The position numbers were made by a program, and so were the translations under genes. A stretch of 64,000 bases of DNA. Source: Moraxella sp. K1664 (lineage in GTDB: Bacteria; Pseudomonadota; Gammaproteobacteria; Pseudomonadales; Moraxellaceae). Location: assembly GCF_039693965.1 (NCBI RefSeq), contig NZ_CP155576.1:682001-746000 (forward strand), in the 5' to 3' direction. Positions 1 through 64,000 of the stretch are shown piece by piece; the stretch's first letter is position 1, and each line of letters opens with the position of its first letter. Below the pieces are notes generated by a model. The model had not been told where the DNA came from. It did no database searches and saw only the letters and a program-made list of their open reading frames with translations.

Positions 1-132
1 GGTAGGCTTGATAAGTTGTATCAGCTCGCTTGGGCGGTTTTGATGAAAATCATGCTTATCATAAATCGCCCCAATATCCACAATGCGATTTTTGCTATCA
101 ATTTCCAAGTCAATAAAAGCAATGTCTGTCAT
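1..132 (-). CDS. DEDDh-type 3'-5' exonuclease domain protein (5' part only)
   Basis: The gene runs leftward off the window edge; only its first 44 codons are present. The N-terminus reads MTDIAFIDLEIDSKNRIVDIGAI. This matches the exonuclease I motif of the DnaQ/DEDDh family (hydrophobic-D-x-E), with Asp8 and Glu10 as the likely metal ligands, followed by the usual 'I.DIGAI' strand. In some gammaproteobacteria and Neisseriaceae such a domain is fused to a RecQ-like helicase, but nothing here shows what follows. The start ATG is at 132-130. It was too short for an ORF list because it is cut by the window. Confidence 0.6.
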   Translation of the reverse strand, partial: MTDIAFIDLEIDSKNRIVDIGAIYDKHDFHQNRPSELIQLIKPT

Positions 133-280
133 GGTCTGCTCCGTTTTTTGGGGTATGATAGCAGGTTTTTTGAGCTTTCAAAAGTTCAATTTGCTTACCA
201 TAAACAGCCCAAACTTCCTTGCCCCCACCGCCCAAACGTGCCATAATAACCATTCACACCACCACAATTAAGGACAACCC

Positions 281-1099
281 ATGACCCTACCCCAAGCCTT
301 TACCCCATTTGCCGATGAAATTTTTGCGTCCATGCGTCCGTCCGTTCGCTTGATGTTATCTACCGACCCTGCCACGCCTTTTGATAGCAAGGTTGGCGGT
401 ACGCCTTATCTGCCAAAAGACCACAGCTATCCGACAGGCACGGACGGCAAGCCCATGGCGTTTTTGGCACAGATTAACTTTGAGCAAATGCCTGCCTTGC
501 CACACTTTCCACGCACAGGGATTTTGCAGTTTTTTATCAAAAATGACGATGACTGCTATGGCATTAACTTCGATGACTTCACCGACCATACAGGCTACAA
601 GCTCATCTATCATAATCATGTCGATAAAGACACCCCACAAGGCGACTACGATGTCCAAGTGGGCGAATACACCTTGCCTTTTCCTGCCGATCACAGTTAT
701 CGCATCGGTTTTGATGACGCCACGCCCCAAGCTGTTACCGCCTTTGATTTTAAATTTGATGAAACTGTGCCAAATCTTGCTCAATTTTTAAACGAAAAAG
801 CTGACCAAGATAACTACGATTGGGAGCTACACAGCGAGTACGACACATGGACACAAGCCGAGTCGCACCGTGTGGGCGGTTATCCATTTTTTACCCAAGA
901 TGACGTGCGTGGTTGGGAGCATGATGAGCCTTTGAGTGAGTATGTGCTACTGTTTCAGCTTGTCAGCGAAGACGGCGATAATGATGAGAGTGTCGATGTG
1001 ATGTGGGGCGACTGTGGCGTGGGCAACTTTTTTATCCACCCTGACGACTTGGCAAATTTACGCTTTGAGCGGGCATTTTTTACCATGGACTGCTATTAA
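281..1099 (+). CDS. DUF1963 (YwqG-like) protein
   Basis: A 272-residue soluble protein without signal peptide or membrane segment. It resembles the DUF1963/YwqG family: an N-terminal stretch with GGTPYLPKDHSYP, then FLAQINFEQMPALPHFPRTGILQFFI, a pattern typical of this family, and an acidic C-terminal half. The molecular function of the family is not established. It is transcribed away from the partial exonuclease gene on its left and ends just before the promoter of the rpmI-rplT operon, so it is probably monocistronic. Confidence 0.75.
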   Translation: MTLPQAFTPFADEIFASMRPSVRLMLSTDPATPFDSKVGGTPYLPKDHSYPTGTDGKPMAFLAQINFEQMPALPHFPRTGILQFFIKNDDDCYGINFDDFTDHTGYKLIYHNHVDKDTPQGDYDVQVGEYTLPFPADHSYRIGFDDATPQAVTAFDFKFDETVPNLAQFLNEKADQDNYDWELHSEYDTWTQAESHRVGGYPFFTQDDVRGWEHDEPLSEYVLLFQLVSEDGDNDESVDVMWGDCGVGNFFIHPDDLANLRFERAFFTMDCY

Positions 1100-1102
1100 G
1101 TC

Positions 1103-1131
1103 TTGCAATTTTATAAAAAGAGGCGTATAAT
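1103..1131 (+). promoter_or_regulatory. sigma70 promoter of rpmI-rplT
   Basis: TTGCAA at 1103-1108 and a perfect TATAAT at 1126-1131 are separated by 17 bases. The predicted start is near 1138, giving a leader of about 80 bases before rpmI. infC, which usually precedes rpmI in other bacteria, is absent, so these two genes appear to have their own promoter. Confidence 0.7.
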
Positions 1132-1174
1132 GTGCGTCCCACCTTCCGCTATTTATTTTTAAGTAAATTGGCAA

Positions 1175-1204
1175 AAAGGTTCATCGGTTGGTGTGCCAAC
1201 CTTT
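1175..1204 (+). promoter_or_regulatory. rpmI leader with two mutually exclusive hairpins
   Basis: AAAGGTT (1175-1181) can pair with AACCTTT (1198-1204), while GGTTGG (1186-1191) can pair with CCAACC (1196-1201). The two right arms overlap, so only one hairpin can form. Ribosomal protein L20 autoregulates its operon through leader RNA in several bacteria; a similar role here is an inference from position only. Confidence 0.4.
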
Positions 1205-1220
1205 AATAAAGAGGCTACTT

Positions 1221-1418
1221 ATGAAAGTAAAACTAAAAACCAAACGTGGTGCGGCAAAGCGTTTTAAAAAAACCGCCAACGGCTTTAAACGCAAACAAGC
1301 GTTCAAACGCCACATTTTGACCAAAAAATCTCCTAAGCGTATCCGCCAATTGCGTGGTTGCGTCATGGTTCACGTCGCTGACGTTCCATCAATCCGCCGT
1401 ATGTGCCCATACATTTAA
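1221..1418 (+). CDS. rpmI: 50S ribosomal protein L35
   Basis: A 65-residue, very basic protein with the family signature [46 protein letters not shown] cut across its length (N-terminal K/R-rich block, [10 protein letters not shown] core). The chosen ATG at 1221 gives the standard length and is preceded by AAAGAGG. An upstream in-frame start at 1188 would add 11 residues absent from the family. It is followed 16 bases later by rplT; together they form the conserved rpmI-rplT pair of the large ribosomal subunit. Confidence 0.97.
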
Positions 1419-1434
1419 TATCTAGGAGAATCTA

Positions 1435-1791
1435 ATGGCTCGTGTAAAACGTGGTGTACAGGCTAACCGCCGTCATAAAAAAGTCTTGGCTCGTGCAAAA
1501 GGTTACTATGGTGCACGCTCTCGTGTGTATCGTGTTGCCGTACAAGCGGTAATGAAAGCAGGTCAATACGCATATAGAGACCGCCGTAACAAAAAACGCT
1601 CTTTCCGCCGTCTGTGGATTGCTCGTATCAATGCAGGTGCTCGTCTAAATGGCTTGTCATACAGCCGTCTTATCAATGGTCTTAAAAAGGCAAGCATTGA
1701 GATTGACCGCCGTATCCTAGCAGACATCGCCATGCATGACGCAGCAGCGTTCACGGCAATCTGCGAAAAAGCAAAATCTGCCCTAGCCTAA
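1435..1791 (+). CDS. rplT: 50S ribosomal protein L20
   Basis: 118 residues, the usual family length, beginning [26 protein letters not shown] and containing the conserved [17 protein letters not shown] block. L20 binds 23S rRNA early in 50S assembly and represses its own operon in several bacteria. A ribosome-binding site TAGGAGA precedes the ATG. A strong terminator follows 15 bases after the stop. Confidence 0.98.
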
Positions 1792-1806
1792 GCTAACAGC
1801 TTGCTT

Positions 1807-1843
1807 AAAACCCCAGAACTTTTGTTTTGGGGTTTTGTTTTTA
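1807..1843 (+). terminator. Terminator of rpmI-rplT
   Basis: AAAACCCC at 1807-1814 pairs with GGGGTTTT at 1829-1836 (the next A-T pair inward also forms), followed by GTTTTTATT. A classic Rho-independent terminator. Confidence 0.9.
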
Positions 1844-1960
1844 TTCATTGAATAAATTTACCAATTAGCCCAAACCCGCACCATTTGGCATTTTTAAAAC
1901 AATGGTCTTGTCAGGTGTGCCTGTCATGCCCTTTGGTGACATCAATCCCCAAAAGTATTA

Positions 1961-1989
1961 TTGTCTCGCACCGCCCAAACGGTTATAAT
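1961..1989 (+). promoter_or_regulatory. sigma70 promoter of hemN
   Basis: TTGTCT at 1961-1966, a 17-base spacer, then TATAAT at 1984-1989. The start would fall close to the hemN start codon, leaving a short leader. Confidence 0.6.
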
Positions 1990-2021
1990 AACACTCCAAT
2001 ACCCATTTATTGACAACAGCC

Positions 2022-3398
2022 ATGCACCATTTTAGCCAAGTCAGCTTTGATGAAGCCTTGATTCAAAAATACAACCGTCAAGGCCCCCGTTACACGTCCT
2101 ATCCGACTGCCTTAGAGTTCGCCCCCATTGCAGACGGTGTGGAGATGAGTATTTTACAACAAAAAGATCCTGCCGTCCCCCTATCGCTCTACATTCATAT
2201 CCCCTTTTGCCGTCATCTGTGCTACTACTGTGGTTGTAACAAAATCATCACCAAGAAAAATAGCGACTCGGGCGATTATCTAGACTATCTATTTAGAGAA
2301 ATTCGCCATAAAAAATCCCTGCTAAACGGCAATGCAAAGGTCAAACAAGTCCATTTAGGGGGCGGTACACCTACTTTTTTGAGTGATGATGAGCTGACCG
2401 TGTTGTGGCGGTTTTTACAAGATGAATTTGACTTTGCTGATGACGGGGACTATTCGGTAGAGATTGACCCACGAGAGCTTAGGGAGACGACTTTGGCGGT
2501 CTTACGCTCACTGGGGGTCAATCGCTTATCATTTGGGGTGCAGGATTTGGACGAGACCGTACAGATAGCTGTGAACCGTGTACAGCCCCACAGCATGGTG
2601 CAGGCGGTCATGCGTGAAGCCAGACAGCTAGGCTTTGGCTCAATTAACATTGACTTGATTTATGGTCTGCCCCATCAGAGTGTGGCGAGCATGGCGGACA
2701 CAGTCGCCAAAATCATCGCCCTAGCCCCTGACCGCTTATCGGTGTTTAACTACGCCCATCTGCCCGAGCGATTCACCGCCCAACGCCGTATCAAAGATGA
2801 CGACCTGCCCAGTCCTGCCGACAAGCTCACCATGTTTGGCGACACCATCAAGGCACTCACGGACGCAGGTTATCAGTATATTGGCATTGACCATTTTGCT
2901 CGCCCTGATGATGACATGGCAATCGCCCAACGTCAAGGCAAGCTCCATCGCAACTTTCAAGGCTATGCCATCTTGGGCGAGTGCGACCTGCTCTCGTTTG
3001 GGGTAAGCAGTATCAGTCAGATTGGCGAGCATATCTTGCAAAACCCCACTGATTTAAAAGAATATCAAGCACGCATTAATGACGGCATACTCCCTGCCGT
3101 CAAGCACATCAAGGCAGATGAGAAGGATAAGTTACGCCGTTATGTCATCATGAACTTATTATGCCATGACCGCTTGGACTTTGCCGATGTTGATGAGCGT
3201 TTTGGCATTGACAGTCGCCGTTATTTTGAGCCAGAGCTGGCAAACCTACACCAAATGGCAGACGACAAACTCGTCTTTATTGATGAGACTGGCGTACAAA
3301 TCCTACCCAAAGGACGGATACTGGGGCGTAACGTAGCAATGGTCTTTGATGAATACCTAACCCAAAAGCACAGCGGACGGTTTAGTAAGGTCATCTGA
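2022..3398 (+). CDS. hemN: Oxygen-independent coproporphyrinogen III oxidase
   Basis: A radical SAM enzyme that decarboxylates coproporphyrinogen III to protoporphyrinogen IX without oxygen, in haem synthesis. The N-terminal region has YNRQGPRYTSYP, and the iron-sulphur motif CxxxCxxC lies in HIPFCRHLCYYCGC. The extra cysteine after the motif is typical of HemN rather than HemW. VHLGGGTPTFL and the C-terminal HemN domain follow. The length of 458 residues is normal. I chose the ATG at 2022; an in-frame TTG at 2010 would add four residues and neither has a strong ribosome-binding site. Confidence 0.95.
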   Translation: MHHFSQVSFDEALIQKYNRQGPRYTSYPTALEFAPIADGVEMSILQQKDPAVPLSLYIHIPFCRHLCYYCGCNKIITKKNSDSGDYLDYLFREIRHKKSLLNGNAKVKQVHLGGGTPTFLSDDELTVLWRFLQDEFDFADDGDYSVEIDPRELRETTLAVLRSLGVNRLSFGVQDLDETVQIAVNRVQPHSMVQAVMREARQLGFGSINIDLIYGLPHQSVASMADTVAKIIALAPDRLSVFNYAHLPERFTAQRRIKDDDLPSPADKLTMFGDTIKALTDAGYQYIGIDHFARPDDDMAIAQRQGKLHRNFQGYAILGECDLLSFGVSSISQIGEHILQNPTDLKEYQARINDGILPAVKHIKADEKDKLRRYVIMNLLCHDRLDFADVDERFGIDSRRYFEPELANLHQMADDKLVFIDETGVQILPKGRILGRNVAMVFDEYLTQKHSGRFSKVI

Positions 3399-3406
3399 CA
3401 CCCAAT

Positions 3407-3439
3407 AAAAAACGACCATCACATGCATGGTCGTTTTTT
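3407..3439. terminator. Bidirectional terminator between hemN and the exchanger gene
   Basis: AAAAAACGACCAT (3407-3419) pairs with ATGGTCGTTTTTT (3427-3439). T runs on both strands let it serve the two convergent genes. Confidence 0.9.
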
Positions 3440-3453
3440 ATGCAAAACATGGT

Positions 3454-4404
3454 TTAGCCACCCACAAACAGCCATACCGTATAGCCGATAAAGATAGACA
3501 ACAGCACCGCACCCACGCCACGCCCAAGTTTTTGACTGCCACGCACGGCAAGCAGGCACAGGATAAACAACAGTCCCGTCACCCCACCCATGACAATCAT
3601 ATCACGGCTCACCACTTCATGAGCCACCGCCATCGGCATGATGGTAGCAGGAATGCCCACGACCGCTAGGGTGTTAAAGATGTTTGAGCCGATAACGTTA
3701 CCCAAAGCCATTTCATCTTCGCCCTTTCGTGCAGCGATGATAGATGAGACCAGCTCGGGCAAGCTTGTGCCTATCGCCACAATGGTAAGACCAATGATAA
3801 GCTCGGACAGCCCTGCGATTTTGGCAATCTCCACCGCTCCCCACACCACAAGGCGTGAACTTAGCACCAGCACCACCAAGCCCCCGACGAGTTTGGCGAC
3901 CGCCATGCCCATGCAAAAATCGACCGTGTCAGGCACGTCATCACTGGCGGACTTGCCCAGTTTTGCCATATAAATCTGAAACGCCAAAAACACCGCCAAC
4001 GCTCCAAGGAGTATCGCCCCGTCCAGACGGCTCACTTGTCCGTCCAATAACTGAAAAATCGCCAAAGCGGTAATACCAATGAGTATCAAAAAGTCGGATT
4101 TGACCAAGGATTTTTGGATAAATAAAGGGCTCACCAACGCTGTTGCACCCAGCACAAGCGTGATGTTGGTAATGTTTGAGCCGTACGCATTACCCAGTGC
4201 CAAACCAGGGGCTCCGTTTAGCGTGGACAACACCGACACGACTATCTCAGGGGCGGACGTGCCCACCCCAATGACCAGCATACCCACCAACAGTTTGGGC
4301 ATACCAAATTTTAGGGCGATGCCAGACGACCCTTCAATAAAAAACTCGGCACTATACACAAGCAAGGCAATGCCGACAATCATCGCAATAATGGCTAATA
4401 ACAT
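3454..4404 (-). CDS. Calcium/sodium antiporter, CaCA family
   Basis: An inner-membrane exchanger of about 316 residues (YrbG-like) with ten or so hydrophobic segments. Both alpha repeats are clear: the first around GVGTSAPEIVVSV with GNAYGSNITN, the second around AIGTSLPELVSSI with GNVIGSNIFN. The acidic and Asn/Ser residues in these repeats bind the cations. I prefer the ATG at 4404 (MLLAIIAMIVG), where the first membrane helix begins. A start at 4449 would add 15 residues. It converges on hemN and shares its terminator. Confidence 0.88.
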   Translation of the reverse strand: MLLAIIAMIVGIALLVYSAEFFIEGSSGIALKFGMPKLLVGMLVIGVGTSAPEIVVSVLSTLNGAPGLALGNAYGSNITNITLVLGATALVSPLFIQKSLVKSDFLILIGITALAIFQLLDGQVSRLDGAILLGALAVFLAFQIYMAKLGKSASDDVPDTVDFCMGMAVAKLVGGLVVLVLSSRLVVWGAVEIAKIAGLSELIIGLTIVAIGTSLPELVSSIIAARKGEDEMALGNVIGSNIFNTLAVVGIPATIMPMAVAHEVVSRDMIVMGGVTGLLFILCLLAVRGSQKLGRGVGAVLLSIFIGYTVWLFVGG

Positions 4405-4460
4405 AACATAAAAGATAAGAAAAGGGGTGTGTATTTTAGCACATGCCAAATATTACATTG

Positions 4461-7397
4461 TTATTTCTCGGTAAATCCCGACAGATTTTGCTTAATAATA
4501 TCCACCACTCTATCACTCTCAAACTGCGTAACAAATCGCACGTTTATCGCCCCTTGCTCATTCATGGCATTAAACCACCGCTCGGCGTGTCTGATTTTAT
4601 GATTTTCTCTTTGGCGTAACTCATCTTTATCTTTTACACCTTTACTTTCTAGTACCAAGTTTAGTACATCGCCCTTAGCGGTTTTGACGATATAAGCAAA
4701 ATCAGGCGAATAAGTCTCCCCACCTGCCACAGGGATTTTTATGGCGTTTTTGGGAATTTTGGTAAAAACAACGACTTCTTGCACGTCTTCTGCGGTCATG
4801 TTTTGCCGTTCAATGTCGCTATCAAAAAACACCCGCTCAAACAAAAAACTCTCAAAAGGTTTGTTATCGCCCAGCACACCCCAATCTTGATTAATATCAA
4901 TCTCAGGCAAAGGCAAGCCGTTTTTGTCGGTGAGTTTGGTTGGGTGAATTTGGTTGCTGATTTTTTGATAACCAATTTCAAATTTATTTAAAGAATGTTT
5001 CAATAAATAATCATTAAATCCCTTATCAATCATTCTTACCGTCTCATCATTCATAAATTTATCAATACCAATGTCATTTTTTAATTCAAAAAATGCTTGG
5101 TGCAATGTCGTCATCTTGATATAGGATTTTTGAGAAAGTTTTTGTAAAAATTGACGATAATTTAAAGTAACAATCGGCTCAAATGGTGTATTTTCTATGC
5201 TTTCATTGGTTTTAAAATCAATGAGTTTATCTGTCGTTTTTATCATCTCTTGGGTTTTTGTACTAATGCCGGTCATGGTAAATTTTGCTTTATTTTGACC
5301 CAAAAAATCCACCAATAAAGCCAAAATTTCCTGCTCACTTATCTGATATTGCAAAATCGCCTTTTGATTTATTGCCTCCCACAAGGATTTTAATTCATCG
5401 TATTTTCCCGTACGCATGGCGACTTTGGTTTTTTGTTTATCATCACTATTTGCTATTTTGCCTTGTTTTAAGGCATTATAATTAAAGGCATTGGGGAATT
5501 TTTGTTTGATTGTCTCATACGCTCCTGCCAATAAGTTGTCATCGTCATCAATTAGCCCAAGTTCATATAATTCATTTATCAATATTCGTCTTTTAACATC
5601 TGAATAAGCTGATTTTATTTTTTCAAATAAATTATCATCAAATACCACAGGGATTATTTCATGCTCGGCAGCTTTATTGATATCCGCTTTTAATTGTGCG
5701 ACAAAATCACGTTCACTGCTATCCACAAAATAATTTAATTTAAAATCAGTATCCTTAACTCGGCTCATAAATTCATTGACAGGCAATCTTAGCCCCCGCC
5801 CCACTTCTTGCAATTTACTGGTTTCTGAACCGCTAGAACGCAATTTACAAATCCCAAATACATTAGGATTGTCCCACCCTTCACGAAGTGTCCATTTTGA
5901 AAAAATAAAACGGCATGGATTGTCCAATGACAACAAACTTTCTTTATCATGCAAAATCTCGCCAATTTCTTTGGCGATTTTTTCATCATCACTGCTGTTA
6001 TCTTTTGAAAAATAACCGCCATGCGTTGCCGATACATCCGCCAACACCATTTGCAAGGAACGATAAAAATCGGTGCCAATCATCGCCTTTTCTAGGGCTT
6101 TTTTGGCTTCGTCTTTGACTATCATTTCAAAATCGCTTTTTAAACTCCCGACAATATCATCGCCGTCTCGGTATCCTTTAATGTCATCAATAAAAAATAA
6201 GGTCAAGGGCTTAATTTTGTCCACACGATTTAATAATGCTTTTTCGGTTTCAAAATACACCTTTACCGCTTGTCTTATCATGGCATGAAATACCGTATTG
6301 GCATAAGAAAAAGGATTGATTTTATCGCCTGTTTTTAATTCTATGCCATTACTTAATATAACCCTGCCTGATTTTAAGTCTTGCAGGTACAACTCATCAA
6401 TATGATGATGAATTTTTTGTAAATTCTCGCCTTTATTTAGAGTAAATTTTTGAGTTGATTTTTTGTTTTCTATCAATTCAAAAATCGCCTGATTATTATT
6501 ACTCTCTACCAATTTGATTTTTGTGCCGTCATCGCCTTGAATGTCGGTGATATAGGCAATCACGCCTTTGACCAAATCTTGATTAAAAGCGTCAATGGCA
6601 CTTAACCGATAAATCAAATTTTTAAATCTATCATTAAATGTCGCCCCATAACGCAATATGTATTGGGGATTTAGATTTAATAATGACTGCCATGTTTTGT
6701 TATTGTCATCAAATCGGTGTGGTTCATCAATAATCAATATCGGATTGACCGAACCAATCGCTTCAAAAGGCTTATCAAATTTATCTTTTAATAGAATACT
6801 GCCGTCATTGCCATTATCTTCGCCTTTCATGGTTTTACTATTGACCATACCCATATTTAATAATAACACATGAATTTTTTGGGTATTATCAGCTTGGACA
6901 AATCGCACAATCTCGCTTGGCATGGGATTGGTGCGTTTGCCTTTTTTGGTTTTTTGGCTTTCTACAACATACAGCTCAATTTCAGCTTGTCCATATTCCA
7001 AATTAAAATCCAATCTAAAATGATTTTTTAAAGCGTCCGATTTTAAAAACTGCTCCGTTCCTGCTTTAATGGATAAAGTCGGCACGACAATCACAAATTT
7101 ATAAATACCCAATCTTTTGTGCAATTCATACATGGTTTGGGTGTAGGTATAAGTTTTGCCCGTGCCTGTCTCCATAGAAATATCTAAGACATTGCTATAA
7201 TCAGGTGATTTGTCAATTTGATTGTCTGATTGGATTTGATGAATGTTGTTTTTATAACGCTCGCCCACAAAAGACAATGTGGGATTTTCGCCCCTGTCAT
7301 TGTCTTTTTTATGAACATTATCAAAAACACTTAATACCGCATTTACCGCCCCGATTTGGTGTGGCAAGTTTTTTTCATAATGAAAGCCTTTTTTCAT
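4461..7397 (-). CDS. res: Type III restriction enzyme, Res subunit
   Basis: 978 residues. The N-terminal part is a superfamily 2 helicase-like ATPase: Walker A METGTGKT at 75-82, a DEPH box in LIIDEPHRF, and GRGLRLP in the motif VI region. The C-terminal end carries a PD-(D/E)xK nuclease (PDF with Asp899, ESK at 917-919). With Mod it would cut unmodified DNA after ATP-driven communication between two sites. Its ATG overlaps the end of the Mod gene fragment by four bases, the normal mod-res arrangement. Because a prophage splits mod, res is now about 35 kb from the operon promoter, so its expression and activity are doubtful. Confidence 0.93.
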   Translation of the reverse strand: MKKGFHYEKNLPHQIGAVNAVLSVFDNVHKKDNDRGENPTLSFVGERYKNNIHQIQSDNQIDKSPDYSNVLDISMETGTGKTYTYTQTMYELHKRLGIYKFVIVVPTLSIKAGTEQFLKSDALKNHFRLDFNLEYGQAEIELYVVESQKTKKGKRTNPMPSEIVRFVQADNTQKIHVLLLNMGMVNSKTMKGEDNGNDGSILLKDKFDKPFEAIGSVNPILIIDEPHRFDDNNKTWQSLLNLNPQYILRYGATFNDRFKNLIYRLSAIDAFNQDLVKGVIAYITDIQGDDGTKIKLVESNNNQAIFELIENKKSTQKFTLNKGENLQKIHHHIDELYLQDLKSGRVILSNGIELKTGDKINPFSYANTVFHAMIRQAVKVYFETEKALLNRVDKIKPLTLFFIDDIKGYRDGDDIVGSLKSDFEMIVKDEAKKALEKAMIGTDFYRSLQMVLADVSATHGGYFSKDNSSDDEKIAKEIGEILHDKESLLSLDNPCRFIFSKWTLREGWDNPNVFGICKLRSSGSETSKLQEVGRGLRLPVNEFMSRVKDTDFKLNYFVDSSERDFVAQLKADINKAAEHEIIPVVFDDNLFEKIKSAYSDVKRRILINELYELGLIDDDDNLLAGAYETIKQKFPNAFNYNALKQGKIANSDDKQKTKVAMRTGKYDELKSLWEAINQKAILQYQISEQEILALLVDFLGQNKAKFTMTGISTKTQEMIKTTDKLIDFKTNESIENTPFEPIVTLNYRQFLQKLSQKSYIKMTTLHQAFFELKNDIGIDKFMNDETVRMIDKGFNDYLLKHSLNKFEIGYQKISNQIHPTKLTDKNGLPLPEIDINQDWGVLGDNKPFESFLFERVFFDSDIERQNMTAEDVQEVVVFTKIPKNAIKIPVAGGETYSPDFAYIVKTAKGDVLNLVLESKGVKDKDELRQRENHKIRHAERWFNAMNEQGAINVRFVTQFESDRVVDIIKQNLSGFTEK

Positions 7398-8944
7398 AGC
7401 ACTCTAACCACCAAATGAATGTTTAGGTTCTTTTTATTATTATACGTTGTTAATGCCTGTGCCAATTCTTTTTGTTTGGCACTGTCCACACTAAGCCAAA
7501 ATAATACAATCCGCTCTATCAAAAATGATTTGTCATTATCCAATTTATCAAGTAAGGCTTTAATATGACCGCTATCAAAATCAGGATAAATGATATATAA
7601 GGTTTTATTACATAAATAAGCGGTATAATCTGCCAAATCAATACTTTGTACTTTATCTGTCAAAACATGACCGTCATATACTCGCCATGTCGTCAAAAGT
7701 GTGTGGTATTCATCCTCGCTAAATGTCTGGCTAAATAAATCAGGCAAGGCAGTTTGTGGATTTATCTCATTATCATCAATCGCCAAAAAGTCATCTATCA
7801 TCTCAAAAATTTTAAATCCCAAATCGCCTGTATAATCAGGATTTTCACTTTGTATTTTTTGGGCAGAGCGGATAATACGTTCTTTGGTAACGTCAAAAAT
7901 GGTATCAAATCCCGCTTTATGGGCTTCTGATTTTTTATCGGTTAATTCTGGTAATTGTACGCAAATAAATTGGCGATTGCCCTTATCTTCGGCATTTAAT
8001 TGCATGACTGCATGGGCGGTTGTACCCGAACCTGCAAAAAAGTCTAGGATTAAGGCATTTTTATCAAAGATAATTTGAGCAAAATAACTAATAAGATTGG
8101 TGGGTTTTGGAAAATCAAACAACTTACCATTAAAAAGTTCTGTAATTTCTTTTGTACCATTTAGCGACATACCAATATTATCAGGAAGTTTTGTACTAAC
8201 AGCAATTCTTCCAAAATTATCTCCCGCCTTTGCCATGTCATCATCTTTAAAATAACGCATAACAGGGCGACTAATCTTTAAAAAATCATAATCATCAGGA
8301 AAGACAATTTTGCCTTTATCGTAGTATTCTTGAAGGGTATCTTTTGTAACTCGCCAAGTTGCATTAGGATTGGCTGGATATTCTTTTCCTGATTTTGGGT
8401 CTATCATTGTAAAAAAGCTGTTAGGACGCTCGCTTGCCGTTCGTTGTGTTGTGCAATCATGAATTCGCCAAGGTCTATTAGGAAAATCGTCTGTTTCGTA
8501 ATATTTACGTTCTTTACCTTCTACACTTGCAACAAATTTATCACTTTTTGCATAAACCAAAATCCACTCGTAATCTTGCGACACACCAAATGGAACATCA
8601 GATTTAGCTGTTCTTTTTCGCCATGGGATTAATCCAACAAAATTCTCCTCCCCAAATATTTCATCACATAATAATTTTAATTGGGCTTGTTCATTATCAT
8701 CGATACTAATAAATATCACGCCGTCATCTTTTAATAATTCACGGGCGATATAAAGACGGGGATACATAAAGGTTAGCCACGCACTGTGCGAATTGGATTT
8801 TTTGGCAGTAAAATCAAGCACTCGCTTAGCTTCGTCCAATGACATATCGGCAAGCTGTGCCAGTTGCTCGGGCGTGAATTTGCGGTCATCTTGATAAACA
8901 AAACCGTCCGACCCTGTATTATAGGGTGGGTCTATGTATATCAT
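7394..8944 (-). pseudogene. mod: Type III DNA methyltransferase Mod, 3' fragment (catalytic part), interrupted by prophage
   Basis: This 516-residue frame is the C-terminal four fifths of a beta-class N6-adenine methyltransferase. It begins MIYIDPPYNTGSDGF and carries DPPY at 5-8 (motif IV), a target-recognition region around 100-290, and DFFAGSGTT at 301-309 (motif I, S-adenosylmethionine binding). The missing N-terminal 119 residues lie at 43532-43890, ending AVKMI, which joins exactly to MIYID. The prophage edge lies at the codon for Ile2. The ATG falls in the duplicated target, and prophage-derived AGGG lies five bases upstream, so a shortened protein with both catalytic motifs might still be made. 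Whether it binds DNA or Res is unknown. Confidence 0.92.
8940..8944. repeat. Target-site duplication, left copy (ATCAT)
   Basis: ATCAT at 8940-8944 recurs at 43532-43536, next to the two halves of mod. A 5-base duplication is what Mu-type transposition makes. The shared string is ATCATTT, so the exact phase is uncertain by up to two bases. Confidence 0.75.
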
Positions 8945-8973
8945 TTAATCCCTAATGATATAATTCAATCAGA

Positions 8974-8987
8974 TTTTAGAGATAAAT
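8974..8987 (+). repeat. Left-end inverted motif (candidate transposase site)
   Basis: TTTTAGAGATAAAT starts 29 bases inside the left end. It matches, inverted and with one mismatch, TTTTTGAGATAAAT at 43490-43503 on the other strand, 28 bases from the right end. MuA-type transposases bind such terminal sites. Confidence 0.6.
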
Positions 8988-9145
8988 GGGAAGAATGGGG
9001 AATATGGTGGAGAAAGTGGGAAGGGGTTATTGCAATGATGTTGCAGAATATGCAATGAAATTTGAGCCAGTTGGCAAGATGAAAAATCATGGCAAAAGCG
9101 ACTTCGTTGTCGCATTTTACCATAATATACCTAGCCCACACAATA

Positions 9146-9174
9146 AAGCCCCAGATTTTTGTCTGGGGCTTTTG
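9146..9174. terminator. Terminator at the prophage left edge
   Basis: AAAGCCCCAGA and TCTGGGGCTTT form an 11-base-pair stem with a five-base loop. It lies just beyond the stop of the leftmost prophage gene and would stop leftward transcription before it enters mod/res. Confidence 0.8.
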
Positions 9175-9186
9175 CTTTGAGTTGAA

Positions 9187-9621
9187 TTATTGTAAAAATT
9201 GAATGATTTCAGCCAGTTTGTTTTCAATATGTCTGACCACCAACCGCTCGGTAGGGCTTTGATTTTCAAAATCAAGGGCTATTTGTTGTTCGGCTAATTT
9301 TTCTTTGATGATGTTGATGTAAATATCAATCATGCTTGTGTCTTTTGTTTGGGTTTGAGTTTGGTTGTCGCTCGTAACTCTGGCGTGTTCGTCTAAATAA
9401 GCGTGCAGGGTTTCAATGCTGGGTAGGCTTGTACTGTCTAGTACTTCTTGGCAATCATCACCACCCCAAACGGTCAATACGGGTTTATTTTTCATCATTT
9501 TAATGATGATGTGCGTCCCAAATTCTTTGCCACGCACCCAAAGCTCATCATCATCTGTCATTTCGTATTCTGCTACACCAAAATTTTGTGTATATTGAAA
9601 AATTTGTTGAATGTCTAACAT
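9187..9621 (-). CDS. Prophage protein of unknown function
   Basis: 144 residues; I do not recognise a family. The protein is acidic, with a beta-rich first half (WVRGKEFGTHIIIKMMKNKPVLTVWGG) and a helical C-terminus. The start at 9621 (MLDIQQIF) is supported by AAAGGTG upstream; longer in-frame starts lack this. It lies between two terminators (9146-9174 and 9745-9774) at the extreme left edge, outside the early operon. That is the usual layout of a 'moron', an independently transcribed cargo gene. Confidence 0.65.
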   Translation of the reverse strand: MLDIQQIFQYTQNFGVAEYEMTDDDELWVRGKEFGTHIIIKMMKNKPVLTVWGGDDCQEVLDSTSLPSIETLHAYLDEHARVTSDNQTQTQTKDTSMIDIYINIIKEKLAEQQIALDFENQSPTERLVVRHIENKLAEIIQFLQ

Positions 9622-9744
9622 AAAAAACACCTTTAAAATCATTGGGTTAAATTGTTTGTGTGTGGACAGTATCGCTCTTGTCGGCACACATAGCAAGTCT
9701 TATTTGCCAAGATTTTAAAGATTTTTTTTGCAAAAACTGGCATA

Positions 9745-9774
9745 AAAAAACCACCCATATAGAGCGGTTTTTTT
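9745..9774. terminator. Terminator ending the prophage early operon
   Basis: AAAAAAACC and GGTTTTTTT form a stem around CACCCATATAGAGC-type loop sequence, just after the GemA gene stop. T runs are present on both strands. Confidence 0.75.
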
Positions 9775-9780
9775 AAAGGC

Positions 9781-10221
9781 TTATTGCTGGGCTTGGCGAA
9801 TACGAGCGAGCCATTGTTTTAGGCTTTCTATGAGTTGTGATTTTTCACGAGTGTTAAGATTGGGTAGGTTTGCTCCCAGTTGGTTTGTCGCATAGTTGTT
9901 CATGGCGGTTTCGCTCCTGTCATTGACCGCTCCCAAGCCGTTCAGGGTTAGCCACAAATGGCGAATAAGCCTGTCTTGGGGGCTGTTGGTGGTGGTTTTG
10001 GGTTTGGTGGATGTGGTGGTTTTAAAGCCTTTGCGTTTAAGCTCGGTTAAAACGATATTTAGTTCGGCAACACTCATCTCTTTGGTGGAATTTTTACCAA
10101 TCGTATAAGCCAAAATGTCTCGGTAGGTCTCATCGTCAAGATGTAGCTCGGATTTGCCGACGTGAATAAGCTGGATAAGTTTTTTCTTTTTGTCGTAGGG
10201 TTTGGGTTGGTTTTGGGTCAT
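9781..10221 (-). CDS. gemA: GemA-like (Mu gp16) regulatory protein
   Basis: 146 residues of the DUF1018/gp16 family. The N-terminal half (KKKLIQLIHVGKSELHLDDETYRDIL, then MSVAELNIVLTELKRKGF) is the family core; a Thr/Lys/Pro linker and a second helical domain (DRLIRHLWLTLNGLGAV) follow. In Mu, GemA alters host gene expression and DNA supercoiling early in infection. GGAG lies eight bases before the ATG. It is the last gene of the leftward early operon. Confidence 0.85.
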   Translation of the reverse strand: MTQNQPKPYDKKKKLIQLIHVGKSELHLDDETYRDILAYTIGKNSTKEMSVAELNIVLTELKRKGFKTTTSTKPKTTTNSPQDRLIRHLWLTLNGLGAVNDRSETAMNNYATNQLGANLPNLNTREKSQLIESLKQWLARIRQAQQ

Positions 10222-10224
10222 TTT

Positions 10225-10479
10225 TTACTCCAAGCCTAGTAATTGGGCAGCTGATACCGCTAATTTTGGCGGTTCTGGCATTTCAGCCCAATGGGTTATT
10301 TTATCATTGCCAGTAACAAAACACTTTTTGTCAAAATCATAAAACTGTTTGTCTATGGTTTGGTAAACAAAGCCACCATCTTTATGTAGTGATACACATA
10401 AAAACTCACAAAACATTCTTGATTTGCGTTTTTTATTAAATCGTGGCTTGGTTTTTGGATATTCGTGCCAAGCTGTCAT
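10225..10479 (-). CDS. DUF551-like prophage protein
   Basis: 84 residues. WHEYPKTKP near the N-terminus and ITHWAEMPEPP near the C-terminus resemble DUF551 phage proteins, whose function is unknown. It is preceded by the same TTGGAGTAAAAAATGAC start context as the next gene (GemA), which suggests a duplicated or selected translation signal. The stop lies three bases before the GemA start. Confidence 0.65.
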   Translation of the reverse strand: MTAWHEYPKTKPRFNKKRKSRMFCEFLCVSLHKDGGFVYQTIDKQFYDFDKKCFVTGNDKITHWAEMPEPPKLAVSAAQLLGLE

Positions 10480-10504
10480 TTTTTACTCCAAATTTCTCTT
10501 ATAA

Positions 10505-10549
10505 AAAAGCGTTTAAAGCGATTTTAAGCCCACCTTAAACGCTTTTGTT
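10505..10549. terminator. Terminator downstream of the prophage HU gene
   Basis: AAAAGCGTTTAA pairs with TTAAACGCTTTT across an 18-20 base loop that itself holds an imperfect copy of the arm. On the minus strand the stem is followed by TTTTTTAT. It would reduce reading into the DUF551-gemA genes. Confidence 0.75.
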
Positions 10550-10564
10550 TTGCCTAAAAATGGG

Positions 10565-10840
10565 TTAATTGACGGCTTCTTTTAGCCCTTTACCAGCCTT
10601 AAAGGTCGGCACGTTTTTGGCAGGGACGTGAACGGTTTCGCCCGTGCGTGGGTTACGAGCAGTTTTGGCTTGGTGTGGCTTGACATAGAATGAGCCAAAG
10701 CCTACCAGATTGACTTCGCCACCCTTTGCCAGTTCGTCTGTGATGCTGTTTAGTACAGCATTGACAGCATTCTCGCATTGTTTGAGTGGTAAGCCGTCCA
10801 TTTTGTCATAGACGGATTTGATAAGTTCTTTCTTGTTCAT
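10565..10840 (-). CDS. HU-family DNA-bending protein
   Basis: 91 residues with the full HU/IHF fold: MNKKELIKSVYDKM helix, GEVNLVGFGSFYV and the DNA-binding arm ARNPRTGETVHVPAKNVPTFKAGKGLK. Mu transposition needs HU bound in the transpososome and IHF at the enhancer. A prophage-borne HU could therefore serve transposition or replication directly. The gene sits in the early operon between a small membrane-protein gene and gemA, with its own terminator. It could instead be a captured host gene, but the operon position argues for a phage role. Confidence 0.95.
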   Translation of the reverse strand: MNKKELIKSVYDKMDGLPLKQCENAVNAVLNSITDELAKGGEVNLVGFGSFYVKPHQAKTARNPRTGETVHVPAKNVPTFKAGKGLKEAVN

Positions 10841-10885
10841 AAGATTTACCTTTTAAAGTTAAACTAAATTTGGTCAGCTCATCAG

Positions 10886-10938
10886 TGGTGGGCGACCAAC
10901 CCCACCAGACCTTACCCCAATCTCTTGACTGGGGTAGG
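10886..10938 (-). other. Two hairpins upstream of the HU gene
   Basis: Between the small membrane-protein gene and HU lie GGTGGG/CCCACC and CTACCCCA/TGGGGTAGG-type stems. Neither has a long T run, so they look like mRNA-processing or stability structures rather than terminators. Confidence 0.4.
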
Positions 10939-10944
10939 TTTCGC

Positions 10945-11151
10945 CTATACTTTATCGCCAGCAAAGACAATCGTAACAACCGCCAATACCGCCAAAAGCG
11001 TCATGATAATACAAGCCACGCACGCAAGAAAAACGCCGACAAGGCTTGAAAGCAATACGCCACCACTGGCAATGGCAAAGACAACCAAAGCAGTCAAAAA
11101 TAACACGGCTGGTAGTAGCTGATGATTGGTTTTTTGTTTATGCTTTAACAT
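10945..11151 (-). CDS. Small prophage membrane protein
   Basis: 68 residues with a short basic N-terminus (MLKHKQKTNHQ) and two closely spaced hydrophobic helices (about residues 12-36 and 38-64). The start at 11151 has an excellent GGAGG eight bases upstream and overlaps the previous gene by 14 bases. No family recognised. It could be a superinfection or membrane-targeting protein; a holin is less likely because the gene is in the early operon. Confidence 0.7.
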   Translation of the reverse strand: MLKHKQKTNHQLLPAVLFLTALVVFAIASGGVLLSSLVGVFLACVACIIMTLLAVLAVVTIVFAGDKV

Positions 11152-11413
11152 GGTTTGCCTCCAAATTTTTAAGTTCTGGACGTTTGTAGTTGTGCATGAC
11201 GGCTGACTGACAAAAGTTGTGGCGGATTTGGGCATACTTTTGTGTCAAACTGTCTTTTTCGGCAGACTTGGCAACCGTCTCCCATAGGCGTTTGGCTGTG
11301 CGATAGTCGCCCAACTTTTCGGCTTGGCTTGCCTTGATATCGGCTGGTAGTTCGGCATGAAGCAGTTCTTGACGAGCTTGTTCAAGTTCAAGCAAGGTTG
11401 TGATGTTGTTCAT
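11138..11413 (-). CDS. ANR-like small regulatory protein
   Basis: 91 residues. The central pattern Ala-rich helix, then GDYRTAKRLWETVAKSA ... KYAQIRHNFC, resembles the ANR family of small proteins that modulate AraC-type activators in enteric and Pasteurellaceae bacteria. That similarity is by eye only. It lies between gam and the small membrane-protein gene in the early operon. Confidence 0.6.
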   Translation of the reverse strand: MNNITTLLELEQARQELLHAELPADIKASQAEKLGDYRTAKRLWETVAKSAEKDSLTQKYAQIRHNFCQSAVMHNYKRPELKNLEANHVKA

Positions 11414-11422
11414 GATAGTTCC

Positions 11423-11920
11423 TTATTTGACACGGATTTCAAAGGGTGTGATTTTAAACTCTTCTACGCCCTGCATGACAGTAATACCTTCAATATCAGC
11501 AACCGCTGTTGGCTCTTCGCCAATGGCTTCTTTGTTCACTGTCTTTTTGACACGCACAAAACGGTCAAGCCCAAAACGTTCAAGACGTGCAATGACATCA
11601 TCAGCCCCACGCACTCTGATAGACGGTGGGCATTGTCGCCACGACACTTCGCCAGTAATCAAATTGGCGGTTTTGCTACCGTCTTTGAGCAAGATGGCAC
11701 GGTTAGCTTCACACCAAATTTGAATTTTGGCACTCAGCTCATCAATGGACAACTTTAAGGGGCTGATTTGGCTGGCATACTTCTCGGTAATCAGGGCAAT
11801 CTCGTCATTCATTGCGGTAGAAAGACGTGTGATTTCACGCTCGTGTTCGCCAATCAAAGCAATTACGCTTTGGACTTCATCTAGGTTTTGGCAGGATTTG
11901 AGTTGGGGTTTGGTAGTCAT
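11423..11920 (-). CDS. gam: Host-nuclease inhibitor Gam
   Basis: 165 residues with the Mu Gam family layout: a long N-terminal coiled coil (about residues 15-75, EREITRLSTAMNDEIALITEKYASQISPLKLSIDELSAKIQ) and a compact C-terminal domain (VSWRQCPPSIRVRGADDVIARLERFGLDRFVRVKKTVNKEAI). Gam dimers bind DNA ends and block RecBCD-type exonucleases, protecting phage DNA during transposition. It is a distant relative of eukaryotic Ku. Confidence 0.92.
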   Translation of the reverse strand: MTTKPQLKSCQNLDEVQSVIALIGEHEREITRLSTAMNDEIALITEKYASQISPLKLSIDELSAKIQIWCEANRAILLKDGSKTANLITGEVSWRQCPPSIRVRGADDVIARLERFGLDRFVRVKKTVNKEAIGEEPTAVADIEGITVMQGVEEFKITPFEIRVK

Positions 11921-11933
11921 GGATTTTCTCCGC

Positions 11934-12155
11934 TTAGTTGATGTTAAATTGCTGTCTTAGGCTCTGCTTGGTTATGGTAAAACCTGCCAGTATCCCAAGT
12001 TTGAATGATGACTTTTGCAAGTCATCGCTGATAACGACTTGCTCAGGGTCATCAGGATTGATGATGATTTCGTTTGGGCAGTCAAGCAGTTCGCTAAGTT
12101 CGCCAAACGTCTTATGCAAGGCGGTGTTGAGTTTGTGTTTTGTCATGGTTCTCAT
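11934..12155 (-). CDS. Small prophage protein of unknown function
   Basis: 73 residues, or 70 if translation starts at the internal ATG at 12146. No family recognised. The central segment is acidic (NEIIINPDDPEQVVISDDLQKSS). The gene follows MuB within about ten bases and precedes gam, so it is translated as part of the early operon. Confidence 0.6.
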   Translation of the reverse strand: MRTMTKHKLNTALHKTFGELSELLDCPNEIIINPDDPEQVVISDDLQKSSFKLGILAGFTITKQSLRQQFNIN

Positions 12156-12165
12156 CGGTTATCTC

Positions 12166-13308
12166 CTACACTTCTTTAACCAAATCGCCTGTTACCACAG
12201 GCATTCCTAGTTCTGATGCGATGTTTAACGCCCCAGTCAGTAAGTTGCCAACTGCCAAAGGATAAAGCAGACTGTCTGCCCCTTTGTTTTTGTGTGAACC
12301 GCCAAGACGGTGGGCAATGGCATTTAATCCACTTTCATCAATAAACTCGTCAAGCTCACGCCCTGCCGACTGAGAGCGGTGTTGTAAGTATTCTTCTAAG
12401 CTGTTGCGGTCAAAAGGCATAAGCTCAAAAATCTCGCAACGCTGAACCACTTCTCGCACTTGTTCGTTGTTTTCGGACAACTTATTTTTAAGTTCGTTTT
12501 GACCGATTAACACGATAGACAAAAGCGGTGTAAAGCCATTTTCTAATTCCAAAAATCTTTTAAGATGTTTTAAGGTTGGAATGGGCAAGCTGTGGGCTTC
12601 TTCAATAATCAGTACATGATGATTGCCAGCCTTTGAGCTTTCTTTTAAAAGGTTATGTACTTGGCGGAAACGAGCTTCTGGACTGCGTTTGGCGTTTACA
12701 CTTGGGGCAAGCGTGGCAAGAATGCTTTCGGCAATATGCACCGACTTTAAAGTTTTGCCTTTGATGTCGTTGTCTTCGGTGGCTAGGACATACGGCTCTA
12801 TCACAATCACATTCTCTTTTTGACGCTCTAAGCGGTCAATCAGCTCACGGCGGAGCGTGCTTTTGCCAGCACCCGACTGTCCGATGACTGCTACAAAACT
12901 CATGTTGCCTTTGGCGGTTTGCCACAGAGCTTCACGCACGTCTTTAATGTCAGCATTTTGATAAACTTGATTGGCTTCACGCACATTGTCGGTAAAGATG
13001 TTGGTAAACAGCTTAAACTGGCGTTTTGCTGGGTGGCTTAGGGTTTGTTTTCTGAGTAGCATGGTCTGCTCCTGTTTGCTTGGTTTGTTTGATTTGTTTT
13101 GGGGTTTGTTGATTGTGTCAATGTCGGCTTGGGCGACTTTTTGACCGTTTAAATATTCACACAATCGCCTGTATAATTCGTTCGCCCCTGCTTTTGGGTA
13201 TTTGCCATGATTAAAAATTAGGTTAATCGTGGCAGGGCTGACTTTTAATGCTTTGGCGATTTTGGCTTGGGTCAAGTCGTATTTATCCAGCCAATGCTTG
13301 TTGCTCAT
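12166..13308 (-). CDS. MuB-like target-selection ATPase
   Basis: 380 residues. The N-terminal 55 residues form a helix-turn-helix (LTQAKIAKALKVSPATINLIFN). An AAA+ domain follows with Walker A GQSGAGKS at 143-150 and Walker B VLIIEEAH at 232-239. MuB-type proteins coat target DNA, activate the transposase and give target immunity. The start overlaps the end of the transposase gene by 26 bases. Confidence 0.93.
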   Translation of the reverse strand: MSNKHWLDKYDLTQAKIAKALKVSPATINLIFNHGKYPKAGANELYRRLCEYLNGQKVAQADIDTINKPQNKSNKPSKQEQTMLLRKQTLSHPAKRQFKLFTNIFTDNVREANQVYQNADIKDVREALWQTAKGNMSFVAVIGQSGAGKSTLRRELIDRLERQKENVIVIEPYVLATEDNDIKGKTLKSVHIAESILATLAPSVNAKRSPEARFRQVHNLLKESSKAGNHHVLIIEEAHSLPIPTLKHLKRFLELENGFTPLLSIVLIGQNELKNKLSENNEQVREVVQRCEIFELMPFDRNSLEEYLQHRSQSAGRELDEFIDESGLNAIAHRLGGSHKNKGADSLLYPLAVGNLLTGALNIASELGMPVVTGDLVKEV

Positions 13309-15037
13309 GGTGTTCTACCTTTGGTTCTAAGATGCCTTTGATAATCTCGCCGATGACTTCCTGAGGTACTTCGCCAGTTGGAAAGCTCTCTTGCAAGGCA
13401 AGGTAATGCTCCGCTGTCCACAAATCGCCAATCTCAGCTCGGATTGTTTTGGCGGTTTGCACCCAGTTAAGTGGGGCAAGTTTGCGAGTCTGTGGTGTGT
13501 TGTCAATGGCTGGCGTGCTAAGTTTCTCACCGCCCAACGGCATATAGTCTTTTTGTTCGTGGCTATCGATGTCTGCCATGATGTTGAGCTTGCCATCATA
13601 CGCCACTGCTCGCTTGGCAATCGCTTGCTCGGCTTTTTCTAGTGTGTCCACACCATAGGCGGCTTTCATGACCTTGTTTCTTTGATTGTCAATCTCGCTG
13701 TTTGGCATGGCTCGCATTTCTTGTCCGATGACTGGGGCATTAACATCAAAGCCTACCCAGTCTGTCTGCATTGGTTCAACCGTATAAGTTACGCTCTCGC
13801 CTCCTGCGGTCGGCACAATCACATCAACGCACGGGGTGCGGTAAGGATTAACCACCACAGACACTTTGGCTTTGGGATAAATGCCGTCAATGTGGCGTAG
13901 GTCATAATCGTGCTGACCGTAACCTTTGACACTATGACTAATCGTCAAATTACCACGAACGGTACGCTCTACAGGCACGGTACTGACAAGCTCTTTGCAT
14001 AGCTCCATTGGCGGGGCTTTCCTAAGTTGGTTAATAGCAATCGTCCGCCAAACTTCGTTTCGGGTGCGTTTGGTGCGAGAGTGTTTTTTGTGTTCATTCC
14101 AATCCACACGCCAGCGTTTTGCCAACGCATTCAAATGCTCAATGCTTTCAATGTTTAAAAACTTGAAGCGACCTTCAAACTGTGTTTCCACGATGTTGTT
14201 GGCGTTTTCCACCTGCCCCTTTGCACGACTGTTACCTGTGGCGTGGGCGATGAATGTGATGTCTAGTCGCTCCATCAAGTTTTTAAAAAGCCCAGATGTG
14301 TTGGCACAGCCTTTGTCAGCATAAAGAATAAACGGCACACCGTGCATTGGCTCTTCAAAGCCACGAATTTGTATGGCATTTAAAAACACTTGGGTTAAGT
14401 TCTCCGAGCTTTCGCTCCCCGCCACATATTCTACATACACCCAGCCCGAGTAGTGGTCGGTAATGACATAACGAATGACCCGTTCGTTCTCAATCTTTTT
14501 AAGGTTGTGCGGTTTATTTTTGTAAAACTTTTTCTCGTCCATTACTTGCATACCGCCTTTGGGCAAGTAAAAAATCACACAAACAGACGCATCAATCTGC
14601 CACACATGGTTGGGGTGTAAACTGCGTTGCTGAATATGAGCCGTTGGCGTAGCAAGCTGGCTTGGGTGGCAAAATTTTTGCTTCATTATTCGGCTAATGG
14701 TCGCAGGGCTAACTTTTGGAGCTTTACCGTCTGCCTGTAAAATTTCTAGGGCGGTACTGATTGGCAAGGTCTTTTTACCGTTGGCACGAGTGGCAAGGTG
14801 TACCATTGCCCCTACTTGTTCAGCGACTTCTGTTGGCACAACGGTTTTGCCTTTGTCTGAGCGTGTTTTTCGCTCGGTGGTAAAGCCAACCGCTTCAAGC
14901 TCACGATAAAGCTGTGGACGGCTGATTTGCAAGGTGTCGCACGCTTTGGCGATGATGTTGCCTTTCTCGCCATGCTTGGCATGAGTGAGCTTTTGGGCGG
15001 TCTCTCGCAAATAGTCGGTGCGTGCAATGTCTTTCAT
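13283..15037 (-). CDS. MuA-like DDE transposase
   Basis: 584 residues. An N-terminal winged-helix DNA-binding region (about 1-60, with CDTLQISRPQLYREL) precedes an rve-type catalytic core with WQIDAS (Asp149), LYADKG (Asp241) and KGQVEN (Glu277), the DDE triad. A Mu-transposase beta-barrel domain follows (about 380-440), then a C-terminal tail for MuB contact. I chose the ATG at 15037 because AAGGAG lies eight bases upstream; an in-frame start at 15076 would overlap the previous gene by 28 bases. Confidence 0.95.
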   Translation of the reverse strand: MKDIARTDYLRETAQKLTHAKHGEKGNIIAKACDTLQISRPQLYRELEAVGFTTERKTRSDKGKTVVPTEVAEQVGAMVHLATRANGKKTLPISTALEILQADGKAPKVSPATISRIMKQKFCHPSQLATPTAHIQQRSLHPNHVWQIDASVCVIFYLPKGGMQVMDEKKFYKNKPHNLKKIENERVIRYVITDHYSGWVYVEYVAGSESSENLTQVFLNAIQIRGFEEPMHGVPFILYADKGCANTSGLFKNLMERLDITFIAHATGNSRAKGQVENANNIVETQFEGRFKFLNIESIEHLNALAKRWRVDWNEHKKHSRTKRTRNEVWRTIAINQLRKAPPMELCKELVSTVPVERTVRGNLTISHSVKGYGQHDYDLRHIDGIYPKAKVSVVVNPYRTPCVDVIVPTAGGESVTYTVEPMQTDWVGFDVNAPVIGQEMRAMPNSEIDNQRNKVMKAAYGVDTLEKAEQAIAKRAVAYDGKLNIMADIDSHEQKDYMPLGGEKLSTPAIDNTPQTRKLAPLNWVQTAKTIRAEIGDLWTAEHYLALQESFPTGEVPQEVIGEIIKGILEPKVEHHEQQALAG

Positions 15038-15048
15038 GACTTCGCTCC

Positions 15049-15930
15049 TTAGTTGCCCTGTTCGGCTTGAAGCCACGCTGGTGTTACCATATTTTCAAAA
15101 TCAATCTGTACGCCAAGCGTGGTGCTAAGTTCGGCAATCTGCTGAAAACTTGCCACGATGCTCGTTTCATATTGTTCTTGTAAATGGTATAAGCCATGCT
15201 CTTCAATAGTTTCTGCAACTGCTTGGCAACGGTTGGTAAAGCGAGCAATGTCATTAAATAAAGTCAGTGTTGCAGACTGTATTTCTGATAACGCACTTTG
15301 TGATAGTTGCTGTTTTGCAGTTTCAGCTTTTTCTTTGACTTTGGCGGGGGCTTGCAGTTTGGTCAGCTCGGCATCCAGTTCGTTCAATTTTTCATCTTTT
15401 TTCTTGATGATGTTGTCTTTGGCGGTTTCGTTGGAGCGTGCGTCTCGTAGGGCTTTTCTAAGCTCACTGGCAGTCATGCGGTCAATGTCATCAAGATTGA
15501 TGTCGCCGATACTACCGCCTTGTTCAAGGGCTTTTACTTCGTCATCATCAAGCACAAGCAATTCAAGCAGTTTTGATTGATTGCCCACTGCCTTTAAAAA
15601 CGACAAATTGTCGGATTTGCTAAATTTTAAGGACGCAGACATAAAGCGTTGGGCGGTGCGTTCATGAATATTGAGCATTGCAATGCGTTGCTTAAACTCA
15701 CCGTGTGGAGTCATTTCTTTAAGCAAAAGCAAACGTTTACCAAGCTCCAAACAGGCTTCTACGGTGCGTTGCTGATAAAAGCGTATTTCATCTTCCAATG
15801 CCCCAACGGTTAAAGTTCCGTCATAACCAAGTTGAGTGGCAAGCACCCCTAGCTTTTGGGCGTGTTGAGTTACATTCTTTTCAGAAATAACTGTAACACC
15901 GTCTTGTGTTACTTCTACCATTTGGCTCAT
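15049..15930 (-). CDS. DUF3102-family prophage protein
   Basis: 293 residues. The core EDEIRFYQQRTVEACLELGKRLLLLKEMTPHGEFKQRIAMLNIHERTAQRFMSASLKF is the DUF3102 pattern, found next to transposases in B3/BcepMu-like phages and on plasmids. The C-terminal half is coiled coil (about 150-200). The start at 15930 (MSQMVEV) has TTTGGAG seven bases upstream; the upstream ATG at 15942 would overlap that site. Function unknown; a DNA-binding role is possible. Confidence 0.82.
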   Translation of the reverse strand: MSQMVEVTQDGVTVISEKNVTQHAQKLGVLATQLGYDGTLTVGALEDEIRFYQQRTVEACLELGKRLLLLKEMTPHGEFKQRIAMLNIHERTAQRFMSASLKFSKSDNLSFLKAVGNQSKLLELLVLDDDEVKALEQGGSIGDINLDDIDRMTASELRKALRDARSNETAKDNIIKKKDEKLNELDAELTKLQAPAKVKEKAETAKQQLSQSALSEIQSATLTLFNDIARFTNRCQAVAETIEEHGLYHLQEQYETSIVASFQQIAELSTTLGVQIDFENMVTPAWLQAEQGN

Positions 15931-15948
15931 AAGTTTCTCCAAATTACA

Positions 15949-16230
15949 TTAAAGGGTTAATTGGCGGATTTCGTGAATACGAGCTTCGGCAAGCTCTATT
16001 TCTTTTTTGTGTGCGGTGGCAATCTGTACGAAAGCGACCGATAGATAATACAGCCCATTGTCATCTTGGCGAACAAAACCTTGACTAACCAACGTGGCAA
16101 GATAACGGCATACTTGCGAGGGTGTTTCGCCTGTTTGTTTGACAAGCTCAGAAACTGACACGCCTGTTAGCGTATGCCCACGCATGGCTTTTAGGGTGCT
16201 TAGGACTTTTTCGGCGGATTTTAGGGTCAT
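15949..16230 (-). CDS. IclR-type winged-helix regulator, DNA-binding domain only
   Basis: 93 residues. AEKVLSTLKAMRGHTLTGVSVSELVKQTGETPSQVCRYLATLVSQGFVRQDDNGLYYLS matches the N-terminal helix-turn-helix of IclR regulators; there is no effector-binding domain. Located second in the leftward early operon, it may tune early transcription. Confidence 0.75.
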   Translation of the reverse strand: MTLKSAEKVLSTLKAMRGHTLTGVSVSELVKQTGETPSQVCRYLATLVSQGFVRQDDNGLYYLSVAFVQIATAHKKEIELAEARIHEIRQLTL

Positions 16231-16281
16231 TTGGGTGTTTCCTTGTGCATTGAAAACAGGGTAAAAATAGGGTAAAATTGC

Positions 16282-16473
16282 CTAAACATTTAAACCAAGT
16301 GCTTTGGCAATCTCACCTGCACGACCATACAAGCCTTTGCGTTCGCCATTTAGCACTTTGTAAACTTCTGGGACTGGGTATTGGTGTTTTTCAGCCCATT
16401 GTTTGACGGTCAGACCTTGCTCATAGATGCGTTTTTTGGCTTGGTCTTTGGGGGTTTGGGTTGGTTTGGTCAT
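16282..16473 (-). CDS. Ner/Cro-like DNA-binding protein
   Basis: 63 residues, basic. GLTVKQWAEKHQYPVPEVYKVLNGERKGLYGRAGEIAKALGL is a helix-turn-helix of the kind seen in small phage regulators. It is the first gene of the leftward early operon, directly beside the operators and opposite the repressor, the position of Ner in Mu. It would be expected to dampen early and repressor transcription after induction. Confidence 0.75.
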   Translation of the reverse strand: MTKPTQTPKDQAKKRIYEQGLTVKQWAEKHQYPVPEVYKVLNGERKGLYGRAGEIAKALGLNV

Positions 16474-16499
16474 AAAAATACTCCGTAGTGGGTGGGGTA

Positions 16500-16523
16500 A
16501 TTACAAGGTAAAAACCTTGTAAT
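16500..16523. promoter_or_regulatory. Operator 1: 10-base palindrome
   Basis: ATTACAAGGT and ACCTTGTAAT, separated by AAAA, form a perfect inverted repeat between the two divergent regulators. It covers the predicted start of the leftward early transcript. Confidence 0.75.
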
Positions 16524-16530
16524 GGATTTT

Positions 16531-16559
16531 ATTATATACCACCATTTGGTGGTATTCAA
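16531..16559 (-). promoter_or_regulatory. Early promoter of the leftward operon with embedded operator 2
   Basis: On the minus strand TTGAAT (16554-16559), a 17-base spacer, then TATAAT (16531-16536). The spacer is almost exactly filled by a second palindrome, ATACCACCA-TT-TGGTGGTAT (16536-16555). A protein bound there would block RNA polymerase. The expected start (about 16524) abuts operator 1. Confidence 0.75.
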
Positions 16560-16577
16560 TATTTTTTTGGGATTTTT

Positions 16578-17369
16578 ATGGACACATTGCGTGAAGACAT
16601 TGCGATACGCTTGATTGAAGAGCGGACTCGTTTGGGGTATAGCCAGTCAGATATGGCAAGGCTTTTGGACATAAGCACTGAGACTCTACGCCGTTATGAA
16701 GTGGGGGCAAGAGAGGCAGGCGTGGAATTTTTGGCAAAGTCGGCAGGGCTTGGTGTTGATGTGCAATATATTTTGACTGGGGTCAAATCCGCCAACGCAC
16801 AAATGGCAGAAAAATCCAATCAGCCCCTTGTCCACATTGCCAGCGGTGGTTCAGCAAATGTCATCAATGAAGTTAGTGGAGGGGTGGTCAATATCGCCAC
16901 ACGCAATGTAACGCAGGTCAAAGCCGAAGTTAAGCCCAATGAGGAGCATATCAGTCAAGCCCAAGCATCTGTTTTGAAAAAACTCGTTGATGACATTGTC
17001 AAACTAGAACAAGCCGTCAAGCAAAAACCAAAATCACACCAAGCAGTCTGGTCGGCTTTGAATGCTCATTGCAAGGTAACTCGTTATTTGTTGATTCCAT
17101 TTGGCGATTTTGAAAAAGCTGAAAAATACCTAAGAATGTGGATTGGTCGGTTAAATTCTGCCAAAAAAGCCAGCAAAACCGACAACAGTTCGTGGCGAAA
17201 CCGCAAATATGCCTATATCAAAATCAACACCAAAGACACTCCAGAATGGCTTGATGAGTATATGAATAAGCATTTTGATACAGACAGCTTGACCGAACTG
17301 GATGATGAGCAATTAAGTAAGGTGTATTCAGCCGTTGCCAGTCGTAAAAAACGCACCAAACAATCTTAG
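16578..17369 (+). CDS. Prophage repressor, XRE-type
   Basis: 263 residues. Residues 8-60 form an XRE helix-turn-helix (GYSQSDMARLLDISTETLRRYEVGAREAG). A beta-like middle (VHIASGGSANVINEVSGGVVNIATRNVTQ) follows, and the C-terminal half resembles the ORF6C domain (VWSALNAHCKVTRYLLIPFGDFEKAEKYLRMWIG). There is no S24 peptidase, so LexA-like self-cleavage on DNA damage is not expected. It diverges from the early operon across the two palindromes, which are its likely operators. Confidence 0.85.
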   Translation: MDTLREDIAIRLIEERTRLGYSQSDMARLLDISTETLRRYEVGAREAGVEFLAKSAGLGVDVQYILTGVKSANAQMAEKSNQPLVHIASGGSANVINEVSGGVVNIATRNVTQVKAEVKPNEEHISQAQASVLKKLVDDIVKLEQAVKQKPKSHQAVWSALNAHCKVTRYLLIPFGDFEKAEKYLRMWIGRLNSAKKASKTDNSSWRNRKYAYIKINTKDTPEWLDEYMNKHFDTDSLTELDDEQLSKVYSAVASRKKRTKQS

Positions 17370-17375
17370 GAAAAT

Positions 17376-17752
17376 ATGATGAAAAAGTTGTTACTTATCC
17401 CCCTAATGCTTGCCCTAAGCACCACCGCTTTTGCCCACAGCTACGATGTCAATAAAGCAGTCAATGCCGTTGTTCAAGCCGACCGACAAGCCAAACTGCA
17501 CCAAGCGATATGCGATTTTCGGGAAAATTATCTACGCAATATGATAGAAGCACGCAGGGCAAACATATCAGAAGATGTGGTCAAATAGAGCTTTACTCCT
17601 TATTTGCAAAAGATGAGATAGACACAGAAACCCTAAAAGAAGCCAACAACATACGCAAAAAAGCCTATGAACTGCCCCAATTGGTCATTGACGACCCAGC
17701 AATGTCTGAGATTATGATTGAAAATACTTATTTATCGTGTTTCAAAGAATGA
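17376..17752 (+). pseudogene. Small secreted prophage protein, frameshifted
   Basis: The first frame (17376-17588) encodes a signal peptide (MMKKLLLIPLMLALSTTAFAHS) and 50 mature residues ending ISEDVVK. A -1 shift at the AAA codon before the TAG continues as IELYSLFAKDEIDTETLKEANNIRKKAYELPQL... to 17752, giving about 124 residues with two mature cysteines. The sequence there has three A; a fourth would restore one frame. No canonical slippery heptamer is present, so a one-base loss (or sequencing error) is more likely than programmed shifting. It sits six bases after the repressor gene, so it would be expressed in lysogens; a terminator follows. Confidence 0.65.
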
Positions 17753-17753
17753 A

Positions 17754-17782
17754 AAAAGCCCCATAGAAATTATGGGGCTTTT
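17754..17782 (+). terminator. Terminator after the repressor unit
   Basis: AAAAGCCCCATA and TATGGGGCTTTT form a 12-base-pair stem with a five-base loop. It separates repressor transcription from the middle gene. Confidence 0.85.
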
Positions 17783-17874
17783 GGTATTCTGATGCTCTAA
17801 GGCGTTCTGATACGGTTGGTACTCGTGGCACTTTGCTCATGTTAGCATACCTGCTTTGCCTGTCAAGAAAAATC

Positions 17875-17903
17875 TTGTAAAATAAGCGATTTTTTGGCAT
17901 AAT
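17875..17903 (+). promoter_or_regulatory. Middle promoter for the Mor/C-like activator
   Basis: TTGTAA (17875-17880), 17 bases, CATAAT (17898-17903), about 55 bases before the GTG start of the activator. It has no copy of the late-promoter element, which agrees with expression before the late genes. Confidence 0.5.
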
Positions 17904-17958
17904 TTCATATAAATAACAGATTTTTTAGTGATTTTTACTACAAAATAGGTAAATTTGA

Positions 17959-18318
17959 GTGAAAAAACAAGGCAAAAGCAGTCAGCAAGGCAGGGCGTTG
18001 TTGCAAGATTTAAAGACGCATACCGAACACTTGCTAAGTGAAGTTAATCTAAGTCCAGACCAAGCTCGCCAAGTCGCCAATGAGCTGATGTTTCAAATTA
18101 GTCAGCAGTGGGGTGGTCAGCTTATCTATATCATCAAGGGCGAAAAGTATCTTGCTGACAAGCGAGATATAGAGATTTATCGTGCATTTAACGGACATAA
18201 TCATGCCGAACTCGCCCAAAAATACGGCTTATCTCTGCCGTACATTTACCGAATTTTAAAAAGAATGAACGAATTAGAACGCACCCAAAATCAATTTGAG
18301 CTATTTGATGCCATATAA
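17959..18318 (+). CDS. Mor/C-family late transcription activator
   Basis: 119 residues, starting at GTG. GGQLIYIIKGEKYLADKRDIEIYRAFNGHNHAELAQKYGLSLPYIYRILKRM is the Mor family core: dimerisation region then helix-turn-helix. In Mu, Mor activates the middle promoter and C the four late promoters; only one family member is visible here. It lies directly upstream of the lysozyme gene, as C does in Mu, so it probably works as C on the four repeated elements. Confidence 0.88.
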   Translation: MKKQGKSSQQGRALLQDLKTHTEHLLSEVNLSPDQARQVANELMFQISQQWGGQLIYIIKGEKYLADKRDIEIYRAFNGHNHAELAQKYGLSLPYIYRILKRMNELERTQNQFELFDAI

Positions 18319-18320
18319 AC

Positions 18321-18365
18321 TTTAAAACAGGTTAAAAGACAGCAAAGTACCATTTATCGCATAAT
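18321..18365 (+). promoter_or_regulatory. Late promoter 1 (Plys equivalent)
   Basis: TTTAAAACAGGTTAAAAGAC at 18321-18340, 19 bases, then CATAAT at 18360-18365. The element contains TTAAAA twice with a 10-base period, one DNA turn, and occupies the place of a -35 box, as expected for an activator site. Confidence 0.75.
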
Positions 18366-18394
18366 CTCCCAAGTATTTTCTTGGGAGATTTTTT
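18363..18394 (+). terminator. Terminator-like hairpin overlapping late promoter 1
   Basis: AATCTCCCAAG (18363-18373) and CTTGGGAGATT (18380-18390) followed by TTTT and the ATG of the lysozyme gene. The late start (about 18372) falls inside the left arm. Readthrough from the activator gene would therefore form the hairpin and stop, while late transcripts could not form it. GGGAG in the right arm is the lysozyme ribosome-binding site. Confidence 0.7.
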
Positions 18395-18943
18395 ATGTCA
18401 AATTTTAAAGTCGCATTAAAGCGTGTGCTAAAACACGAAGGCGGTTATGTCAATGACCCCAAAGACAAAGGCGGTGAGACCAATTATGGTGTTACGATTG
18501 GCACGGCTCGCCAGTTTGGTTATACAGGGTCAATGCGACACATTCCAATGAGCGTGGTAGAAAAAATCTACAAGGCAAGATTTTGGGACGCATTAAACTG
18601 TGATGAATATGCCACAAAATATGGTTTTGCTTTTGCATTTCAATTATTTGATGCAGGGGTTAATCATGGTGTAGGTAACGCCAAACGTATACTCCAACGA
18701 GCCGTAGGCGTGGTTGATGATGGTGTTGTTGGCAAGATTACCAAGCAAGCGATGAATGATAAAGCTCATGCTCTGACCGACTTATTTAACGCCGAGCGTA
18801 TTCATTTTTATACCAAAATTTCTAGCTTTAATCATTTTGGACGTGGCTGGATGAGACGAATGAGCGATAACCTTAAATTTGTCGCCCAAGATAGCCAACC
18901 CAACCTAACCAGTCAAGCTGACCAAGTTACTGAGCTAACCTAA
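18395..18943 (+). CDS. Phage endolysin, GH108 family
   Basis: 182 residues. The N-terminal catalytic domain carries HEGGYVNDPKDKGGETNYGVT, with the family's catalytic Glu in 'EGGY', followed by a peptidoglycan-binding region (LQRAVGVVDDGVVGKITKQA). It cleaves the glycan backbone of murein for host lysis. No signal peptide, so it needs a holin, and the next gene supplies a candidate. It is the first gene under late promoter 1. Confidence 0.92.
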   Translation: MSNFKVALKRVLKHEGGYVNDPKDKGGETNYGVTIGTARQFGYTGSMRHIPMSVVEKIYKARFWDALNCDEYATKYGFAFAFQLFDAGVNHGVGNAKRILQRAVGVVDDGVVGKITKQAMNDKAHALTDLFNAERIHFYTKISSFNHFGRGWMRRMSDNLKFVAQDSQPNLTSQADQVTELT

Positions 18944-18951
18944 GGGGCAAC

Positions 18952-19200
18952 ATGGCAAAGAAAAAGCAAATCACGATGGTGGATAACTGGCAGACTGGTT
19001 ATAAGTGGTTTAGCACATGGGCGTTTGCAATCATTGTCTTTTTAGCGACTGTACCACTACCACCTGAAATCGTGCAATTATTACCACCTGTCATTCAAGA
19101 CAAACTTACCGCCATTGTGGCGGTGTGTGGATTGATTTTGCGGTTTGTCAAACAAGCCAATTCTCATGCGGTTAGGGGGCATCATGACGGACATGATTGA
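18952..19200 (+). CDS. Putative holin
   Basis: 82 residues with hydrophobic segments at about 18-35 and 53-65 and a charged, His-rich tail (HAVRGHHDGHD). The pattern WQTGYKWFSTWAF...PLPPEIVQLLPPVIQDKL...ILRFVKQ resembles DUF7940 phage holins. Directly follows the endolysin gene. Confidence 0.75.
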   Translation: MAKKKQITMVDNWQTGYKWFSTWAFAIIVFLATVPLPPEIVQLLPPVIQDKLTAIVAVCGLILRFVKQANSHAVRGHHDGHD

Positions 19201-19396
19201 TAAAGCCAATGCCGACTACGAACGCTGGCTAAACAGCAAAATCAAACAAGCTCAAGTACCGCCAAATGACACTACCCTTTGCGTGGACTGTGGCAATCCG
19301 ATTGGCGACAAACGCAAACAAGCCATCCCCCATGCGGTGCGGTGTGTTGGTTGTCAATGGCAGTTTGAACGCACGCACGACAGGAGCGGACGATGA
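19184..19396 (+). CDS. DksA/TraR-type zinc-finger protein
   Basis: 70 residues. CVDCGNPIGDKRKQAIPHAVRCVGCQ is the C4 zinc finger of the DksA/TraR family, which acts on RNA polymerase through its secondary channel. Phage members lack most of the coiled coil, as here. The ATG at 19184 (MTDMIDKAN) overlaps the holin gene by 17 bases and is preceded by GGGG. Confidence 0.85.
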   Translation: MTDMIDKANADYERWLNSKIKQAQVPPNDTTLCVDCGNPIGDKRKQAIPHAVRCVGCQWQFERTHDRSGR

Positions 19397-19725
19397 TTTT
19401 TAAATTGGAACTGTATCAGCTTATCACACTTGTGATAACCATTGGTGGTACGTTGTGGGGCGTGGGCAAGGCTTTTTTTAGCCGAGTGGAAAGCTCAATC
19501 AAAGAAAAAGATGAAACTCTTGCTAAGGCTTTATCTGGTCTGGGTAATAAGCTGGATAAAGAATCCGAAGCCATTCGCCAGCTTGACCGTGAGATTTTAA
19601 AATTAAAGGCAGAGTTGCCCCGTGAATATGTCTCAAAAGATGACTTTATTCGCTCGTTTACAGTCGCCCAAGCCAAGATTGATGCGGTGCAAACCACGCT
19701 TACCCATTTGAATAAGGAAAAATGA
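19393..19725 (+). CDS. DUF2730 protein (Mu gp25-like)
   Basis: 110 residues: one N-terminal membrane helix (about 8-26), then a long coiled coil (ESSIKEKDETLAKALSGLGNKLDKESEAIRQLDREILKLKAEL). DUF2730 genes stand at this place in Mu-like phages; the topology suggests a spanin- or lysis-related membrane protein, but function is unproven. Overlaps the previous stop by four bases. Confidence 0.8.
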   Translation: MIFKLELYQLITLVITIGGTLWGVGKAFFSRVESSIKEKDETLAKALSGLGNKLDKESEAIRQLDREILKLKAELPREYVSKDDFIRSFTVAQAKIDAVQTTLTHLNKEK

Positions 19726-20036
19726 TGAGTGTTGATGTTTTAAAAGTTCGCCGTGAGGGTATGCGGTGGTACTTGTTATTAGCCTTGCATAATGCTCGCC
19801 CATTGGGGGCGTTAGACGTGCTTTTGCTTGATGTGGTGCGTAGCATCTATGCAGACGGCACAAGCACAGAGTTACACGCTCAGCTTGATTATCTGCATAG
19901 TCATCACTTTGTGGAGCTGAATAAACGCCCAGACGGTCATTGGCACGCCAAGCTGACCCACATTGGCATTGATGTCGTGGAATATGTGGCGGATTGTCCT
20001 GTGGGCGTGGCTCGTCCGTCAAAATATTGGGTTTAG
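19722..20036 (+). CDS. Mu gp26-like protein
   Basis: 104 residues, a small winged-helix-like protein (RREGMRWYLLLALHNARPLGALDVLLLDVVRSIY...LDYLHSHHFVELNK...LTHIGIDVVEYVADCPVGVARPSKYW). This family lies between gp25 and the small terminase in Mu-like phages. Function unknown; the fold suggests DNA binding. Confidence 0.8.
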   Translation: MMSVDVLKVRREGMRWYLLLALHNARPLGALDVLLLDVVRSIYADGTSTELHAQLDYLHSHHFVELNKRPDGHWHAKLTHIGIDVVEYVADCPVGVARPSKYWV

Positions 20037-20044
20037 GGGGTGTT

Positions 20045-20593
20045 ATGGCTCGTGCCAATGCAGTGAGTAAATTAAGCCCAGAGCATAAAAAACAGCTTGA
20101 TGACCGTTTGTTTTCAAACGGTTTTAACGGCTATGTGGAGCTTGAAACATGGCTTAGAGAGTTGGGCTATGAAATCAGCAAATCGGCTATCCATAGATAT
20201 GGGCAAAAGTTGGAGCGTAAATTATCAGCAATCCAAGCCAGCACCCAAGCGTCCTTGATGATTGCCGAAGCCGTGCCTGATGACGGCGATGCACGCTCGC
20301 AAGCCGTTTTGTCATTGGTTCAGACAGAGATTTTTAATGCGTTGGTTGCCCTACAAGACTTGGACGATGATGAAAGCATTGACCCTGTCAAGCGTTTGTC
20401 AATGATTACCAAAGCAGGGAAAGGCATTAGCGAGATTGTCAAAGCGTCTGTATTACAAAAACAGCACGCCCTAGATGTGAAAGAAAAAGCCGAAAAAACC
20501 GCCAAAGAAGTGCAAGAAATTGTGAAAACAGGCGGACTGTCTGACGAAACTGCTGACCTTATCCGTGCCAAAATTCTGGGGATTGCACCATGA
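20045..20593 (+). CDS. Small terminase-like protein, DUF3486 (Mu gp27)
   Basis: 182 residues. The N-terminus SKLSPEHKKQLDDRLFSNGFNGYVELETWLRELGYEISKSAIHRYGQKLERK is the DUF3486 DNA-binding region of Mu gp27, the likely small terminase subunit. The ATG at 20045 follows GGGGGTG, and an upstream start at 19994 lacks such a site. It overlaps the large terminase gene by four bases. Confidence 0.9.
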   Translation: MARANAVSKLSPEHKKQLDDRLFSNGFNGYVELETWLRELGYEISKSAIHRYGQKLERKLSAIQASTQASLMIAEAVPDDGDARSQAVLSLVQTEIFNALVALQDLDDDESIDPVKRLSMITKAGKGISEIVKASVLQKQHALDVKEKAEKTAKEVQEIVKTGGLSDETADLIRAKILGIAP

Positions 20594-22104
20594 CCGCCCC
20601 TAGCGTGCTTTTGCCCTATCAACAAAAATGGGTTGCCGACCAATCCGAAGTGAAAATCTTTGTCAAATCACGGCGTATCGGTGGTTCGTGGGCAGAAGCT
20701 GGCGAGTCCGCCCTTGAAGCCAGTCGTACCAACGGACAGGATACTTGGTACATTGGCTATACCAAAGACATGGCGATTGAGTTTATCCGAGATGTGGCGG
20801 ACTGGGCGAAGTTTTATAGCCTTGTGGCAAGCGAAGTAGAAGAGCATGAAGAGATTTTTGAAAATGGTGATGAGAAAAAGGCAATCCTTGCCTTTACCAT
20901 TAAATTTGCCAGTGGCTACCGTGTTACCGCCTTATCGTCATCGCCCAGAAACTTGCGTGGTAAGCAGGGGCGTGTCGTTATTGACGAAGCAGGGTTTCAC
21001 GATGACCTAGAAGAGCTGTTAAAGTCTGCCCTTGCCTTGCTGATTTGGGGTGGTTGCGTGCGAGTTATTTCAACGCACAATGGCGTGGATAACCCCTTTA
21101 ATCAGCTTGTAGAAGAGGTCAAGGCAGGTAAATTACCATACAGTTTACACCATTGTACCTTTGATGAAGCCCTAGAACAAGGCTTGTATCAGCGTGTCTG
21201 TTTAAAGCGTGGTATTGAATGGACGGTGGACGGAGAAACCGAATGGGCAGACAAAATCCGTGCGATGTATGCTGACAATGTTGATGAAGAGTTAAATTGT
21301 ATTCCTAAAAATAGCGGTGGGCGGTGGCTATCTCGCCCACTCATTGAGCAAGTCATGTCAGCTGATACACCGATTTTTGTCTATAAACGAGATAATGAGT
21401 TTAACTTGCAAGACGATTTTTATCGTGAAAATGACTGCGTGGACTGGTGCGATGAGCAGTTGGCGGACTTCTTGGCAGAAATCCCCAAAGGCAAAATCTT
21501 TATTGGGGGCGACTATGGACGAAATGGCGACTTAACCGATTATGCGATTGCGGTGCAAACGCCCGATTTAAACCTGCAATGCGTGGGCATGGTGGAGCTT
21601 GAAAATATCCCCTTTACCCAACAAGAACAGGTACTCAACTACATTTGCGACCGTGTAGAAAAACAGCTTGCAGGCGTGGCTTTGGATGCTCGTGGCATTG
21701 GGGCAAGCAATGCCGAAAAAGCCCAACATCGTTATGGCGTGGACACGGTGGAATGTGTCAAATTTAGCCAAAAATGGTATAGCCTAAATATGCCCCCATT
21801 CAAGGCAGGGCTTGAAGATAAGATGCTATTTAACCTACCCAAGCACGAAAATACGCTTTCGGATTTATTGGCATTTGAAATCATTGACGGCATTCCAAAA
21901 TTGCCCAATCGTAAAAACAAAGGGGCAAATGAGCAAGCACGACATGGCGATATGGGTATTGCATTGGTGCTTGCCTATTATGCTTTTAAAAATATTGACA
22001 ATGGTGGGGCGGACATACGCATTCACACCGCCAAACCACGAGTCTCTACCAAGCTATTAAAGGGCTTTGGGATTGGTGGCTTATTTAGGGGATTTAGACG
22101 ATGA
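20590..22104 (+). CDS. Large terminase subunit (Mu gp28-like)
   Basis: 504 residues. An N-terminal packaging ATPase with KSRRIGGSWAEA (Walker A variant) and VVIDEAGFHD (Walker B). A C-terminal RNase H-fold nuclease has GGDYGRNGDLTDYAI and LDARGIGAS acidic motifs. It pumps DNA into proheads and cuts it; in Mu-like phages packaging starts at a pac site near the end and takes flanking host DNA. Confidence 0.93.
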   Translation: MTAPSVLLPYQQKWVADQSEVKIFVKSRRIGGSWAEAGESALEASRTNGQDTWYIGYTKDMAIEFIRDVADWAKFYSLVASEVEEHEEIFENGDEKKAILAFTIKFASGYRVTALSSSPRNLRGKQGRVVIDEAGFHDDLEELLKSALALLIWGGCVRVISTHNGVDNPFNQLVEEVKAGKLPYSLHHCTFDEALEQGLYQRVCLKRGIEWTVDGETEWADKIRAMYADNVDEELNCIPKNSGGRWLSRPLIEQVMSADTPIFVYKRDNEFNLQDDFYRENDCVDWCDEQLADFLAEIPKGKIFIGGDYGRNGDLTDYAIAVQTPDLNLQCVGMVELENIPFTQQEQVLNYICDRVEKQLAGVALDARGIGASNAEKAQHRYGVDTVECVKFSQKWYSLNMPPFKAGLEDKMLFNLPKHENTLSDLLAFEIIDGIPKLPNRKNKGANEQARHGDMGIALVLAYYAFKNIDNGGADIRIHTAKPRVSTKLLKGFGIGGLFRGFRR

Positions 22105-23558
22105 ACGGCTTATATATCGGTAACGAATTTGTGTCATTTAGTGAGTTAAAAAGCAGTACACCGCACTTACGGCAAATCGCCAGTCGTGGCACGGTGTCGG
22201 GGTTTAGTTCGTTAAATAGCGTTCTGCCCAACCCCGACCCTATTTTAAAGAAAATGGGTAAAGACATTCAAGTCTATAAAGAAATTAAAGCCGAAGCAGG
22301 GGTGAAGGGCTGTTTAAGAAGACGAAAAAGTGCGGTTAAGTCTAAGGCGTGGCGGATTGTGCAAGACAAAGCAACGCCAGAGACAACCGAACGCATCAAT
22401 ACTATTTTTAAAAATTTGCCCCTATCTCGGATTATTGGGGCAATGGCGGACGCATCGTTTTATGGTTATCAGCCGTGCGAAATTTCTTGGGCGTATCAGG
22501 ACGGTGCGTGGTTGCCTGTTGATGTACAAGCCATGCCCCCTGATTGGTTCTTTTTTGACAGTGATAACCGCCTACGCTTTAAAGATAAGGACGCAGGGCA
22601 GGACGGCTTAATCGTGCCTGAACGCAAATATCTGTTGCCACGCCAAGACCCCACTTATGAAAATCCTTATGGCGAGCCTGATGCGTCTAGTGTGTTTTGG
22701 GCGACAGTATTTAAACAAGGCGGTCTGGACTTTTGGGTACGGTTTACCGAAAAATACGGTTCGCCGTGGGTCATTGGCAAATACGGCAAAAACTATGACA
22801 TTGAACAACAGCAAATCCTATTGGATAATTTGTCGTCAATGGTACAAGATGCGGTGGCGGTTATCCCTGATAATTCCACGGTTGAGATTATGGAAGCAGG
22901 TGGCAAAAGTGCGTCCAGCGATGCCTTTGAAAAGTTTTTGATGTTTTGCCGTAGTGAAGTTAATATCGCCTTGCTCGGTCAAAACCAATCCACCGAAAGC
23001 GATGCCACACGAGCAAGCAGTACCGCAGGGGCAGAAGTGGCGTTTGAGATTGCCCTTGCTGACTGCGAGATGATTGCCGAGCAGTTGCAAACACTCATCA
23101 ACTGGATTGTGGATTATAACTGGGGTGGGGTCGCCCCACAGTTTGAATTTTTTGAAGACAGTAACGGTGGGCTAGAACAAGCCCAGCGAGATGTGGCACT
23201 GACCCAAGCAGGGGCAAGGTTAAGCCGTCAATATTTTATGCGTGAATATGGTTTGCAAGACGGCGATATTACTGATGTGGGCGTAGGCATGGCAGAACAA
23301 CAATCTTTTGCCGAAGCCAGTCCCAAACCCCAAAGCGATTTTGTGGGTAAAACAGCTGATGAATTGGCAACCCACGCCAATCCCTATCTTGACGAAATGG
23401 TGGGGCGATTAAAGAAAATTGTCAATCAAGCCCAATCTTTTGCCGAATTGCAGGACAATATCGTCAATGCGTTTGATGAGTTAAATGCGGACGAGCTTGT
23501 CAAGGTAATGGAAATTGCGATGACTTTGGCAGAACTCAAAGGGCGGAGTGAGATATGA
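22101..23558 (+). CDS. Portal protein, DUF935 (Mu gp29-like)
   Basis: 485 residues. RRRKSAVKSKAWRI, FYGYQPCEISWAY, KYGSPWVIGKYG and GGKSASSDAFEKFLMFCRSEVNIALLGQNQSTESDATRASSTAGAEV are the DUF935 portal signature. It forms the DNA entry ring of the capsid. Overlaps the large terminase gene by four bases. Confidence 0.93.
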   Translation: MNGLYIGNEFVSFSELKSSTPHLRQIASRGTVSGFSSLNSVLPNPDPILKKMGKDIQVYKEIKAEAGVKGCLRRRKSAVKSKAWRIVQDKATPETTERINTIFKNLPLSRIIGAMADASFYGYQPCEISWAYQDGAWLPVDVQAMPPDWFFFDSDNRLRFKDKDAGQDGLIVPERKYLLPRQDPTYENPYGEPDASSVFWATVFKQGGLDFWVRFTEKYGSPWVIGKYGKNYDIEQQQILLDNLSSMVQDAVAVIPDNSTVEIMEAGGKSASSDAFEKFLMFCRSEVNIALLGQNQSTESDATRASSTAGAEVAFEIALADCEMIAEQLQTLINWIVDYNWGGVAPQFEFFEDSNGGLEQAQRDVALTQAGARLSRQYFMREYGLQDGDITDVGVGMAEQQSFAEASPKPQSDFVGKTADELATHANPYLDEMVGRLKKIVNQAQSFAELQDNIVNAFDELNADELVKVMEIAMTLAELKGRSEI

Positions 23559-23650
23559 AATTACATCTAATTTTAACCGCATATTTGTTATGCAATGCGT
23601 TTTGCTCAATCTATAGCGAGCCTGCTCATCATGCGTTGATGTATCTCTAA
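23555..23650 (+). CDS. Tiny hydrophobic prophage peptide
   Basis: A 31-codon frame (MKLHLILTAYLLCNAFCSIYSEPAHHALMYL, shown in pieces: a hydrophobic signal-like half then a polar tail). GGAG lies seven bases upstream and the ATG overlaps the portal stop (ATGA), so it is placed to be translated by coupling. It could be a small lipoprotein-like or regulatory peptide, or only a spacer. Confidence 0.45.
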   Translation: MKLHLILTAYLLCNAFCSIYSEPAHHALMYL

Positions 23651-23659
23651 GGTGGTAAA

Positions 23660-24886
23660 ATGACTAAAATCTCAGGACAACGTCTGCCCTTTCAAGAGCA
23701 AATTGACTTTTTACGACAAAAGGTGCGTATCCCCACTGAACGTTATGACGAGCTGACATCACAACAGCACGATAAAGCCTTTACAGTCGCAGGGGCAATG
23801 AAAGCCGACCTGCTTGCCGACCTACACAATGCCGTACAAAAGGCGGTGGCGGACGGTCAAGCATTCCACGAATTTCAAGCCCAGTTTGATGACATTTTGG
23901 CAAAAAAAGGTTGGCTGAACGACAAAGACAAAGATTATAAGGCGTGGCGAGCCAAAGTCATCTACGCCACCAATCTTAGAACCAGTCATATGGCAGGACG
24001 GTATAAACAGATGAGAGACCCCGATGTATTAAAATCTCGTCCGTATTGGCGATACAGACACAACACGGTGGAAAATCCTCGTCATCAGCATAAAGCGTGG
24101 GACGGCTTGGTGTTACCTGCTGATAGCCCTTTTTGGCAGATCAATTATCCACCAAACGGCTGGGGTTGCTGTTGTACGGTGGAAGCGATTAACGAGCGAC
24201 AGCTTAGGGCAATGGGCAAAACCAAGCCTGATGAATTGCCCAGTAATTATGTTGATAATTTAGGACATAGTTTTGATGGGGTGGCAGGGGCGAGCTGGTT
24301 TCCTGATTTGAATAAATACCCCTATGAAGTTGCCAAATCCTTTGTGGCGGATAATATGAAAGACGGTGTGTTTTTGCGTTGGCTTGGCAGGATTGAAACT
24401 CAGCTTGACGAATACAAAAAAGACACGCCTGATTATGACAAACTACCCAAGCAAGAACGCATTGACGGCTTTCGTAAGTTGGATAATGGCGAACGCTTTC
24501 CTGTGGCGGTGCTAAGCCCAGAGCAAAAGGAAATGTTGGGGGTCAGCACGCAGGTCATTGTGTTTAATGAAAATGATGCCCTAAAACAAGCCATTAGCCG
24601 AGACGGTAACACAGGCTTTGAGCCAACTGCCTATTATTATGTGCAACACTTGCTTGCCAATGCGGTGCTGGTGGTGCGTGAATACGATAAAAATGCAGGG
24701 AAATATCGTCAGCAGACGACTTGGATTGAAGGGTTGAACGAAGATGGTAAACGCTATTTGGCAATTATTCACCAAACAGGCGACAATAAAGAAGTGTATC
24801 TAAAATCTTACCGATTAGATAACACAAAAGTAGAGAAACTAAAAAGTAAAGGTATGGTGCTATTTGAACGACCAGAACCTGAGTAA
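23660..24886 (+). CDS. Head morphogenesis protein (Mu gpF-like) with C-terminal PBECR-like nuclease domain
   Basis: 408 residues. Residues 1-215 are the Mu gpF-like domain, ending in YATNLRTSHMAGRYKQM...PYWRYRHNTVENPRHQHKAWDGLVLPADSPFWQINYPPNGWGCCCTVEAIN. The remaining 150 residues (RKLDNGERFPVAVLSPEQKEMLG ... YYYVQHLLANAVLVVREYDK ... KEVYLKSYRLDN) resemble the PBECR2 (barnase/EndoU/colicin/RelE-like) domain often fused to this protein in phages. The fold assignment of the C-terminal part is by eye. Confidence 0.85.
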   Translation: MTKISGQRLPFQEQIDFLRQKVRIPTERYDELTSQQHDKAFTVAGAMKADLLADLHNAVQKAVADGQAFHEFQAQFDDILAKKGWLNDKDKDYKAWRAKVIYATNLRTSHMAGRYKQMRDPDVLKSRPYWRYRHNTVENPRHQHKAWDGLVLPADSPFWQINYPPNGWGCCCTVEAINERQLRAMGKTKPDELPSNYVDNLGHSFDGVAGASWFPDLNKYPYEVAKSFVADNMKDGVFLRWLGRIETQLDEYKKDTPDYDKLPKQERIDGFRKLDNGERFPVAVLSPEQKEMLGVSTQVIVFNENDALKQAISRDGNTGFEPTAYYYVQHLLANAVLVVREYDKNAGKYRQQTTWIEGLNEDGKRYLAIIHQTGDNKEVYLKSYRLDNTKVEKLKSKGMVLFERPEPE

Positions 24887-24892
24887 AAATAT

Positions 24893-25000
24893 AGCCAGAA
24901 GGACACTACCCAATCCTTTACCTAAAAGGCACTACTTGCAAGACGGTAAAACCGCCACAGGGGTGCGGTAGAATTCAACCCACCTCAGCTGGCTATGTCC
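24893..25000 (+). other. Structured RNA candidate between the F and G genes
   Basis: ATAGCCAG (from about 24893) and CTGGCTAT (about 24993-25000) can close a domain of about 108 bases. It contains CCTTT/AAAGG, CGGT/ACCG and GGGT/ACCC stems. There is no open frame in these 148 bases between two adjacent head genes that are normally tightly packed. I recognise no known RNA family. Confidence 0.4.
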
Positions 25001-25034
25001 TACTGTATCACAACCACACGAAAAGGTCAAGCAA

Positions 25035-25547
25035 ATGCTCTTACAATTTGAACTGACAACCCCCAATAATGGCTTGCCCCAAATCATTGATGTGTTGGAC
25101 GGCGGTGGACAGCAAGCCCTACTTAAAGACATCGGCGAACATCTTACCAACACCACCACCGACCGCTTTCGTACTTCCACCGACCCCAATGGCAACCGCT
25201 GGCAAGCCAACAGCTCAGTTACGCTATGGCGTGGGCTTGGTGATGCCCATTTTAATAAAAACGGCACGGTCAATAAAAAGGGCAAAAACCGCTTTAATAG
25301 CAAAAAGCCCCTTGTCGGCTTTGGGCAAACAGGTGGCACACTAAGAGACAGCATTCACTATCAGCTTGGTAATGGCGAAGTATTTGTCGGCTCAAATCTC
25401 ATCTATGCCCCCATGATGCACTTTGGTGGGGCAAAATCCCAATTTCCACATTTGTGGGGCAACATTCCTGCTCGTCCGTTTTTGGGCGTGTCGGTCGCCG
25501 ATGAGGCTGAAATTACGGAGATTGTCAAAGACCATTTAAACCTATAA
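25035..25547 (+). CDS. Phage virion morphogenesis protein (Mu gpG-like)
   Basis: 170 residues. DRFRTSTDPNGNRWQANSSVTL...GTLRDSIHYQLGNGEVFVGSNLIYAPMMHFG...IPARPFLGVS is the signature of the gpG family, which acts in tail completion and joining to heads. It lies between the F protein and the protease/scaffold gene, as in Mu. Confidence 0.9.
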   Translation: MLLQFELTTPNNGLPQIIDVLDGGGQQALLKDIGEHLTNTTTDRFRTSTDPNGNRWQANSSVTLWRGLGDAHFNKNGTVNKKGKNRFNSKKPLVGFGQTGGTLRDSIHYQLGNGEVFVGSNLIYAPMMHFGGAKSQFPHLWGNIPARPFLGVSVADEAEITEIVKDHLNL

Positions 25548-25717
25548 CCAAAAAACCGTCAAAACGGGGGTTTTAAGCGTTTTAAAATGCCAAATGGTAC
25601 ATTTGCCCCACTTTATCCCAAAACACGCCAAAAAGGGCTTTATAAATGCGTGTAAATCTATCGGCACACCCAACTCATCACACGCATTTTAAACCCAATC
25701 AAACCCCACCAAAAAAC

Positions 25718-25761
25718 TTTAAAACAAGTTAAAAGACCGCCCCAAAAATCTTTGTCATACT
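25718..25761 (+). promoter_or_regulatory. Late promoter 2 (PI equivalent)
   Basis: TTTAAAACAAGTTAAAAGAC at 25718-25737, 18 bases, then CATACT at 25756-25761. One mismatch to the element of promoter 1. It precedes the protease/scaffold gene, the place of PI in Mu. Confidence 0.75.
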
Positions 25762-25763
25762 AT

Positions 25764-25793
25764 GCCCAACTTTTTCACTAAGTTGGGTTTTTT
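25764..25793 (+). terminator. Terminator-like hairpin overlapping late promoter 2
   Basis: CCCAACTT (25765-25772) and AAGTTGGG (25780-25787) followed by TTTTTT and ATG. The predicted late start (about 25768) lies in the left arm, so only readthrough transcripts from upstream can form the stem. Confidence 0.65.
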
Positions 25794-26750
25794 ATGAAAA
25801 AAATCAAAATCTTTAAAGCTGGCAAGCACACCAGTATGGAAGGCGACACCATTGATTATACACCTCAAATGCTTGCCGAGTGCGTTGCCAGTTACTCTGA
25901 AAACCTACACCAAGCTCCCCTTGTGCTAGGACACCCCAAGCACGATGACCCAGCGTATGGCTGGGTAGAAAAGCTGGAACTGGACAAAGACAATGTGCTT
26001 TGGGCGTATGTCAAAGATGTCAATGCGTCCTTTGCCGAAAGTGTTAATCAAGGCAAACACAATAAAGTTTCCGCTAGTTTCTACCTGCCCGACAGCCCCC
26101 AAAACCCCAAAAAAGGCACGCTCTATCTACGCCATATCGGATTTTTGGGCGGTCAAGTCCCTGCGGTTAAGGGGCTTGGCAGTGTTCAATTTGCGGAGAA
26201 TGAAAATGGCACAGCGTCTTTTAGTGAGCCTTTGGAAGGTAAGGCGAACGATGATAAATCAGGCAAGATTGATTTTGCAGGTGCTTTATCATTCTTACAA
26301 TCCTATCTTAAAGACAATCCTTCCCAAGCCGAGAGCGTATTATCACAGCTTAATCCACCAAAAGATGACGGCAAAAATGATGAAAAAAGCGAGCGTGAAA
26401 AAGCCCTTGAAAAAGAGCTTGCAGACTTACAAAAGAAAATTGCTGATGACAAAGCAAAAGAACAGGCAAGCCAAATTCAAGATTTTGCAGAAGGCTTGGT
26501 TAAGTCAGGGCAACTGCCCCCAAAGCTAAAATCGCAGGTGGTGGAAGTAATGACGGCTGGCACGGCTCACACGGCAAGTTTTTCAGAAGGTGGCGAGCAG
26601 TCTTTGACCGATGCGTTAAAAAAACTGTTTAGCGAGTTACCAAAAAATGCCAGTTTTGCTGAGTTAAACAAAGACAATCGTAGCACCGATAGCAAAGAAA
26701 GTCCGCTTATGCGTGATGCTAAACGCCGTGCAGAACAGGCAAAACCGTAA
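25794..26750 (+). CDS. Capsid protease/scaffold (Mu gpI-like)
   Basis: 318 residues. The N-terminal half (IKIFKAGKHTSMEGDTIDYTPQMLAECVASY...APLVLGHPKHDDPAYGWVEKLELD...VSASFYLPDS) is the Mu I-type protease. The C-terminal half has a charged coiled coil (about 195-230, EREKALEKELADLQKKIADDKAKEQA), typical of an internal scaffold. The protease matures proheads. Confidence 0.9.
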   Translation: MKKIKIFKAGKHTSMEGDTIDYTPQMLAECVASYSENLHQAPLVLGHPKHDDPAYGWVEKLELDKDNVLWAYVKDVNASFAESVNQGKHNKVSASFYLPDSPQNPKKGTLYLRHIGFLGGQVPAVKGLGSVQFAENENGTASFSEPLEGKANDDKSGKIDFAGALSFLQSYLKDNPSQAESVLSQLNPPKDDGKNDEKSEREKALEKELADLQKKIADDKAKEQASQIQDFAEGLVKSGQLPPKLKSQVVEVMTAGTAHTASFSEGGEQSLTDALKKLFSELPKNASFAELNKDNRSTDSKESPLMRDAKRRAEQAKP

Positions 26751-26777
26751 GCCAAATCTTAATTATAGGAGTTAATT

Positions 26778-27176
26778 ATGGCAACTTATCACGAACCAAT
26801 GTATCTGTCCGATGTGCTACTGGTTGAAGTGGCTCGGGGCTGGACAACCCAAAATGTCAAGGTCAAGACCGACACCGCCCTTGCCATTGGCACGGTGCTG
26901 TATCAAGTGTCAGGTCAAGAATACCTGACCGCAGAACCCACCGACTATAACGCTGTGGCTGGCGTGTTGGCGGATAATGTCGGTGCGTCTGATAGCGTGC
27001 AGACCAGTCTTGCGATTGTGCGTGGTGCGGTGGTTGCCACCGAAAATCTAGTTTTCCCTACTGATGCCAATGACGAACGCAAAAAGCAGTCAATCGGTGC
27101 GTTAAATAAACTGGGCATTGCCACGCAGGGCGAGATTTTGCCAATCACGCATGAAGATGATGAAGATAGCGTGTAG
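26778..27176 (+). CDS. Head decoration protein
   Basis: 132 residues of the lambda gpD-like decoration family: LLVEVARGWTTQNVKVKTDTALAIGTVLYQ...YNAVAGVLADNV...AIVRGAVVATENLVFP. Such proteins trimerise on the capsid surface to stabilise it. It lies between scaffold and major capsid genes, with TAGGAG before the ATG. Confidence 0.85.
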   Translation: MATYHEPMYLSDVLLVEVARGWTTQNVKVKTDTALAIGTVLYQVSGQEYLTAEPTDYNAVAGVLADNVGASDSVQTSLAIVRGAVVATENLVFPTDANDERKKQSIGALNKLGIATQGEILPITHEDDEDSV

Positions 27177-27210
27177 CAATCCCTAATCCATTTATCCAAA
27201 AGGAATATTT

Positions 27211-28212
27211 ATGAGTACCATGAACTTATCAGACCTATTTACCCTTGCCGAGCTGACAAAGGCAATCAATACCCTACCTAAACCACCAACACTATTGGGC
27301 GACAGCAAGCTGTTTAAAGTGGAATCCACCAAGCATTTGTTTGTTGTGGTAGAAAACCAAAATGGCAAATTGGTCTTGGTAGAAAATACTTCTCGCAATG
27401 GCGAACCTACCAAAAAGGTACACGGCAAACGAGTCCGCCGTGTCTTTGAAATTCCCCACCTGCCAAAAGCAACCACGCTAATGCCTGACGATATTACTGT
27501 GGCAGGGTTTGGCGAAAGCTCTGAAAGTGATGAACAATCCAAAGTCATCAACAACAAACTGCAAGAGCTAAAAGACGACATCATCGCCACCCAAGAATAC
27601 CACCGCATTGGGGCGATTAACGGTGTGATTTATGATGCGGACGGCACAACCGTCATTTATGACTTGTACAAAGAATTTGGTGTCAAACAACTCACTCAGT
27701 CGCTTGGGCTTGATGACCCCAATGCCGATGTACGGGGCAATATCATCAAAGCCAAGCGAAATGCCCAGAAAAAACTGGGCGGAGCGATTGTCAAAGACTG
27801 GAAATGCTATTGCTCTGCCGAGATGTTTGACAAGCTGACCGCCCACCCCAATGTCCAAAAAGCCTATGCCAACTATGCCGAAGCATCGGACAAATTAGGG
27901 GGCGATAAACGAGATGGCTTTGAGTTCGGTGGGGTCAAATTCATTGAGTACGAAGTGGAAGTGATGGGGACAAACGGTAAGCTCATTCGCTATATTAAAG
28001 AAGGTGTGGGGCGACTTGTACCTGTGGTGGACGGACTATTCAAAACCGTGTACGCCCCTGCAAATTACAACGAAACGGTGGGTACGCTGGGCAAAGAAAT
28101 GTACGCCAAGATTGAGCCACGCAGTATGGGCAAAGGCTATGACATTGAAGCCCAGTCCAATCCATTGTCAATCTGTACTCAGCCCGATGCCTTGATTGAG
28201 CTGACAGCGTAA
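27211..28212 (+). CDS. Major capsid protein, gpE-type
   Basis: 333 residues. RIGAINGVIYDADGTTVIYDLYKEFGV and KNTDVR-like positions with GGAIVKDWKCYCSAEMFDKLTAHPNVQKAYANY and the C-terminal KIEPRSMGKGYDIEAQSNPLSICTQPDALIEL are typical of the lambda gpE (PF03864) family. This differs from Mu's own gpT-type capsid protein and points to a mosaic head module. Confidence 0.92.
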   Translation: MSTMNLSDLFTLAELTKAINTLPKPPTLLGDSKLFKVESTKHLFVVVENQNGKLVLVENTSRNGEPTKKVHGKRVRRVFEIPHLPKATTLMPDDITVAGFGESSESDEQSKVINNKLQELKDDIIATQEYHRIGAINGVIYDADGTTVIYDLYKEFGVKQLTQSLGLDDPNADVRGNIIKAKRNAQKKLGGAIVKDWKCYCSAEMFDKLTAHPNVQKAYANYAEASDKLGGDKRDGFEFGGVKFIEYEVEVMGTNGKLIRYIKEGVGRLVPVVDGLFKTVYAPANYNETVGTLGKEMYAKIEPRSMGKGYDIEAQSNPLSICTQPDALIELTA

Positions 28213-28221
28213 GGGGTTTGT

Positions 28222-28635
28222 ATGTACTGCACCGTAGCACAGGTTAAGGGTTTAATCCCGAGCGATACGCTCGTTGCCCTAACCCAAGACGACCCAACCA
28301 AGCAAACCGTCAATAATGATGTGATTAAAAAGGCGATTGCCAACGCAGGAGAGCGTATCAATGCTCATTTGCGTGGGCGATACCCTTTGCCGTTGAGCCA
28401 AAAGTCGGATTTATTGGAAGGGATTGCATTGGACTTGGTGCGGTACGCCCTATATTTACGCCGTCCAGATGGGGGTGATTTGCCAAGTGCGGTAACGCAA
28501 GCCTACAAAACCGCCAACAGCGATTTGGAAAAGTTGCAAAATGGCGAGCTAAGTCTTGGCATTCAGGCAACACAAAAGCCACAACCCAATCAGGTGTGGT
28601 TAGTCAAAGTGCCTAAAAGACGATTTAATCAATAG
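28222..28635 (+). CDS. DUF1320 protein (Mu gp36-like)
   Basis: 137 residues. YCTVAQVKGLIPSDTLVALTQDDP...VIKKAIANAGERINAHLRGRYPLPL...LLEGIALDLVRYALYLRRPD is the DUF1320/gp36 head-completion family, a head-tail connector protein. Confidence 0.9.
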   Translation: MYCTVAQVKGLIPSDTLVALTQDDPTKQTVNNDVIKKAIANAGERINAHLRGRYPLPLSQKSDLLEGIALDLVRYALYLRRPDGGDLPSAVTQAYKTANSDLEKLQNGELSLGIQATQKPQPNQVWLVKVPKRRFNQ

Positions 28636-28642
28636 GTGCAAA

Positions 28643-29077
28643 ATGTCAAAAACCCAAGCCATTATTGATGATTATATTGCACGGCTTAAAGAGCATATCA
28701 CAGATTTGGCAATCAGTGAAATGCCCGACAGCCCAAGCAGTTACGCCTTAAAGCACCCACAAGGCGAGATTTTGGTGCAGTACATTGGCAGTGAGTTTGC
28801 CGAGCCTGATTTGTCTGGTGGTAATTACCCCAATGCCCCACTACTTGACCGTCCGCAAAGACGGCGGATTAACATTCAATTAACCCTTGTCATTCGGTCG
28901 CTTAGGGGTGCAAAAAGCACCACCGCACGCCTTGATGACATTAGAAACGCCCTTAAAAAGTTTCGCCCTGCCGACTGTTTGACGCAAGTCTATTTTGTGG
29001 CAGAAAGTTTTATCAGCGAAACACAAGGTATCTGGCAATACGGCATTAAAACCGCCGTTGAACTTTGGGAGATTTAA
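28643..29077 (+). CDS. DUF1834 protein (Mu gp37-like)
   Basis: 144 residues. Features SYALKHPQGEILVQYIGSEFAEPD, the QRRRINIQLTLVIRSLRGAKSTTARLDDIRNALKKFRP core and a C-terminal WQYGIKTAVELWEI. The family lies next to gp36 in Mu-like phages and is thought to act at the head-tail joint. Confidence 0.88.
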   Translation: MSKTQAIIDDYIARLKEHITDLAISEMPDSPSSYALKHPQGEILVQYIGSEFAEPDLSGGNYPNAPLLDRPQRRRINIQLTLVIRSLRGAKSTTARLDDIRNALKKFRPADCLTQVYFVAESFISETQGIWQYGIKTAVELWEI

Positions 29078-29078
29078 T

Positions 29079-29327
29079 ATGAGCCAAACCAATGAAACCA
29101 AAGCAACTGAAATCACAGTAACGCTTTTAAAAACACATACACACGCAGGTCAGTCTTATCAAGCCAATGACAAATTAACTGTGTCAAAAACAACGGCTGA
29201 TTGGCTGATTAAAAACGACATTGCCGAGCTTAAAGCTGATGATAAAGCCGAACCTGCCAAACCAAAATCCAAACCAACTGCTGATGAGCAACTTAAAACA
29301 GGAGTAGCAAATGACCCAAGTGCGTAA
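29079..29327 (+). CDS. Small prophage protein (Mu gp38 position)
   Basis: 82 residues. A short N-terminal domain (EITVTLLKTHTHAGQSYQANDKLTVSKTTADWLIKNDIAEL) precedes a Lys/Pro/Ala-rich tail. GGGAG precedes the ATG at 29079; it starts one base after the previous stop. It resembles small phage proteins that read 'H.G..y..Gd.i.v....a.WL...giae', of unknown function. Confidence 0.75.
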   Translation: MSQTNETKATEITVTLLKTHTHAGQSYQANDKLTVSKTTADWLIKNDIAELKADDKAEPAKPKSKPTADEQLKTGVANDPSA

Positions 29328-30063
29328 AGATTTTAGCCGACAAGGGGCGATTTATCTTGCCGAAACACTCGGAGATGGCAAGCGTGGCGATGCTCGCTGG
29401 ATTGGTGATACTGGCACGGTATCGCTATCTATCAATGAAGAGCAAGAAGTGCGTAAAGAAAACCACACAGGTCAGCGAGCTACTTCGGTGGTGGTGCGAA
29501 CAGGGCTTGAAATCTCCATTGAGATGAATATCCGCTATGCCGATGCCGAAAACCTAGCACTCGGACTACACGGCAAAACCAGCACGGTGGTGGGTGGTTC
29601 GGTTACAGACGAAGTGTTTCCCGAAACCAAAGCAGGTCGCACCATTATCCTAGACAAAGGCGGTATCTCCAACCTTGTCATTACTGACAATGGCGGTCAA
29701 ACGCTCGACAAAGACACCCATTATCACATTCGCTCGGACAAGGGCGGTGTGATTGAAATCTTGGACTTGGCATCGTTCGCCCAGCCCTTAAAAGCCAACT
29801 ACAACTACGGTGGTAGCCAAAAACTCGCCATTTTGACCCAAAAGCCCAAACCTGTCTATTTGATGATGGACAGTATCAATACGGTGGACAACAGCCGAGA
29901 ACGCTTGCACCTGTACAAAGTGGAGTTTCAACCGCTTGCCAATCTTGGTTTGATTGACGAAAGTCTGGGCGAAATTACCTTGCAAGGCAAATGCTTGCTT
30001 GATAGTGTCTATCAGCTTGACCCTGAGCTTGGGGGCTATGGCAAGATTGAACTCTTAGATTGA
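29311..30063 (+). CDS. Major tail tube protein
   Basis: 250 residues, beta-rich. RQGAIYLAETLGDGKRGDARWIGDTGTVSLSINEEQEVRKENHTGQRATSVVVRTGLEISIEMN and the C-terminal IDSINTV-type strand resemble long-tailed siphovirus tube proteins. There is no sheath protein nearby, so the tail is non-contractile, unlike Mu. Confidence 0.82.
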   Translation: MTQVRKDFSRQGAIYLAETLGDGKRGDARWIGDTGTVSLSINEEQEVRKENHTGQRATSVVVRTGLEISIEMNIRYADAENLALGLHGKTSTVVGGSVTDEVFPETKAGRTIILDKGGISNLVITDNGGQTLDKDTHYHIRSDKGGVIEILDLASFAQPLKANYNYGGSQKLAILTQKPKPVYLMMDSINTVDNSRERLHLYKVEFQPLANLGLIDESLGEITLQGKCLLDSVYQLDPELGGYGKIELLD

Positions 30064-30071
30064 TAGCCCAA

Positions 30072-30168
30072 CGCCAAAAGCGAATTCGAGTTCGCTTTTG
30101 GCACTTCAAGTCAAATCCGACAATTTGTCGTTTTTGACTTAAATTTAATCAAAAATCCCAATTTGGGA
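30072..30168 (+). terminator. Three successive hairpins after the tail tube gene
   Basis: Stem 1: GCCAAAAGCGAA/TTCGCTTTTGGC (30072-30101). Stem 2: AAGTCAAA/TTTGACTT with inner CGACA/GTCG (about 30108-30140). Stem 3: ATCCCAA/TTGGGAT (about 30153-30168). Only stem 2 has T-rich flanks. The cluster probably attenuates transcription or protects the 3' end of the abundant tube message. Confidence 0.55.
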
Positions 30169-30196
30169 TATTTACCCAAAAAAATGGAGCAATAAA

Positions 30197-30673
30197 ATGG
30201 CAAAAACCCTAAGCCCTGATGAACTTGCCGAACTTGAACACCAAGAACAAGAACAGGCACAAAGCCAAGCCCAAAATGACGAGTTCGCCCAAGACCTGAG
30301 TATTTTATTTCCCAACCAGTCTCTACTGCTTGGTGGCAAAACCGTCAAACTCAAAGAATACGCCTTTGTAGAATGGCTTTCACTTCGCCAAACTTACGCC
30401 CCTTTTATTGCCAAATTTACCACGCTTATGACCGCCAATGATGATGTGCTGGTGGACGATGTGCTTGAATTTTTTGAAAATGAATTTGCCGATTTAAAGG
30501 GCTTATTGTTGGCAAGCATTGACGAGTCTGCCGACTTCTTGGACGGCTTGACCCTAACTGAAATGGAAAGTCTCATGCTTGGTTGGTGGCAGGTCAATAA
30601 GCATTTTTTTATGAAAAGCGTGGTGCGAGCCGTCCGAAAAAATCAAACACAAAGCCCGTCAGTTGGGGTGTGA
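30197..30673 (+). CDS. Tail assembly chaperone (gpG-like)
   Basis: 158 residues, acidic N-terminus (ELAELEHQEQEQAQSQAQNDEFAQDL), then VKLKEYAFVEWLSLRQTYAPFIAKF and a helical body. It is placed between tail tube and tape measure like lambda G. Near its end the codons CGA AAA AAT contain A AAA AAT (30637-30643), in the right phase for a -1 shift into the next frame. Confidence 0.82.
   Translation: MAKTLSPDELAELEHQEQEQAQSQAQNDEFAQDLSILFPNQSLLLGGKTVKLKEYAFVEWLSLRQTYAPFIAKFTTLMTANDDVLVDDVLEFFENEFADLKGLLLASIDESADFLDGLTLTEMESLMLGWWQVNKHFFMKSVVRAVRKNQTQSPSVGV
30637..30643 (+). promoter_or_regulatory. -1 ribosomal frameshift site
   Basis: A AAA AAT in the zero frame (codons 30635-30637, 30638-30640, 30641-30643): an X XXY YYZ heptamer. 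The downstream -1 frame stays open for 77 codons. Confidence 0.8.
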
Positions 30674-30876
30674 TTATCCAAACCCTTGTGGCAAATGGAC
30701 ACAATTTTGGGGCGATTGGTGGCTACACAGAGCGACAAATTGAGTTGTTTTATCACACCATTATCAAGCACCAAAACGCCCAAAAAGCCGACACCATTGA
30801 AGCGGTTAATCTTGGCTTTAATGGCGGTAAAGAAACCACGCAGTATCTAAAAGAATTGAGAAATGGGGCTTTTTAG
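30643..30876 (+). CDS. Frameshift extension of the tail chaperone (gpT-like)
   Basis: A -1 shift at 30637-30643 continues without a stop as SNTKPVSWGVIIQTLVANGHNFGAIGGYTERQIELFYHTII... to 30876, giving a G-T fusion of about 226 residues. The extension frame has only a weak GTG at 30670 and no good ribosome-binding site of its own. In lambda the rare GT product recruits the tape measure to the tube protein. Confidence 0.8.
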   Translation, partial: SNTKPVSWGVIIQTLVANGHNFGAIGGYTERQIELFYHTIIKHQNAQKADTIEAVNLGFNGGKETTQYLKELRNGAF

Positions 30877-30900
30877 CCCTATTTTTATAGGAAAATAATT

Positions 30901-32145
30901 ATGGCAAATAACAACCTAGAACTGGCGTTACGCATTCGTGCTGATGGCGCCCAAGCGGTCAGTCAATTAAACAGCTTGCAAAGCAACATCACGCAAACAG
31001 GACAGGCGACCACCACCACCCAAAATCAATCCGCCCAAGCGACAAGCCAAACTACCCAAGCAATCAATCGCCAAGCCCAAGCCCTAGAAAATGCGTCTGA
31101 CAGTCTTGATTTAAGCCAAGAAATACGCCAAACCCAAAGGCTTGGGCAAGCAATGGACGACACCGCCCAAGCAACCCAAAACACGGTCAATATCAACGAG
31201 CGAATGGAGCAATCCTTACGCTCGCTCACGCCCCATTTTATGAGTTTGATTGGTCTATCAGGTGGGCTTTTGACCGCCAGCCTAAACGCTCTTGAAAAGT
31301 CAGCACAGCTTAAAAATCTCTCCACCATTTCAGGCATGAATGTGGAGCAGTTTCAGTATTTTGCCGTTGGTGCAAAGTCGGTTGGCATTGAAATGGACAA
31401 ATTGTCCGATATTTTCAAAGACACTCGGGATAAAGTGGGCGACTTTTTGACAACGGGCGGTGGCGAACTCCAAGACTTTTTTGAACAAATCGCCCCACAG
31501 GTGGGTGTAACCGCCGAGCAGTTTCGCCATCTAAGTGGTGCGGATGCATTACAGCTGTATGTAAACAGTTTAAGAGAAGCCAATGTCTCTGAGAATGAAA
31601 TGATTTTCTATATGGAAAGCATTGCCGATGAAGCATCGGCACTTTTGCCCCTTTTGAATGAAGGGGGCGAAGGATTTAGACGCTATGGCGAACAAGCACA
31701 AAGAGCAGGAGCGATTTTAAGCCAAACAGCAGTCAATGATGCCCTAAAAGCCAAATCTGCCATTAGTGAATTTAGCAATGAAATGCAGGGTGTGGGCAAT
31801 CGGATTGTGGTTAATCTGATTCCTGCTTTGCAATTTGTCAGCCAGCACCTTGACGCACTTGTTAAGGCAGGGATTGTGGTGGCAAGCGTATTTGCAGGGC
31901 GAATGACGGCGACTTTTGTTGCAACTACTGTTGAGATGATTAAATTGCAAGCCCAAACGATGATGACTGCCGTGGCTCAGGCACGGCTTGGCGAAGTGTC
32001 GTTATTGACCGCAACTCGGCTCAACGCCCTAACAATGGCATCACGAATGCTGACGGCAAGCGGTGGCTTGATTGGGCTTGGGGTGGCGGTGGCAAGCATT
32101 GTCGCTGGCTTTCTGCTCATGAAAAATCGTCAGACGATGTGGTAA
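30901..32145 (+). CDS. Tape measure protein, N-terminal part (frame broken)
   Basis: 414 residues. A Gln/Thr/Ala-rich coiled N-terminus is followed by a helical TMP region (LKNLSTISGMNVEQFQYFAVGAKSVGIEMDKLSDIFKDTRDKVGDFL) and hydrophobic segments near the end (LIGLGVAVASIVAGFLLM). The reading frame then shifts: ATG AAA AAT CGT ends at TAA 32145, while the -1 frame HEKSSDDVVISLDDQRKS continues as the next entry. One more A in the run 32122-32126 would fuse both into about 1,458 residues. Confidence 0.85.
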   Translation: MANNNLELALRIRADGAQAVSQLNSLQSNITQTGQATTTTQNQSAQATSQTTQAINRQAQALENASDSLDLSQEIRQTQRLGQAMDDTAQATQNTVNINERMEQSLRSLTPHFMSLIGLSGGLLTASLNALEKSAQLKNLSTISGMNVEQFQYFAVGAKSVGIEMDKLSDIFKDTRDKVGDFLTTGGGELQDFFEQIAPQVGVTAEQFRHLSGADALQLYVNSLREANVSENEMIFYMESIADEASALLPLLNEGGEGFRRYGEQAQRAGAILSQTAVNDALKAKSAISEFSNEMQGVGNRIVVNLIPALQFVSQHLDALVKAGIVVASVFAGRMTATFVATTVEMIKLQAQTMMTAVAQARLGEVSLLTATRLNALTMASRMLTASGGLIGLGVAVASIVAGFLLMKNRQTMW

Positions 32146-35100
32146 TAAGCCTTGATGACCAAAGAAAATCGGTGGCTGAGTTAAAAGCGGAATACAGTCA
32201 GCTTTCTGAAATCCAAAAACGGGTTAAATATGGCGAACAACTGGATAAAATCAATGAACTCACAAAGGCATACCACAAACAAGCCGATGCCCTAGAAGGG
32301 GTTATTTTGGACAGTAAGGGGTTTTATCGTGCCAGCATTGAGCAACAAGACCAGATATATGCTCTCGTTCAAGCCTATAAAAATGGCACGCTGTCAGCCG
32401 AACAACTTGCCAACGAAATGAATAAATTGGGCTTTGTCAGCGATGAGTTAAAGCGTAGAATTGATAAACAAGCCACCGCCACCCAGCTTGCCAAAAACGA
32501 GCTGGACAATGCCAATGATGTATTATCCGCCTATCAAGGTAAAACTATTTCAGCTACATCTGCCACCAACGGGCTGTCTAGTGGGCTTGACAATGTCGGC
32601 AGATCCGCCGAAAAAACCACCGCCAAGATTGGCGAATTGTCCAAGCAGTATAAGGATTTGATGGAGCAGACCAAAAAAGATATTTTTGAGCTTGAAATGA
32701 CCAATGCTCTTATTCAAAAACACGGGTTTGAGCCAGAAAGAGCGAGTGCCATTGCCAAAGCAAGAAGTGCCAAAGGGTCGGACTTAACCAAAGACGACAT
32801 TACCTTGATTGACAGACATTTGTCCGCCCAAAACAAACATGCCGAATTAACCAAAAAAGACGAACCCAGCACTACAAGTGCCAAAAAATCTACCACCCCA
32901 CGAGTGGTGGGCATTGTGGGCGATACAGGCATTGGGGCGACTCACTTGGACATTCGCCGTGCAGACGGCAAAAAGCCCACTCAGTCCGACCTTGACCGTT
33001 TTCGGGCAGGGGGCAAAAAGCTGACCGATTACCGAATGACATCAGGCTACGGCTGGCGAAATATCAATGTGGCAGGTGCGTCCAAATTTCATAAAGGCTT
33101 GGACTTTGCCATTGCCACAGGCACAGAAATTACCACCACCGTCCCTGTCAAAGATGTTAAAAAATGGTATGATAAAAAAGGTGGCGGTTATGTGAGTGAT
33201 GTTATTTTTGAAGACGGCTTGGTAATAAAACTACTCCACCAAGACCCGTCTATGCAACGAAAAGTAAGCACAGGGGCAAGCGGTGGCAGTAGTTCTCCCA
33301 CCAAATCCACCGCCAAAGCCGACAAACCTGCCTATTCATATAGCCCTGCCGACATCAAGGCAATGCAAAAAGTTCAATCGCTGGTGCGTGGCTCAGAACT
33401 TGCCAACATCGCCCAAAAACACGGCGTGCCTGTTGAGTTATTGGAAGGCTTGATGATGCAAGAGTCTCGTGGGCAACAATACGCCAAAAGCCATACAGGG
33501 GCGTTGGGTTATTTTCAGACCACAAGCGGATTTCGTCAGCAATGGGGACTTAGCCGTGATGACAGCTTTGATTTAATCAAATCAGGCACGGCAACGGTCA
33601 AATCGCTTGCCCAAGCCTTTAAGCATTTTGGTAACTGGGAAGATGCCATTCGCTCACACAATGCAGGTGTGGCAGGTACAGAGAAATTTAACAAAACAGG
33701 CAAAGTTGGCAATAGCAAGGCTCGCAATGATGAAGTGCGTGAGTATGTGCCAAAAATCGCCAAATGGTCAGCGTGGTTTGGTGATGACCGCCTAAATAAT
33801 CCAAAAATCCAAGATGACGGCAAAGACCACCGTGCCTTTGTTGACGCTCAATTTCAAGCCGAACAAGAAGCCAAACGCCAAGCCGAAGAGCGAGCCAAAG
33901 AGCAAGCAGAACTGGCACGCCAGCAAGCCGAAAAACGAGCTGAGCTGTTGTATGAATTTGCCAGCGACCCAGTTAAGCTAAAAACCGATTATGAGAAAAA
34001 AGTGTCCGAAATCAAGTCGGCAGGGTTTGAGCCAGCCCAAGAAACCGAGCTTTTACAAAAGGCGGAGCAAGAATACCAAGATAAGCTGACCCGTCGCCCA
34101 GAGATTTTGGAGCGAGCGTTGGGGGCGGTTAAACAGCTTGAACAGGACTTTTTGGGGGCGACAGTCAGTGAGCATGAAAAAACCATGCACGACATAGAGC
34201 ATAAATATGATGACTTACTTGCCGACATCAACGCCTTAAAAGAGCTTGCCATTGACCCTGTACATTTGGCAGAGCTGACCGATGCCGAGCGTAAAATTCG
34301 GCTTATCATTGACAAAGAGAAGCTAAAAGCCGAATATGACAATGCAATGGCGGAGCTGGATAAAATGCAAGCAAGCAAACAACAACAGCTTGATATTTTA
34401 CAACAACGCTATGATAACACCAACATGACCGCCCACGAATTTCACACCCAAAAACAGGCGATTGACACAGAAATAAACCCCCAATTACAAACAATGGCGA
34501 CTTATGCCCAACTACTCGCCCAAAGTCTAGGCGATGCCTTTTCGGTGGAAAAATTAGGGCTATTTATTGACGGCTTAAACCAAGCTCAAAGCAGTTTTCA
34601 GCAGTTTTTACCAACCGCCGAACAGTTAAATGACCGCATTACCAATGGGCTAACAGACGCATTTTTTGCGTTTGCAGACGGCACAAAGTCGGCAGAAACC
34701 GCCTTTCGTGAATTTGCGTCCGCTTTCTTTCGTGAGATTGCTCAGATGATTTTAAAGCAGATGATTTTTAACGCCATTTCAACCGCAGGTAAAGCAGGTG
34801 GTGGCGGTTGGGGCGGAGCGGTGGCTGGCGTGATTGGTTCGGCTTTTGGTGGCAAAGGCTATGCAACAGGTGGCTATACAGGCAAAGGCGGAAAATACGA
34901 GCCAGCAGGTATTGTTCATAGAGATGAATTTGTTATCAGAAAAGAGATGACCAACCAAGTGGGGGCAAAAGAATTTTTGGCACAATTTAACCGCTACGGC
35001 ATGAATGCCATTAAAGGCTTGCAAGGCTATTCAAGTGGTGGTTTGGTAGGGGCAAGTGTGCCACAAATATCCGCTCCAAGCATTCAAGCCCCAAAATTGT

Positions 35101-35276
35101 CTAGCCCTAGCGAAAAAATCGCCCAATCCACCAGTTTTAATGCCAATCAAAACTTTTACCTTGTGGACGACCCCAGTCGGATTTTAGACACGCTTAATTC
35201 ATCACAAGGGCAAGAAAACTTAGTGGTAATGATGAGCCGAGACCCTGAGAAGTTTAAGACGGCTCTGCGGTTGTAA
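32139..35276 (+). CDS. Tape measure protein, C-terminal part with transglycosylase domain
   Basis: 1,045 residues as read from GTG 32139, but truly the continuation of the previous frame. There is an M23-like stretch ([30 protein letters not shown]) that keeps HxxxD but lacks a clear HxH. A lytic transglycosylase domain follows ([34 protein letters not shown], with Glu in QESRG), then long coiled coils, and the tape-measure C-terminus [28 protein letters not shown]. Murein-degrading domains help DNA entry through the cell wall. Confidence 0.87.
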   Translation: [1045 protein letters not shown]

Positions 35277-35279
35277 ATG

Positions 35280-35323
35280 TTTAAAACAGGTTAAAAGACG
35301 GTTTAAAAAACTTAGGTTATGAT
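35280..35323 (+). promoter_or_regulatory. Late promoter 3 (PP equivalent)
   Basis: TTTAAAACAGGTTAAAAGAC at 35280-35299, identical to that of promoter 1, 18 bases, then TATGAT at 35318-35323. It precedes the distal tail block. Confidence 0.75.
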
Positions 35324-35338
35324 AGCCTAAGTTTTTTA
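35305..35338 (+). terminator. Terminator enclosing the -10 box of late promoter 3
   Basis: AAAAAACTTAGG (35305-35316) and CCTAAGTTTTTT (35326-35337) flank TTATGATAG, so the -10 box is in the loop. The late start (about 35330) would lie in the right arm; only readthrough RNA from the tape-measure gene can fold it. Confidence 0.75.
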
Positions 35339-35344
35339 TTTTAC

Positions 35345-35475
35345 AGCTAGCAAAATTAAATTTTACTACACAAACCACTCGCCCTAAGCTTGTCAAAAAT
35401 TCGGTTTCTTCTATGGTTTGACAGGCTTTTCATGAGTGGAAAGCGTAGCACTTTTTCATTTTGCAGAGTGTACTT
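35345..35475. repeat. Dispersed intergenic repeat, diverged copy A
   Basis: It shares with 61649-61775 the order CAGCTA - TTTTACTAC - AAACC - CCCTAAGCT - GGTTT - ATGGTT(T/C)GACAGG - CATGA - TTTTGCAG. The ends AAACC...GGTTT are partly inverted. It lies inside the prophage between late promoter 3 and the first distal tail gene. Confidence 0.6.
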
Positions 35476-35491
35476 AAATTTTGGAATAAAA

Positions 35492-36325
35492 ATGCCACAT
35501 GACATCGGTTTTGTAACTGCCCAAGACGGCAAACCTGCCCATTATCAAATGCTCCAAAAAATCAAGGAATTAGCCGTCCGCTCGGGCGACTGGGAGCTTT
35601 TGCGTGAAGATACTAGCACCAAAAACCACGAGATTATCTTAAAGGGGCGTGGATATAGCAAACAAGAAGAGATTTTTGTTGGTGTGCGTACTTATCAAAA
35701 CCCACAAGCCGATTATTATAATTTGGCGGTGGCGACTTTTACAGGCTATGTGCCGTCCAACCCTTTTGACAATCAGCCGTCTGCCGTGTTAAGCGGTGTG
35801 CCAGCCCATAACCAACGCATTGATTATTGGCTGACGGTAAACCCACAACGCATTGCGTGTTGTATGAAAGTTGGTACGCCTGTTTATGAGCATTTCTACA
35901 TTGGCAAGTTTTTGCCCTATGCTCGCCCCAGTCAATGCCCTTATCCTGTGGTGTGTGCAGGTATGTTGCACGGCGTGCCAGCCACTCGTTTTTCGGACAC
36001 CAACCACAGTTTCCCTTATAAAGGCAACCGCAAAAATTTGGCAATGCGGTTTAACACAGGGGTTTATCTAAATGTAGAGTGCCATCCGTATAACTCATCA
36101 CCCCTAACGAGTTCACGCCAGTTAAGAGATACCAATGGCGTGTATCCACTTATGCCGATTATTTTAACGGACAATAATGGCATTTATGGCGAGTTTGACG
36201 GTGTGCGGTTTGTCAGTGGCTTTGATAACGTAACCGAAAATATGTGTGGCGATGACTGGGTGGTACTACAAGACGTGGGGCGGACGGGCTTTAACGACTA
36301 CATCGCATTGAGGTTAGATAAATAA
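35492..36325 (+). CDS. Distal tail-associated prophage protein A
   Basis: 277 residues. No named family recognised. It starts at 35492 (MPHDIGFVTAQDG) with GGA before the ATG. The in-frame extension to 35390 runs through the dispersed repeat and is not believable. Central part EEIFVGVRTYQNPQADYYNLAVATFTGY and C-terminal WVVLQDVGRTGFNDYIALRLD suggest a beta-rich virion protein. Its layout resembles the next gene, so the two may be old duplicates. Confidence 0.75.
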   Translation: MPHDIGFVTAQDGKPAHYQMLQKIKELAVRSGDWELLREDTSTKNHEIILKGRGYSKQEEIFVGVRTYQNPQADYYNLAVATFTGYVPSNPFDNQPSAVLSGVPAHNQRIDYWLTVNPQRIACCMKVGTPVYEHFYIGKFLPYARPSQCPYPVVCAGMLHGVPATRFSDTNHSFPYKGNRKNLAMRFNTGVYLNVECHPYNSSPLTSSRQLRDTNGVYPLMPIILTDNNGIYGEFDGVRFVSGFDNVTENMCGDDWVVLQDVGRTGFNDYIALRLDK

Positions 36326-36334
36326 GGGGCAAAA

Positions 36335-37231
36335 ATGGCGTATTGTACAGGTCAAGCAAATAGCCATCGGCAACTGGCAAATATCTTGGTGGAAAAATGC
36401 CAAGTTCATGGGTGGGTATGGCAACAGGGTATTTTGAGTAAAAATAACTGGTTTATCAAAATTTCAGTGCAAGAAAATCCCATGTCAAATCAAGGTATTA
36501 TTATAACAGGTGGTACGGGTCAGCAGGGTGCGACACTGGTCAATGCGAGTGCAACATCGGTAAGAATGGGTAGTCCGCACACGTCTGAGCTTTTGATTAA
36601 ATTCCCTGTGTTGTTTCATTTATTCATCTTTGAAAATGAGGTGTATTTAATTGCAAAATCCGACCATGACAAATATTATTATCTGGCATTTGGTGGCTCT
36701 GAACTGGTCAATCAAGCTCAGGCGAATGGGCTGTGGCTATCGGCAACAGCATGTTATCACGGATACTGGAGTCAATCCATAAGTATTTATGAAACAAATG
36801 GCGGTGCTGGCGGTGGTGGCAATCCTTCTGCGGTTGCTCCGTTTTGGAATAGGAGTGGGTTTAGTGAAAATTGGTCAAATGCCGTGATTTGTCATGGGCT
36901 AAACGATACACTTTGGTCATCTGGCAGTAGTATCGCTTATGCGACGTTTGAGCCACTCATCAGCCGTCTGCCCACCGCTCATTTTGCTGACAGTCCGCTA
37001 TTGCCTTACAACGTCTATCTGCAACGCCCCCAAAACAAACTTAGTCTTATCGCCCAGTTTGACAACGCTCGTTTTTTACGCATTGACAATCACGAACCCG
37101 AGCAAATCATCACATTGGGGCATGAACGCTGGATGATTTTTCCGTTTTTTAGAAAAAATATCGCCAGTAGAAGTCGTGGTTATGGAAATCACACAGGCAC
37201 ATTTGGCTGGGCAATCCGCTACGAGGGCTAA
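36335..37231 (+). CDS. Distal tail-associated prophage protein B
   Basis: 298 residues. The first 60 residues share the shape of protein A's start (a 'LVEKCQVHGWVWQQGILSKNNWFIKI' helix-strand unit). Later YLIAKSDHDKYYYLAFGGSELV and C-terminal WMIFPFFRKNIASRSRGYGNHTGTFGWAIRYEG correspond in position to protein A's ending. A Gly-rich loop (NGGAGGGGNPS) lies midway. Probably a tail-tip structural protein; receptor binding is possible but unproven. Confidence 0.7.
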   Translation: MAYCTGQANSHRQLANILVEKCQVHGWVWQQGILSKNNWFIKISVQENPMSNQGIIITGGTGQQGATLVNASATSVRMGSPHTSELLIKFPVLFHLFIFENEVYLIAKSDHDKYYYLAFGGSELVNQAQANGLWLSATACYHGYWSQSISIYETNGGAGGGGNPSAVAPFWNRSGFSENWSNAVICHGLNDTLWSSGSSIAYATFEPLISRLPTAHFADSPLLPYNVYLQRPQNKLSLIAQFDNARFLRIDNHEPEQIITLGHERWMIFPFFRKNIASRSRGYGNHTGTFGWAIRYEG

Positions 37232-38953
37232 ATGGCAATCATACAATACAGCGTAACGCAATCAGGATTTTTGCTTGATAATCAGTATCTAAGCCAAGAC
37301 TTAAATGGCTTGACTGGCGAGTCGTGGTATCCATTTTCTAATGCTCAAAACAGCCGTGTTTCTGACGGTTTGGCATATCGTTTAACCAATCATCTGCCCA
37401 TTACCACCGACCCACGCACGATAAAGCACATCATCGCAAAAAGCTATGTGGACGATTTTTATCATCGTATCCACATTGACAACTTGCAAGCGGATTTGGG
37501 CGTGGTGGCAAGTAAGCAGGTCATCAATTTTGCCCTTTGGAATGCCTATTTTGAGCCGTTGGACTTTACACGCATTGACGGCTTGGCGGTGGGAGCGTAT
37601 TTTGAACCACACGATTTGCCACCACTGATTTTTGAAGCATTGCAGGAGCGGACTTGGCAACTGCATATTTTACCAGACGGCGATGCCCGTTTAAGCCTTG
37701 ATTTGGCATGGCGATTTATCGGCAAACACACCAAAAACGCTTATCAAGTAGCAAGTCAGTTAAGCGGTCAGCGTGTCATTGGTTTTGCGTGGCTGATTGA
37801 CTGGGATAAGGGCGTAGCCGAGAGCCTTGCTTGGCACACCGACATTTTGCAATCCCAAACAGGACACGAGCAACGCCGTAGTTTACGCCTTGCCCCACGC
37901 CAAACACTTGATGTGAATTTGCTTTTACACGGTCAAGAACGCACGCTGTTTGACTTAGCAGTGACCGCTTGGGCGAGCAAAAATTTTGTTGTGCCTGTGT
38001 GGTTTTATCAAGCCTATTTGACGACAAAAATTAACAGTCAAAGCCGTGTCATTCTTTGCGATACCACCCAAATCCCTTATGCTAATTTTCAATACGTCAT
38101 GCTGATTAAAGACGCATTTAACTACGAAGTGAGCGAAGTGGGGGCGGTCAATGATGGTCAAATTGTCCTAAAACGCCCCTTGCAAAACGCTTGGGAGCGT
38201 GGCACGCAAATTTTTCCTGCTCTGTCTGCCCAATTAAACGGCTTGCCAAGATTGACTAAGCACAGCAGTCAAGTAATGCGAACCGCTGTCAGCCTACAAG
38301 CGGTGGACGGTGTGAACCTGCCAGACCCTGTCAAGCCTGACACATTTAGGGGTTATCCAGTCCTATCCATTGCCCCCAATGAAGTGGATAATTTGACCCA
38401 CAGTTATGAACGCTTGCAACAACAACTGGACAATTTGTCAGGTCGCCCCCTTTTGGTGGACAGTGCCAATGCCAGTTTTTCCTTATTCCAGTATCGTTGG
38501 TTTTTGGCAGGAGCTGAACAGCACCAAGAATTTTATGCGTGGCTCCATCTATTGAACGGACGGCAAAAAGCGGTGTGGCTACCGACTTTTAGCGGTGATT
38601 TACAACTTGTCAATGCCATATCGTCAGGCACACGTTTTGACGTGGCAAACTGTGGCTATACCAAGTTTGGGCAAGGACAAAACGGGCGACAATACATTTA
38701 TATTGAGTTGCACGGTGGCGAGCGGTTGTATCGCAAAATCATATCATCGCAGGAGCTTGGGGCGACAGAGCGTTTGACTGTTGATGAGTCATTTTTAAAT
38801 AATATTGCCACAAACCAAGTCAAACGCATGAGTTTTATGAGCCTTTGCCGTCTTAACAGCGACACTGTTAATATCGTTCATCACAATGACATTCAAGGGC
38901 TATCAACGGCAGAGATGACTTTTCGGGGCATTAAAGAACAGGAGAATAGTTAG
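37232..38953 (+). CDS. Distal tail structural protein
   Basis: 573 residues, beginning directly after the previous stop (TAAATG). The second half (FRGYPVLSIAPNEVDNLTHSYERLQQQLDNLSGRPLLVDSANASFSLFQYRWFLAGAEQHQEFYAWLHLLNGRQKAVWLPTF) is a recurring module of siphovirus-like proteins upstream of BR0599-type tail proteins. Likely part of the tail tip or distal tail ring. Confidence 0.78.
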   Translation: MAIIQYSVTQSGFLLDNQYLSQDLNGLTGESWYPFSNAQNSRVSDGLAYRLTNHLPITTDPRTIKHIIAKSYVDDFYHRIHIDNLQADLGVVASKQVINFALWNAYFEPLDFTRIDGLAVGAYFEPHDLPPLIFEALQERTWQLHILPDGDARLSLDLAWRFIGKHTKNAYQVASQLSGQRVIGFAWLIDWDKGVAESLAWHTDILQSQTGHEQRRSLRLAPRQTLDVNLLLHGQERTLFDLAVTAWASKNFVVPVWFYQAYLTTKINSQSRVILCDTTQIPYANFQYVMLIKDAFNYEVSEVGAVNDGQIVLKRPLQNAWERGTQIFPALSAQLNGLPRLTKHSSQVMRTAVSLQAVDGVNLPDPVKPDTFRGYPVLSIAPNEVDNLTHSYERLQQQLDNLSGRPLLVDSANASFSLFQYRWFLAGAEQHQEFYAWLHLLNGRQKAVWLPTFSGDLQLVNAISSGTRFDVANCGYTKFGQGQNGRQYIYIELHGGERLYRKIISSQELGATERLTVDESFLNNIATNQVKRMSFMSLCRLNSDTVNIVHHNDIQGLSTAEMTFRGIKEQENS

Positions 38954-38954
38954 A

Positions 38955-39794
38955 GTGAGTTTTGCCGACTTTGAGACATCATTACAAAACGCCCAACCAA
39001 TCCGCCTGTATCAGTTTAGTCGTGGGGCATGGCGGTGGGGCTACACGTCAGCCGACCGTGATGTCAGATTTCAAAACATGAATTTTGTGTCGCTTTTGGG
39101 TGGGATTAAAGATGACGGCATTCGCCAAACGCAGGACAGTGGGGGTGATTTATTGACCTTAACCGTGCCGTCATCGTGCGATTTGGCTCAAATGTATCGG
39201 CATTTTGCCCCTGCCCAAACGGTCAATTTGACCATTTTTGATTTACATTATCCCGAGCTTGCCAGTACCGAGCAAGGGGCATATTTGGCGGTATGGAAAG
39301 GCTTTGTGGTTGGTGTCAAATTTGTGGGTGACCACACTGCCCAAGTGCAATGCCAAAATTTATCCGTATCGCTTGAACGCACAGGACTTAGAAAAACTTG
39401 GAGCAAGCTGTGTTGTCATCAGCTCTATGGCAAGGGGTGCAACCTAGACAGACAGGCATTTATGAGCGAGATGACTGTTGTGGCGGTGGACAGCTCATTT
39501 GTAGATGTGGTTTTGCCAAGCGATAAATCATCGGACGATTATTTTACAGGCGGTTATGTACAATGGTCGTCCGAGTACGGCATTGAACAGCGTGGCATTG
39601 AACGGCAACTTGGCAACCGCTTGCAACTGTTTGGCGGTGTACAAGGCTTGACGGTAGGGCAAAATATCAAGGTTTTTGCAGGGTGCAACCGCACCTTTAC
39701 CGCTTGCCAGAGCAAATTTAATAATACTGATAATTATGGCGGTAGTCCACACATGCCCCACAAATCGCCTTTTGACGGCACACCAATTTTTTAG
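38955..39794 (+). CDS. Phage BR0599-family tail tip protein (DUF2163-like)
   Basis: 279 residues from a GTG. The C-terminal part has CCHQLYGKGC ... VFAGCNRTFTACQSKFNNTDNYGGSPHMPHKSPFDG, the BR0599 family ending. The cysteine set recalls lambda gpL, whose C-terminal domain binds an iron-sulphur cluster; a cluster here is an inference. Acts in tail-tip assembly next to the hub protein. Confidence 0.85.
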   Translation: MSFADFETSLQNAQPIRLYQFSRGAWRWGYTSADRDVRFQNMNFVSLLGGIKDDGIRQTQDSGGDLLTLTVPSSCDLAQMYRHFAPAQTVNLTIFDLHYPELASTEQGAYLAVWKGFVVGVKFVGDHTAQVQCQNLSVSLERTGLRKTWSKLCCHQLYGKGCNLDRQAFMSEMTVVAVDSSFVDVVLPSDKSSDDYFTGGYVQWSSEYGIEQRGIERQLGNRLQLFGGVQGLTVGQNIKVFAGCNRTFTACQSKFNNTDNYGGSPHMPHKSPFDGTPIF

Positions 39795-39804
39795 GAGATA
39801 AAAT

Positions 39805-42213
39805 ATGTGGGTACAAGTCGCCTTATTTGTTGCATCACTGGTCATCAGCTATCTTTTACAGCCCAAGCCACCCCAAGCTAAACCGTCCGCTTTTGATGAT
39901 TTTAAATTTCCAACGATTGATGACGGCACGCCACGCATTGTCGTGTTCGGCGATGTGTGGATAACTGATTGGTGTGTGATTGGGGCAGGTAATTATCGCA
40001 CCAGTCCTATTGTCAAAAAACAAAAAGGGCTGTTCGGCTCAAAACGCCAAACGGTGGGGCATCGCTATTTGATGTCGCTTCACATGGGGCTGTGCATGGC
40101 AATGGATGAGCTTTTGCAAATCAAGGTTGGCGACCGTGTGGCATGGCAAGGAGTTGGTGGCAGTGCCAACCAAAGCCATGTCCGCATTCACAAGCCTGAT
40201 TTGTTTGGCGGAGATGATAAAGAAGGGGGTATTGACGGCACGCTTATCATCATGAAAGGGGCAAGCGACCAACAGCCATTACCGCAATTACAACGTATGT
40301 ATAACAGCCCAGTCCCTGCCTATCGTGGGGTGGTAACGTTCTTTTTTGACGGCATGGTGTGTTCAGGTTCGCCCTATCCAAAGGCGTGGTCGTTTCGTGT
40401 TTGTCGTACGACTTGCGATTGGTATAATGAAAAAGCAACGATTTGGCTGAACGATGACAACGGTAATCAGATTAAGGCAATGAACCCTGCCCACATTATT
40501 TTTGAAGCCCAAACCAACGAAGATTGGGGGCGTGGTACAGACTTAGGACAGCTTGACCTTGACAGCTTTAAACAATGTGCTGATATTTTGCATAATGAGC
40601 GGTTTGGTATGTGCATCGCTTGGAAACGCCAAGATACTTTAAAGCAGTTTATTCAGCAAATCCTTGACCACATTGGCGGTGCGTTGATGATTGACCGCAC
40701 CACAGGCTTGTGGAAACTTGTGCTTATTCGTGAAAGTGATAGTCCTGACAGCTTGCCAAGTTTTGACTACGGCACGGGCATTTTACGCATTGAAGAAGAC
40801 AACAACTCGTCCAATGATTTAGTAACCAATCAGCTTGTTGTCAGTTATACAGACCCTGTGAGTAATGAAACTCGCACTGTCCGTACCGAAAATCTCGCCA
40901 GCATTCAACGAGACGGCATTATTTTGCAAAATAAAACTTATGTCGGACTACCAACAGCCGATTTGGCAGGACGTGTCGCTAGCCGTGATATGAAAATTAT
41001 CCAATCTCATCTAAAAAAGTTTAAAATCGTGTTAGACAGACGAGCCTATGCCCTGCAACCTGCATCTGATTTTGTGCTAAAAATCCCCCAAAGGGGCATA
41101 GAAAGCATCATCATGCGAGCGGTGCGTGTGGAGCATAATGAGATGACAAATGGCGAAATCATGGTAACGGCGGTGCAAGATGTATTTGGCTTGCCCCGTA
41201 CGACTTATCAGCAAGTTCAGCCAAGCCTATGGATACAGCCCAATCTTAATCCAGAGCCGATTGTGCATTCACGGCTTTGGCAGTTGCCTTATACGCATTT
41301 GCTGGACAATTTTAGTCATGAACAGCTCAAAAATGCCGATGATTATGTCCTTGTGTTGGCAGAACGCCCAAACAGTCTGCAACAGTCTTTTGAAATTTGG
41401 GCTAAAACCACCGATGAACAAAACGAACACTATGCAGGGCAAGGGCAATTTGTCGCTCGTGCAGTAGTGCAAGAGGCTGTTTTACCAACCAGTCAAGTTA
41501 CCATATTGACACTTGATGCAGTGGATATGGCAAGCATCGGTCAGTGTGCATTGCTGAATGATGAGATTGTGCAGATTGTACACATTGAGCAATCTCAATA
41601 TCAAATTCATGTCAAACGTGGCTGTATAGATACTGTGCCGACTGCTCATGCCCAAAATTCGGTCATTTGGCTGTATGGCGACATGGCGACCGTTGCCGAG
41701 CGAGCTTTTATGGCTAATAAAACCGCTCAAATCAAACTACTTTCGCAAACTTCGCAAGGTACGTTGGATGCGTCAAAAGCGACAGTAAATTCGCTTTTAA
41801 TAACCAACCGCCACGTTCGCCCCTTTGCCCCTGCTAATGTGCAAATCAATGAATTGTCTTACCCCAATCAAATCCAAACCCTAAACAAAATCTCGTGGGT
41901 AGGACGCAATAAAATCAGCCAAGATGTCGCCATTTTAGACCAAACTGCTCCACACCAAGAGCCTGAAACAGGGGCAACGGTTAGCCTAATTATCTCAAAG
42001 AAAACAAGTGCTAACGGCTCATATCAACGAGTGGTGCAAAAAGACGGCATCACAGGCTTTTTTATTGACATTGTCAAAGAAAATCCCAACAATGACGAAA
42101 CAAAACTCGTTGCTAATCTTGAAAATGCAGTAATGATAAAAGTAGAGCTGTGGGCAATCAAAGACGGCTTGGAGAGCTGGCAACGGCACAGTATAGAAAT
42201 GGCGGTGGTGTAG
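39805..42213 (+). CDS. Tail tip / baseplate hub protein (gpJ-like)
   Basis: 802 residues. An N-terminal hydrophobic segment (VQVALFVASLVISYLLQPKPPQ) and GTPRIVVFGDVWITDWCVIGAGNYRT are typical of gpJ-like tail hub proteins of phages with BR0599 partners. Hub domains occupy the middle and fibronectin-like strands the last 200 residues. As no separate fibre gene is seen, host recognition may lie here or in proteins A and B. AGGAG precedes the ATG. Confidence 0.85.
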   Translation: MWVQVALFVASLVISYLLQPKPPQAKPSAFDDFKFPTIDDGTPRIVVFGDVWITDWCVIGAGNYRTSPIVKKQKGLFGSKRQTVGHRYLMSLHMGLCMAMDELLQIKVGDRVAWQGVGGSANQSHVRIHKPDLFGGDDKEGGIDGTLIIMKGASDQQPLPQLQRMYNSPVPAYRGVVTFFFDGMVCSGSPYPKAWSFRVCRTTCDWYNEKATIWLNDDNGNQIKAMNPAHIIFEAQTNEDWGRGTDLGQLDLDSFKQCADILHNERFGMCIAWKRQDTLKQFIQQILDHIGGALMIDRTTGLWKLVLIRESDSPDSLPSFDYGTGILRIEEDNNSSNDLVTNQLVVSYTDPVSNETRTVRTENLASIQRDGIILQNKTYVGLPTADLAGRVASRDMKIIQSHLKKFKIVLDRRAYALQPASDFVLKIPQRGIESIIMRAVRVEHNEMTNGEIMVTAVQDVFGLPRTTYQQVQPSLWIQPNLNPEPIVHSRLWQLPYTHLLDNFSHEQLKNADDYVLVLAERPNSLQQSFEIWAKTTDEQNEHYAGQGQFVARAVVQEAVLPTSQVTILTLDAVDMASIGQCALLNDEIVQIVHIEQSQYQIHVKRGCIDTVPTAHAQNSVIWLYGDMATVAERAFMANKTAQIKLLSQTSQGTLDASKATVNSLLITNRHVRPFAPANVQINELSYPNQIQTLNKISWVGRNKISQDVAILDQTAPHQEPETGATVSLIISKKTSANGSYQRVVQKDGITGFFIDIVKENPNNDETKLVANLENAVMIKVELWAIKDGLESWQRHSIEMAVV

Positions 42214-42215
42214 TT

Positions 42216-42259
42216 TTTAAAATAGGTTAAAAGACCACTAATCAGATGGGCGATAAAAT
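42216..42259 (+). promoter_or_regulatory. Late promoter 4 (Pmom equivalent)
   Basis: TTTAAAATAGGTTAAAAGAC at 42216-42235, one mismatch to promoters 1 and 3, 18 bases, then TAAAAT at 42254-42259. No GATC site is near, so the Dam/OxyR control of Mu mom is not expected. Confidence 0.75.
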
Positions 42260-42281
42260 GCACGACTTAAAACTGGGGACG

Positions 42282-42357
42282 ACAACTTGTTGGAGCAAGT
42301 TGCCGACCTTCTGACAGACAAGTGTCAAAAGCCAAGCCCAGCCGTTGTGTACACAAC
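42282..42357 (+). promoter_or_regulatory. com leader with three hairpins
   Basis: About 145 bases of leader separate promoter 4 from com. CAACTTG/CAAGTTG (about 42284-42303), TGACA/TGTCA (about 42313-42328) and GTTGTG/CACAAC (42344-42357) can each fold. They may control translation or RNA life; no T run follows, so they are not terminators. Confidence 0.45.
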
Positions 42358-42410
42358 ACGGCTATTTTAGCAAAAATGCAATACCATTGCAAAATTTAAA
42401 TAGGTTATTT

Positions 42411-42611
42411 ATGAACTTTATCACTTGTCAATCTTGCCATAAAAAATTACTTAAAATCGCAAACTTTGACCGTTTGCAGGTCAAATGTCCACGTTGCAAG
42501 GCAATCAACAACTATCAAGCTAATCTGAACGCTGTAAGCATCCTATCCGAAGTCCACGAGACTCCAAACAACAATGGAGAGTCTCATGGAGCAACCCCAA
42601 AAGCCCAATAA
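42411..42611 (+). CDS. com: Com-like zinc-finger translational activator
   Basis: 66 residues. CQSCHKKLLKIANFDRLQVKCPRCKAIN is the C4 zinc finger of Mu Com, which binds mom mRNA and opens its ribosome-binding site. As in Mu, the stop overlaps the next gene, here by 26 bases, but the next gene is a methyltransferase rather than mom. Confidence 0.92.
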   Translation: MNFITCQSCHKKLLKIANFDRLQVKCPRCKAINNYQANLNAVSILSEVHETPNNNGESHGATPKAQ

Positions 42612-43440
42612 ACCCCACAGCCAATCGCCTTTGCCCTTCATCGGACAAAAACGGCAAATTATCCAAGCCTTTCGCAATACCCTTAACCGCATTATTCCAA
42701 ATGACGGTCAAGGGTGGACGGTGGTGGATGTGTTTGGTGGCAGTGGCTTACTTGCCCACAACGCCAAACACCTAAAACAGAAGGCAAGGGTCATCTATAA
42801 TGACTTTGACAATTTTAGCCAAAGACTTTATCATATCCACGACACCAATCGCCTACGCCAACAGCTTTATGCCATTTTAGAGCCGTTACCACGAGCCAAA
42901 CGCATTGATAATGATGTCAAGGCACAATTATTGGAGGTTATCCAAGCCTTTGATGGCTTTGTGGACTGCCATAGCGTTTCCACTTGGCTACTGTTTAGTG
43001 GTAAGCAAATCAGCCACATTGACGAACTGCCTAAGCACGAGTTTTACAACACCATTCGTAGGAGTGATTATCCAACGGTGGGCGGTTATTTGGACGGCTT
43101 AGAAATCGTGTCGGAGAGCTTTGAAGTCTTGATGCCTAAATTTTATCATCAAGATAAAACGCTGTTTATCCTAGACCCACCTTACCTACGCACCAAGCAA
43201 GAAGCCTATGGTTTGGGTGAGTATTTTGGTATGATACAGTTTTTAAAGCTGATGAAGTGGGTAAGACCGCCGTATTTGTTTTTTAGCAGTACAAAAAGCG
43301 AATTTATGTCGTATATGGATTATGTCAAGGCACATGAGCCTGAAACATGGGAGCGTGTGGGGGATTTTGAAAAATTATCTTTTATCGCTCATGTCAATAA
43401 CAGCTCAAAATATGAAGATAATATGGTGTTTAAAATTTAA
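42586..43440 (+). CDS. DNA adenine methyltransferase, D12 class
   Basis: 284 residues. Motif X-like FIGQKR at 18-23, motif I VFGGSG at 49-54 and motif IV DPPY at 197-200. Target is unknown; relatives methylate adenine in short sites such as GATC. It would protect phage DNA from host restriction. The start ATG 42586 has GGAGAG upstream, both inside com, so Com could gate it. The prophage destroys the host's type III methyltransferase yet brings this one. Confidence 0.92.
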   Translation: MEQPQKPNKPHSQSPLPFIGQKRQIIQAFRNTLNRIIPNDGQGWTVVDVFGGSGLLAHNAKHLKQKARVIYNDFDNFSQRLYHIHDTNRLRQQLYAILEPLPRAKRIDNDVKAQLLEVIQAFDGFVDCHSVSTWLLFSGKQISHIDELPKHEFYNTIRRSDYPTVGGYLDGLEIVSESFEVLMPKFYHQDKTLFILDPPYLRTKQEAYGLGEYFGMIQFLKLMKWVRPPYLFFSSTKSEFMSYMDYVKAHEPETWERVGDFEKLSFIAHVNNSSKYEDNMVFKI

Positions 43441-43477
43441 GACCACAAGTAGAAACCGTATTGCGTAATTTGCAATA

Positions 43478-43517
43478 AAAAACCGCTTAATTTATCTCAA
43501 AAATTAGGCGGTTTTAT
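43478..43517. terminator. Terminator at the prophage right end
   Basis: AAAACCGC-TTAATTT pairs with AAATTA-GGCGGTTTT, with TTTATTT after. On the minus strand the stem is followed by TTTTTTATT, so it stops both methyltransferase RNA and mod RNA entering the prophage. Confidence 0.8.
43490..43503 (-). repeat. Right-end inverted motif (candidate transposase site)
   Basis: On the minus strand it reads TTTTTGAGATAAAT, the counterpart of the left-end motif at 8974-8987. It sits in the loop of the terminator at 43478-43517. Confidence 0.6.
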
Positions 43518-43890
43518 TTCGCTCGGCATCAATCATTTTTACCGCTCTTTGATAGGCGTTTTTTAAGTGTTTTAATACTTCTAAATTATCGCCTTTGATA
43601 AGCAGGTTTTGGCTATTGATATTTTGGGGAGCTTGATTGTGCGATTGATTTTCGCCAAATAAGGTAATGGGCGGACAATCACGCAAATAACAGGCATAGG
43701 ATTTGCCAAGCCAGTTTAATTGATAAAATTCACGACTGCTAACAATGTCTGATGATTGCAATTCGCTTGCCATTTTTTCAGGTAAAAAATGACCGTCTTT
43801 ATCAAAACAGTTGGGGAAATGCTCTTTTAAAAGGGTAAGTTTTTCGTTTTGGACGGGGCTATTTTGGTCAAAAAGTTTTTGGATAATCAT
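43504..43890 (-). pseudogene. mod: Type III methyltransferase Mod, 5' fragment
   Basis: 128 codons. The first 119 (MIIQKLFDQNSPVQNEKLTLLKEHFP ... NLLIKGDNLEVLKHLKNAYQRAVKMI) are the N-terminal domain of Mod, the 'IKGDN.E.L..L' pattern being typical. The last eight (DAERNKTA) are prophage DNA ending in a chance stop. It lacks all catalytic motifs; these are at 7394-8944. Its ATG follows AAGGGG at an eight-base distance, within a hairpin. Confidence 0.92.
43532..43536. repeat. Target-site duplication, right copy (ATCAT)
   Basis: Partner of 8940-8944. Removing everything from 8945 to 43536 restores an open mod reading frame across the junction (...VKMIYIDPPY...). Confidence 0.75.
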
Positions 43891-43893
43891 GAC

Positions 43894-43920
43894 AAATCCC
43901 CTTTGATGAATTGGGGATTT
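43894..43920 (-). promoter_or_regulatory. Hairpin masking the mod ribosome-binding site
   Basis: In the mod message AAAUCCCC (from 43920-43913) pairs with GGGGAUUU (43901-43894), which contains the GGGG of the ribosome-binding site, three bases before the ATG at 43890. Confidence 0.6.
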
Positions 43921-43938
43921 TGGGCGTGGTTATGGCTT

Positions 43939-44026
43939 AATTGCGAATTGCGAATTGCGAATTGCGAATTGCGAATTGCGAATTGCGAATTGCGAATTGC
44001 GAATTGCGAATTGCGAATTGCGAATT
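43939..44026. repeat. Tandem heptamer tract, 12 x TTGCGAA
   Basis: Twelve perfect TTGCGAA units occupy 43941-44024, with AA before and TT after. On the mod-coding strand the unit is TTCGCAA. The tract lies between the -10 box and the start codon of mod, and so would be transcribed as leader. Perfect tandem units of this kind change in number by slipped replication. Confidence 0.97.
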
Positions 44027-44054
44027 ATTGTAATGGCGGTTTTGATAATGTCAA
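44027..44054 (-). promoter_or_regulatory. sigma70 promoter of mod-res
   Basis: Minus strand: TTGACA (44049-44054), 16 bases, TACAAT (44027-44032). The start is expected near 44020, a few bases into the heptamer tract. Confidence 0.75.
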
Positions 44055-44133
44055 GGGGCATGACGTTTTTTTCCAAAAATTTTTTTAACCTTTTATTTTA
44101 GCACAGTTTGACAGTATTGCAACACACCCAAAA

Positions 44134-44161
44134 AATAAGAGCGTATCGCTACGCCCTTATT
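44134..44161 (-). terminator. Terminator of the fad operon
   Basis: Minus strand AATAAGGGCGTA-GCGA-TACGCTCTTATT with one mismatch, followed by TTTTGGG. Lies ten bases after the fadA stop. Confidence 0.75.
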
Positions 44162-44170
44162 GTGTTTGGA

Positions 44171-45758
<1,588 letters not shown>

Positions 45759-45989
45759 TTAAGCATGCTCCCCAAGCCAAAACTCATCGCCAAGCTCATC
45801 ATCAAAATCATCACTGATTGCCACCACCCCCAAACTCATCGCCCCAAGACGGCTCATTTTGGGTTTGCCGTCATCGTGATTGGCAAGCAAAAACTGAGCA
45901 ATGGACGCCCGTTTTTGCAAATCCAAATTCGCCATGATAGGTAACACAGCTTGCACTTCTTGGGGTAAGTTTGGGGGCAACTCAATCAT
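45759..45989 (-). CDS. Antitoxin of the VapC-type toxin (DUF2281-like)
   Basis: 76 residues. LPPNLPQEVQAVLPIMANL at the N-terminus and RLGAMSLGVVAISDDFDDELGDEFWLGE at the C-terminus resemble DUF2281 antitoxins, whose acidic tail wraps the PIN toxin. The ATG at 45989 has AAGGAG, which overlaps the fadB stop codon. A TTG at 45992 would add one residue. Confidence 0.78.
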   Translation of the reverse strand: MIELPPNLPQEVQAVLPIMANLDLQKRASIAQFLLANHDDGKPKMSRLGAMSLGVVAISDDFDDELGDEFWLGEHA

Positions 45990-45998
45990 CAAAACTCC

Positions 45999-48149
45999 TT
46001 ACTGATAAAACGTCTCGCCACGCTCTGCCATGTCTCGTAGCATTTGCGGAGCTTCGTACGCCTTGCCCAGATGAGCGTATTTATCACACAAAGCAACAAA
46101 TTCTTTTACGCCCACTTGGTCAATGTAGCGACACGCCCCACCACGAAACGGCGGGAAGCCAAGCCCCATAAGCATCGCCATGTCCGCCTCGCCTGCACTT
46201 GCCACGATATTATCTTCTAGGCAACGCACCGTCTCGGTACAAAACGCCACCATTAAGCGGTCAATGATCTCTTGCTCGTCAAAGTCGGCACTACCATCCT
46301 GCACCGCTTTTAGTAGCTCATAAGTGGTCGTATCCACGCTCTTTTTGGGCTTGCCTTTTTTGTCAAGCTCATATTTATAAAAGCCCACGCCATTTTTTTG
46401 ACCCAGACGGTTATTTTCAAACATGACAGTCGTGGCAGTCTTGTAGTCAGGGTTCATACGCTCGGGAAATGCGTCCGCCATGACCGCACTGGCATGAACG
46501 CCTGTATCAATACCCACCACGTCAAGCAAATAGGCAGGCCCCATGGGCATACCAAACTTTTCCATGACTTTATCAATCTTGACAAAATCCGCCCCGTGTT
46601 TGATAAGTAAATCAAACGCTCCAAAATAAGGGAACAGCACACGGTTCACCAAAAATCCTGCACAGTCATTGACCACAATTGGCGTTTTGCCCATTTTTTG
46701 AGCAAGGGCAACCGTGGTCGCCACCGCTTCATCGCTTGTCCGCTCGCCACGGATAATCTCCACAAGGGGCATACGATGAACAGGGTTAAAAAAGTGCATA
46801 CCCACAAAATTCTCGGGGCGTTTTAGCGACTTGGCAAGCTCGGTAATGCTAATCGTGGACGTGTTGGACGCAAGAATAGCCGTGTCTTTAATCAAGCTTT
46901 CGGTCTCGGCAAGCACCGCTTTTTTGATTTTTTCGTTCTCTACCACCGCTTCAATGACGATATCAGGCGTGCCAAAATCGCCATAGTTTAGGGTTGGGCG
47001 GATTTTGGATAGGGTTTCGCCCATTTTGGCAGTGCTGATTTTGCCACGTTCCACTTCTTTGCTAAGGAGCTTGCTCGCTTCATTCATGCCTAGGTCAAGT
47101 TGCTCTGCCTTGATGTCTTTCATGATGATGGGCAAGCCCTTGACTGCCGACTGATAAGCGATACCACCGCCCATAATCCCTGCCCCAAGCACCGCCATTT
47201 CATTGATGTCATGGGCGGTTTTGGCGTGGTCTTTGGCACGTTTTTTGACAAGTTGGTCATTTAAAAACACACCGACAAGGGCGGTTGCCTGTGGGGTTTT
47301 GGCAGATTTGGCAAAATTGGTCGCTTCAATCTTAATCGCTTCATCACGCCCCAAATTAACGTGGTTTTCTATCGCATCTAGGGCAAGGGCAACGGCAGGA
47401 TAATGCTTGGGGTTTGCCTTGGCAAAAATCACGCCTTTGGCAGAGTTAAACGCCATTGCCTGCTCGGTTTTGTTAAGTTTGACAGGTTCTAACTTCTCGG
47501 CACGTTTGGCTTGCCAATCTAGCTCGCCATTTATGCACTTTTTGACCAAATCCAGAGCCGACTGCTCCACGCTCTCGTCCGCCACGACAGCGTCCACCAA
47601 ACCCACTTTTAAGGCATCATTAGGTTTTAGGGGATTGCCTGTGGCGATAAGTTCTAGGGCGTTGTCAATGCCGATAATGCGTGGCGTACGCACACTGCCA
47701 CCAAACCCTGGGAAAATACCAAGCTTGGTCTCGGGCAAGCCAATCTGAGCCGACTGCCCCATGACACGGTATTCACAGACAAGGGTCATCTCACACCCAC
47801 CACCCAACGCCGCGCCATTGATAGCCGATACCTTGGGAAATGGCAAATCTTCAAAACGGTTAAACACGCTGTTGATGTCAAGTAGCCAGTTTTCTAGCTC
47901 TGCTTGGGGTTTTTTGAAATAACCGACAAACTCGGTGATGTCCGCCCCTGCGATAAAGACCTTTTTGCCTGAGGTTACAATCAAGCCTTTAATGCTCGTA
48001 TCCTGCTCCAAGGCGGTTACGGCTTCTTTGAACTCGGCATTGGCGGCTTGGTCAAATTTATTGACCGACTCGCTTTCATTATTAAAATGAAATTTGACAA
48101 TGTCGCCGTCTAGTCGGCTAACTTGTATGGATTTTCCACTATAAATCAT
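45999..48149 (-). CDS. fadB: Fatty acid oxidation complex alpha subunit
   Basis: 716 residues. N-terminal enoyl-CoA hydratase/isomerase ([24 protein letters not shown]), then 3-hydroxyacyl-CoA dehydrogenase with NAD motif [16 protein letters not shown] and [16 protein letters not shown], and a C-terminal dehydrogenase domain. Works with FadA. The ATG at 48149 (MIYSGKSIQ) has AGGAG; a start at 48194 would add 15 residues unlike the family. Confidence 0.96.
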
Positions 48150-48349
48150 GATTACTCCTGTTATGTCCCCCGATGGGGTTTGGTTAAATATCACTCATGA
48201 TACGACCGATATGGGCAAAATAACAAATCACATTTGTCATCTCCATCTCGCCCACGATCCATCACTGGCAGTGCCTACTTACTATATCACAATCATTTAG
48301 GCAAAATCACGACCATTTTGTAACATTGACTTGTTGGTCATTTTCCAAT

Positions 48350-48378
48350 AAAAAAGCGAACCATCGTCCGCTTTTTGT
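48350..48378 (-). terminator. Terminator of clpX
   Basis: AAAAAGCG and CGCTTTTT flank a loop of about twelve bases, ten bases beyond the clpX stop. Confidence 0.75.
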
Positions 48379-48388
48379 TTCATGCACC

Positions 48389-49672
48389 TTATTTAATCAC
48401 AGGCTCTTTACCGTCTTCTATCACCGCACGAGTTACCACCACTTCTTTGGCACTCTCCATGCTCGGCAATTCGTACATGGTGTCAAGCAGGGCATTTTCG
48501 ATGATAGAACGCAAGCCCCTTGCCCCTGTCTTACGCTTCATCGCCTGCTTGGCGACTGCCGTTAGGGCTTCATCTTCAAAGGTCAGCTTCGCCCCTTCCA
48601 TGTCAAATAGGTATTCGTACTGTTTGGTCAAGGCGTTTTTGGGTTCGGTGAGAATCTGAATCAGAGCATCTTCATCTAACTCATCAAGCGTGGCAATCAC
48701 AGGCAGACGTCCGATAAGCTCAGGGATGAGACCAAACTTAATCAAGTCCTCAGGCTCGACTTCTTTGAACAGCTCGCTGATTTTGGTCTCTTCTTGGGCT
48801 TTGACATCGGCATTAAAACCAATGCCCGTCTTCTCCGTGCGTTGCTGGATGATACGGTCAAGCCCTGCAAACGCCCCACCGACAATCATCAAAATGTTGC
48901 TGGTGTCCACCTGAATCATCTCTTGATTGGGGTGCTTACGACCACCTTGGGGCGGAATATTGGCAACCGTCCCTTCGATGAGTTTTAACAGAGCCTGCTG
49001 AACGCCCTCGCCCGACACGTCCCGAGTGATAGAGACGTTTTCGCCTTTTTTGCTGATTTTGTCAATCTCATCAATGTAGATAATCCCACGCTGGGTGCGT
49101 TCCACATCGTAGTCGGCAGATTGGAGCAGTTTTTGGACGATATTTTCCACGTCTTCGCCCACATAGCCCGCCTCGGTGAGTGTGGTCGCGTCCGCCATGG
49201 CAAATGGCACATCTAGCATCTTAGCAAGGGTCTGAGCAAGCAGGGTTTTGCCCGAACCTGTGGAACCGATGAGCAGGATGTTACTTTTGGCAAGCTCCAC
49301 GGGCGAGATTTTGTTATCGGCACGCACTTTTAGGCGTTTGTAGTGGTTATAGACCGCCACGGACAACGCTTTTTTGGCGGTGTCTTGACCGATGACGTAT
49401 TCGTCCAAATGCTCACGAATCTCTTTGGGCTTGGGTAGCACCGCACTCGCCCAGTCTTTATCATCGGCTTTGGCTTTTTTGGCTTTGGCGTGGCTTGGCT
49501 TTTTGCCTTGCTCATTTTTGGTGTCCAAATCCATACCGCCCAACATGTCGCCACACAGCTCCACGCACTCGTTACAGATGTTGGTATTCTCATCAATGCC
49601 GGCGATGAGCTTTTTGACTTCATTTTTTTTCTTGCCACAAAAGGCACAGCACGGCTCTTTGGTCTTAGTCAT
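48389..49672 (-). CDS. clpX: ATP-dependent Clp protease ATP-binding subunit ClpX
   Basis: 427 residues. N-terminal zinc finger [15 protein letters not shown]...[10 protein letters not shown] for substrate adaptors, Walker [11 protein letters not shown], Walker [10 protein letters not shown] and IGF-type ClpP contact region ([11 protein letters not shown]). It unfolds tagged proteins and feeds them to ClpP. Lies 59 bases after clpP. Confidence 0.97.
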
Positions 49673-49731
49673 CAGTTTTCCTTTATTACATCTTTGCTAG
49701 GCAGGATAAGCCTGCCGTTATCGGTTATTTG

Positions 49732-50385
49732 CTATACAGGGCGTTTTTCAAGCACGGCATCCACCAAGCCATACTCTTTGGCTTCAAAGGCATCTAACCA
49801 ATAATCACGCTCGACGTCTCGCTCGATTTTTTCAAGCGGCTGACCGGTACGCTCGGCAAGAATGGCATTTAGGCGTTCACGGATTTTTAGGATTTGTTTG
49901 GCACTAATCTCAATGTCCGTTGCCTGACCCTGAGCCCCGCCCGATGGCTGATGAATCATCACACGGCTATTGGCAAGGGCATAACGCTTACCCTTGGCAC
50001 CTGCCGCCAACAGGAACGACCCCATACTACACGCCTGCCCTAGGCAGATGGTAGAAACGTCAGGCTTGATAAAGTTCATGGTATCAAACATCGCCATGCC
50101 TGCGGTAACCACACCACCGGGGGAGTTGATGTATAGATGAATGTCTTTTTCAGGGTTGTCCGCTTCCAAAAATAGGAGCTGGGCGACAATCAAGTTTGCC
50201 ATGTGGTCTTCGACTTGACCAGTCAAAAAAATCACACGCTCACGCAAAAGACGTGAGAAAATGTCAAACGAACGCTCGCCACGACCTGACTGCTCAATCA
50301 CCACAGGCACAAGGGCAGACTGGGGGGTAGCGTGAAAGGTGTCGGCGAGTTGGTCATAAAAAGGGTTTTTGCGAAAATCACTCAT
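49732..50385 (-). CDS. clpP: ATP-dependent Clp protease proteolytic subunit ClpP
   Basis: 217 residues. Catalytic Ser in [12 protein letters not shown], His in [10 protein letters not shown] and Asp in the following ERDVERD region. Forms the 14-subunit chamber. clpP-clpX order is conserved; here tig is also nearby upstream, as in many proteobacteria. Confidence 0.97.
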
Positions 50386-50488
50386 ACAATGTCCTGTTAA
50401 GTCTTGGGCGCGCCTGCCCTTTATAACACAATTTAAAATTTAGAAATATTTTAGAAATAAACTACCTGTTTTTGCATGAAAAATGGCT

Positions 50489-50554
50489 ATCCGACCACTT
50501 AATTTACAAAGTTAAGTAAAAATCTTAAAAATTTAGCCAGTTAAGTGGTCGGAT
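50489..50554. repeat. 66-base inverted-repeat element upstream of clpP
   Basis: ATCCGACCACTTAA (50489-50502) and TTAAGTGGTCGGAT (50541-50554) are perfect inverse complements with 38 AT-rich bases between. It could be a tiny non-autonomous element or a transcript-processing hairpin. No T run follows on either side. Confidence 0.65.
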
Positions 50555-50711
50555 TGTTTTCCATCGTCAAAAGCTCGTTTGATAGAACGACTATCAGACT
50601 TCGCTTTTTCCTTGAAAAACGGGCGATTTCCCCTATTTTTCATTGCAAATACAAAAGGCAGGCACGCCCTTAAAAATTCAAATGAAATCAAGCTATTTTA
50701 CCACAAAATAA

Positions 50712-50742
50712 AAATACCCCAACACTTTTTGTTAGGGTATTT
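50712..50742 (-). terminator. Terminator of tig
   Basis: Minus strand AAATACCC-T-AAC...GTT-G-GGGTATTTTTATTTT: a stem of about 11 pairs followed by a T-rich tail, 17 bases after the tig stop. Confidence 0.85.
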
Positions 50743-50758
50743 GTGTCATTTTGGCAAA

Positions 50759-52093
50759 TTACATTTGGGCTTGCTGAGCTGCCGCCAATAGGTCTTGGTA
50801 TTTGACTTCTTTGTCGGTCACTTTACCTTGTGATAGGATGTATTCTACCACTTGATCTTCTAGTACGACCGCTTCGATGCCAGCACGCTCTTGTTTGTCG
50901 TTGGTGTAGTACTCGATGACTTCATCTGGGTCTTCGTAGTTTTCGGCAGCTTCTGCGATAAAGGCAGTCACACGCTCTTGGTCAACTTCTAGCTTTTGCT
51001 TGTCGATGATTTGACCGACCAACACGCCTAGACGTACCGCACGCAACGCTTGGTCTTCAAACAGCTCATCAGGGAGCATGTTTTTGTCAAAGGTATTTGG
51101 GTTGGCACCAAACTGCTGAGCAAAGCGTTGTAGCATTAGGTTACGCTGACGGTCAATCTCCCCAGCAAGCATGGCATTTGGCACGTCAAATTCGTTTTTC
51201 TCAACCAACGCATCAAAGGCAGCTTGCTTGACTTGGTTGCGAGCGGCACTCTTAATCTCACGCTCCATGTTTTTACGAACGTCTGCTTTTAGCTTGTCAA
51301 GACCGCCTTCACTCACGCCGAACAGCTCAAAGAATTCATCGTTTAGCTCAGGTAGTTTGGCTTCTTTGACTTCTTTAACGGTGATTTTAAAGTCTGCTTC
51401 TTTACCTTTTAGGTTCTCGGCTTGATAATCTTCTGGGAAAGTCACCTTGATGGTTTTTTCTTCGCCCGCTTTCATGCCTTTCATCCCGTCTTCAAAGCCT
51501 GGAATCATCTGACCTGAACCGATGATAAGACGGAAATTCTCGGCACTGCCACCTTCAAACTTCTCGCCATCGATTGAGCCTTCAAAATCAAACGTCGCTT
51601 CATCGCCGTCTGCCAGCTCGCCATCTTTGGCTTCAAAGGTTTGGCGTTGTTTTTGTAGGTTTTCAATCATGGTGTCCACGTCTTCATCAGACACGGTGGC
51701 AACTTGACGCTCTACTTCAATCTCGCTCAGACCTTTAACTTCCACTTCTGGCATGGTCTCAACAGACGCTTGGTATACCAAAAAGTCGTTTTCTAGCTTG
51801 ACATCATCAATGCTAGGCACGCCCACGGCACGCACTTTTTTGTCAGCCAATACTTCAAAAACGGTGTCACGAATGACGTCATTGATGACTTCTTGTTGAA
51901 TGCCGGCACCATACTGAGCACGGATGTGGCTCACAGGCACTTTACCTTTACGAAAGCCATCAATCTTGGCAGTTTTGGCAAGGCTACGAATACGGCTCTC
52001 TACTTTGCTCTGGATGGTACCAACAGGCACTTTAACGGTCAATTGGGTTTCTTTGTCTGAGATGACATTTACAGCAACGTCTAAGTTACTCAT
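50759..52093 (-). CDS. tig: Trigger factor, ribosome-associated chaperone
   Basis: 444 residues. N-terminal ribosome-binding domain with the signature region [20 protein letters not shown], a middle FKBP-type prolyl isomerase domain ([44 protein letters not shown]) and a C-terminal chaperone arm. Binds L23 and shields nascent chains. Confidence 0.97.
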
Positions 52094-52225
52094 GGGGAAT
52101 CTACCTTAAAACTTGTTAAAATTCAATCACTTATCAGTGAAATTCTCAAAAATCTGGGCAGGCACTTAATTACAACGCCCACAAAAATCCTAAAAGATGA
52201 GTAGTATAGCTTTTTTTTGGCAAAA

Positions 52226-52843
52226 TTACAACCTATCAAATTCGCCCTGTTTTAAATGGGCGATGAGCTTATCCAAGGCTTGCCCACGGTGGCTTAGGGC
52301 GTTTTTGGTGGTTTTATCAAGCTCGGCAGATGAGCTGTCAAGGCTTGGCACATAAAAAAGCGGGTCATAGCCAAAGCCATTTTCGCCCCGTGGTGCGTCC
52401 AATATCTCGCCTACCCACTGCCCCTGTGCAATCATCGGCAAGGGATCATCGGCATGGCGAACTAGGGCAAGCACGCAGATAAATTTACCGACAATGGGTG
52501 TACCGTTTCTAAAAGGGGCAAGCTCTGTCAAGAGTTTGGCGTTATTGGCATTGTCATCGCCGTGATTGCCCGAAAATCTCGCCGAATAAATCCCTGGCAT
52601 ATTGCCAAGCACAGGCACACACAGTCCGCTATCGTCCGCTAGGGCAGGCAGTCCGCTTGCAGAACTTGCGTGCCGTGCCTTAATAATGGCGTTTTCTATA
52701 AAGGACAATCCTATCTCATCAGCGTCCGTAATGCCAAGCTCGCCTTGGGGGATGATACTAATGCCTAGATTTGCCTTGTCAAATAGGGATTGAAATTCGG
52801 TAAGTTTGCCTTGGTTGTTGCTTGCTAGGATAAGTTTTTTCAT
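52226..52843 (-). CDS. rdgB: Non-canonical purine NTP pyrophosphatase (XTP/dITP)
   Basis: 205 residues of the HAM1 family: LILASNNQGKLTEFQSLF, LPALADDSGLCVPVLGNMPGIYSARFSG and GENGFGYDPLFYVPS. Removes ITP and XTP from the nucleotide pool to protect DNA. It lies upstream of tig on the same strand. Confidence 0.95.
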   Translation of the reverse strand: MKKLILASNNQGKLTEFQSLFDKANLGISIIPQGELGITDADEIGLSFIENAIIKARHASSASGLPALADDSGLCVPVLGNMPGIYSARFSGNHGDDNANNAKLLTELAPFRNGTPIVGKFICVLALVRHADDPLPMIAQGQWVGEILDAPRGENGFGYDPLFYVPSLDSSSAELDKTTKNALSHRGQALDKLIAHLKQGEFDRL

Positions 52844-52903
52844 AAAAATTAAATCTTAGTTTAGATGTCTTATTTTACCATAAAATTAATCAAATCTTAA
52901 CTT

Positions 52904-52932
52904 TTGTATTTTTGGTTTGACTTTGGTATAAT
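52904..52932 (+). promoter_or_regulatory. sigma70 promoter of the DUF898 gene
   Basis: TTGTAT (52904-52909), 17 bases, TATAAT (52927-52932), about 60 bases before the ATG. Confidence 0.65.
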
Positions 52933-52993
52933 TTGTGTAAAAAAATAAGTCTTATTCTCATGACTTTTATTCAACACCATATAAGGACACAAC

Positions 52994-54166
52994 ATGTCAC
53001 TGCCCCCAAATGAGTCTTTTGCCAACGATATTTATCACACCCCTTTTGATACACCCCCTACCCTACCCCCTGCCCAACCTGATGAGCCGTATCAATATGA
53101 CTTTCATTTTTATGGGACAGGGTCAGAGTATTTTAGGATTTGGATTGTTAATTTGCTTTTGACAATCATCACCCTCGGGATTTATTCGCCGTGGGCAAAG
53201 GTTCGTCGTCTGCGGTATTTTTATGGCAACACCGAGCTAAACGATGAGTCGTTTGACTTCACCGCCAACCCTAAGCGGATTTTGATTGGGCGTCTCATCG
53301 CAATTGGTGTCTATCTTGTCATCAGTGTGTTGGGGGAATTCTCGCCTGTCATCACGATGGTAGGGGGTGTTTTGATGATGGCAGTATTTCCATGGCTTGT
53401 GCGTTCTACATTACGCTTTCGGGCAAGGAACAGCCAATACAAAAACGTCCGCTTTGCCTTTGTGGGCAGTCTGCTTGGTGCTTATATGCTGTTTGGCTTG
53501 ATTGTTTTTGCCAATATTCTCATCATTGGGGCAGGTTATTTGAGCATGAACTTGCAGATACATGATGTCATTGGCATGATGGTGATGGTGATTGGTTTTG
53601 TCTTACTTGCCCCATTTGCATGGCGACTATTTAAGAGTTATCAGTTTAACAACACCCAATTTGGCAAGATGGCGTTTACCTGGCACGCCAGCATGCTTGA
53701 TGTGTATAAGGCGGTTGTGATGCCAATTGCAATTGCTGTGGCGGTGTGTGGACTGTTCATCATAGGTTTTGGTGGTGTTGAAAGCACAGGGACTATGCTC
53801 ATTGTCATTATTGGCATGTACCTGATTGGCATGTACCTGATGGCACTGCTTATCTTACCGCTTATTCAAGCCTGTCTGCACAAGGTCGTGTGGGACAACT
53901 TGACCATTGGCGAGAGTGAGTTTGTGCTAAATGAGTTTAGCATTTTTAGATTTGCTTTTATTCAATTTACCAACTTTTTGCTGATTGGCTTGACACTTGG
54001 GCTATTTACCCCGTGGGCGGCAGTGCGACTGCATCGCTACAAGACCGAGACGCTGTCTTTGCTCAGTTATGAGAATTTTGATGAACTTATCACACCCCAA
54101 ATGGTAGAAGAATCCGCTTTGGGCGAAGAGATTGCCGATGTGTTTGACATTGATGTGTCGTGGTAG
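52994..54166 (+). CDS. DUF898 (YjgN-like) membrane protein
   Basis: 390 residues with about eight membrane helices. The family repeat occurs twice: FHFYGTGSEYFRIWIVNLLLTIITLGIYSPWAKVRRLRYFYGNT and FAFIQFTNFLLIGLTLGLFTPWAAVRLHRYKTE. Function unknown. It runs seven bases ahead of the M48 peptidase gene, a conserved neighbourhood. Confidence 0.9.
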   Translation: MSLPPNESFANDIYHTPFDTPPTLPPAQPDEPYQYDFHFYGTGSEYFRIWIVNLLLTIITLGIYSPWAKVRRLRYFYGNTELNDESFDFTANPKRILIGRLIAIGVYLVISVLGEFSPVITMVGGVLMMAVFPWLVRSTLRFRARNSQYKNVRFAFVGSLLGAYMLFGLIVFANILIIGAGYLSMNLQIHDVIGMMVMVIGFVLLAPFAWRLFKSYQFNNTQFGKMAFTWHASMLDVYKAVVMPIAIAVAVCGLFIIGFGGVESTGTMLIVIIGMYLIGMYLMALLILPLIQACLHKVVWDNLTIGESEFVLNEFSIFRFAFIQFTNFLLIGLTLGLFTPWAAVRLHRYKTETLSLLSYENFDELITPQMVEESALGEEIADVFDIDVSW

Positions 54167-54172
54167 GTTGTC

Positions 54173-55171
54173 ATGAGTACACGCCCAATCACCGTACGCT
54201 ATTTTGATGGCAAAACAAGCAAAGCCCATACCGCCCATATCCGCCCAAGCACCAGTCCCGATAGCTTTGTGCTAGAAGGCGATGACGTTGGCGGGGTATA
54301 TCGGATTGCCGACTGTGAATTTATGCCAAGCGTGGGGCGGTCGGCAGGGGTGCTTGCCTTTGGTAGCGGTGAGCGGATTGAGCTGATTGGCGGTGTGCCT
54401 GATTGGCTTGAACTACACCACAAACGCCTATTTCACAAAATCTCCATCATGGAGAGCAGTTTTGGGTGGATTTTGGTCAGTTTGGTCGCTGTTGTTATTT
54501 TTATGACGGGCGTACTCAAATTTGGCGTGCCATTGGCATCGCACCACATCGCCCAGTCCCTACCCCCTGATGTTTTGATGGAAGTCGGACAAAAGGCAGA
54601 AGAACAAGTCATGGAGCTGACCGAGCCAAGCAAGCTATCACAGGCTCGCCAAGATGCGATAATCGCTCTGTACGACAAGCTAGATGGCAACCCCAAAGCC
54701 AAAGTGCTGGTGCGTGGGGGTGGGGTCATCGGAGCAAACGCCCTTGCCATCCCCAACAACACCATCGTCATCACAGACGAGCTTATCGAGCTTAGCGGAG
54801 ATGACAACGAAATCCTAGCCGTGCTTGCCCATGAGCAGGGGCATTTGGTACATCGTCATAGCTTGGAGCGGGCGATTAGCAGTATTGGTGTGGGGGTACT
54901 GGTCATCGTCATCACAGGCGATGCGTCTGATTTGATACTTGCCCTACCAACCATGCTCGCCGCCGCCCAATACTCCCAAGATGCGGAGATGGAAGCGGAT
55001 AAATTTGCCATCGATGAGCTAAAACGCCTTGGCATATCGCCCATGCACCTTGCCAACTTCTTTGAAAAGCTAAAAAAAGAACATGGCGATGGTCAAGGGC
55101 ATTGGTCGGTGCTGTCCACGCACCCTGAGACGGATAAGCGGATTGAGCAGGTTAAGAAGCATAGTGAGTAG
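54173..55171 (+). CDS. M48-family membrane metallopeptidase
   Basis: 332 residues. Zinc motif HEQGH in LAHEQGHLVHRHSLE and the third ligand Glu in DAEMEADKFAIDEL. A membrane helix (about 100-118, WILVSLVAVVIFMTGVLKFG) follows a small N-terminal domain, leaving the peptidase outside the cytoplasm. Resembles HtpX/BepA relatives that check membrane or envelope proteins; the paired DUF898 protein may be its partner. Confidence 0.9.
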   Translation: MSTRPITVRYFDGKTSKAHTAHIRPSTSPDSFVLEGDDVGGVYRIADCEFMPSVGRSAGVLAFGSGERIELIGGVPDWLELHHKRLFHKISIMESSFGWILVSLVAVVIFMTGVLKFGVPLASHHIAQSLPPDVLMEVGQKAEEQVMELTEPSKLSQARQDAIIALYDKLDGNPKAKVLVRGGGVIGANALAIPNNTIVITDELIELSGDDNEILAVLAHEQGHLVHRHSLERAISSIGVGVLVIVITGDASDLILALPTMLAAAQYSQDAEMEADKFAIDELKRLGISPMHLANFFEKLKKEHGDGQGHWSVLSTHPETDKRIEQVKKHSE

Positions 55172-55194
55172 GGCATGACTGTCCTAATGTCGCA

Positions 55195-55219
55195 AAAACC
55201 GCCTTTGGGCGGTTTTGTT
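55195..55219. terminator. Terminator between the M48 peptidase and galE
   Basis: AAAACCGCC-TTTG-GGCGGTTTT followed by GTTTTAG; serves convergent genes. Confidence 0.85.
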
Positions 55220-56254
55220 TTAGGGGCGGTAGCCTTTGGGATTTTGACTTTGCCAACGCCATGTATCCACGCACATACGCTGGGTGTCATATTCTGCCGT
55301 CCAGCCAAGCAGGTTTTTGGCTTTATCGCTACTGGCATAGCAAGTGGCAATGTCCCCTGCTCGTCTTGGGGCGATGACGTATGGCACGTTTTGCCCTGTG
55401 GCGTGGATAAAGGCATTGACCAGTTGTAGTACGCTTGTGCCGTTGCCTGTGCCTAGGTTAATCGGCTCAAAACCAAAAGCTCTCTCACGCCCTGCGATAT
55501 AGTCCAGTGCCGACACATGACCTTTTGCCAAATCCACCACATGAATATAATCACGCACGCCTGTGCCGTCCACCGTGTCATAATCATCGCCAAACACGGA
55601 TAGTTTTTCTAATTTACCCACCGCCACTTGTGAGATATAAGGCATAAGGTTGTTGGGAATGTCGCTTGGGTCTTCGCCAATCGCCCCTGACACGTCCGCC
55701 CCAATGGGGTTAAAGTAGCGTAGGGCGATGATGTTCCACACTTGGCTGTCCTGCACGGATTTTGCCAAATCTTCTAGGATATATTCTACCGTGAGTTTGG
55801 ACTGCCCATAAGGGTTGGTGCAAGAGCGTTTGGCGGCCTCAGTAATGGGCAAGACTTCTGGGTCGCCATAGACGGTCGCCGATGATGAAAAGATAAAGTT
55901 AGTTACGCCTTTGTCTTTCATGACCTCCAAAAGATTTAGCGTGCCTGTTACGTTATTTTGGTAGTATTTAAGCGGTTTTGCCACGCTCTCGCCCACCGCT
56001 TTTAGCCCTGCAAAATGAATCACGCCAAAAAAGTCATATTCATCAAACACACGCTCCAAATGAGCCTTATCCAGTACATCGCCTTTGATAAAGGTTATCT
56101 CTGTACCGACAATCTTTTCTACACGCTCAATCGCCACAGGGCTAGAATTGGACAAATTGTCATATACCACAGGCGTATAACCTGCCTTGATGAGTTCAAT
56201 CAAGGTATGCGAGCCAATATAGCCTGCTCCGCCTGTTACTAGGATTTTTTTCAT
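55220..56254 (-). CDS. galE: UDP-glucose 4-epimerase
   Basis: 344 residues. NAD motif VTGGAGYIGSHT, active-site Ser in FSSSATVYG and Tyr/Lys in NPYGQSKLTVE. Interconverts UDP-glucose and UDP-galactose for surface sugars. Last gene of the leftward polysaccharide cluster. Confidence 0.96.
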   Translation of the reverse strand: MKKILVTGGAGYIGSHTLIELIKAGYTPVVYDNLSNSSPVAIERVEKIVGTEITFIKGDVLDKAHLERVFDEYDFFGVIHFAGLKAVGESVAKPLKYYQNNVTGTLNLLEVMKDKGVTNFIFSSSATVYGDPEVLPITEAAKRSCTNPYGQSKLTVEYILEDLAKSVQDSQVWNIIALRYFNPIGADVSGAIGEDPSDIPNNLMPYISQVAVGKLEKLSVFGDDYDTVDGTGVRDYIHVVDLAKGHVSALDYIAGRERAFGFEPINLGTGNGTSVLQLVNAFIHATGQNVPYVIAPRRAGDIATCYASSDKAKNLLGWTAEYDTQRMCVDTWRWQSQNPKGYRP

Positions 56255-56277
56255 GTCATACTCTCTTAAAAATGGGC

Positions 56278-57564
56278 TTAGTGATTTTTGCGACCAATAC
56301 CAATATAATCACTGGTTAATAATTTAATCTCATCATCACTTAAAATATTTTTGGCATCAAATATCGGTACATTGTATTTATTTAATTCATAAACATCAGG
56401 CGGTGTTAATCCCGACCAATTAATGATAAATAAACTGTCTATTTCATTCAACTCATAAGGGTTGTTTGTGATTGAAAATAACCGCTCATTTTCATACATC
56501 GTTTGTAATTCAATCGTGGTATTATTGGTATAAACCACCGTTTTTATGTCATACGACCACAACAATTTTAATAATGGATGAATGGCACTGTTGGTACTAA
56601 GCCCTGCCCCAATGCGATAGCCTGCCCCCCATATCATCACGGTTTTATTTTCTATAAAGCCATTAAAATATCGCCAAAATTTTCTAAAAATCAGCTCTTT
56701 TTGGTCAGCATTAACATCAATCACGGCATTTAATACCTCTGATTTGACGTTTTGATTGTCAAATTGATTTTTTAATAAAGTCAATTCATTGGGCAAGGTC
56801 TTTCCGCCAAAGCCCCAACCTGCTCCCAAATATGCCGAACCGATACGGCTGTCCGACCCCATAATCCGCTCAATGTGCTTGATATTAATATTTTCTTTAT
56901 CAGCAAGGCGTGTCATTTCGTTCATAAACGACAAGCGAGTGGCAAGCATTGCCATAATCGCACTGCGAGCAAATTCTATGGTTTTAATATTATCAATTTG
57001 GCATTGTTTGGCTTGGGATTTGATAAAAGAGATGATTTCACAATTTACCACGCTATTTGCTGTTTTTTCGCCAATCAATACCAAATCCGATTGATAAAAA
57101 CTACCAAAATTCGCCCCGTCTTTCATAAAAATAAATGGCAAATAATACACCCATTTGCTAATCATCTCATTGGCAATTTGCTCCATTTTGCCAATATTAT
57201 CTATACCGCTTAGGATAATTTGACTGTGCGGATTATCTTGGGTTTTGGTAAATAATGCCAATTCGTCATCGCTCATGTCATCAACAAATAGCCAGATTAA
57301 ACTGCCTTGGGATTGTTTAATAAAATCAAGTGTATCATCACGGCTTTTTTTATGATGATGAGTGATTTTATGTTCATTGACATACAGCGACCATAAGGCA
57401 TTAATTTGACGGTCAAAATGATAATGAAACAATGTCTCATCAATGGCATTTTTAATACTTAATAAATGCACTTTTTTATTTAAACTGGCAAGCAAAATCC
57501 CTGCATTAATCGCTTCATGATTTGCTCCGATGATATAGACCGTGTCGTGTGTTTTCATTATCAT
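56278..57564 (-). CDS. UDP-sugar dehydrogenase-like protein, probably inactive
   Basis: 428 residues with the UDP-glucose/GDP-mannose dehydrogenase layout. The key motif GFGGxCFPKD reads GFGGKTLPNE (251-260): the catalytic Cys is Thr256. The lysine-asparagine pair before 'LA.k.sf.NE' is also lost (EFARSAIMAMLATRLSFMNEM), and the N-terminal nucleotide loop is GANHEAINA rather than GxGxxG. It therefore probably does not oxidise UDP-glucose. It may be a structural or regulatory relative or a decaying gene, though the frame is intact. It stands between galE and pgi. Confidence 0.8.
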   Translation of the reverse strand: MIMKTHDTVYIIGANHEAINAGILLASLNKKVHLLSIKNAIDETLFHYHFDRQINALWSLYVNEHKITHHHKKSRDDTLDFIKQSQGSLIWLFVDDMSDDELALFTKTQDNPHSQIILSGIDNIGKMEQIANEMISKWVYYLPFIFMKDGANFGSFYQSDLVLIGEKTANSVVNCEIISFIKSQAKQCQIDNIKTIEFARSAIMAMLATRLSFMNEMTRLADKENINIKHIERIMGSDSRIGSAYLGAGWGFGGKTLPNELTLLKNQFDNQNVKSEVLNAVIDVNADQKELIFRKFWRYFNGFIENKTVMIWGAGYRIGAGLSTNSAIHPLLKLLWSYDIKTVVYTNNTTIELQTMYENERLFSITNNPYELNEIDSLFIINWSGLTPPDVYELNKYNVPIFDAKNILSDDEIKLLTSDYIGIGRKNH

Positions 57565-57592
57565 TTACCGTAATTTTTATTAAAAATACTTT

Positions 57593-59215
57593 TTAAAATT
57601 TGTCCTTAATTTTATTTAATAGCGTATTGGTTGATGAATCAAACGCCCCCACGCTTTGTTTATCACACAACACGTCATAGACCTGATTTGCCATGACTTT
57701 ACCCACTTCCACGCCCCATTGGTCAAACGGGTTGATGCCCCAAATCACGCTCATCACATAGACTTTATGCTCATACAGAGCGATGAGCGAACCGAGCGTT
57801 TTTGGCGTTAGGCTGTCAAGTAAAAGCGTTGTGGACGGCTGATTGCCACGATATTGTTTAAATTTGGCAAAATCATCGTCATTTTTTTGTAATTCATCAG
57901 GCAAGGCATGATTGCCAAATGCCAACACCTGCGACTGAGCAAGGCAATTTGACAAGGAAAGCTCATGCTGTTCGGACAAATGGGCATTGGCGGTTTGATG
58001 CTGATGATAGCGATGAATGGGCGTGATAAAGTCGCAAGAGACTCTTTGCGTGCCTTGATGCAGGAGCTGATAAAAAGCGTGCTGAGCATTTGAACCAATG
58101 TCGCCCCACAAAATCGGACAAGTATCATAGCCGACCTGCTGACCGTCTCTGGCGACTGATTTGCCGTTGGATTCCATTTCAAGCTGGGTCAGATAGTTGG
58201 GAAAATGCGACAATCTGCCGTCATAAGGTAGCACGGTGTGGGCGTTAATCCTCAAAAAAGTGCTGTTCCACACACCCAAAAGCCCAAGCAAAACGGGCAT
58301 ATTTTGGGCAAAATCGGCTGTGGCAAAATGCCTGTCCATGTCGTTCGCCCCTGCCAGTAGCTCATAAAAGCCGTCCATGCCGATTTTTATGGCAATGGCA
58401 AGTCCGATGACCGACCACATACTAAACCGACCGCCGACCCAGTCCCACAGTAGCAACTGATTATTTTCATGAATGCCCCACTCGCTCATCTTGTCAGGGC
58501 GTGTGGAAATGCCGATAAAATGACGGCGTAAAATCGTGGGTTTGTTATCGTGGGCGGACAATAGCCAGCCTAAGGCGGTTTTGGCGTTGGAGAGCGTGTC
58601 TATCGTGCCAAATGATTTTGATGAAATAATAAACAGCGTGGTTTGGGGGTTTAGCACCTTTAACAGGCTGTCAAGTTGGGTGCCGTCCATGTTGGAGACG
58701 AAATGCACCCGAATGGACGTGTCCGCCCACTCGGACAGGGCAGTCGTTGCCATTAGAGGCCCCAAATCCGAACCGCCCACACCGATATTAACCACGTCCG
58801 TCATGGCGTGTCCTGCATAGCCACGCCACACGCCTGTGCGGATACGGCTGACAATGGTTTCGGCTTTGGCAAGGCTGTCGTGGACTTGGGCGTTTACGTC
58901 CGTGCCGTCCACGATGAGCGACCTGCCCTTTGGCAGACGTAAAGCGGTATGTAAGGCAGGGCGGTTTTCGGTGTCGTTTACTTTTTTACCTGTTAATAAG
59001 TCATTGATTTTATTGGATAATTGACAATCATCCGCCAAGGTCAATAACGCCGATAAAATCTCATCGTCAATCGCTTGTTTGCTAAAATCCATGTACATAT
59101 CGCAAGCCGACACGCCAAACCGCTCGCCACGTTTGTCATCTTTGAACAGCTCGGTCAAGGTGCGGTTAGTTTGGGCAAGGGATTGCAGAGTTTGCCAAGT
59201 AGGGCTTTGGTTCAT
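57593..59215 (-). CDS. pgi: Glucose-6-phosphate isomerase
   Basis: 540 residues. VNIGVGGSDLGPLMA, sugar-phosphate motif SKSFGTIDTLSNA, GGRFSMWSVIGL and the ending QWGVEVGKVMA are the isomerase signatures. Interconverts glucose-6- and fructose-6-phosphate, feeding sugar-nucleotide synthesis with galU and galE. Confidence 0.96.
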   Translation of the reverse strand: MNQSPTWQTLQSLAQTNRTLTELFKDDKRGERFGVSACDMYMDFSKQAIDDEILSALLTLADDCQLSNKINDLLTGKKVNDTENRPALHTALRLPKGRSLIVDGTDVNAQVHDSLAKAETIVSRIRTGVWRGYAGHAMTDVVNIGVGGSDLGPLMATTALSEWADTSIRVHFVSNMDGTQLDSLLKVLNPQTTLFIISSKSFGTIDTLSNAKTALGWLLSAHDNKPTILRRHFIGISTRPDKMSEWGIHENNQLLLWDWVGGRFSMWSVIGLAIAIKIGMDGFYELLAGANDMDRHFATADFAQNMPVLLGLLGVWNSTFLRINAHTVLPYDGRLSHFPNYLTQLEMESNGKSVARDGQQVGYDTCPILWGDIGSNAQHAFYQLLHQGTQRVSCDFITPIHRYHQHQTANAHLSEQHELSLSNCLAQSQVLAFGNHALPDELQKNDDDFAKFKQYRGNQPSTTLLLDSLTPKTLGSLIALYEHKVYVMSVIWGINPFDQWGVEVGKVMANQVYDVLCDKQSVGAFDSSTNTLLNKIKDKF

Positions 59216-59224
59216 GACAAATCC

Positions 59225-60088
59225 TTAGAATGATTCGCCTATATGCTCGGCAAAATAACCAAACGCCTGTATATAGGTTTTCATGTCGCCTGCGTCAAAG
59301 CTCTCACCCTTTAAGGTCACCACGTCCATGCCCTGCTTACTGATAAGTGCATCAATGGCATCGGTCAGCTGAATCTCACCGCCCACAGACGGCTTGGTCT
59401 CCGCCAAAAAGTCAAAAATCTTTGGGTCAAACACATAGCGTCCTACCACCGCAAGGTTGGACGGAGCATCTTTTAAGAGGGGCTTTTCTACAAAACCCTT
59501 AACATCAAAAGATTGGTTAATGTTAGATTTGGCAATGGTTTGTTTATCACTAAGACAAGCAATGCCATATTTGTGTATATCATCGTCCGCCACAGGGTCA
59601 ACGAGAATCTGCGAGCGACCCGTTTTGGCAAACATATCCAACATATACGCCAAATTATCCGCCTTAAAATCGGTCTTAAAGGGATCTAGCACCACATCAG
59701 GCAGCAGCACGGCAAAGGGGTTATCGCCCACGACTGCATGACCCTGTAATACCGCATGACCTAGACCTAGCGGACGACCTTGACGTACACTGATGATACG
59801 CACGTCATCAGGCAAAAAGTTTAGACTGTCCGCCAGCTCATTTTTGCCCTTTAAGCGAAGTTGGGTATCTAGTTCGCTGTTAATGTCAAAATAATTTTCT
59901 ATCGCACTTTTTTGGGTGTGATTGACCAGTACGATATTTTTGATACCCGCACGCACCGCTTCTGTAACGACATAGTGAATGGCGGGCTTGTCGCCAAGTG
60001 GCAGAAGCTCTTTTGGCACGGCTTTGGAGAGTGGCAACATACGAGTGCCGAAACCTGCGGTGGGGATAATGGCGTGATTTATCCACAT
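59225..60088 (-). CDS. galU: UTP-glucose-1-phosphate uridylyltransferase
   Basis: 287 residues. IIPTAGFGTRMLPLSKAVPKELLPLGDKPAIHYVVTEAV is the nucleotidyltransferase signature; KYGIACL, GFVEKP and GGEIQLTDAI follow. Makes UDP-glucose. Ten bases before pgi in the same operon. Confidence 0.96.
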   Translation of the reverse strand: MWINHAIIPTAGFGTRMLPLSKAVPKELLPLGDKPAIHYVVTEAVRAGIKNIVLVNHTQKSAIENYFDINSELDTQLRLKGKNELADSLNFLPDDVRIISVRQGRPLGLGHAVLQGHAVVGDNPFAVLLPDVVLDPFKTDFKADNLAYMLDMFAKTGRSQILVDPVADDDIHKYGIACLSDKQTIAKSNINQSFDVKGFVEKPLLKDAPSNLAVVGRYVFDPKIFDFLAETKPSVGGEIQLTDAIDALISKQGMDVVTLKGESFDAGDMKTYIQAFGYFAEHIGESF

Positions 60089-60090
60089 AT

Positions 60091-61395
60091 TTACGATCCT
60101 AAAAACACAATATTGTTGAATTGTCTCAATATTTGAGCATGTTGTTCTAACATCTTTATCCCTTTACTGTTATTCTTGTTTTTTTGGTCTAATTCTCTTA
60201 ATAAAAGATCCACGACAGAATATGCCTGAATATCAGGAGACATAATACAACTATAAACCAAAGCAGAAGACGTAATACCTATCACACTTTTAATCTGAGA
60301 TTGCCTAATCACTTCTTCTATTAAAAATCCCGATTCACGAATAATTCTAATTCTTCCATCAGATTTTTTCTCCATAGATAAGAATCCCTCAAATACTTCT
60401 TTTTTCTCGTTCTTCGGATGAAGCTTTACATATATTCTACCGCAGGAAGAATTTAAAAGATTAGAAAAGATATTGTATATAATATCAAGGTATTCCTGGC
60501 TGTCAATTTGATAGTGCTGACTTAAATATAAGATATCATTATTTGAAATTCCATAGAAATTAATAATATTTTTTGCATAAGAAATTTGTTTTTCGTCCTG
60601 CTCTTCATATGTTGAATAGAAATAATGATGTGCAGAACTAAATATTTTCTGTGTTTTTTCGGGAAAAGTCGTATAAGAAAAATCAAAATCTAAAAAGGGA
60701 GCCAAAAAAGCCTTGATATTTTTATTGGGAAAATTACCAATTAAAAATTTTTGAGTTTCTGGATGTAGATATAGTTGTGATGCAAAAATTTTAGATTGCT
60801 TAATCAAGATATTAACATCTTCAACAATTTTGGAGCTTCTATTAAAAATTTCTGATTTTTGCAATGTATTTTTTGATATTTTTTTAATCAAATTTACATC
60901 TAATTTACCATGCTGATTATTCTGAATTTCTTTTGGGCTTAAAGCTCCTAGACGATAAGTTCCTAGACCCTCCTCTACTAAAAATAGTTGAATATTTTTC
61001 TTTTTTGCAATTGATGCAAAAACAGCATAATGGTGTTGAAAGCTATTTAAAAATATTTTTTTAGGTCTAACTTTTAATATAACCCTACGATAAGATTTAT
61101 AAATTTTCACAAGATTATTAAAATTATAACTATTAGGGCTCTTTGGTAGTTTCAAAAAAATAACATTACTAAATTCATCACTAAATTGATCATGTATTAA
61201 TTGGGGAACATGGTAATTAGCTTCTGTATAAACTACAATTAACACATTATTTTTATAGCAAAATTTTCTAATAAGACCTTCAATATGATTTAATTGCCCT
61301 AAATTAGATATGACAAATAAGTTGCTATCTTTTTTTACTTTTTTTTTGATAATATTATCCAAAGTGTAAGCTTTAGATCTATTGATATGTAGCAT
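60091..61395 (-). CDS. Polysialyltransferase-like capsule glycosyltransferase
   Basis: 434 residues, AT-rich codon use unlike the neighbours. It carries the three marks of bacterial polysialyltransferases (GT38-like): an acidic-acidic-Gly motif EEG at 141-143, LHPK at 325-328 and TSS at 375-377, with a C-terminal helix rich in basic residues. Such enzymes add alpha-2,8- or 2,9-linked sialic acid at the inner membrane. GAGGG lies eight bases before the ATG. It could instead be another sialyl- or glycosyltransferase of the same fold. Confidence 0.75.
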   Translation of the reverse strand: MLHINRSKAYTLDNIIKKKVKKDSNLFVISNLGQLNHIEGLIRKFCYKNNVLIVVYTEANYHVPQLIHDQFSDEFSNVIFLKLPKSPNSYNFNNLVKIYKSYRRVILKVRPKKIFLNSFQHHYAVFASIAKKKNIQLFLVEEGLGTYRLGALSPKEIQNNQHGKLDVNLIKKISKNTLQKSEIFNRSSKIVEDVNILIKQSKIFASQLYLHPETQKFLIGNFPNKNIKAFLAPFLDFDFSYTTFPEKTQKIFSSAHHYFYSTYEEQDEKQISYAKNIINFYGISNNDILYLSQHYQIDSQEYLDIIYNIFSNLLNSSCGRIYVKLHPKNEKKEVFEGFLSMEKKSDGRIRIIRESGFLIEEVIRQSQIKSVIGITSSALVYSCIMSPDIQAYSVVDLLLRELDQKNKNNSKGIKMLEQHAQILRQFNNIVFLGS

Positions 61396-61816
61396 TATAT
61401 ACCCTCATTATTTGATTGAGTTGAAATTTACAATAACCTCACCTATTGATATAAATAGATAAAATTACTATACCTTATGTTGTGATAAAATTCTTTCATA
61501 ATATACACAGGATAATCGCACTATATTTAATTTTTAGCAAATAAAATTATGTTTTTAAAGAAATTGGTAATTTTAAACATAAAATTATATAAAAATTCAC
61601 CAAGCCAATTATGCCCTAAATAGTTTGTTAGAAATAAACTTAGATAAAATTACAGCTAACGAATTTGAGTTTTACTACGGAAACCGTTAACCCTAAGCTA
61701 TGCCTAAGGGCAGGTTTCCGTCATGGTTCGACAGGTTCACCATGAACGGTTTTCTTTAATTTAGAGTTTTGCAGGAAATCTAATATAAAAATAACAGTAA
61801 ATTCATAGTTAGGAGT
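61396..61816. other. Intergenic region within the capsule locus
   Basis: 421 very AT-rich bases without a supported gene. It holds the polysialyltransferase upstream region (TATATAAT just before its ATG) and a dispersed repeat (61649-61775). The gap suggests that the transferase gene has its own promoter. Confidence 0.65.
61649..61775. repeat. Dispersed intergenic repeat, copy B
   Basis: The better-preserved relative of 35345-35475, with AAACCGTT-AACCCTAAGC near the left and ACCATGAACGGTTTT at the right forming partly inverted ends, and GGTTCGACAGG inside. It probably belongs to a genome-wide family of small palindromic elements in this species. Confidence 0.65.
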
Positions 61817-62890
61817 TTAGAGGTATTCCAAGGCTTTCTGAATAGATTTTAACCTAGTTTTGTTTGTAAAAATCAACCAAATCTTTGGGTGATATAACAA
61901 CACTCCTAACAGTTGACACATTATCTTTGATAGATGTCTATTGGAAAAGTGGGTTGATTGATTTTTACTGACACTCTCCAAATCCACAATATATTTAGGA
62001 GAATAAATTCTGTGTTTAAACCAGTTAACATTTAAAGAGTTCAACTCATCCAAAAACATACCACACCAACCGAAAATTTCTGCGGCATCTTTATCTAGGT
62101 AAGATCTACTTAGCAAGTAACAATTTTTACCCTGTAGCAAGCCTTCTACTATAGCAGATGAAGATATAGAAATATAACTATCTGCTTGACAGATATCAAT
62201 ATCTGACAGCTCATCAACCAATCTTACATTCGAAAAAGAGGCAAGATTTTGGCGAATTATTTCCAAATATTGATTATTTATATTATTACGAGTTTTATAC
62301 AAAAATACTCTATTGGGGTAATTTTCTACCAATGAGACCAATTGAGCCAGAATCTTCTTGGTCAAATAATCATTCAGTTCTAGTTGGGTTTGCTCAAAGA
62401 AAATAACCTTATCTTGATGATAACTCTTATGGCATTCTGTGGCGATGAACCATGAAGCTCCATATAGCAATCCGTTATTTTTTACCTTAAAAGTTTGACA
62501 AAGTCTAGTATAGAACTCATAATCATCCAAGCAGTTCAGCCACACCTGATCAGCATTAAACCGAGTGATAAAAGCATCGACCTGGTAGTGACTGACAACC
62601 CCCGGAAATATGGAAATAATCTTTGTATTTGTAGATTGAAATCTCCCAATCAACTTATTTAACAGGAATCCACCCAAACAGCACACCAAATAGTCACAAT
62701 GACCAAGTTGTTCCACTTCAGCCAAGGATAATTTTACTCCATCAAATGAGCTTGGTATATATACATCTGCACTTGCTTCAATGCCAAAAAATTTTATATC
62801 TGCTTTTCTGTATTGAGTAACTAATCTCAAAGCGGTGGCATAAACCGCTTTGAGATGAGAATCCCTTTGAAAAACAAAACCTATTTTCAC
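61817..62890 (-). CDS. Putative capsule glycosyltransferase (DUF6716-like)
   Basis: 357 residues. GFVFQRDSHLKAVYATAL at the start, CLGGFLLNKLIGRF..KIISIFPGVV and SISSSAIVEGLLQGKNCYLLSRSYLDKDAAE resemble a GT-B fold with a sialyltransferase-like 'SSS' loop (DUF6716). The start overlaps the neuB stop region by one base, so it is translated with neuB. It may start or prime the sialic-acid polymer. Confidence 0.7.
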   Translation of the reverse strand: MKIGFVFQRDSHLKAVYATALRLVTQYRKADIKFFGIEASADVYIPSSFDGVKLSLAEVEQLGHCDYLVCCLGGFLLNKLIGRFQSTNTKIISIFPGVVSHYQVDAFITRFNADQVWLNCLDDYEFYTRLCQTFKVKNNGLLYGASWFIATECHKSYHQDKVIFFEQTQLELNDYLTKKILAQLVSLVENYPNRVFLYKTRNNINNQYLEIIRQNLASFSNVRLVDELSDIDICQADSYISISSSAIVEGLLQGKNCYLLSRSYLDKDAAEIFGWCGMFLDELNSLNVNWFKHRIYSPKYIVDLESVSKNQSTHFSNRHLSKIMCQLLGVLLYHPKIWLIFTNKTRLKSIQKALEYL

Positions 62891-63930
62891 TATTTTACAT
62901 GCTCTTTTTTAATCTGTTCTCCGCATTTAATATCGGTGGCAGCAACTTTACCGATAAGATCATCATATTCATGAACAAGAAAATCACCTGTGCCAGGGCG
63001 ACGCACCCATAAATTATCTTCCGTAAAGCTTTCACCTGCTTTAATATCAGTATACGCAACTACAGATGCAAAGGCAAAATCAATCGTAACCTGCTCTTCA
63101 GCAATAGCACCTTTTTCACCGCCTCGAGCTTTGGCAATTTGCTTGCTCGCTTCAATCAACTCTGCCATGCCTTTACCATCCATTGAGCAATTAATGTCAG
63201 GACCCAAACGATCGTAGGTATCTGTAAAATGACGTTCTAAGATACTTGCACCTATAGCGACAGCACCCATGCATACATAGTTATCCACACAGTGATCCGA
63301 AAGACCTACAACAGCATTCGGAAATTCTTTCTCAAGTTGATTGATGCCGCCTAGACGTACAAGTTCAGGTGGAGTTGGATAGACATTGGTACAATGCAAC
63401 AATGCATAAGGTACACCTGCTCGCTCCATAATCTCAACTGATTTACGAATACTTTTAATATCATTCATACCTGTGGAGAGAATAATAGGCTTGCCAAATG
63501 ATGCAACCAATTTAATCAACGGGTAGTTATTACACTCGCCCGAACCAATCTTATATGCTACAACACCCATACGCTCTAGGCGATAAACAGCTTCACGTGA
63601 AAATGGCGTGCTAATGAATATCATGCCCTTGGATTCTATATATTCCTTTAGAGCCGTTTCATCTTTTTCATTTAGAGCACAGCGCTCCATAATCTCATAA
63701 ATAGAGACATCAGCATTGCCTGGAGTAACCTTCTTTGCCTCATCAGACATCTCATCTTCAACAACATGCGTCTGATGTTTAACTATCTCTGCACCAGCCT
63801 CATAAGCTGCATCCACCATTTGTTTTGCAATATCAAGAGAGCCTTCATGGTTGATGCCGATTTCAGCGATTACTAGAGGCTCGTAGTCATAACCAATATT
63901 ACGATTACCAATTTTAAAGCTAGGTTTCAT
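62890..63930 (-). CDS. neuB: N-acetylneuraminate synthase
   Basis: 346 residues. NeuB TIM barrel with AEIGINHEGSLDIAKQMVDAAYEAGAEIVKHQTH, STPFSREAV, KIGSGECNNYPLI, LSTGM and GLSDHC, then an antifreeze-like SAF domain (about 285-346). Condenses N-acetylmannosamine and phosphoenolpyruvate to sialic acid. Its ATG overlaps the neuA stop (ATGA). Confidence 0.95.
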   Translation of the reverse strand: MKPSFKIGNRNIGYDYEPLVIAEIGINHEGSLDIAKQMVDAAYEAGAEIVKHQTHVVEDEMSDEAKKVTPGNADVSIYEIMERCALNEKDETALKEYIESKGMIFISTPFSREAVYRLERMGVVAYKIGSGECNNYPLIKLVASFGKPIILSTGMNDIKSIRKSVEIMERAGVPYALLHCTNVYPTPPELVRLGGINQLEKEFPNAVVGLSDHCVDNYVCMGAVAIGASILERHFTDTYDRLGPDINCSMDGKGMAELIEASKQIAKARGGEKGAIAEEQVTIDFAFASVVAYTDIKAGESFTEDNLWVRRPGTGDFLVHEYDDLIGKVAATDIKCGEQIKKEHVK

Positions 63931-64000
63931 AAATTTTTACCTTTAATTAGTTCATTTGCTTTTTGCAGGTCTGCATAGGTATCAATATCAATGGATTTAC
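63927..64000 (-). CDS. neuA: CMP-sialic acid synthetase, 3' end only
   Basis: Only the last 24 codons are in the window: KSIDIDTYADLQKANELIKGKNL. 'IDIDT..DL..A' is the typical ending of acylneuraminate cytidylyltransferases, and the four-base overlap with neuB supports it. Confidence 0.75.
   Translation of the reverse strand, partial: KSIDIDTYADLQKANELIKGKNL

Follow-up and report, generated by a model that had tools for sequence, protein, structure and literature searches.

Predicted Mor-activated late promoters with nested hairpins in a Mu-like prophage of Moraxella sp. K1664

The window, the whole stretch of 64,000 nucleotides (64 kb) of Moraxella sp. K1664 DNA that was analysed, contains a prophage carrying mor, endolysin, terminase, portal, head protease, capsid, siphovirus-type tail, com, and D12-class methyltransferase genes. 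A 20-base sequence, TTTAAAACAGGTTAAAAGAC, is found in four copies, all on the plus strand (Table 1), and these are the only copies in the window at up to three mismatches; shuffled windows contain a mean of 0.01 matches at this tolerance, and none of 100 shuffles reaches four. No further copy was recovered by a pattern search of the whole 2.78-Mb genome, again allowing three mismatches, and the original prediction is thus not refuted by an element that is common elsewhere in the host genome. Each copy is followed by a −10-like hexamer, which is separated from the final C of the element by 19 bases at Plys and by 18 at the other three promoters (such a hexamer is found at 18 or 19 bases from 3.9% of background positions), and a relaxed pattern applied to the window returns exactly the same four plus-strand promoters. 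Downstream lie, in this order, a GH108 endolysin gene, the gene of the head maturation protease, a block of structural/tail genes that follows the tape measure, and com. The four copies with at most one change, their spacing of 18–19 bases to a −10-like hexamer, and the late block behind each of them had all been proposed from the sequence beforehand, and all were borne out. The four sites had also been equated with the four late-promoter positions of Mu; they resemble Plys, PI, PP, and Pmom, which are activated by C, in number and in the order of functions (PMC4461284), but the third is only analogous to PP because the prophage has a siphovirus-type tail. Whereas the Mu late promoters share little sequence (PMC4461284), the four in the window share the 20-mer with no more than one change. 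Start sites were placed seven bases past the −10 box by convention.

Table 1. Features of the prophage late promoters and their surroundings, in positions of the window.
Feature	Position	Strand	Basis or remark
Probable Pmor: palindrome CAAGAAAAATCTTG (17864–17877), −35-like TTGTAA (17875–17880), −10-like CATAAT (17898–17903)	17864..17903	+	consensus scan
mor, Mor/C-family activator gene, 119 aa, GTG start	17959..18318	+	Pfam Mor, PHROG
Mor-type element of Plys, TTTAAAACAGGTTAAAAGAC	18321..18340	+	0 mismatches
−10 box CATAAT of Plys	18360..18365	+	predicted +1 near 18372, inferred from −10 position
Nested hairpin of Plys, CTCCC/GGGAG, then T-run and endolysin ATG (18395)	18363..18390	+	folding, shuffles
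Endolysin gene (GH108)	18395..18943	+	ATG at 18395
Mor-type element of PI, TTTAAAACAAGTTAAAAGAC	25718..25737	+	1 mismatch
−10 box CATACT of PI	25756..25761	+	predicted +1 near 25768, inferred; protease ATG 25794
Nested hairpin of PI, GCCCAACTT/AAGTTGGGT, then T-run and head protease ATG (25794)	25764..25788	+	folding, shuffles
Mor-type element of distal-tail promoter (P-like)	35280..35299	+	0 mismatches
Nested 16-bp hairpin bracketing the distal-tail −10 box, then T-run	35304..35338	+	folding
−10 box TATGAT of distal-tail promoter, within hairpin	35318..35323	+	predicted +1 near 35330, inferred
Mor-type element of Pcom, TTTAAAATAGGTTAAAAGAC	42216..42235	+	1 mismatch
−10 box TAAAAT of Pcom	42254..42259	+	hexamer scan
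com (Zn_ribbon_Com, 42411–42611) overlapping D12-class DNA methyltransferase gene (42574–43440)	42411..43440	+	

The mor product matches Pfam Mor (PF08765) with E=1.9e-31 and 108.7 bits, above the curated cut-off of 24.9, and is assigned in PHROG to the late transcriptional activators; phmmer against PDB sequences gives E values of about 1e-9 to C (9l0x, 9vw8) and to Mor (1rr7). PDB entries 9l0x and 9l0y, released in December 2025, are cryo-EM entries of Mu C and Mor with E. coli polymerase. The AlphaFold model of the protein is modest (pLDDT 72, pTM 0.40), and in a fold search with this model C and Mor chains rank first among the PDB matches. The protein is close to neither Mu activator (29% identity to Mu Mor, 31% to Mu C), and its gene is the sole Mor/C gene of the genome, so that a two-step cascade with separate Mor and C proteins, as in Mu, is not met here. 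The probable promoter of mor, Pmor, has no Mor element; its stretch is nearly identical in M. caprae, and the sequence upstream of it has diverged. An operator common to Pmor and the early control region was sought, and none that was convincing was found.

A dyad, TTTAA-N6-TTAAA followed by AGAC, describes the element better than the direct repeat of TTAAAA at a 10-base period that had been proposed originally. That repeat is literally present, and the core alone leaves the choice between direct and inverted repeats undecided, as TTAA is self-complementary, but the direct reading was rejected because the sixth base of the left TTAAAA varies across relatives and because the arms of the Pseudomonas phage JBD25 element and of Mu Pm are inverted. 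The dyad had been missed in the original prediction, as had the nested hairpins. In the Moraxella-type copies, bases 6–10 of the 19-base core are variable and the flanks constant, which fits two recognized half-sites with a free spacer; TTAA and TTAAAAGAC are fixed by the search pattern in these copies, and base 5 is not.

The activation of Mu promoters by Mor and C is already known. In the reports on Mu Pm (PMC4390567; also PMC4287176), a Mor dimer is placed on a 16-bp element, from −51 to −36, with two 5-bp inverted arms. The Mu sequence at these positions, in the numbering of PMC4390567, is AGTAA-AGCCGG-TTAAT, and 11 of its 16 bases are identical to the window element; the −10 box of Pm, TATCCT, starts 22 bases past the 16-mer, as in the window, where AGAC (four bases) and a further 18 bases intervene. 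The hallmarks of a Mor-type promoter, namely a 16-bp dyad with 5-bp arms, a 6-bp spacer, and the Pm distance to the −10 box, are thus met. Pm (PMC4390567, PMC4287176) also shares with the window the TAA-N6-TTA core, the lack of a good −35 box, and a Mor-family activator, but it drives the middle operon that makes C, whereas the Mor-type site of the window precedes late genes, is present in four copies, and is accompanied by no second activator C. The tetrads of Mu Pmom, read from the Mu sequence, are TTAT-N6-ATAA, about 24 bases before the −10 box.

Among 199 sampled genomes of the family, besides single scattered matches, only M. caprae DSM 19149 has four copies, in the same order and at similar spacing as in the window; a short contig of another genome holds one, and the same four promoters are also present in one IMG/VR prophage. 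The element and the −10 box are observed to be conserved between the window and M. caprae, and the spacers between them have diverged (identity of 7/19 at Plys and 8/18 at Pcom). A de novo repeat search of Moraxella Mor prophages, in which the window motif was not used, recovered TTAA-N6-TTAAAAGAC three times in genome G086, twice in contig 20 of G078, and three times in G052, and G063 was added by a pattern search for the same motif; the same promoter code is found in six Moraxella Mor prophages. Across 22 Moraxella genomes the pattern has 26 matches. Of these, 22 lie at the start of operons in Mor prophages, one stands ahead of a tail-chaperone gene in G092, a genome that has no Mor match, and the other three are strays; with the pattern reversed, only scattered background matches are obtained. 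At every one of the 25 listed promoters, a −10-like hexamer follows at 18 (n=21) or 19 (n=4) bases. In the other Moraxella prophages, the promoters precede small terminase, head protease, tail chaperone, or baseplate genes, as judged by protein sequences; the Mu-like positions are therefore a property of the window type rather than of the code, and had been over-generalized in the original prediction. Close variants are found in Pasteurella phage AFS-2018a, E. coli phage PhiKM, and Klebsiella phage KP12, a divergent variant in JBD25, and one weaker candidate in Vibrio ZX4290. Two genomes with a Mor gene and no element (G094 and G097) were set aside as uninformative, as no recognizable late phage genes follow the gene and the loci look like remnants.

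The co-occurrence of the element with a Mor activator, which had been proposed as a check on the prediction, was examined in IMG/VR. The bare 20-base pattern returned mostly chance matches and was discarded; with the −10 box added at a fixed spacing (TTAAN6TTAAAAGAC or TTTAAAN4TTTAAAATC, each with a −10-like hexamer at 18–19 bases), many multi-copy prophages were obtained. At least 32 IMG/VR contigs carry two or more such promoters. Among the matches listed, exactly one Mor gene is present in 30 of the 32 multi-promoter contigs, the two without Mor being fragments of 15–16 kb, compared with Mor in 2 of 32 contigs taken from the bare-pattern scan. Choosing contigs with at least two promoters favours Mu-like phages, and the link with Mor, although directly observed, is consequently an association and does not demonstrate binding.

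At three of the four promoters in the window, a hairpin is nested in the promoter region. Its 5′ arm lies between the −10 box and the predicted +1 at Plys and PI, where an anti-Shine-Dalgarno CTCC is located, and just upstream of the −10 box at the distal-tail promoter; its 3′ arm, often with a Shine-Dalgarno sequence and a T-run, lies just upstream of the start codon. The Plys hairpin, an 11-pair terminator-like site, folds with −16.8 kcal/mol (z −5.6; shuffle p=0.002) in RNA taken from the −10 box, compared with −0.8 kcal/mol for RNA starting at 18372. The corresponding values at PI are −14.7 kcal/mol (z −4.2; shuffle p=0.012) and −4.9 kcal/mol from +1. At the distal-tail promoter, the hairpin reaches −16.5 kcal/mol (z −6.0) when folded from the end of the element and is unfolded if the RNA starts near +1; under a stricter arm statistic its shuffle p value is 0.08. 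Pcom has no nested hairpin (p=0.88), and other stems are present in its 150-base leader. In relatives the arms still pair despite base changes, both at Plys (window, CTCCCAAG/CTTGGGAG; M. caprae and genome G109, CTCCTAAG/CTTAGGAG) and at PI (window, GCCCAACTT/AAGTTGGG; M. caprae, GCCCATTG/CAATGGGC).

Hairpins were first noticed in Moraxella and a few phages, where those linked to 23 non-redundant promoters are stronger than those at 152 other phage start codons (p=6e-6), and were then tested on IMG/VR promoters picked regardless of hairpins. Among the matches listed in that sample, 30 of 36 non-redundant promoters have a hairpin with p<0.05 (Fisher 2e-33); 9 of the 36 come from prophages, or close copies of phages, that had served for discovery, and 24 of the other 27 retain the hairpin when these are excluded. 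In the same listed matches, strong stems begin at the −10 box (bins 0–9) and not elsewhere, a Shine-Dalgarno-like 3′ arm is present in 21 of 36, and the predicted openness of the Shine-Dalgarno sequence is 0.30 in read-through RNA vs 0.52 in promoter-started RNA (p=2.5e-5), a difference that holds with the start moved two bases either way (p of about 2.5e-5 to 6e-5 for the three assumed starts). No significant hairpin was found at the tail-chaperone promoters of some Moraxella prophages, JBD25 lys, or the G052 small terminase promoter.

Taken as sequence comparisons, these data make it very probable that each of the four elements marks a late promoter and that the single Mor-family protein of this Mu-like siphovirus-type prophage activates all four, with Mor binding and the start sites remaining inferred. 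The activation of late promoters by a single Mor/C protein, as originally predicted, is strongly supported by the Mor co-occurrence, the fixed spacing, and the match to Mu Pm. Most likely, a Mor dimer would bind TTTAA-N6-TTAAA, centred about 43 bases upstream of the start, where it would replace or assist the poor −35 box (AAGACN) and, by inference from the precedent of Mu Mor and C, recruit or activate the host sigma-70 polymerase at the −10 box. The mor gene has its own conserved sigma-70-like promoter and must act before the late genes, and the endolysin ATG lies 77 bases past the mor stop codon; unless checked, read-through from Pmor would thus produce endolysin prematurely. RNA entering from upstream, above all from mor into endolysin, may fold the hairpin and thereby terminate or hide the ribosome site. 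As the 5′ arm lies upstream of the predicted start, RNA begun at the late promoter cannot form the hairpin fully and would be left free, the full hairpin being possible only in read-through RNA. The hairpin is thus somewhat favoured as an insulator of late genes from read-through, which would probably keep the lysis and capsid genes silent until the proper time, although this function, including both termination and translational hiding, is inferred from folding.

With the promoter left as it is, the hairpin might instead be a mere terminator of the preceding operon, pushed up against the following promoter by genome compaction, with the hiding of the ribosome site as a by-product. Three of the four window elements begin 3–5 bases past the previous stop codon, few plus-strand terminator-like sites from 16.3 to 36 kb of the window are as strong as the Plys and PI hairpins, and, among the matches listed, 20 of 36 promoters have at least four T in the eight bases after the 3′ arm. 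The other 16 have no such T-run, however, and many hairpins of this kind nevertheless pair with the Shine-Dalgarno sequence or border directly on the ATG, such as GTCTCC/GGAGAC in PhiKM; the fixed position of the 5′ arm before +1 would also be unneeded in a mere terminator. This reading remains possible, if doubtful. The location of the hairpin at the 5′ end of the predicted transcripts could alternatively suggest a stem that stabilizes late mRNA, but in about 85% of the hairpin pairs in the 36 promoters (among the matches listed) the 5′ base falls upstream of the predicted start, and most of the folding energy of the leader is gone (−5.0 instead of −14.3 kcal/mol, among the matches listed) when the RNA starts at +1, which makes such a stem very unlikely.

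The identity of the binder can also be questioned, since the element is AT-rich and Mu Pm also carries an alpha-CTD site (PMC4390567): a host regulator, the alpha subunit at an UP element, the repressor, or the transposase could occupy the element, its match to the Mor site being an AT-rich coincidence. This is very unlikely, as the element is missing from the host genome outside the prophage, is tied to Mor genes in many prophages, and matches Mu Pm in both N6 spacing and position. Moreover, the Mor recognition helix differs between JBD25 and the window (LTPSSIY vs LSLPYIY), and the different helix of JBD25 goes with different, inverted arms, TTTTCG-N6-CCAAAA.

With Mor as the presumed activator and the hairpin as an insulator, the evidence leans towards a single design shared by single-Mor transposable phages of several bacterial groups, in which Mor dyad, −10 box, and read-through-only hairpin merge into one unit, so that the promoter would both terminate the operon before it and lock translation of the next gene; Mu would then be the exception, having two activators and late promoters that have diverged. 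Searches of the open-licence literature turned up late-promoter motifs for no Mu-like phage except Mu, and no account of a late-promoter code common to single-Mor phages or of hairpins nested within such a code; one paper, on PaMx73/D3112-type phages, gives generic promoter predictions only. The code would make late promoters readable in a large group of transposable phages, of which knowledge comes mainly from Mu, and, being tied to a single activator, would allow late operons to be predicted from sequence. The nested hairpin would be a compact means of silencing lysis and capsid genes during early read-through, such as is known from T4.

The device of T4 gene e is already known (PMC3014915): longer early transcripts hide the lysozyme ribosome site, and late promoters start inside the hairpin. 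The arrangement in the window resembles it in the predicted late start within the 5′ strand of the hairpin, the ribosome site hidden in the longer RNA, and the guarding of a lysis gene. It differs in that the phage and promoter type are unrelated and that the device is present at most late promoters, is often terminator-like as well, and is paired with the Mor promoter code. Given the predicted starts, both features of the gene e arrangement, a 5′ arm upstream of the late start and a 3′ arm over the ribosome site, are met.

The early genes of the prophage, with transposase A and B types, run leftward, and mor, which lies on the late strand, adjoins the endolysin gene; in Mu, by contrast, mor forms the end of the early operon. 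The distal-tail promoter is separated from its first gene by a dispersed host repeat, which has 26 matches in the genome at 72-100% identity and is not present at the corresponding place in the related prophages of M. caprae and IMG/VR 2876138306.

An inverted sequence, AAAAGCGA..TCG..TTCGCTTTT, recurs at three places in the window, with a degenerate fourth copy, and one copy occupies the gap between the major tail protein and the tail chaperone; these repeats are likely to be a family of bidirectional terminators. In the com leader, about 50 bases 5' of com, the arms AGCCGTTGTG/CAACACGGCT make up a stem accompanied by a short T-run, a possible attenuator, and close to the right end of the prophage lies a tandem array of about 13 AATTGCG heptamers, which could be a phase-variation tract.

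Coordinates of the features (window positions unless a comparison sequence is named)
Feature	Position
Leftward early genes and mor	9200-18318
Inverted sequence	9090-9117; 30072-30099; 41771-41798
Degenerate copy	34700
Dispersed host repeat	35341-35470
com-leader stem	42338-42363
AATTGCG array	43939-44030
Possible Mu gene I hairpin	L126 18020-18060
Baseplate W-like gene hairpins	L168 28201-28260; L169 17221-17275
G052 Mor gene	L137 2800-3047

At Mu gene I, CTGCTCA..TGAGCAG lies directly 5' of the ribosome site and is possibly a nested hairpin of the same type at Mu PI. In two other sequences (L168 and L169), a hairpin loop 5' of a baseplate W-like gene contains the -10 box, and the predicted start falls 0-3 bases from the ATG, so that the mRNA would be leaderless. 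The Mor gene of the G052 Moraxella prophage is broken across two reading frames, yet all four late promoters of that prophage are intact.

Follow-up and report, generated by a model that had tools for sequence, protein, structure and literature searches.

The window, i.e., the whole stretch of 64,000 nucleotides of the Moraxella sp. K1664 genome that was analysed, carries a Type III mod gene that is split at codon 121 by a Mu-like prophage. The N-terminal part of mod is found in a 128-aa ORF on the minus strand (43504..43890), which consists of 121 codons of Type III Mod followed by 7 prophage-encoded codons; residues 6-121 of this fragment align with the N-terminal part of EcoP15I Mod (E 1.4e-35). 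The remainder of the gene, the catalytic and C-terminal part with the N6_N4_Mtase and T3RM_EcoP15I_C domains, is a 516-aa ORF (7394..8944, minus strand), and the 978-aa Type III restriction subunit gene res (4461..7397, minus strand) is intact. The prophage (approximate limits 8947..43531) has the direct repeat AAATGAT at both junctions and contains MuA-, MuB- and Gam-like genes, as well as phage tail and packaging genes. Directly after the mod fragment, the prophage end contributes a terminator-like hairpin followed by a U-run (43479..43515, minus strand). The first-pass annotation of this DNA recognized a mod gene and attributed to its leader a control of restriction. The 121 residues of the Type III Mod N-terminus bear out the gene assignment, although only a prophage-split fragment is present; the control of restriction is lost from the picture, because with mod cut at codon 121 the leader cannot now control restriction in this genome. 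In Moraxella lacunata NCTC10359 (G005), an intact 667-aa mod and a 974-aa res lie immediately downstream of the same leader, and another genome (G018) has an intact mod-res pair behind the same kind of leader, with a different recognition region and different chromosomal neighbours.

Several other features of this genome should be mentioned. The prophage end places a Shine-Dalgarno (SD)-like AGGG six bases upstream of the internal mod ATG (8944), and translation of the 516-aa catalytic fragment may therefore continue. A D12-class adenine methyltransferase gene lies at the prophage end beside the broken mod (42574-43440). The genome also has a second Type III mod (L026, near C1:215873) with a long in-ORF CCAA tract, the frame of which has no ATG before the tract and looks out of frame (OFF), and a third Type III mod-res pair, which lacks a repeat (L029, C1:1399740).

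Heptamer tract and leader frames in the window

The tract in the mod leader (43939..44026, minus strand) is a perfect heptamer array. Its earlier description as 12 perfect TTGCGAA units is correct: there are 12.6 copies in 88 bases at 100% match, i.e., 12 full units and a partial one, which read TTCGCAA on the coding strand. This is the sole site with at least four consecutive units of this heptamer in the 2.78-Mb genome. In a heptamer-array scan of genome contigs, the matches listed were mostly cyanobacterial arrays; IMG/VR gave two unrelated matches to the query, and phages gave none. An origin of the tract as a mobile or attachment sequence of the prophage was rejected, since the prophage is Mu-like with a transposase and its junction lies 400 bases off, inside mod. 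A second long heptamer array in the same genome, (TTGAAAA)19 (L216:16048-16180), is flanked by a SulP-type transporter gene and, downstream, by a small ORF; a TTGACA-like promoter site stands immediately 5' of it, and stops in every plus-strand frame make it untranslatable on that strand.

The TTGCGAA tract had been called non-coding, with a number of units that cannot change a reading frame. The first statement is not supported and the second is wrong: an ATG at 44061 opens a leader ORF of 43 codons, which spans the tract and terminates at the TAA 43932-43930 (43930..44061, minus strand, frame f0, the frame of mod). A weak SD-like GGAA is seen by eye before this ATG (44071..44074, minus strand). 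Because 7 is not divisible by 3, one unit gained or lost moves the leader frame by one base. Shortly after the tract, frame f2 ends at a TAA (43937..43939, -49 relative to the mod ATG) and frame f0 at another TAA (43930..43932, -42), and f1 is the sole frame open from the tract to mod in this genome, with its TGA (43887..43889) overlapping the mod ATG as ATGA (all on the minus strand). At the 12 units present, the leader ORF is in the f0 class, predicted to be OFF under the coupling proposed below; 11 or 14 units would place it in f1, by arithmetic from -171 nt. Across three related genomes, the tract has 12 units here, 15 in M. lacunata and approximately three, in an interrupted tract, in G018. 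The leaders with 12 and 15 units are nearly identical apart from the number of units and belong to the same frame class; the leader ORF of G018 is in f2.

Homologous mods have the repeat in the mod reading frame itself, as in N. gonorrhoeae (CCCAA) and other Moraxella mods (CCAA), and with a misplaced start codon the present tract would be another case of classical in-ORF phase variation. We regard this as extremely improbable: in this genome, M. lacunata and G018 alike, a TAA that lies past the tract and 42 nt upstream of the mod ATG closes the mod frame at any number of units. Short of programmed frameshifting, a stop at this place between the tract and the mod ATG led us to reject the in-ORF reading.

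The mod ribosome-binding site (RBS; GGGG at 43898-43901) is contained, in the predicted fold, in an 8-bp hairpin, AAATCCCC / GGGGATTT (43894..43920, minus strand), in agreement with the first-pass annotation. The fold of the whole leader in the window is nothing special (z -1.28). The masked RBS, together with the difference of 12 versus 15 units between close relatives, supports the earlier suggestion that a repeat-number switch sits in the mod leader and outside the mod frame, unlike classical tracts.

Repeat-bearing leaders among mod homologs and CGCAA arrays

Using the N-terminal fragment as a query, we searched 22 genomes of the genus, 369 of the class, 140 of a second family and 348 of the own family; with the threshold of E <= 1e-15, 38 mod homolog loci were obtained. 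The second family is taken here to be Pasteurellaceae, an assumption based on an uptake-signal-like sequence and a Bibersteinia match. A repeat lies within the leader in 17 of the 38 homologs, with units of 4, 5, 7 or 8 bases: TTCGCAA (three loci), GCAAC or AACGC (three), CTTGC or CCTTG (four), and AATC, GCACC, AGCAC, ACAGC, ACAAGCCT, GCCAT and AGCCTAC (one locus each). The central recognition region of Mod is variable between relatives. In another mod subfamily (L018, genome G002), approximately four copies of a 13-base unit, AAGTACATGTAAT, are located upstream of the start.

In 17/17 repeat-bearing leaders, which are related to one another and hence are not 17 independent cases, f1 has no stop after the tract until one that overlaps the mod start (ATGA in 16 and TAATG in one), and f0 and f2 end 22-75 nt before the mod start. 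Dinucleotide shuffles of each leader segment are expected to produce this pattern in 2.5 of the 17, and the product of the shuffle probabilities over 13 sequence clusters is about 10^-11. The pattern was found in 2/20 repeat-less homologs (G786 and G548; 20 of 21 were scored, G016 being excluded for a poly-C run and no clear start) and in 21 of 174 background genes, which are ORFs with 200 codons or more in a sample of 16 x 20 kb taken from the own genome. The ATGA start overlap is common, occurring in 54% of the 174 background genes; therefore, the signal is the open frame and not the overlap alone. It should be noted that the closed f0 is not independent evidence, because the mod ATG had been assigned downstream of an in-frame stop; the independent part of the frame pattern is f1 versus f2, 17 to 0. 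The claim of graded control made earlier is not supported: exactly one of three frames reaches the mod start in 17/17 leaders, a pattern that predicts on/off control with a period of 3 units. Among the repeat-less homologs, the two alleles (a and b) of G721 have a 10-codon leader ORF with its own SD that ends exactly in ATGA, and we read them as the frozen ON form. The leader ORF of the repeat-less G004 ends at -21 and is read as the frozen OFF form; its f1 ends in TGATG, but f2 is open as well, and it was not scored as having the single open frame.

Several observations would suit a tract that is only a passenger, left over from an older mod with in-frame phase variation, prone to slippage and without effect even in the intact relatives: the gene is broken in this genome, G018 retains only approximately three units in an interrupted tract, and the repeat is lost in G004. 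In such a relic, a single frame open to the mod start would not be expected to persist, along with the masking of the RBS, across 13 divergent leaders; moreover, unit length and sequence vary by lineage, which speaks for repeated renewal. We therefore consider the passenger reading improbable.

The RBS is unusually strongly paired in the predicted folds of these leaders. Folded from the tract end to +36, the SD hexamer has an average pairing probability of 0.85 in the 17 leaders compared to 0.51 in the 174 background genes (p = 1e-6, one-sided Mann-Whitney test on the means of 13 clusters), where the background consists of Moraxella genes, whereas most leaders come from the second family. G502 is an exception, with a pairing probability of 0.49. 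The hairpins differ in sequence among the leaders, and in many of them the loop contains the start codon, with the 3' arm belonging to the coding sequence. Both off-frame stops are 5' of the predicted innermost SD hairpin in 17/17 leaders; here the hairpin is counted from its innermost arm, which is one way to define its start, and the outer pairs start further 5' in some leaders. When hairpin arms were cross-paired between leaders, own pairs had on average -12.1 kcal/mol, compared to -7.9 kcal/mol, and the own arm pair ranked first in only 5/13 cases, because the Shine-Dalgarno arms are alike.

Published methylation states of Bibersteinia trehalosi, a case that came from the literature after the coupling model was formed and to which the model was not fitted, allow a comparison with the frame pattern. 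Strain 192 has an active Type III system, whose 15 CGCAA units end 43 bp upstream of the mod ATG, and the Type III systems of strains 188 (17 units) and 189 (14 units) are inactive, the mod ORF and 1 kb upstream being otherwise identical to those of strain 192 (PMC4996451). Strain 190, with 15 units and other upstream base changes, is inactive as well, and the relevance of the repeat was called unclear by the authors (PMC4996451). One of our genomes, G421, is very probably B. trehalosi, as judged from an MPN(STAQH)n ORF with ACAGC repeats of the kind described in excerpts of that paper (PMC4996451). Its Type III mod is preceded by 18 CGCAA units with a gap of 42 nt; the leader start AATAGGAAAACAAA-ATG is in the sole frame leading up to the mod start (with its TAA stop at +10), and the closed frames end at -24 (f0) and -37 (f2). 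Coupling at 18 units implies that multiples of 3 are coupled, so that 15 units should be on and 14 and 17, which form one class, off. Three of the four published strains fit this expectation; strain 190 does not.

CGCAA leaders extend beyond the mod set. We read 13 loci from 13 Pasteurellaceae-like genomes with CGCAA arrays and found six leaders (L227, L229, L230, L231, L233 and L236), two in-ORF arrays (L228 and L235), three long intergenic arrays (L224, L225 and L234) and two loci that are cut by a contig end or unclear (L226 and L232). L233 is the mod leader of G496, already counted among the 17, and L236 probably belongs to G521, judging by copy number. In each of the other five leaders (L227, L229, L230, L231 and L236), exactly one frame is open, with a stop at +1 to +11, and the two closed frames end 24-59 nt upstream. 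In 4/5 of them, the stop of the open frame is at +5 to +11 and not at the overlap, and in three the open frame is f2; thus, the overlap rule is looser than in the mod set, which counts against the coupling model. Matches to the EcoRI methylase family were found downstream of L231 and L236, and the gene behind L230 is similar by eye; of the other two downstream genes, one is the B. trehalosi mod described above, and one had no Pfam match in the piece searched.

Leader starts and the conserved TTGACA

The 5' end of the tract is visible in 12/17 leaders (four others are at contig ends and one is N-masked), and in 12/12 of these an ATG with GGA or AGG upstream opens the leader ORF into the tract. 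This ATG is within the tract or 3-9 nt from it, except in the heptamer group, in which it is 35 nt or more from the tract and has a weak SD; this counts against the coupling model. From their frames, three of the 12 leaders are predicted to be ON (G437, G496 and G438) and nine OFF, and the mod frames are truncated in three of the predicted-OFF cases, namely, the own genome, G419 and G403.

The promoter noted earlier, TTGACA-16-TACAAT, is present as a sigma-70-like candidate with 11/12 matches (P2; 44027..44054, minus strand), and RNA from it would start inside the tract; should it be the sole promoter, this would revive the graded reading. The TTGACA is conserved: in 16/17 readable rows, which include classical mods and, in the case of G018, a row read by eye, it is matched at 5 or 6 of 6 positions 26-38 nt before the tract, with G419 as the exception. 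The -10-like hexamer paired with it is on or after the leader ATG. RNA from the conserved TTGACA would lack the leader ATG, and this is the main doubt about the coupling model. Another candidate promoter, P1, is upstream of the leader ATG (TTGCAA ... TG-n-TAAAAT, 9/12, extended -10; 44095..44122, minus strand), and its -10 (TAAAAT, 44095) is retained in relatives. The classical in-ORF mods (N. gonorrhoeae and those with CCAA tracts) have the TTGACA at the same position, beside their start ATG; since translation of these genes must start at that ATG, the TTGACA promoter cannot be their only promoter.

Because of the TTGACA, we retain as a rival the explanation that RNA starts at TTGACA-16-TACAAT in the first unit, and the length of the untranslated tract tunes folding or stability of the mod mRNA in 7-base steps, giving graded control. 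An 11/12 promoter directly before the tract and the preservation of TTGACA across families are as expected under this explanation, and the untranslatable (TTGAAAA)19 array of the same genome also follows a TTGACA promoter-like site. Non-coding repeats with graded effects are known, i.e., the hmw1A/hmw2A heptamers (PMC2651432) and the tlpB G-repeat (PMC8295292). Conversely, tuning by length leaves unexplained why one frame is open to the mod start in 17/17 leaders, why the leader has an ATG with an SD, and why B. trehalosi is off with 14 and 17 units and on with 15 (PMC4996451); the classical in-ORF mods share the TTGACA position although they are translated from the adjacent ATG. Given the frame pattern and the B. 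trehalosi states, graded control is not our first choice, and we consider it unlikely, albeit the strongest of the rivals.

Proposed coupling and comparison with known systems

Starting from the observed sequence features, their reappearance across 17 leaders and the disruption of the gene, we propose that the tract sets the frame of a short leader ORF and that translation of the Type III mod is coupled to this ORF. Transcription would begin upstream of the leader ATG, the leader would then be translated, and slipped-strand gain or loss of a unit, presumably within a culture, would shift the leader frame. In one frame in three (ON), leader ribosomes would pass and melt the RBS hairpin, and, with the leader stop overlapping the mod ATG, they would reinitiate on mod. 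In two frames in three (OFF), ribosomes would stop before the hairpin, which would remain closed. The window, at 12 units, would be in an OFF frame, and 11 or 14 units would be ON, with the switch now disconnected by the prophage. We consider it likely that the number of units sets the leader frame, and hence the coupled translation of mod, in an on/off and not a graded manner. With somewhat less confidence, we favour the view that such leaders form a distinct and widespread class of phase switches, in which the repeat-set leader frame decides, via termination-reinitiation through an RBS hairpin, on the synthesis of an unchanged methyltransferase, with units of 4, 5, 7 and 8 bases, in Type III mods of two families and in EcoRI-like methylase genes.

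If this is true, many methyltransferases that are annotated as stable, with a harmless repeat upstream, are on/off switches, and the state of the switch can be read from the number of units modulo 3. Surveys for repeats only within the annotated methyltransferase ORF would miss such switches; the corresponding annotation rule is to seek one frame that is open from the repeat to the start codon.

The phasevarion Type III mods of Haemophilus, Neisseria and Moraxella catarrhalis belong to the same EcoP15I-like Mod family and likewise have a repeat at the 5' end, expected slippage and one productive frame in three. The repeat of the phasevarion mods is in the mod frame, whereas here it is in a separate leader ORF with a start and a stop of its own, and mod is equipped with a separate ATG and RBS; it is the coupling that would change, not the product. 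In H. influenzae, a short repeat-bearing ORF, lex2A, precedes lex2B and is thought to govern it. A repeat-bearing short ORF ahead of a second gene is thus common to both loci, lex2 being a glycosyltransferase locus; a literature search for lex2A returned no more than the repeat and its application as a marker. Leader-peptide coupling is known to involve an ATGA stop-start overlap and an RBS hairpin opened by the upstream ribosome. The difference from such coupling with a masked RBS is that the leader frame depends here on a mutable repeat; criteria for translational coupling are given in PMC3711429.

The hmw1A/hmw2A genes of H. influenzae likewise have 7-bp units upstream of the start codon, the number of which alters expression (PMC2651432); in the excerpts of that paper, these repeats are described as promoter-located and graded, without coupling through a leader ORF (PMC2651432). 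No repeat-framed leader coupled to a methyltransferase appeared in the literature searched, which consisted of excerpts (PMC2651432, PMC6479036, PMC6265453, PMC3711429, PMC8295292, PMC4996451, PMC6211672, PMC7394358 and PMC12707154) and did not extend to the REBASE survey of Type III repeats (DOI 10.1093/nar/gky192). M.Btr192II of B. trehalosi (group C) has the same leader ORF anatomy, with a CGCAA tract ending 43 bp before the mod ATG and expression that differs with the number of units (PMC4996451). It differs from the present locus in having a pentamer instead of a heptamer and an intact gene. If the coupling holds, the published puzzle of the silent B. trehalosi Type III system becomes directly testable.
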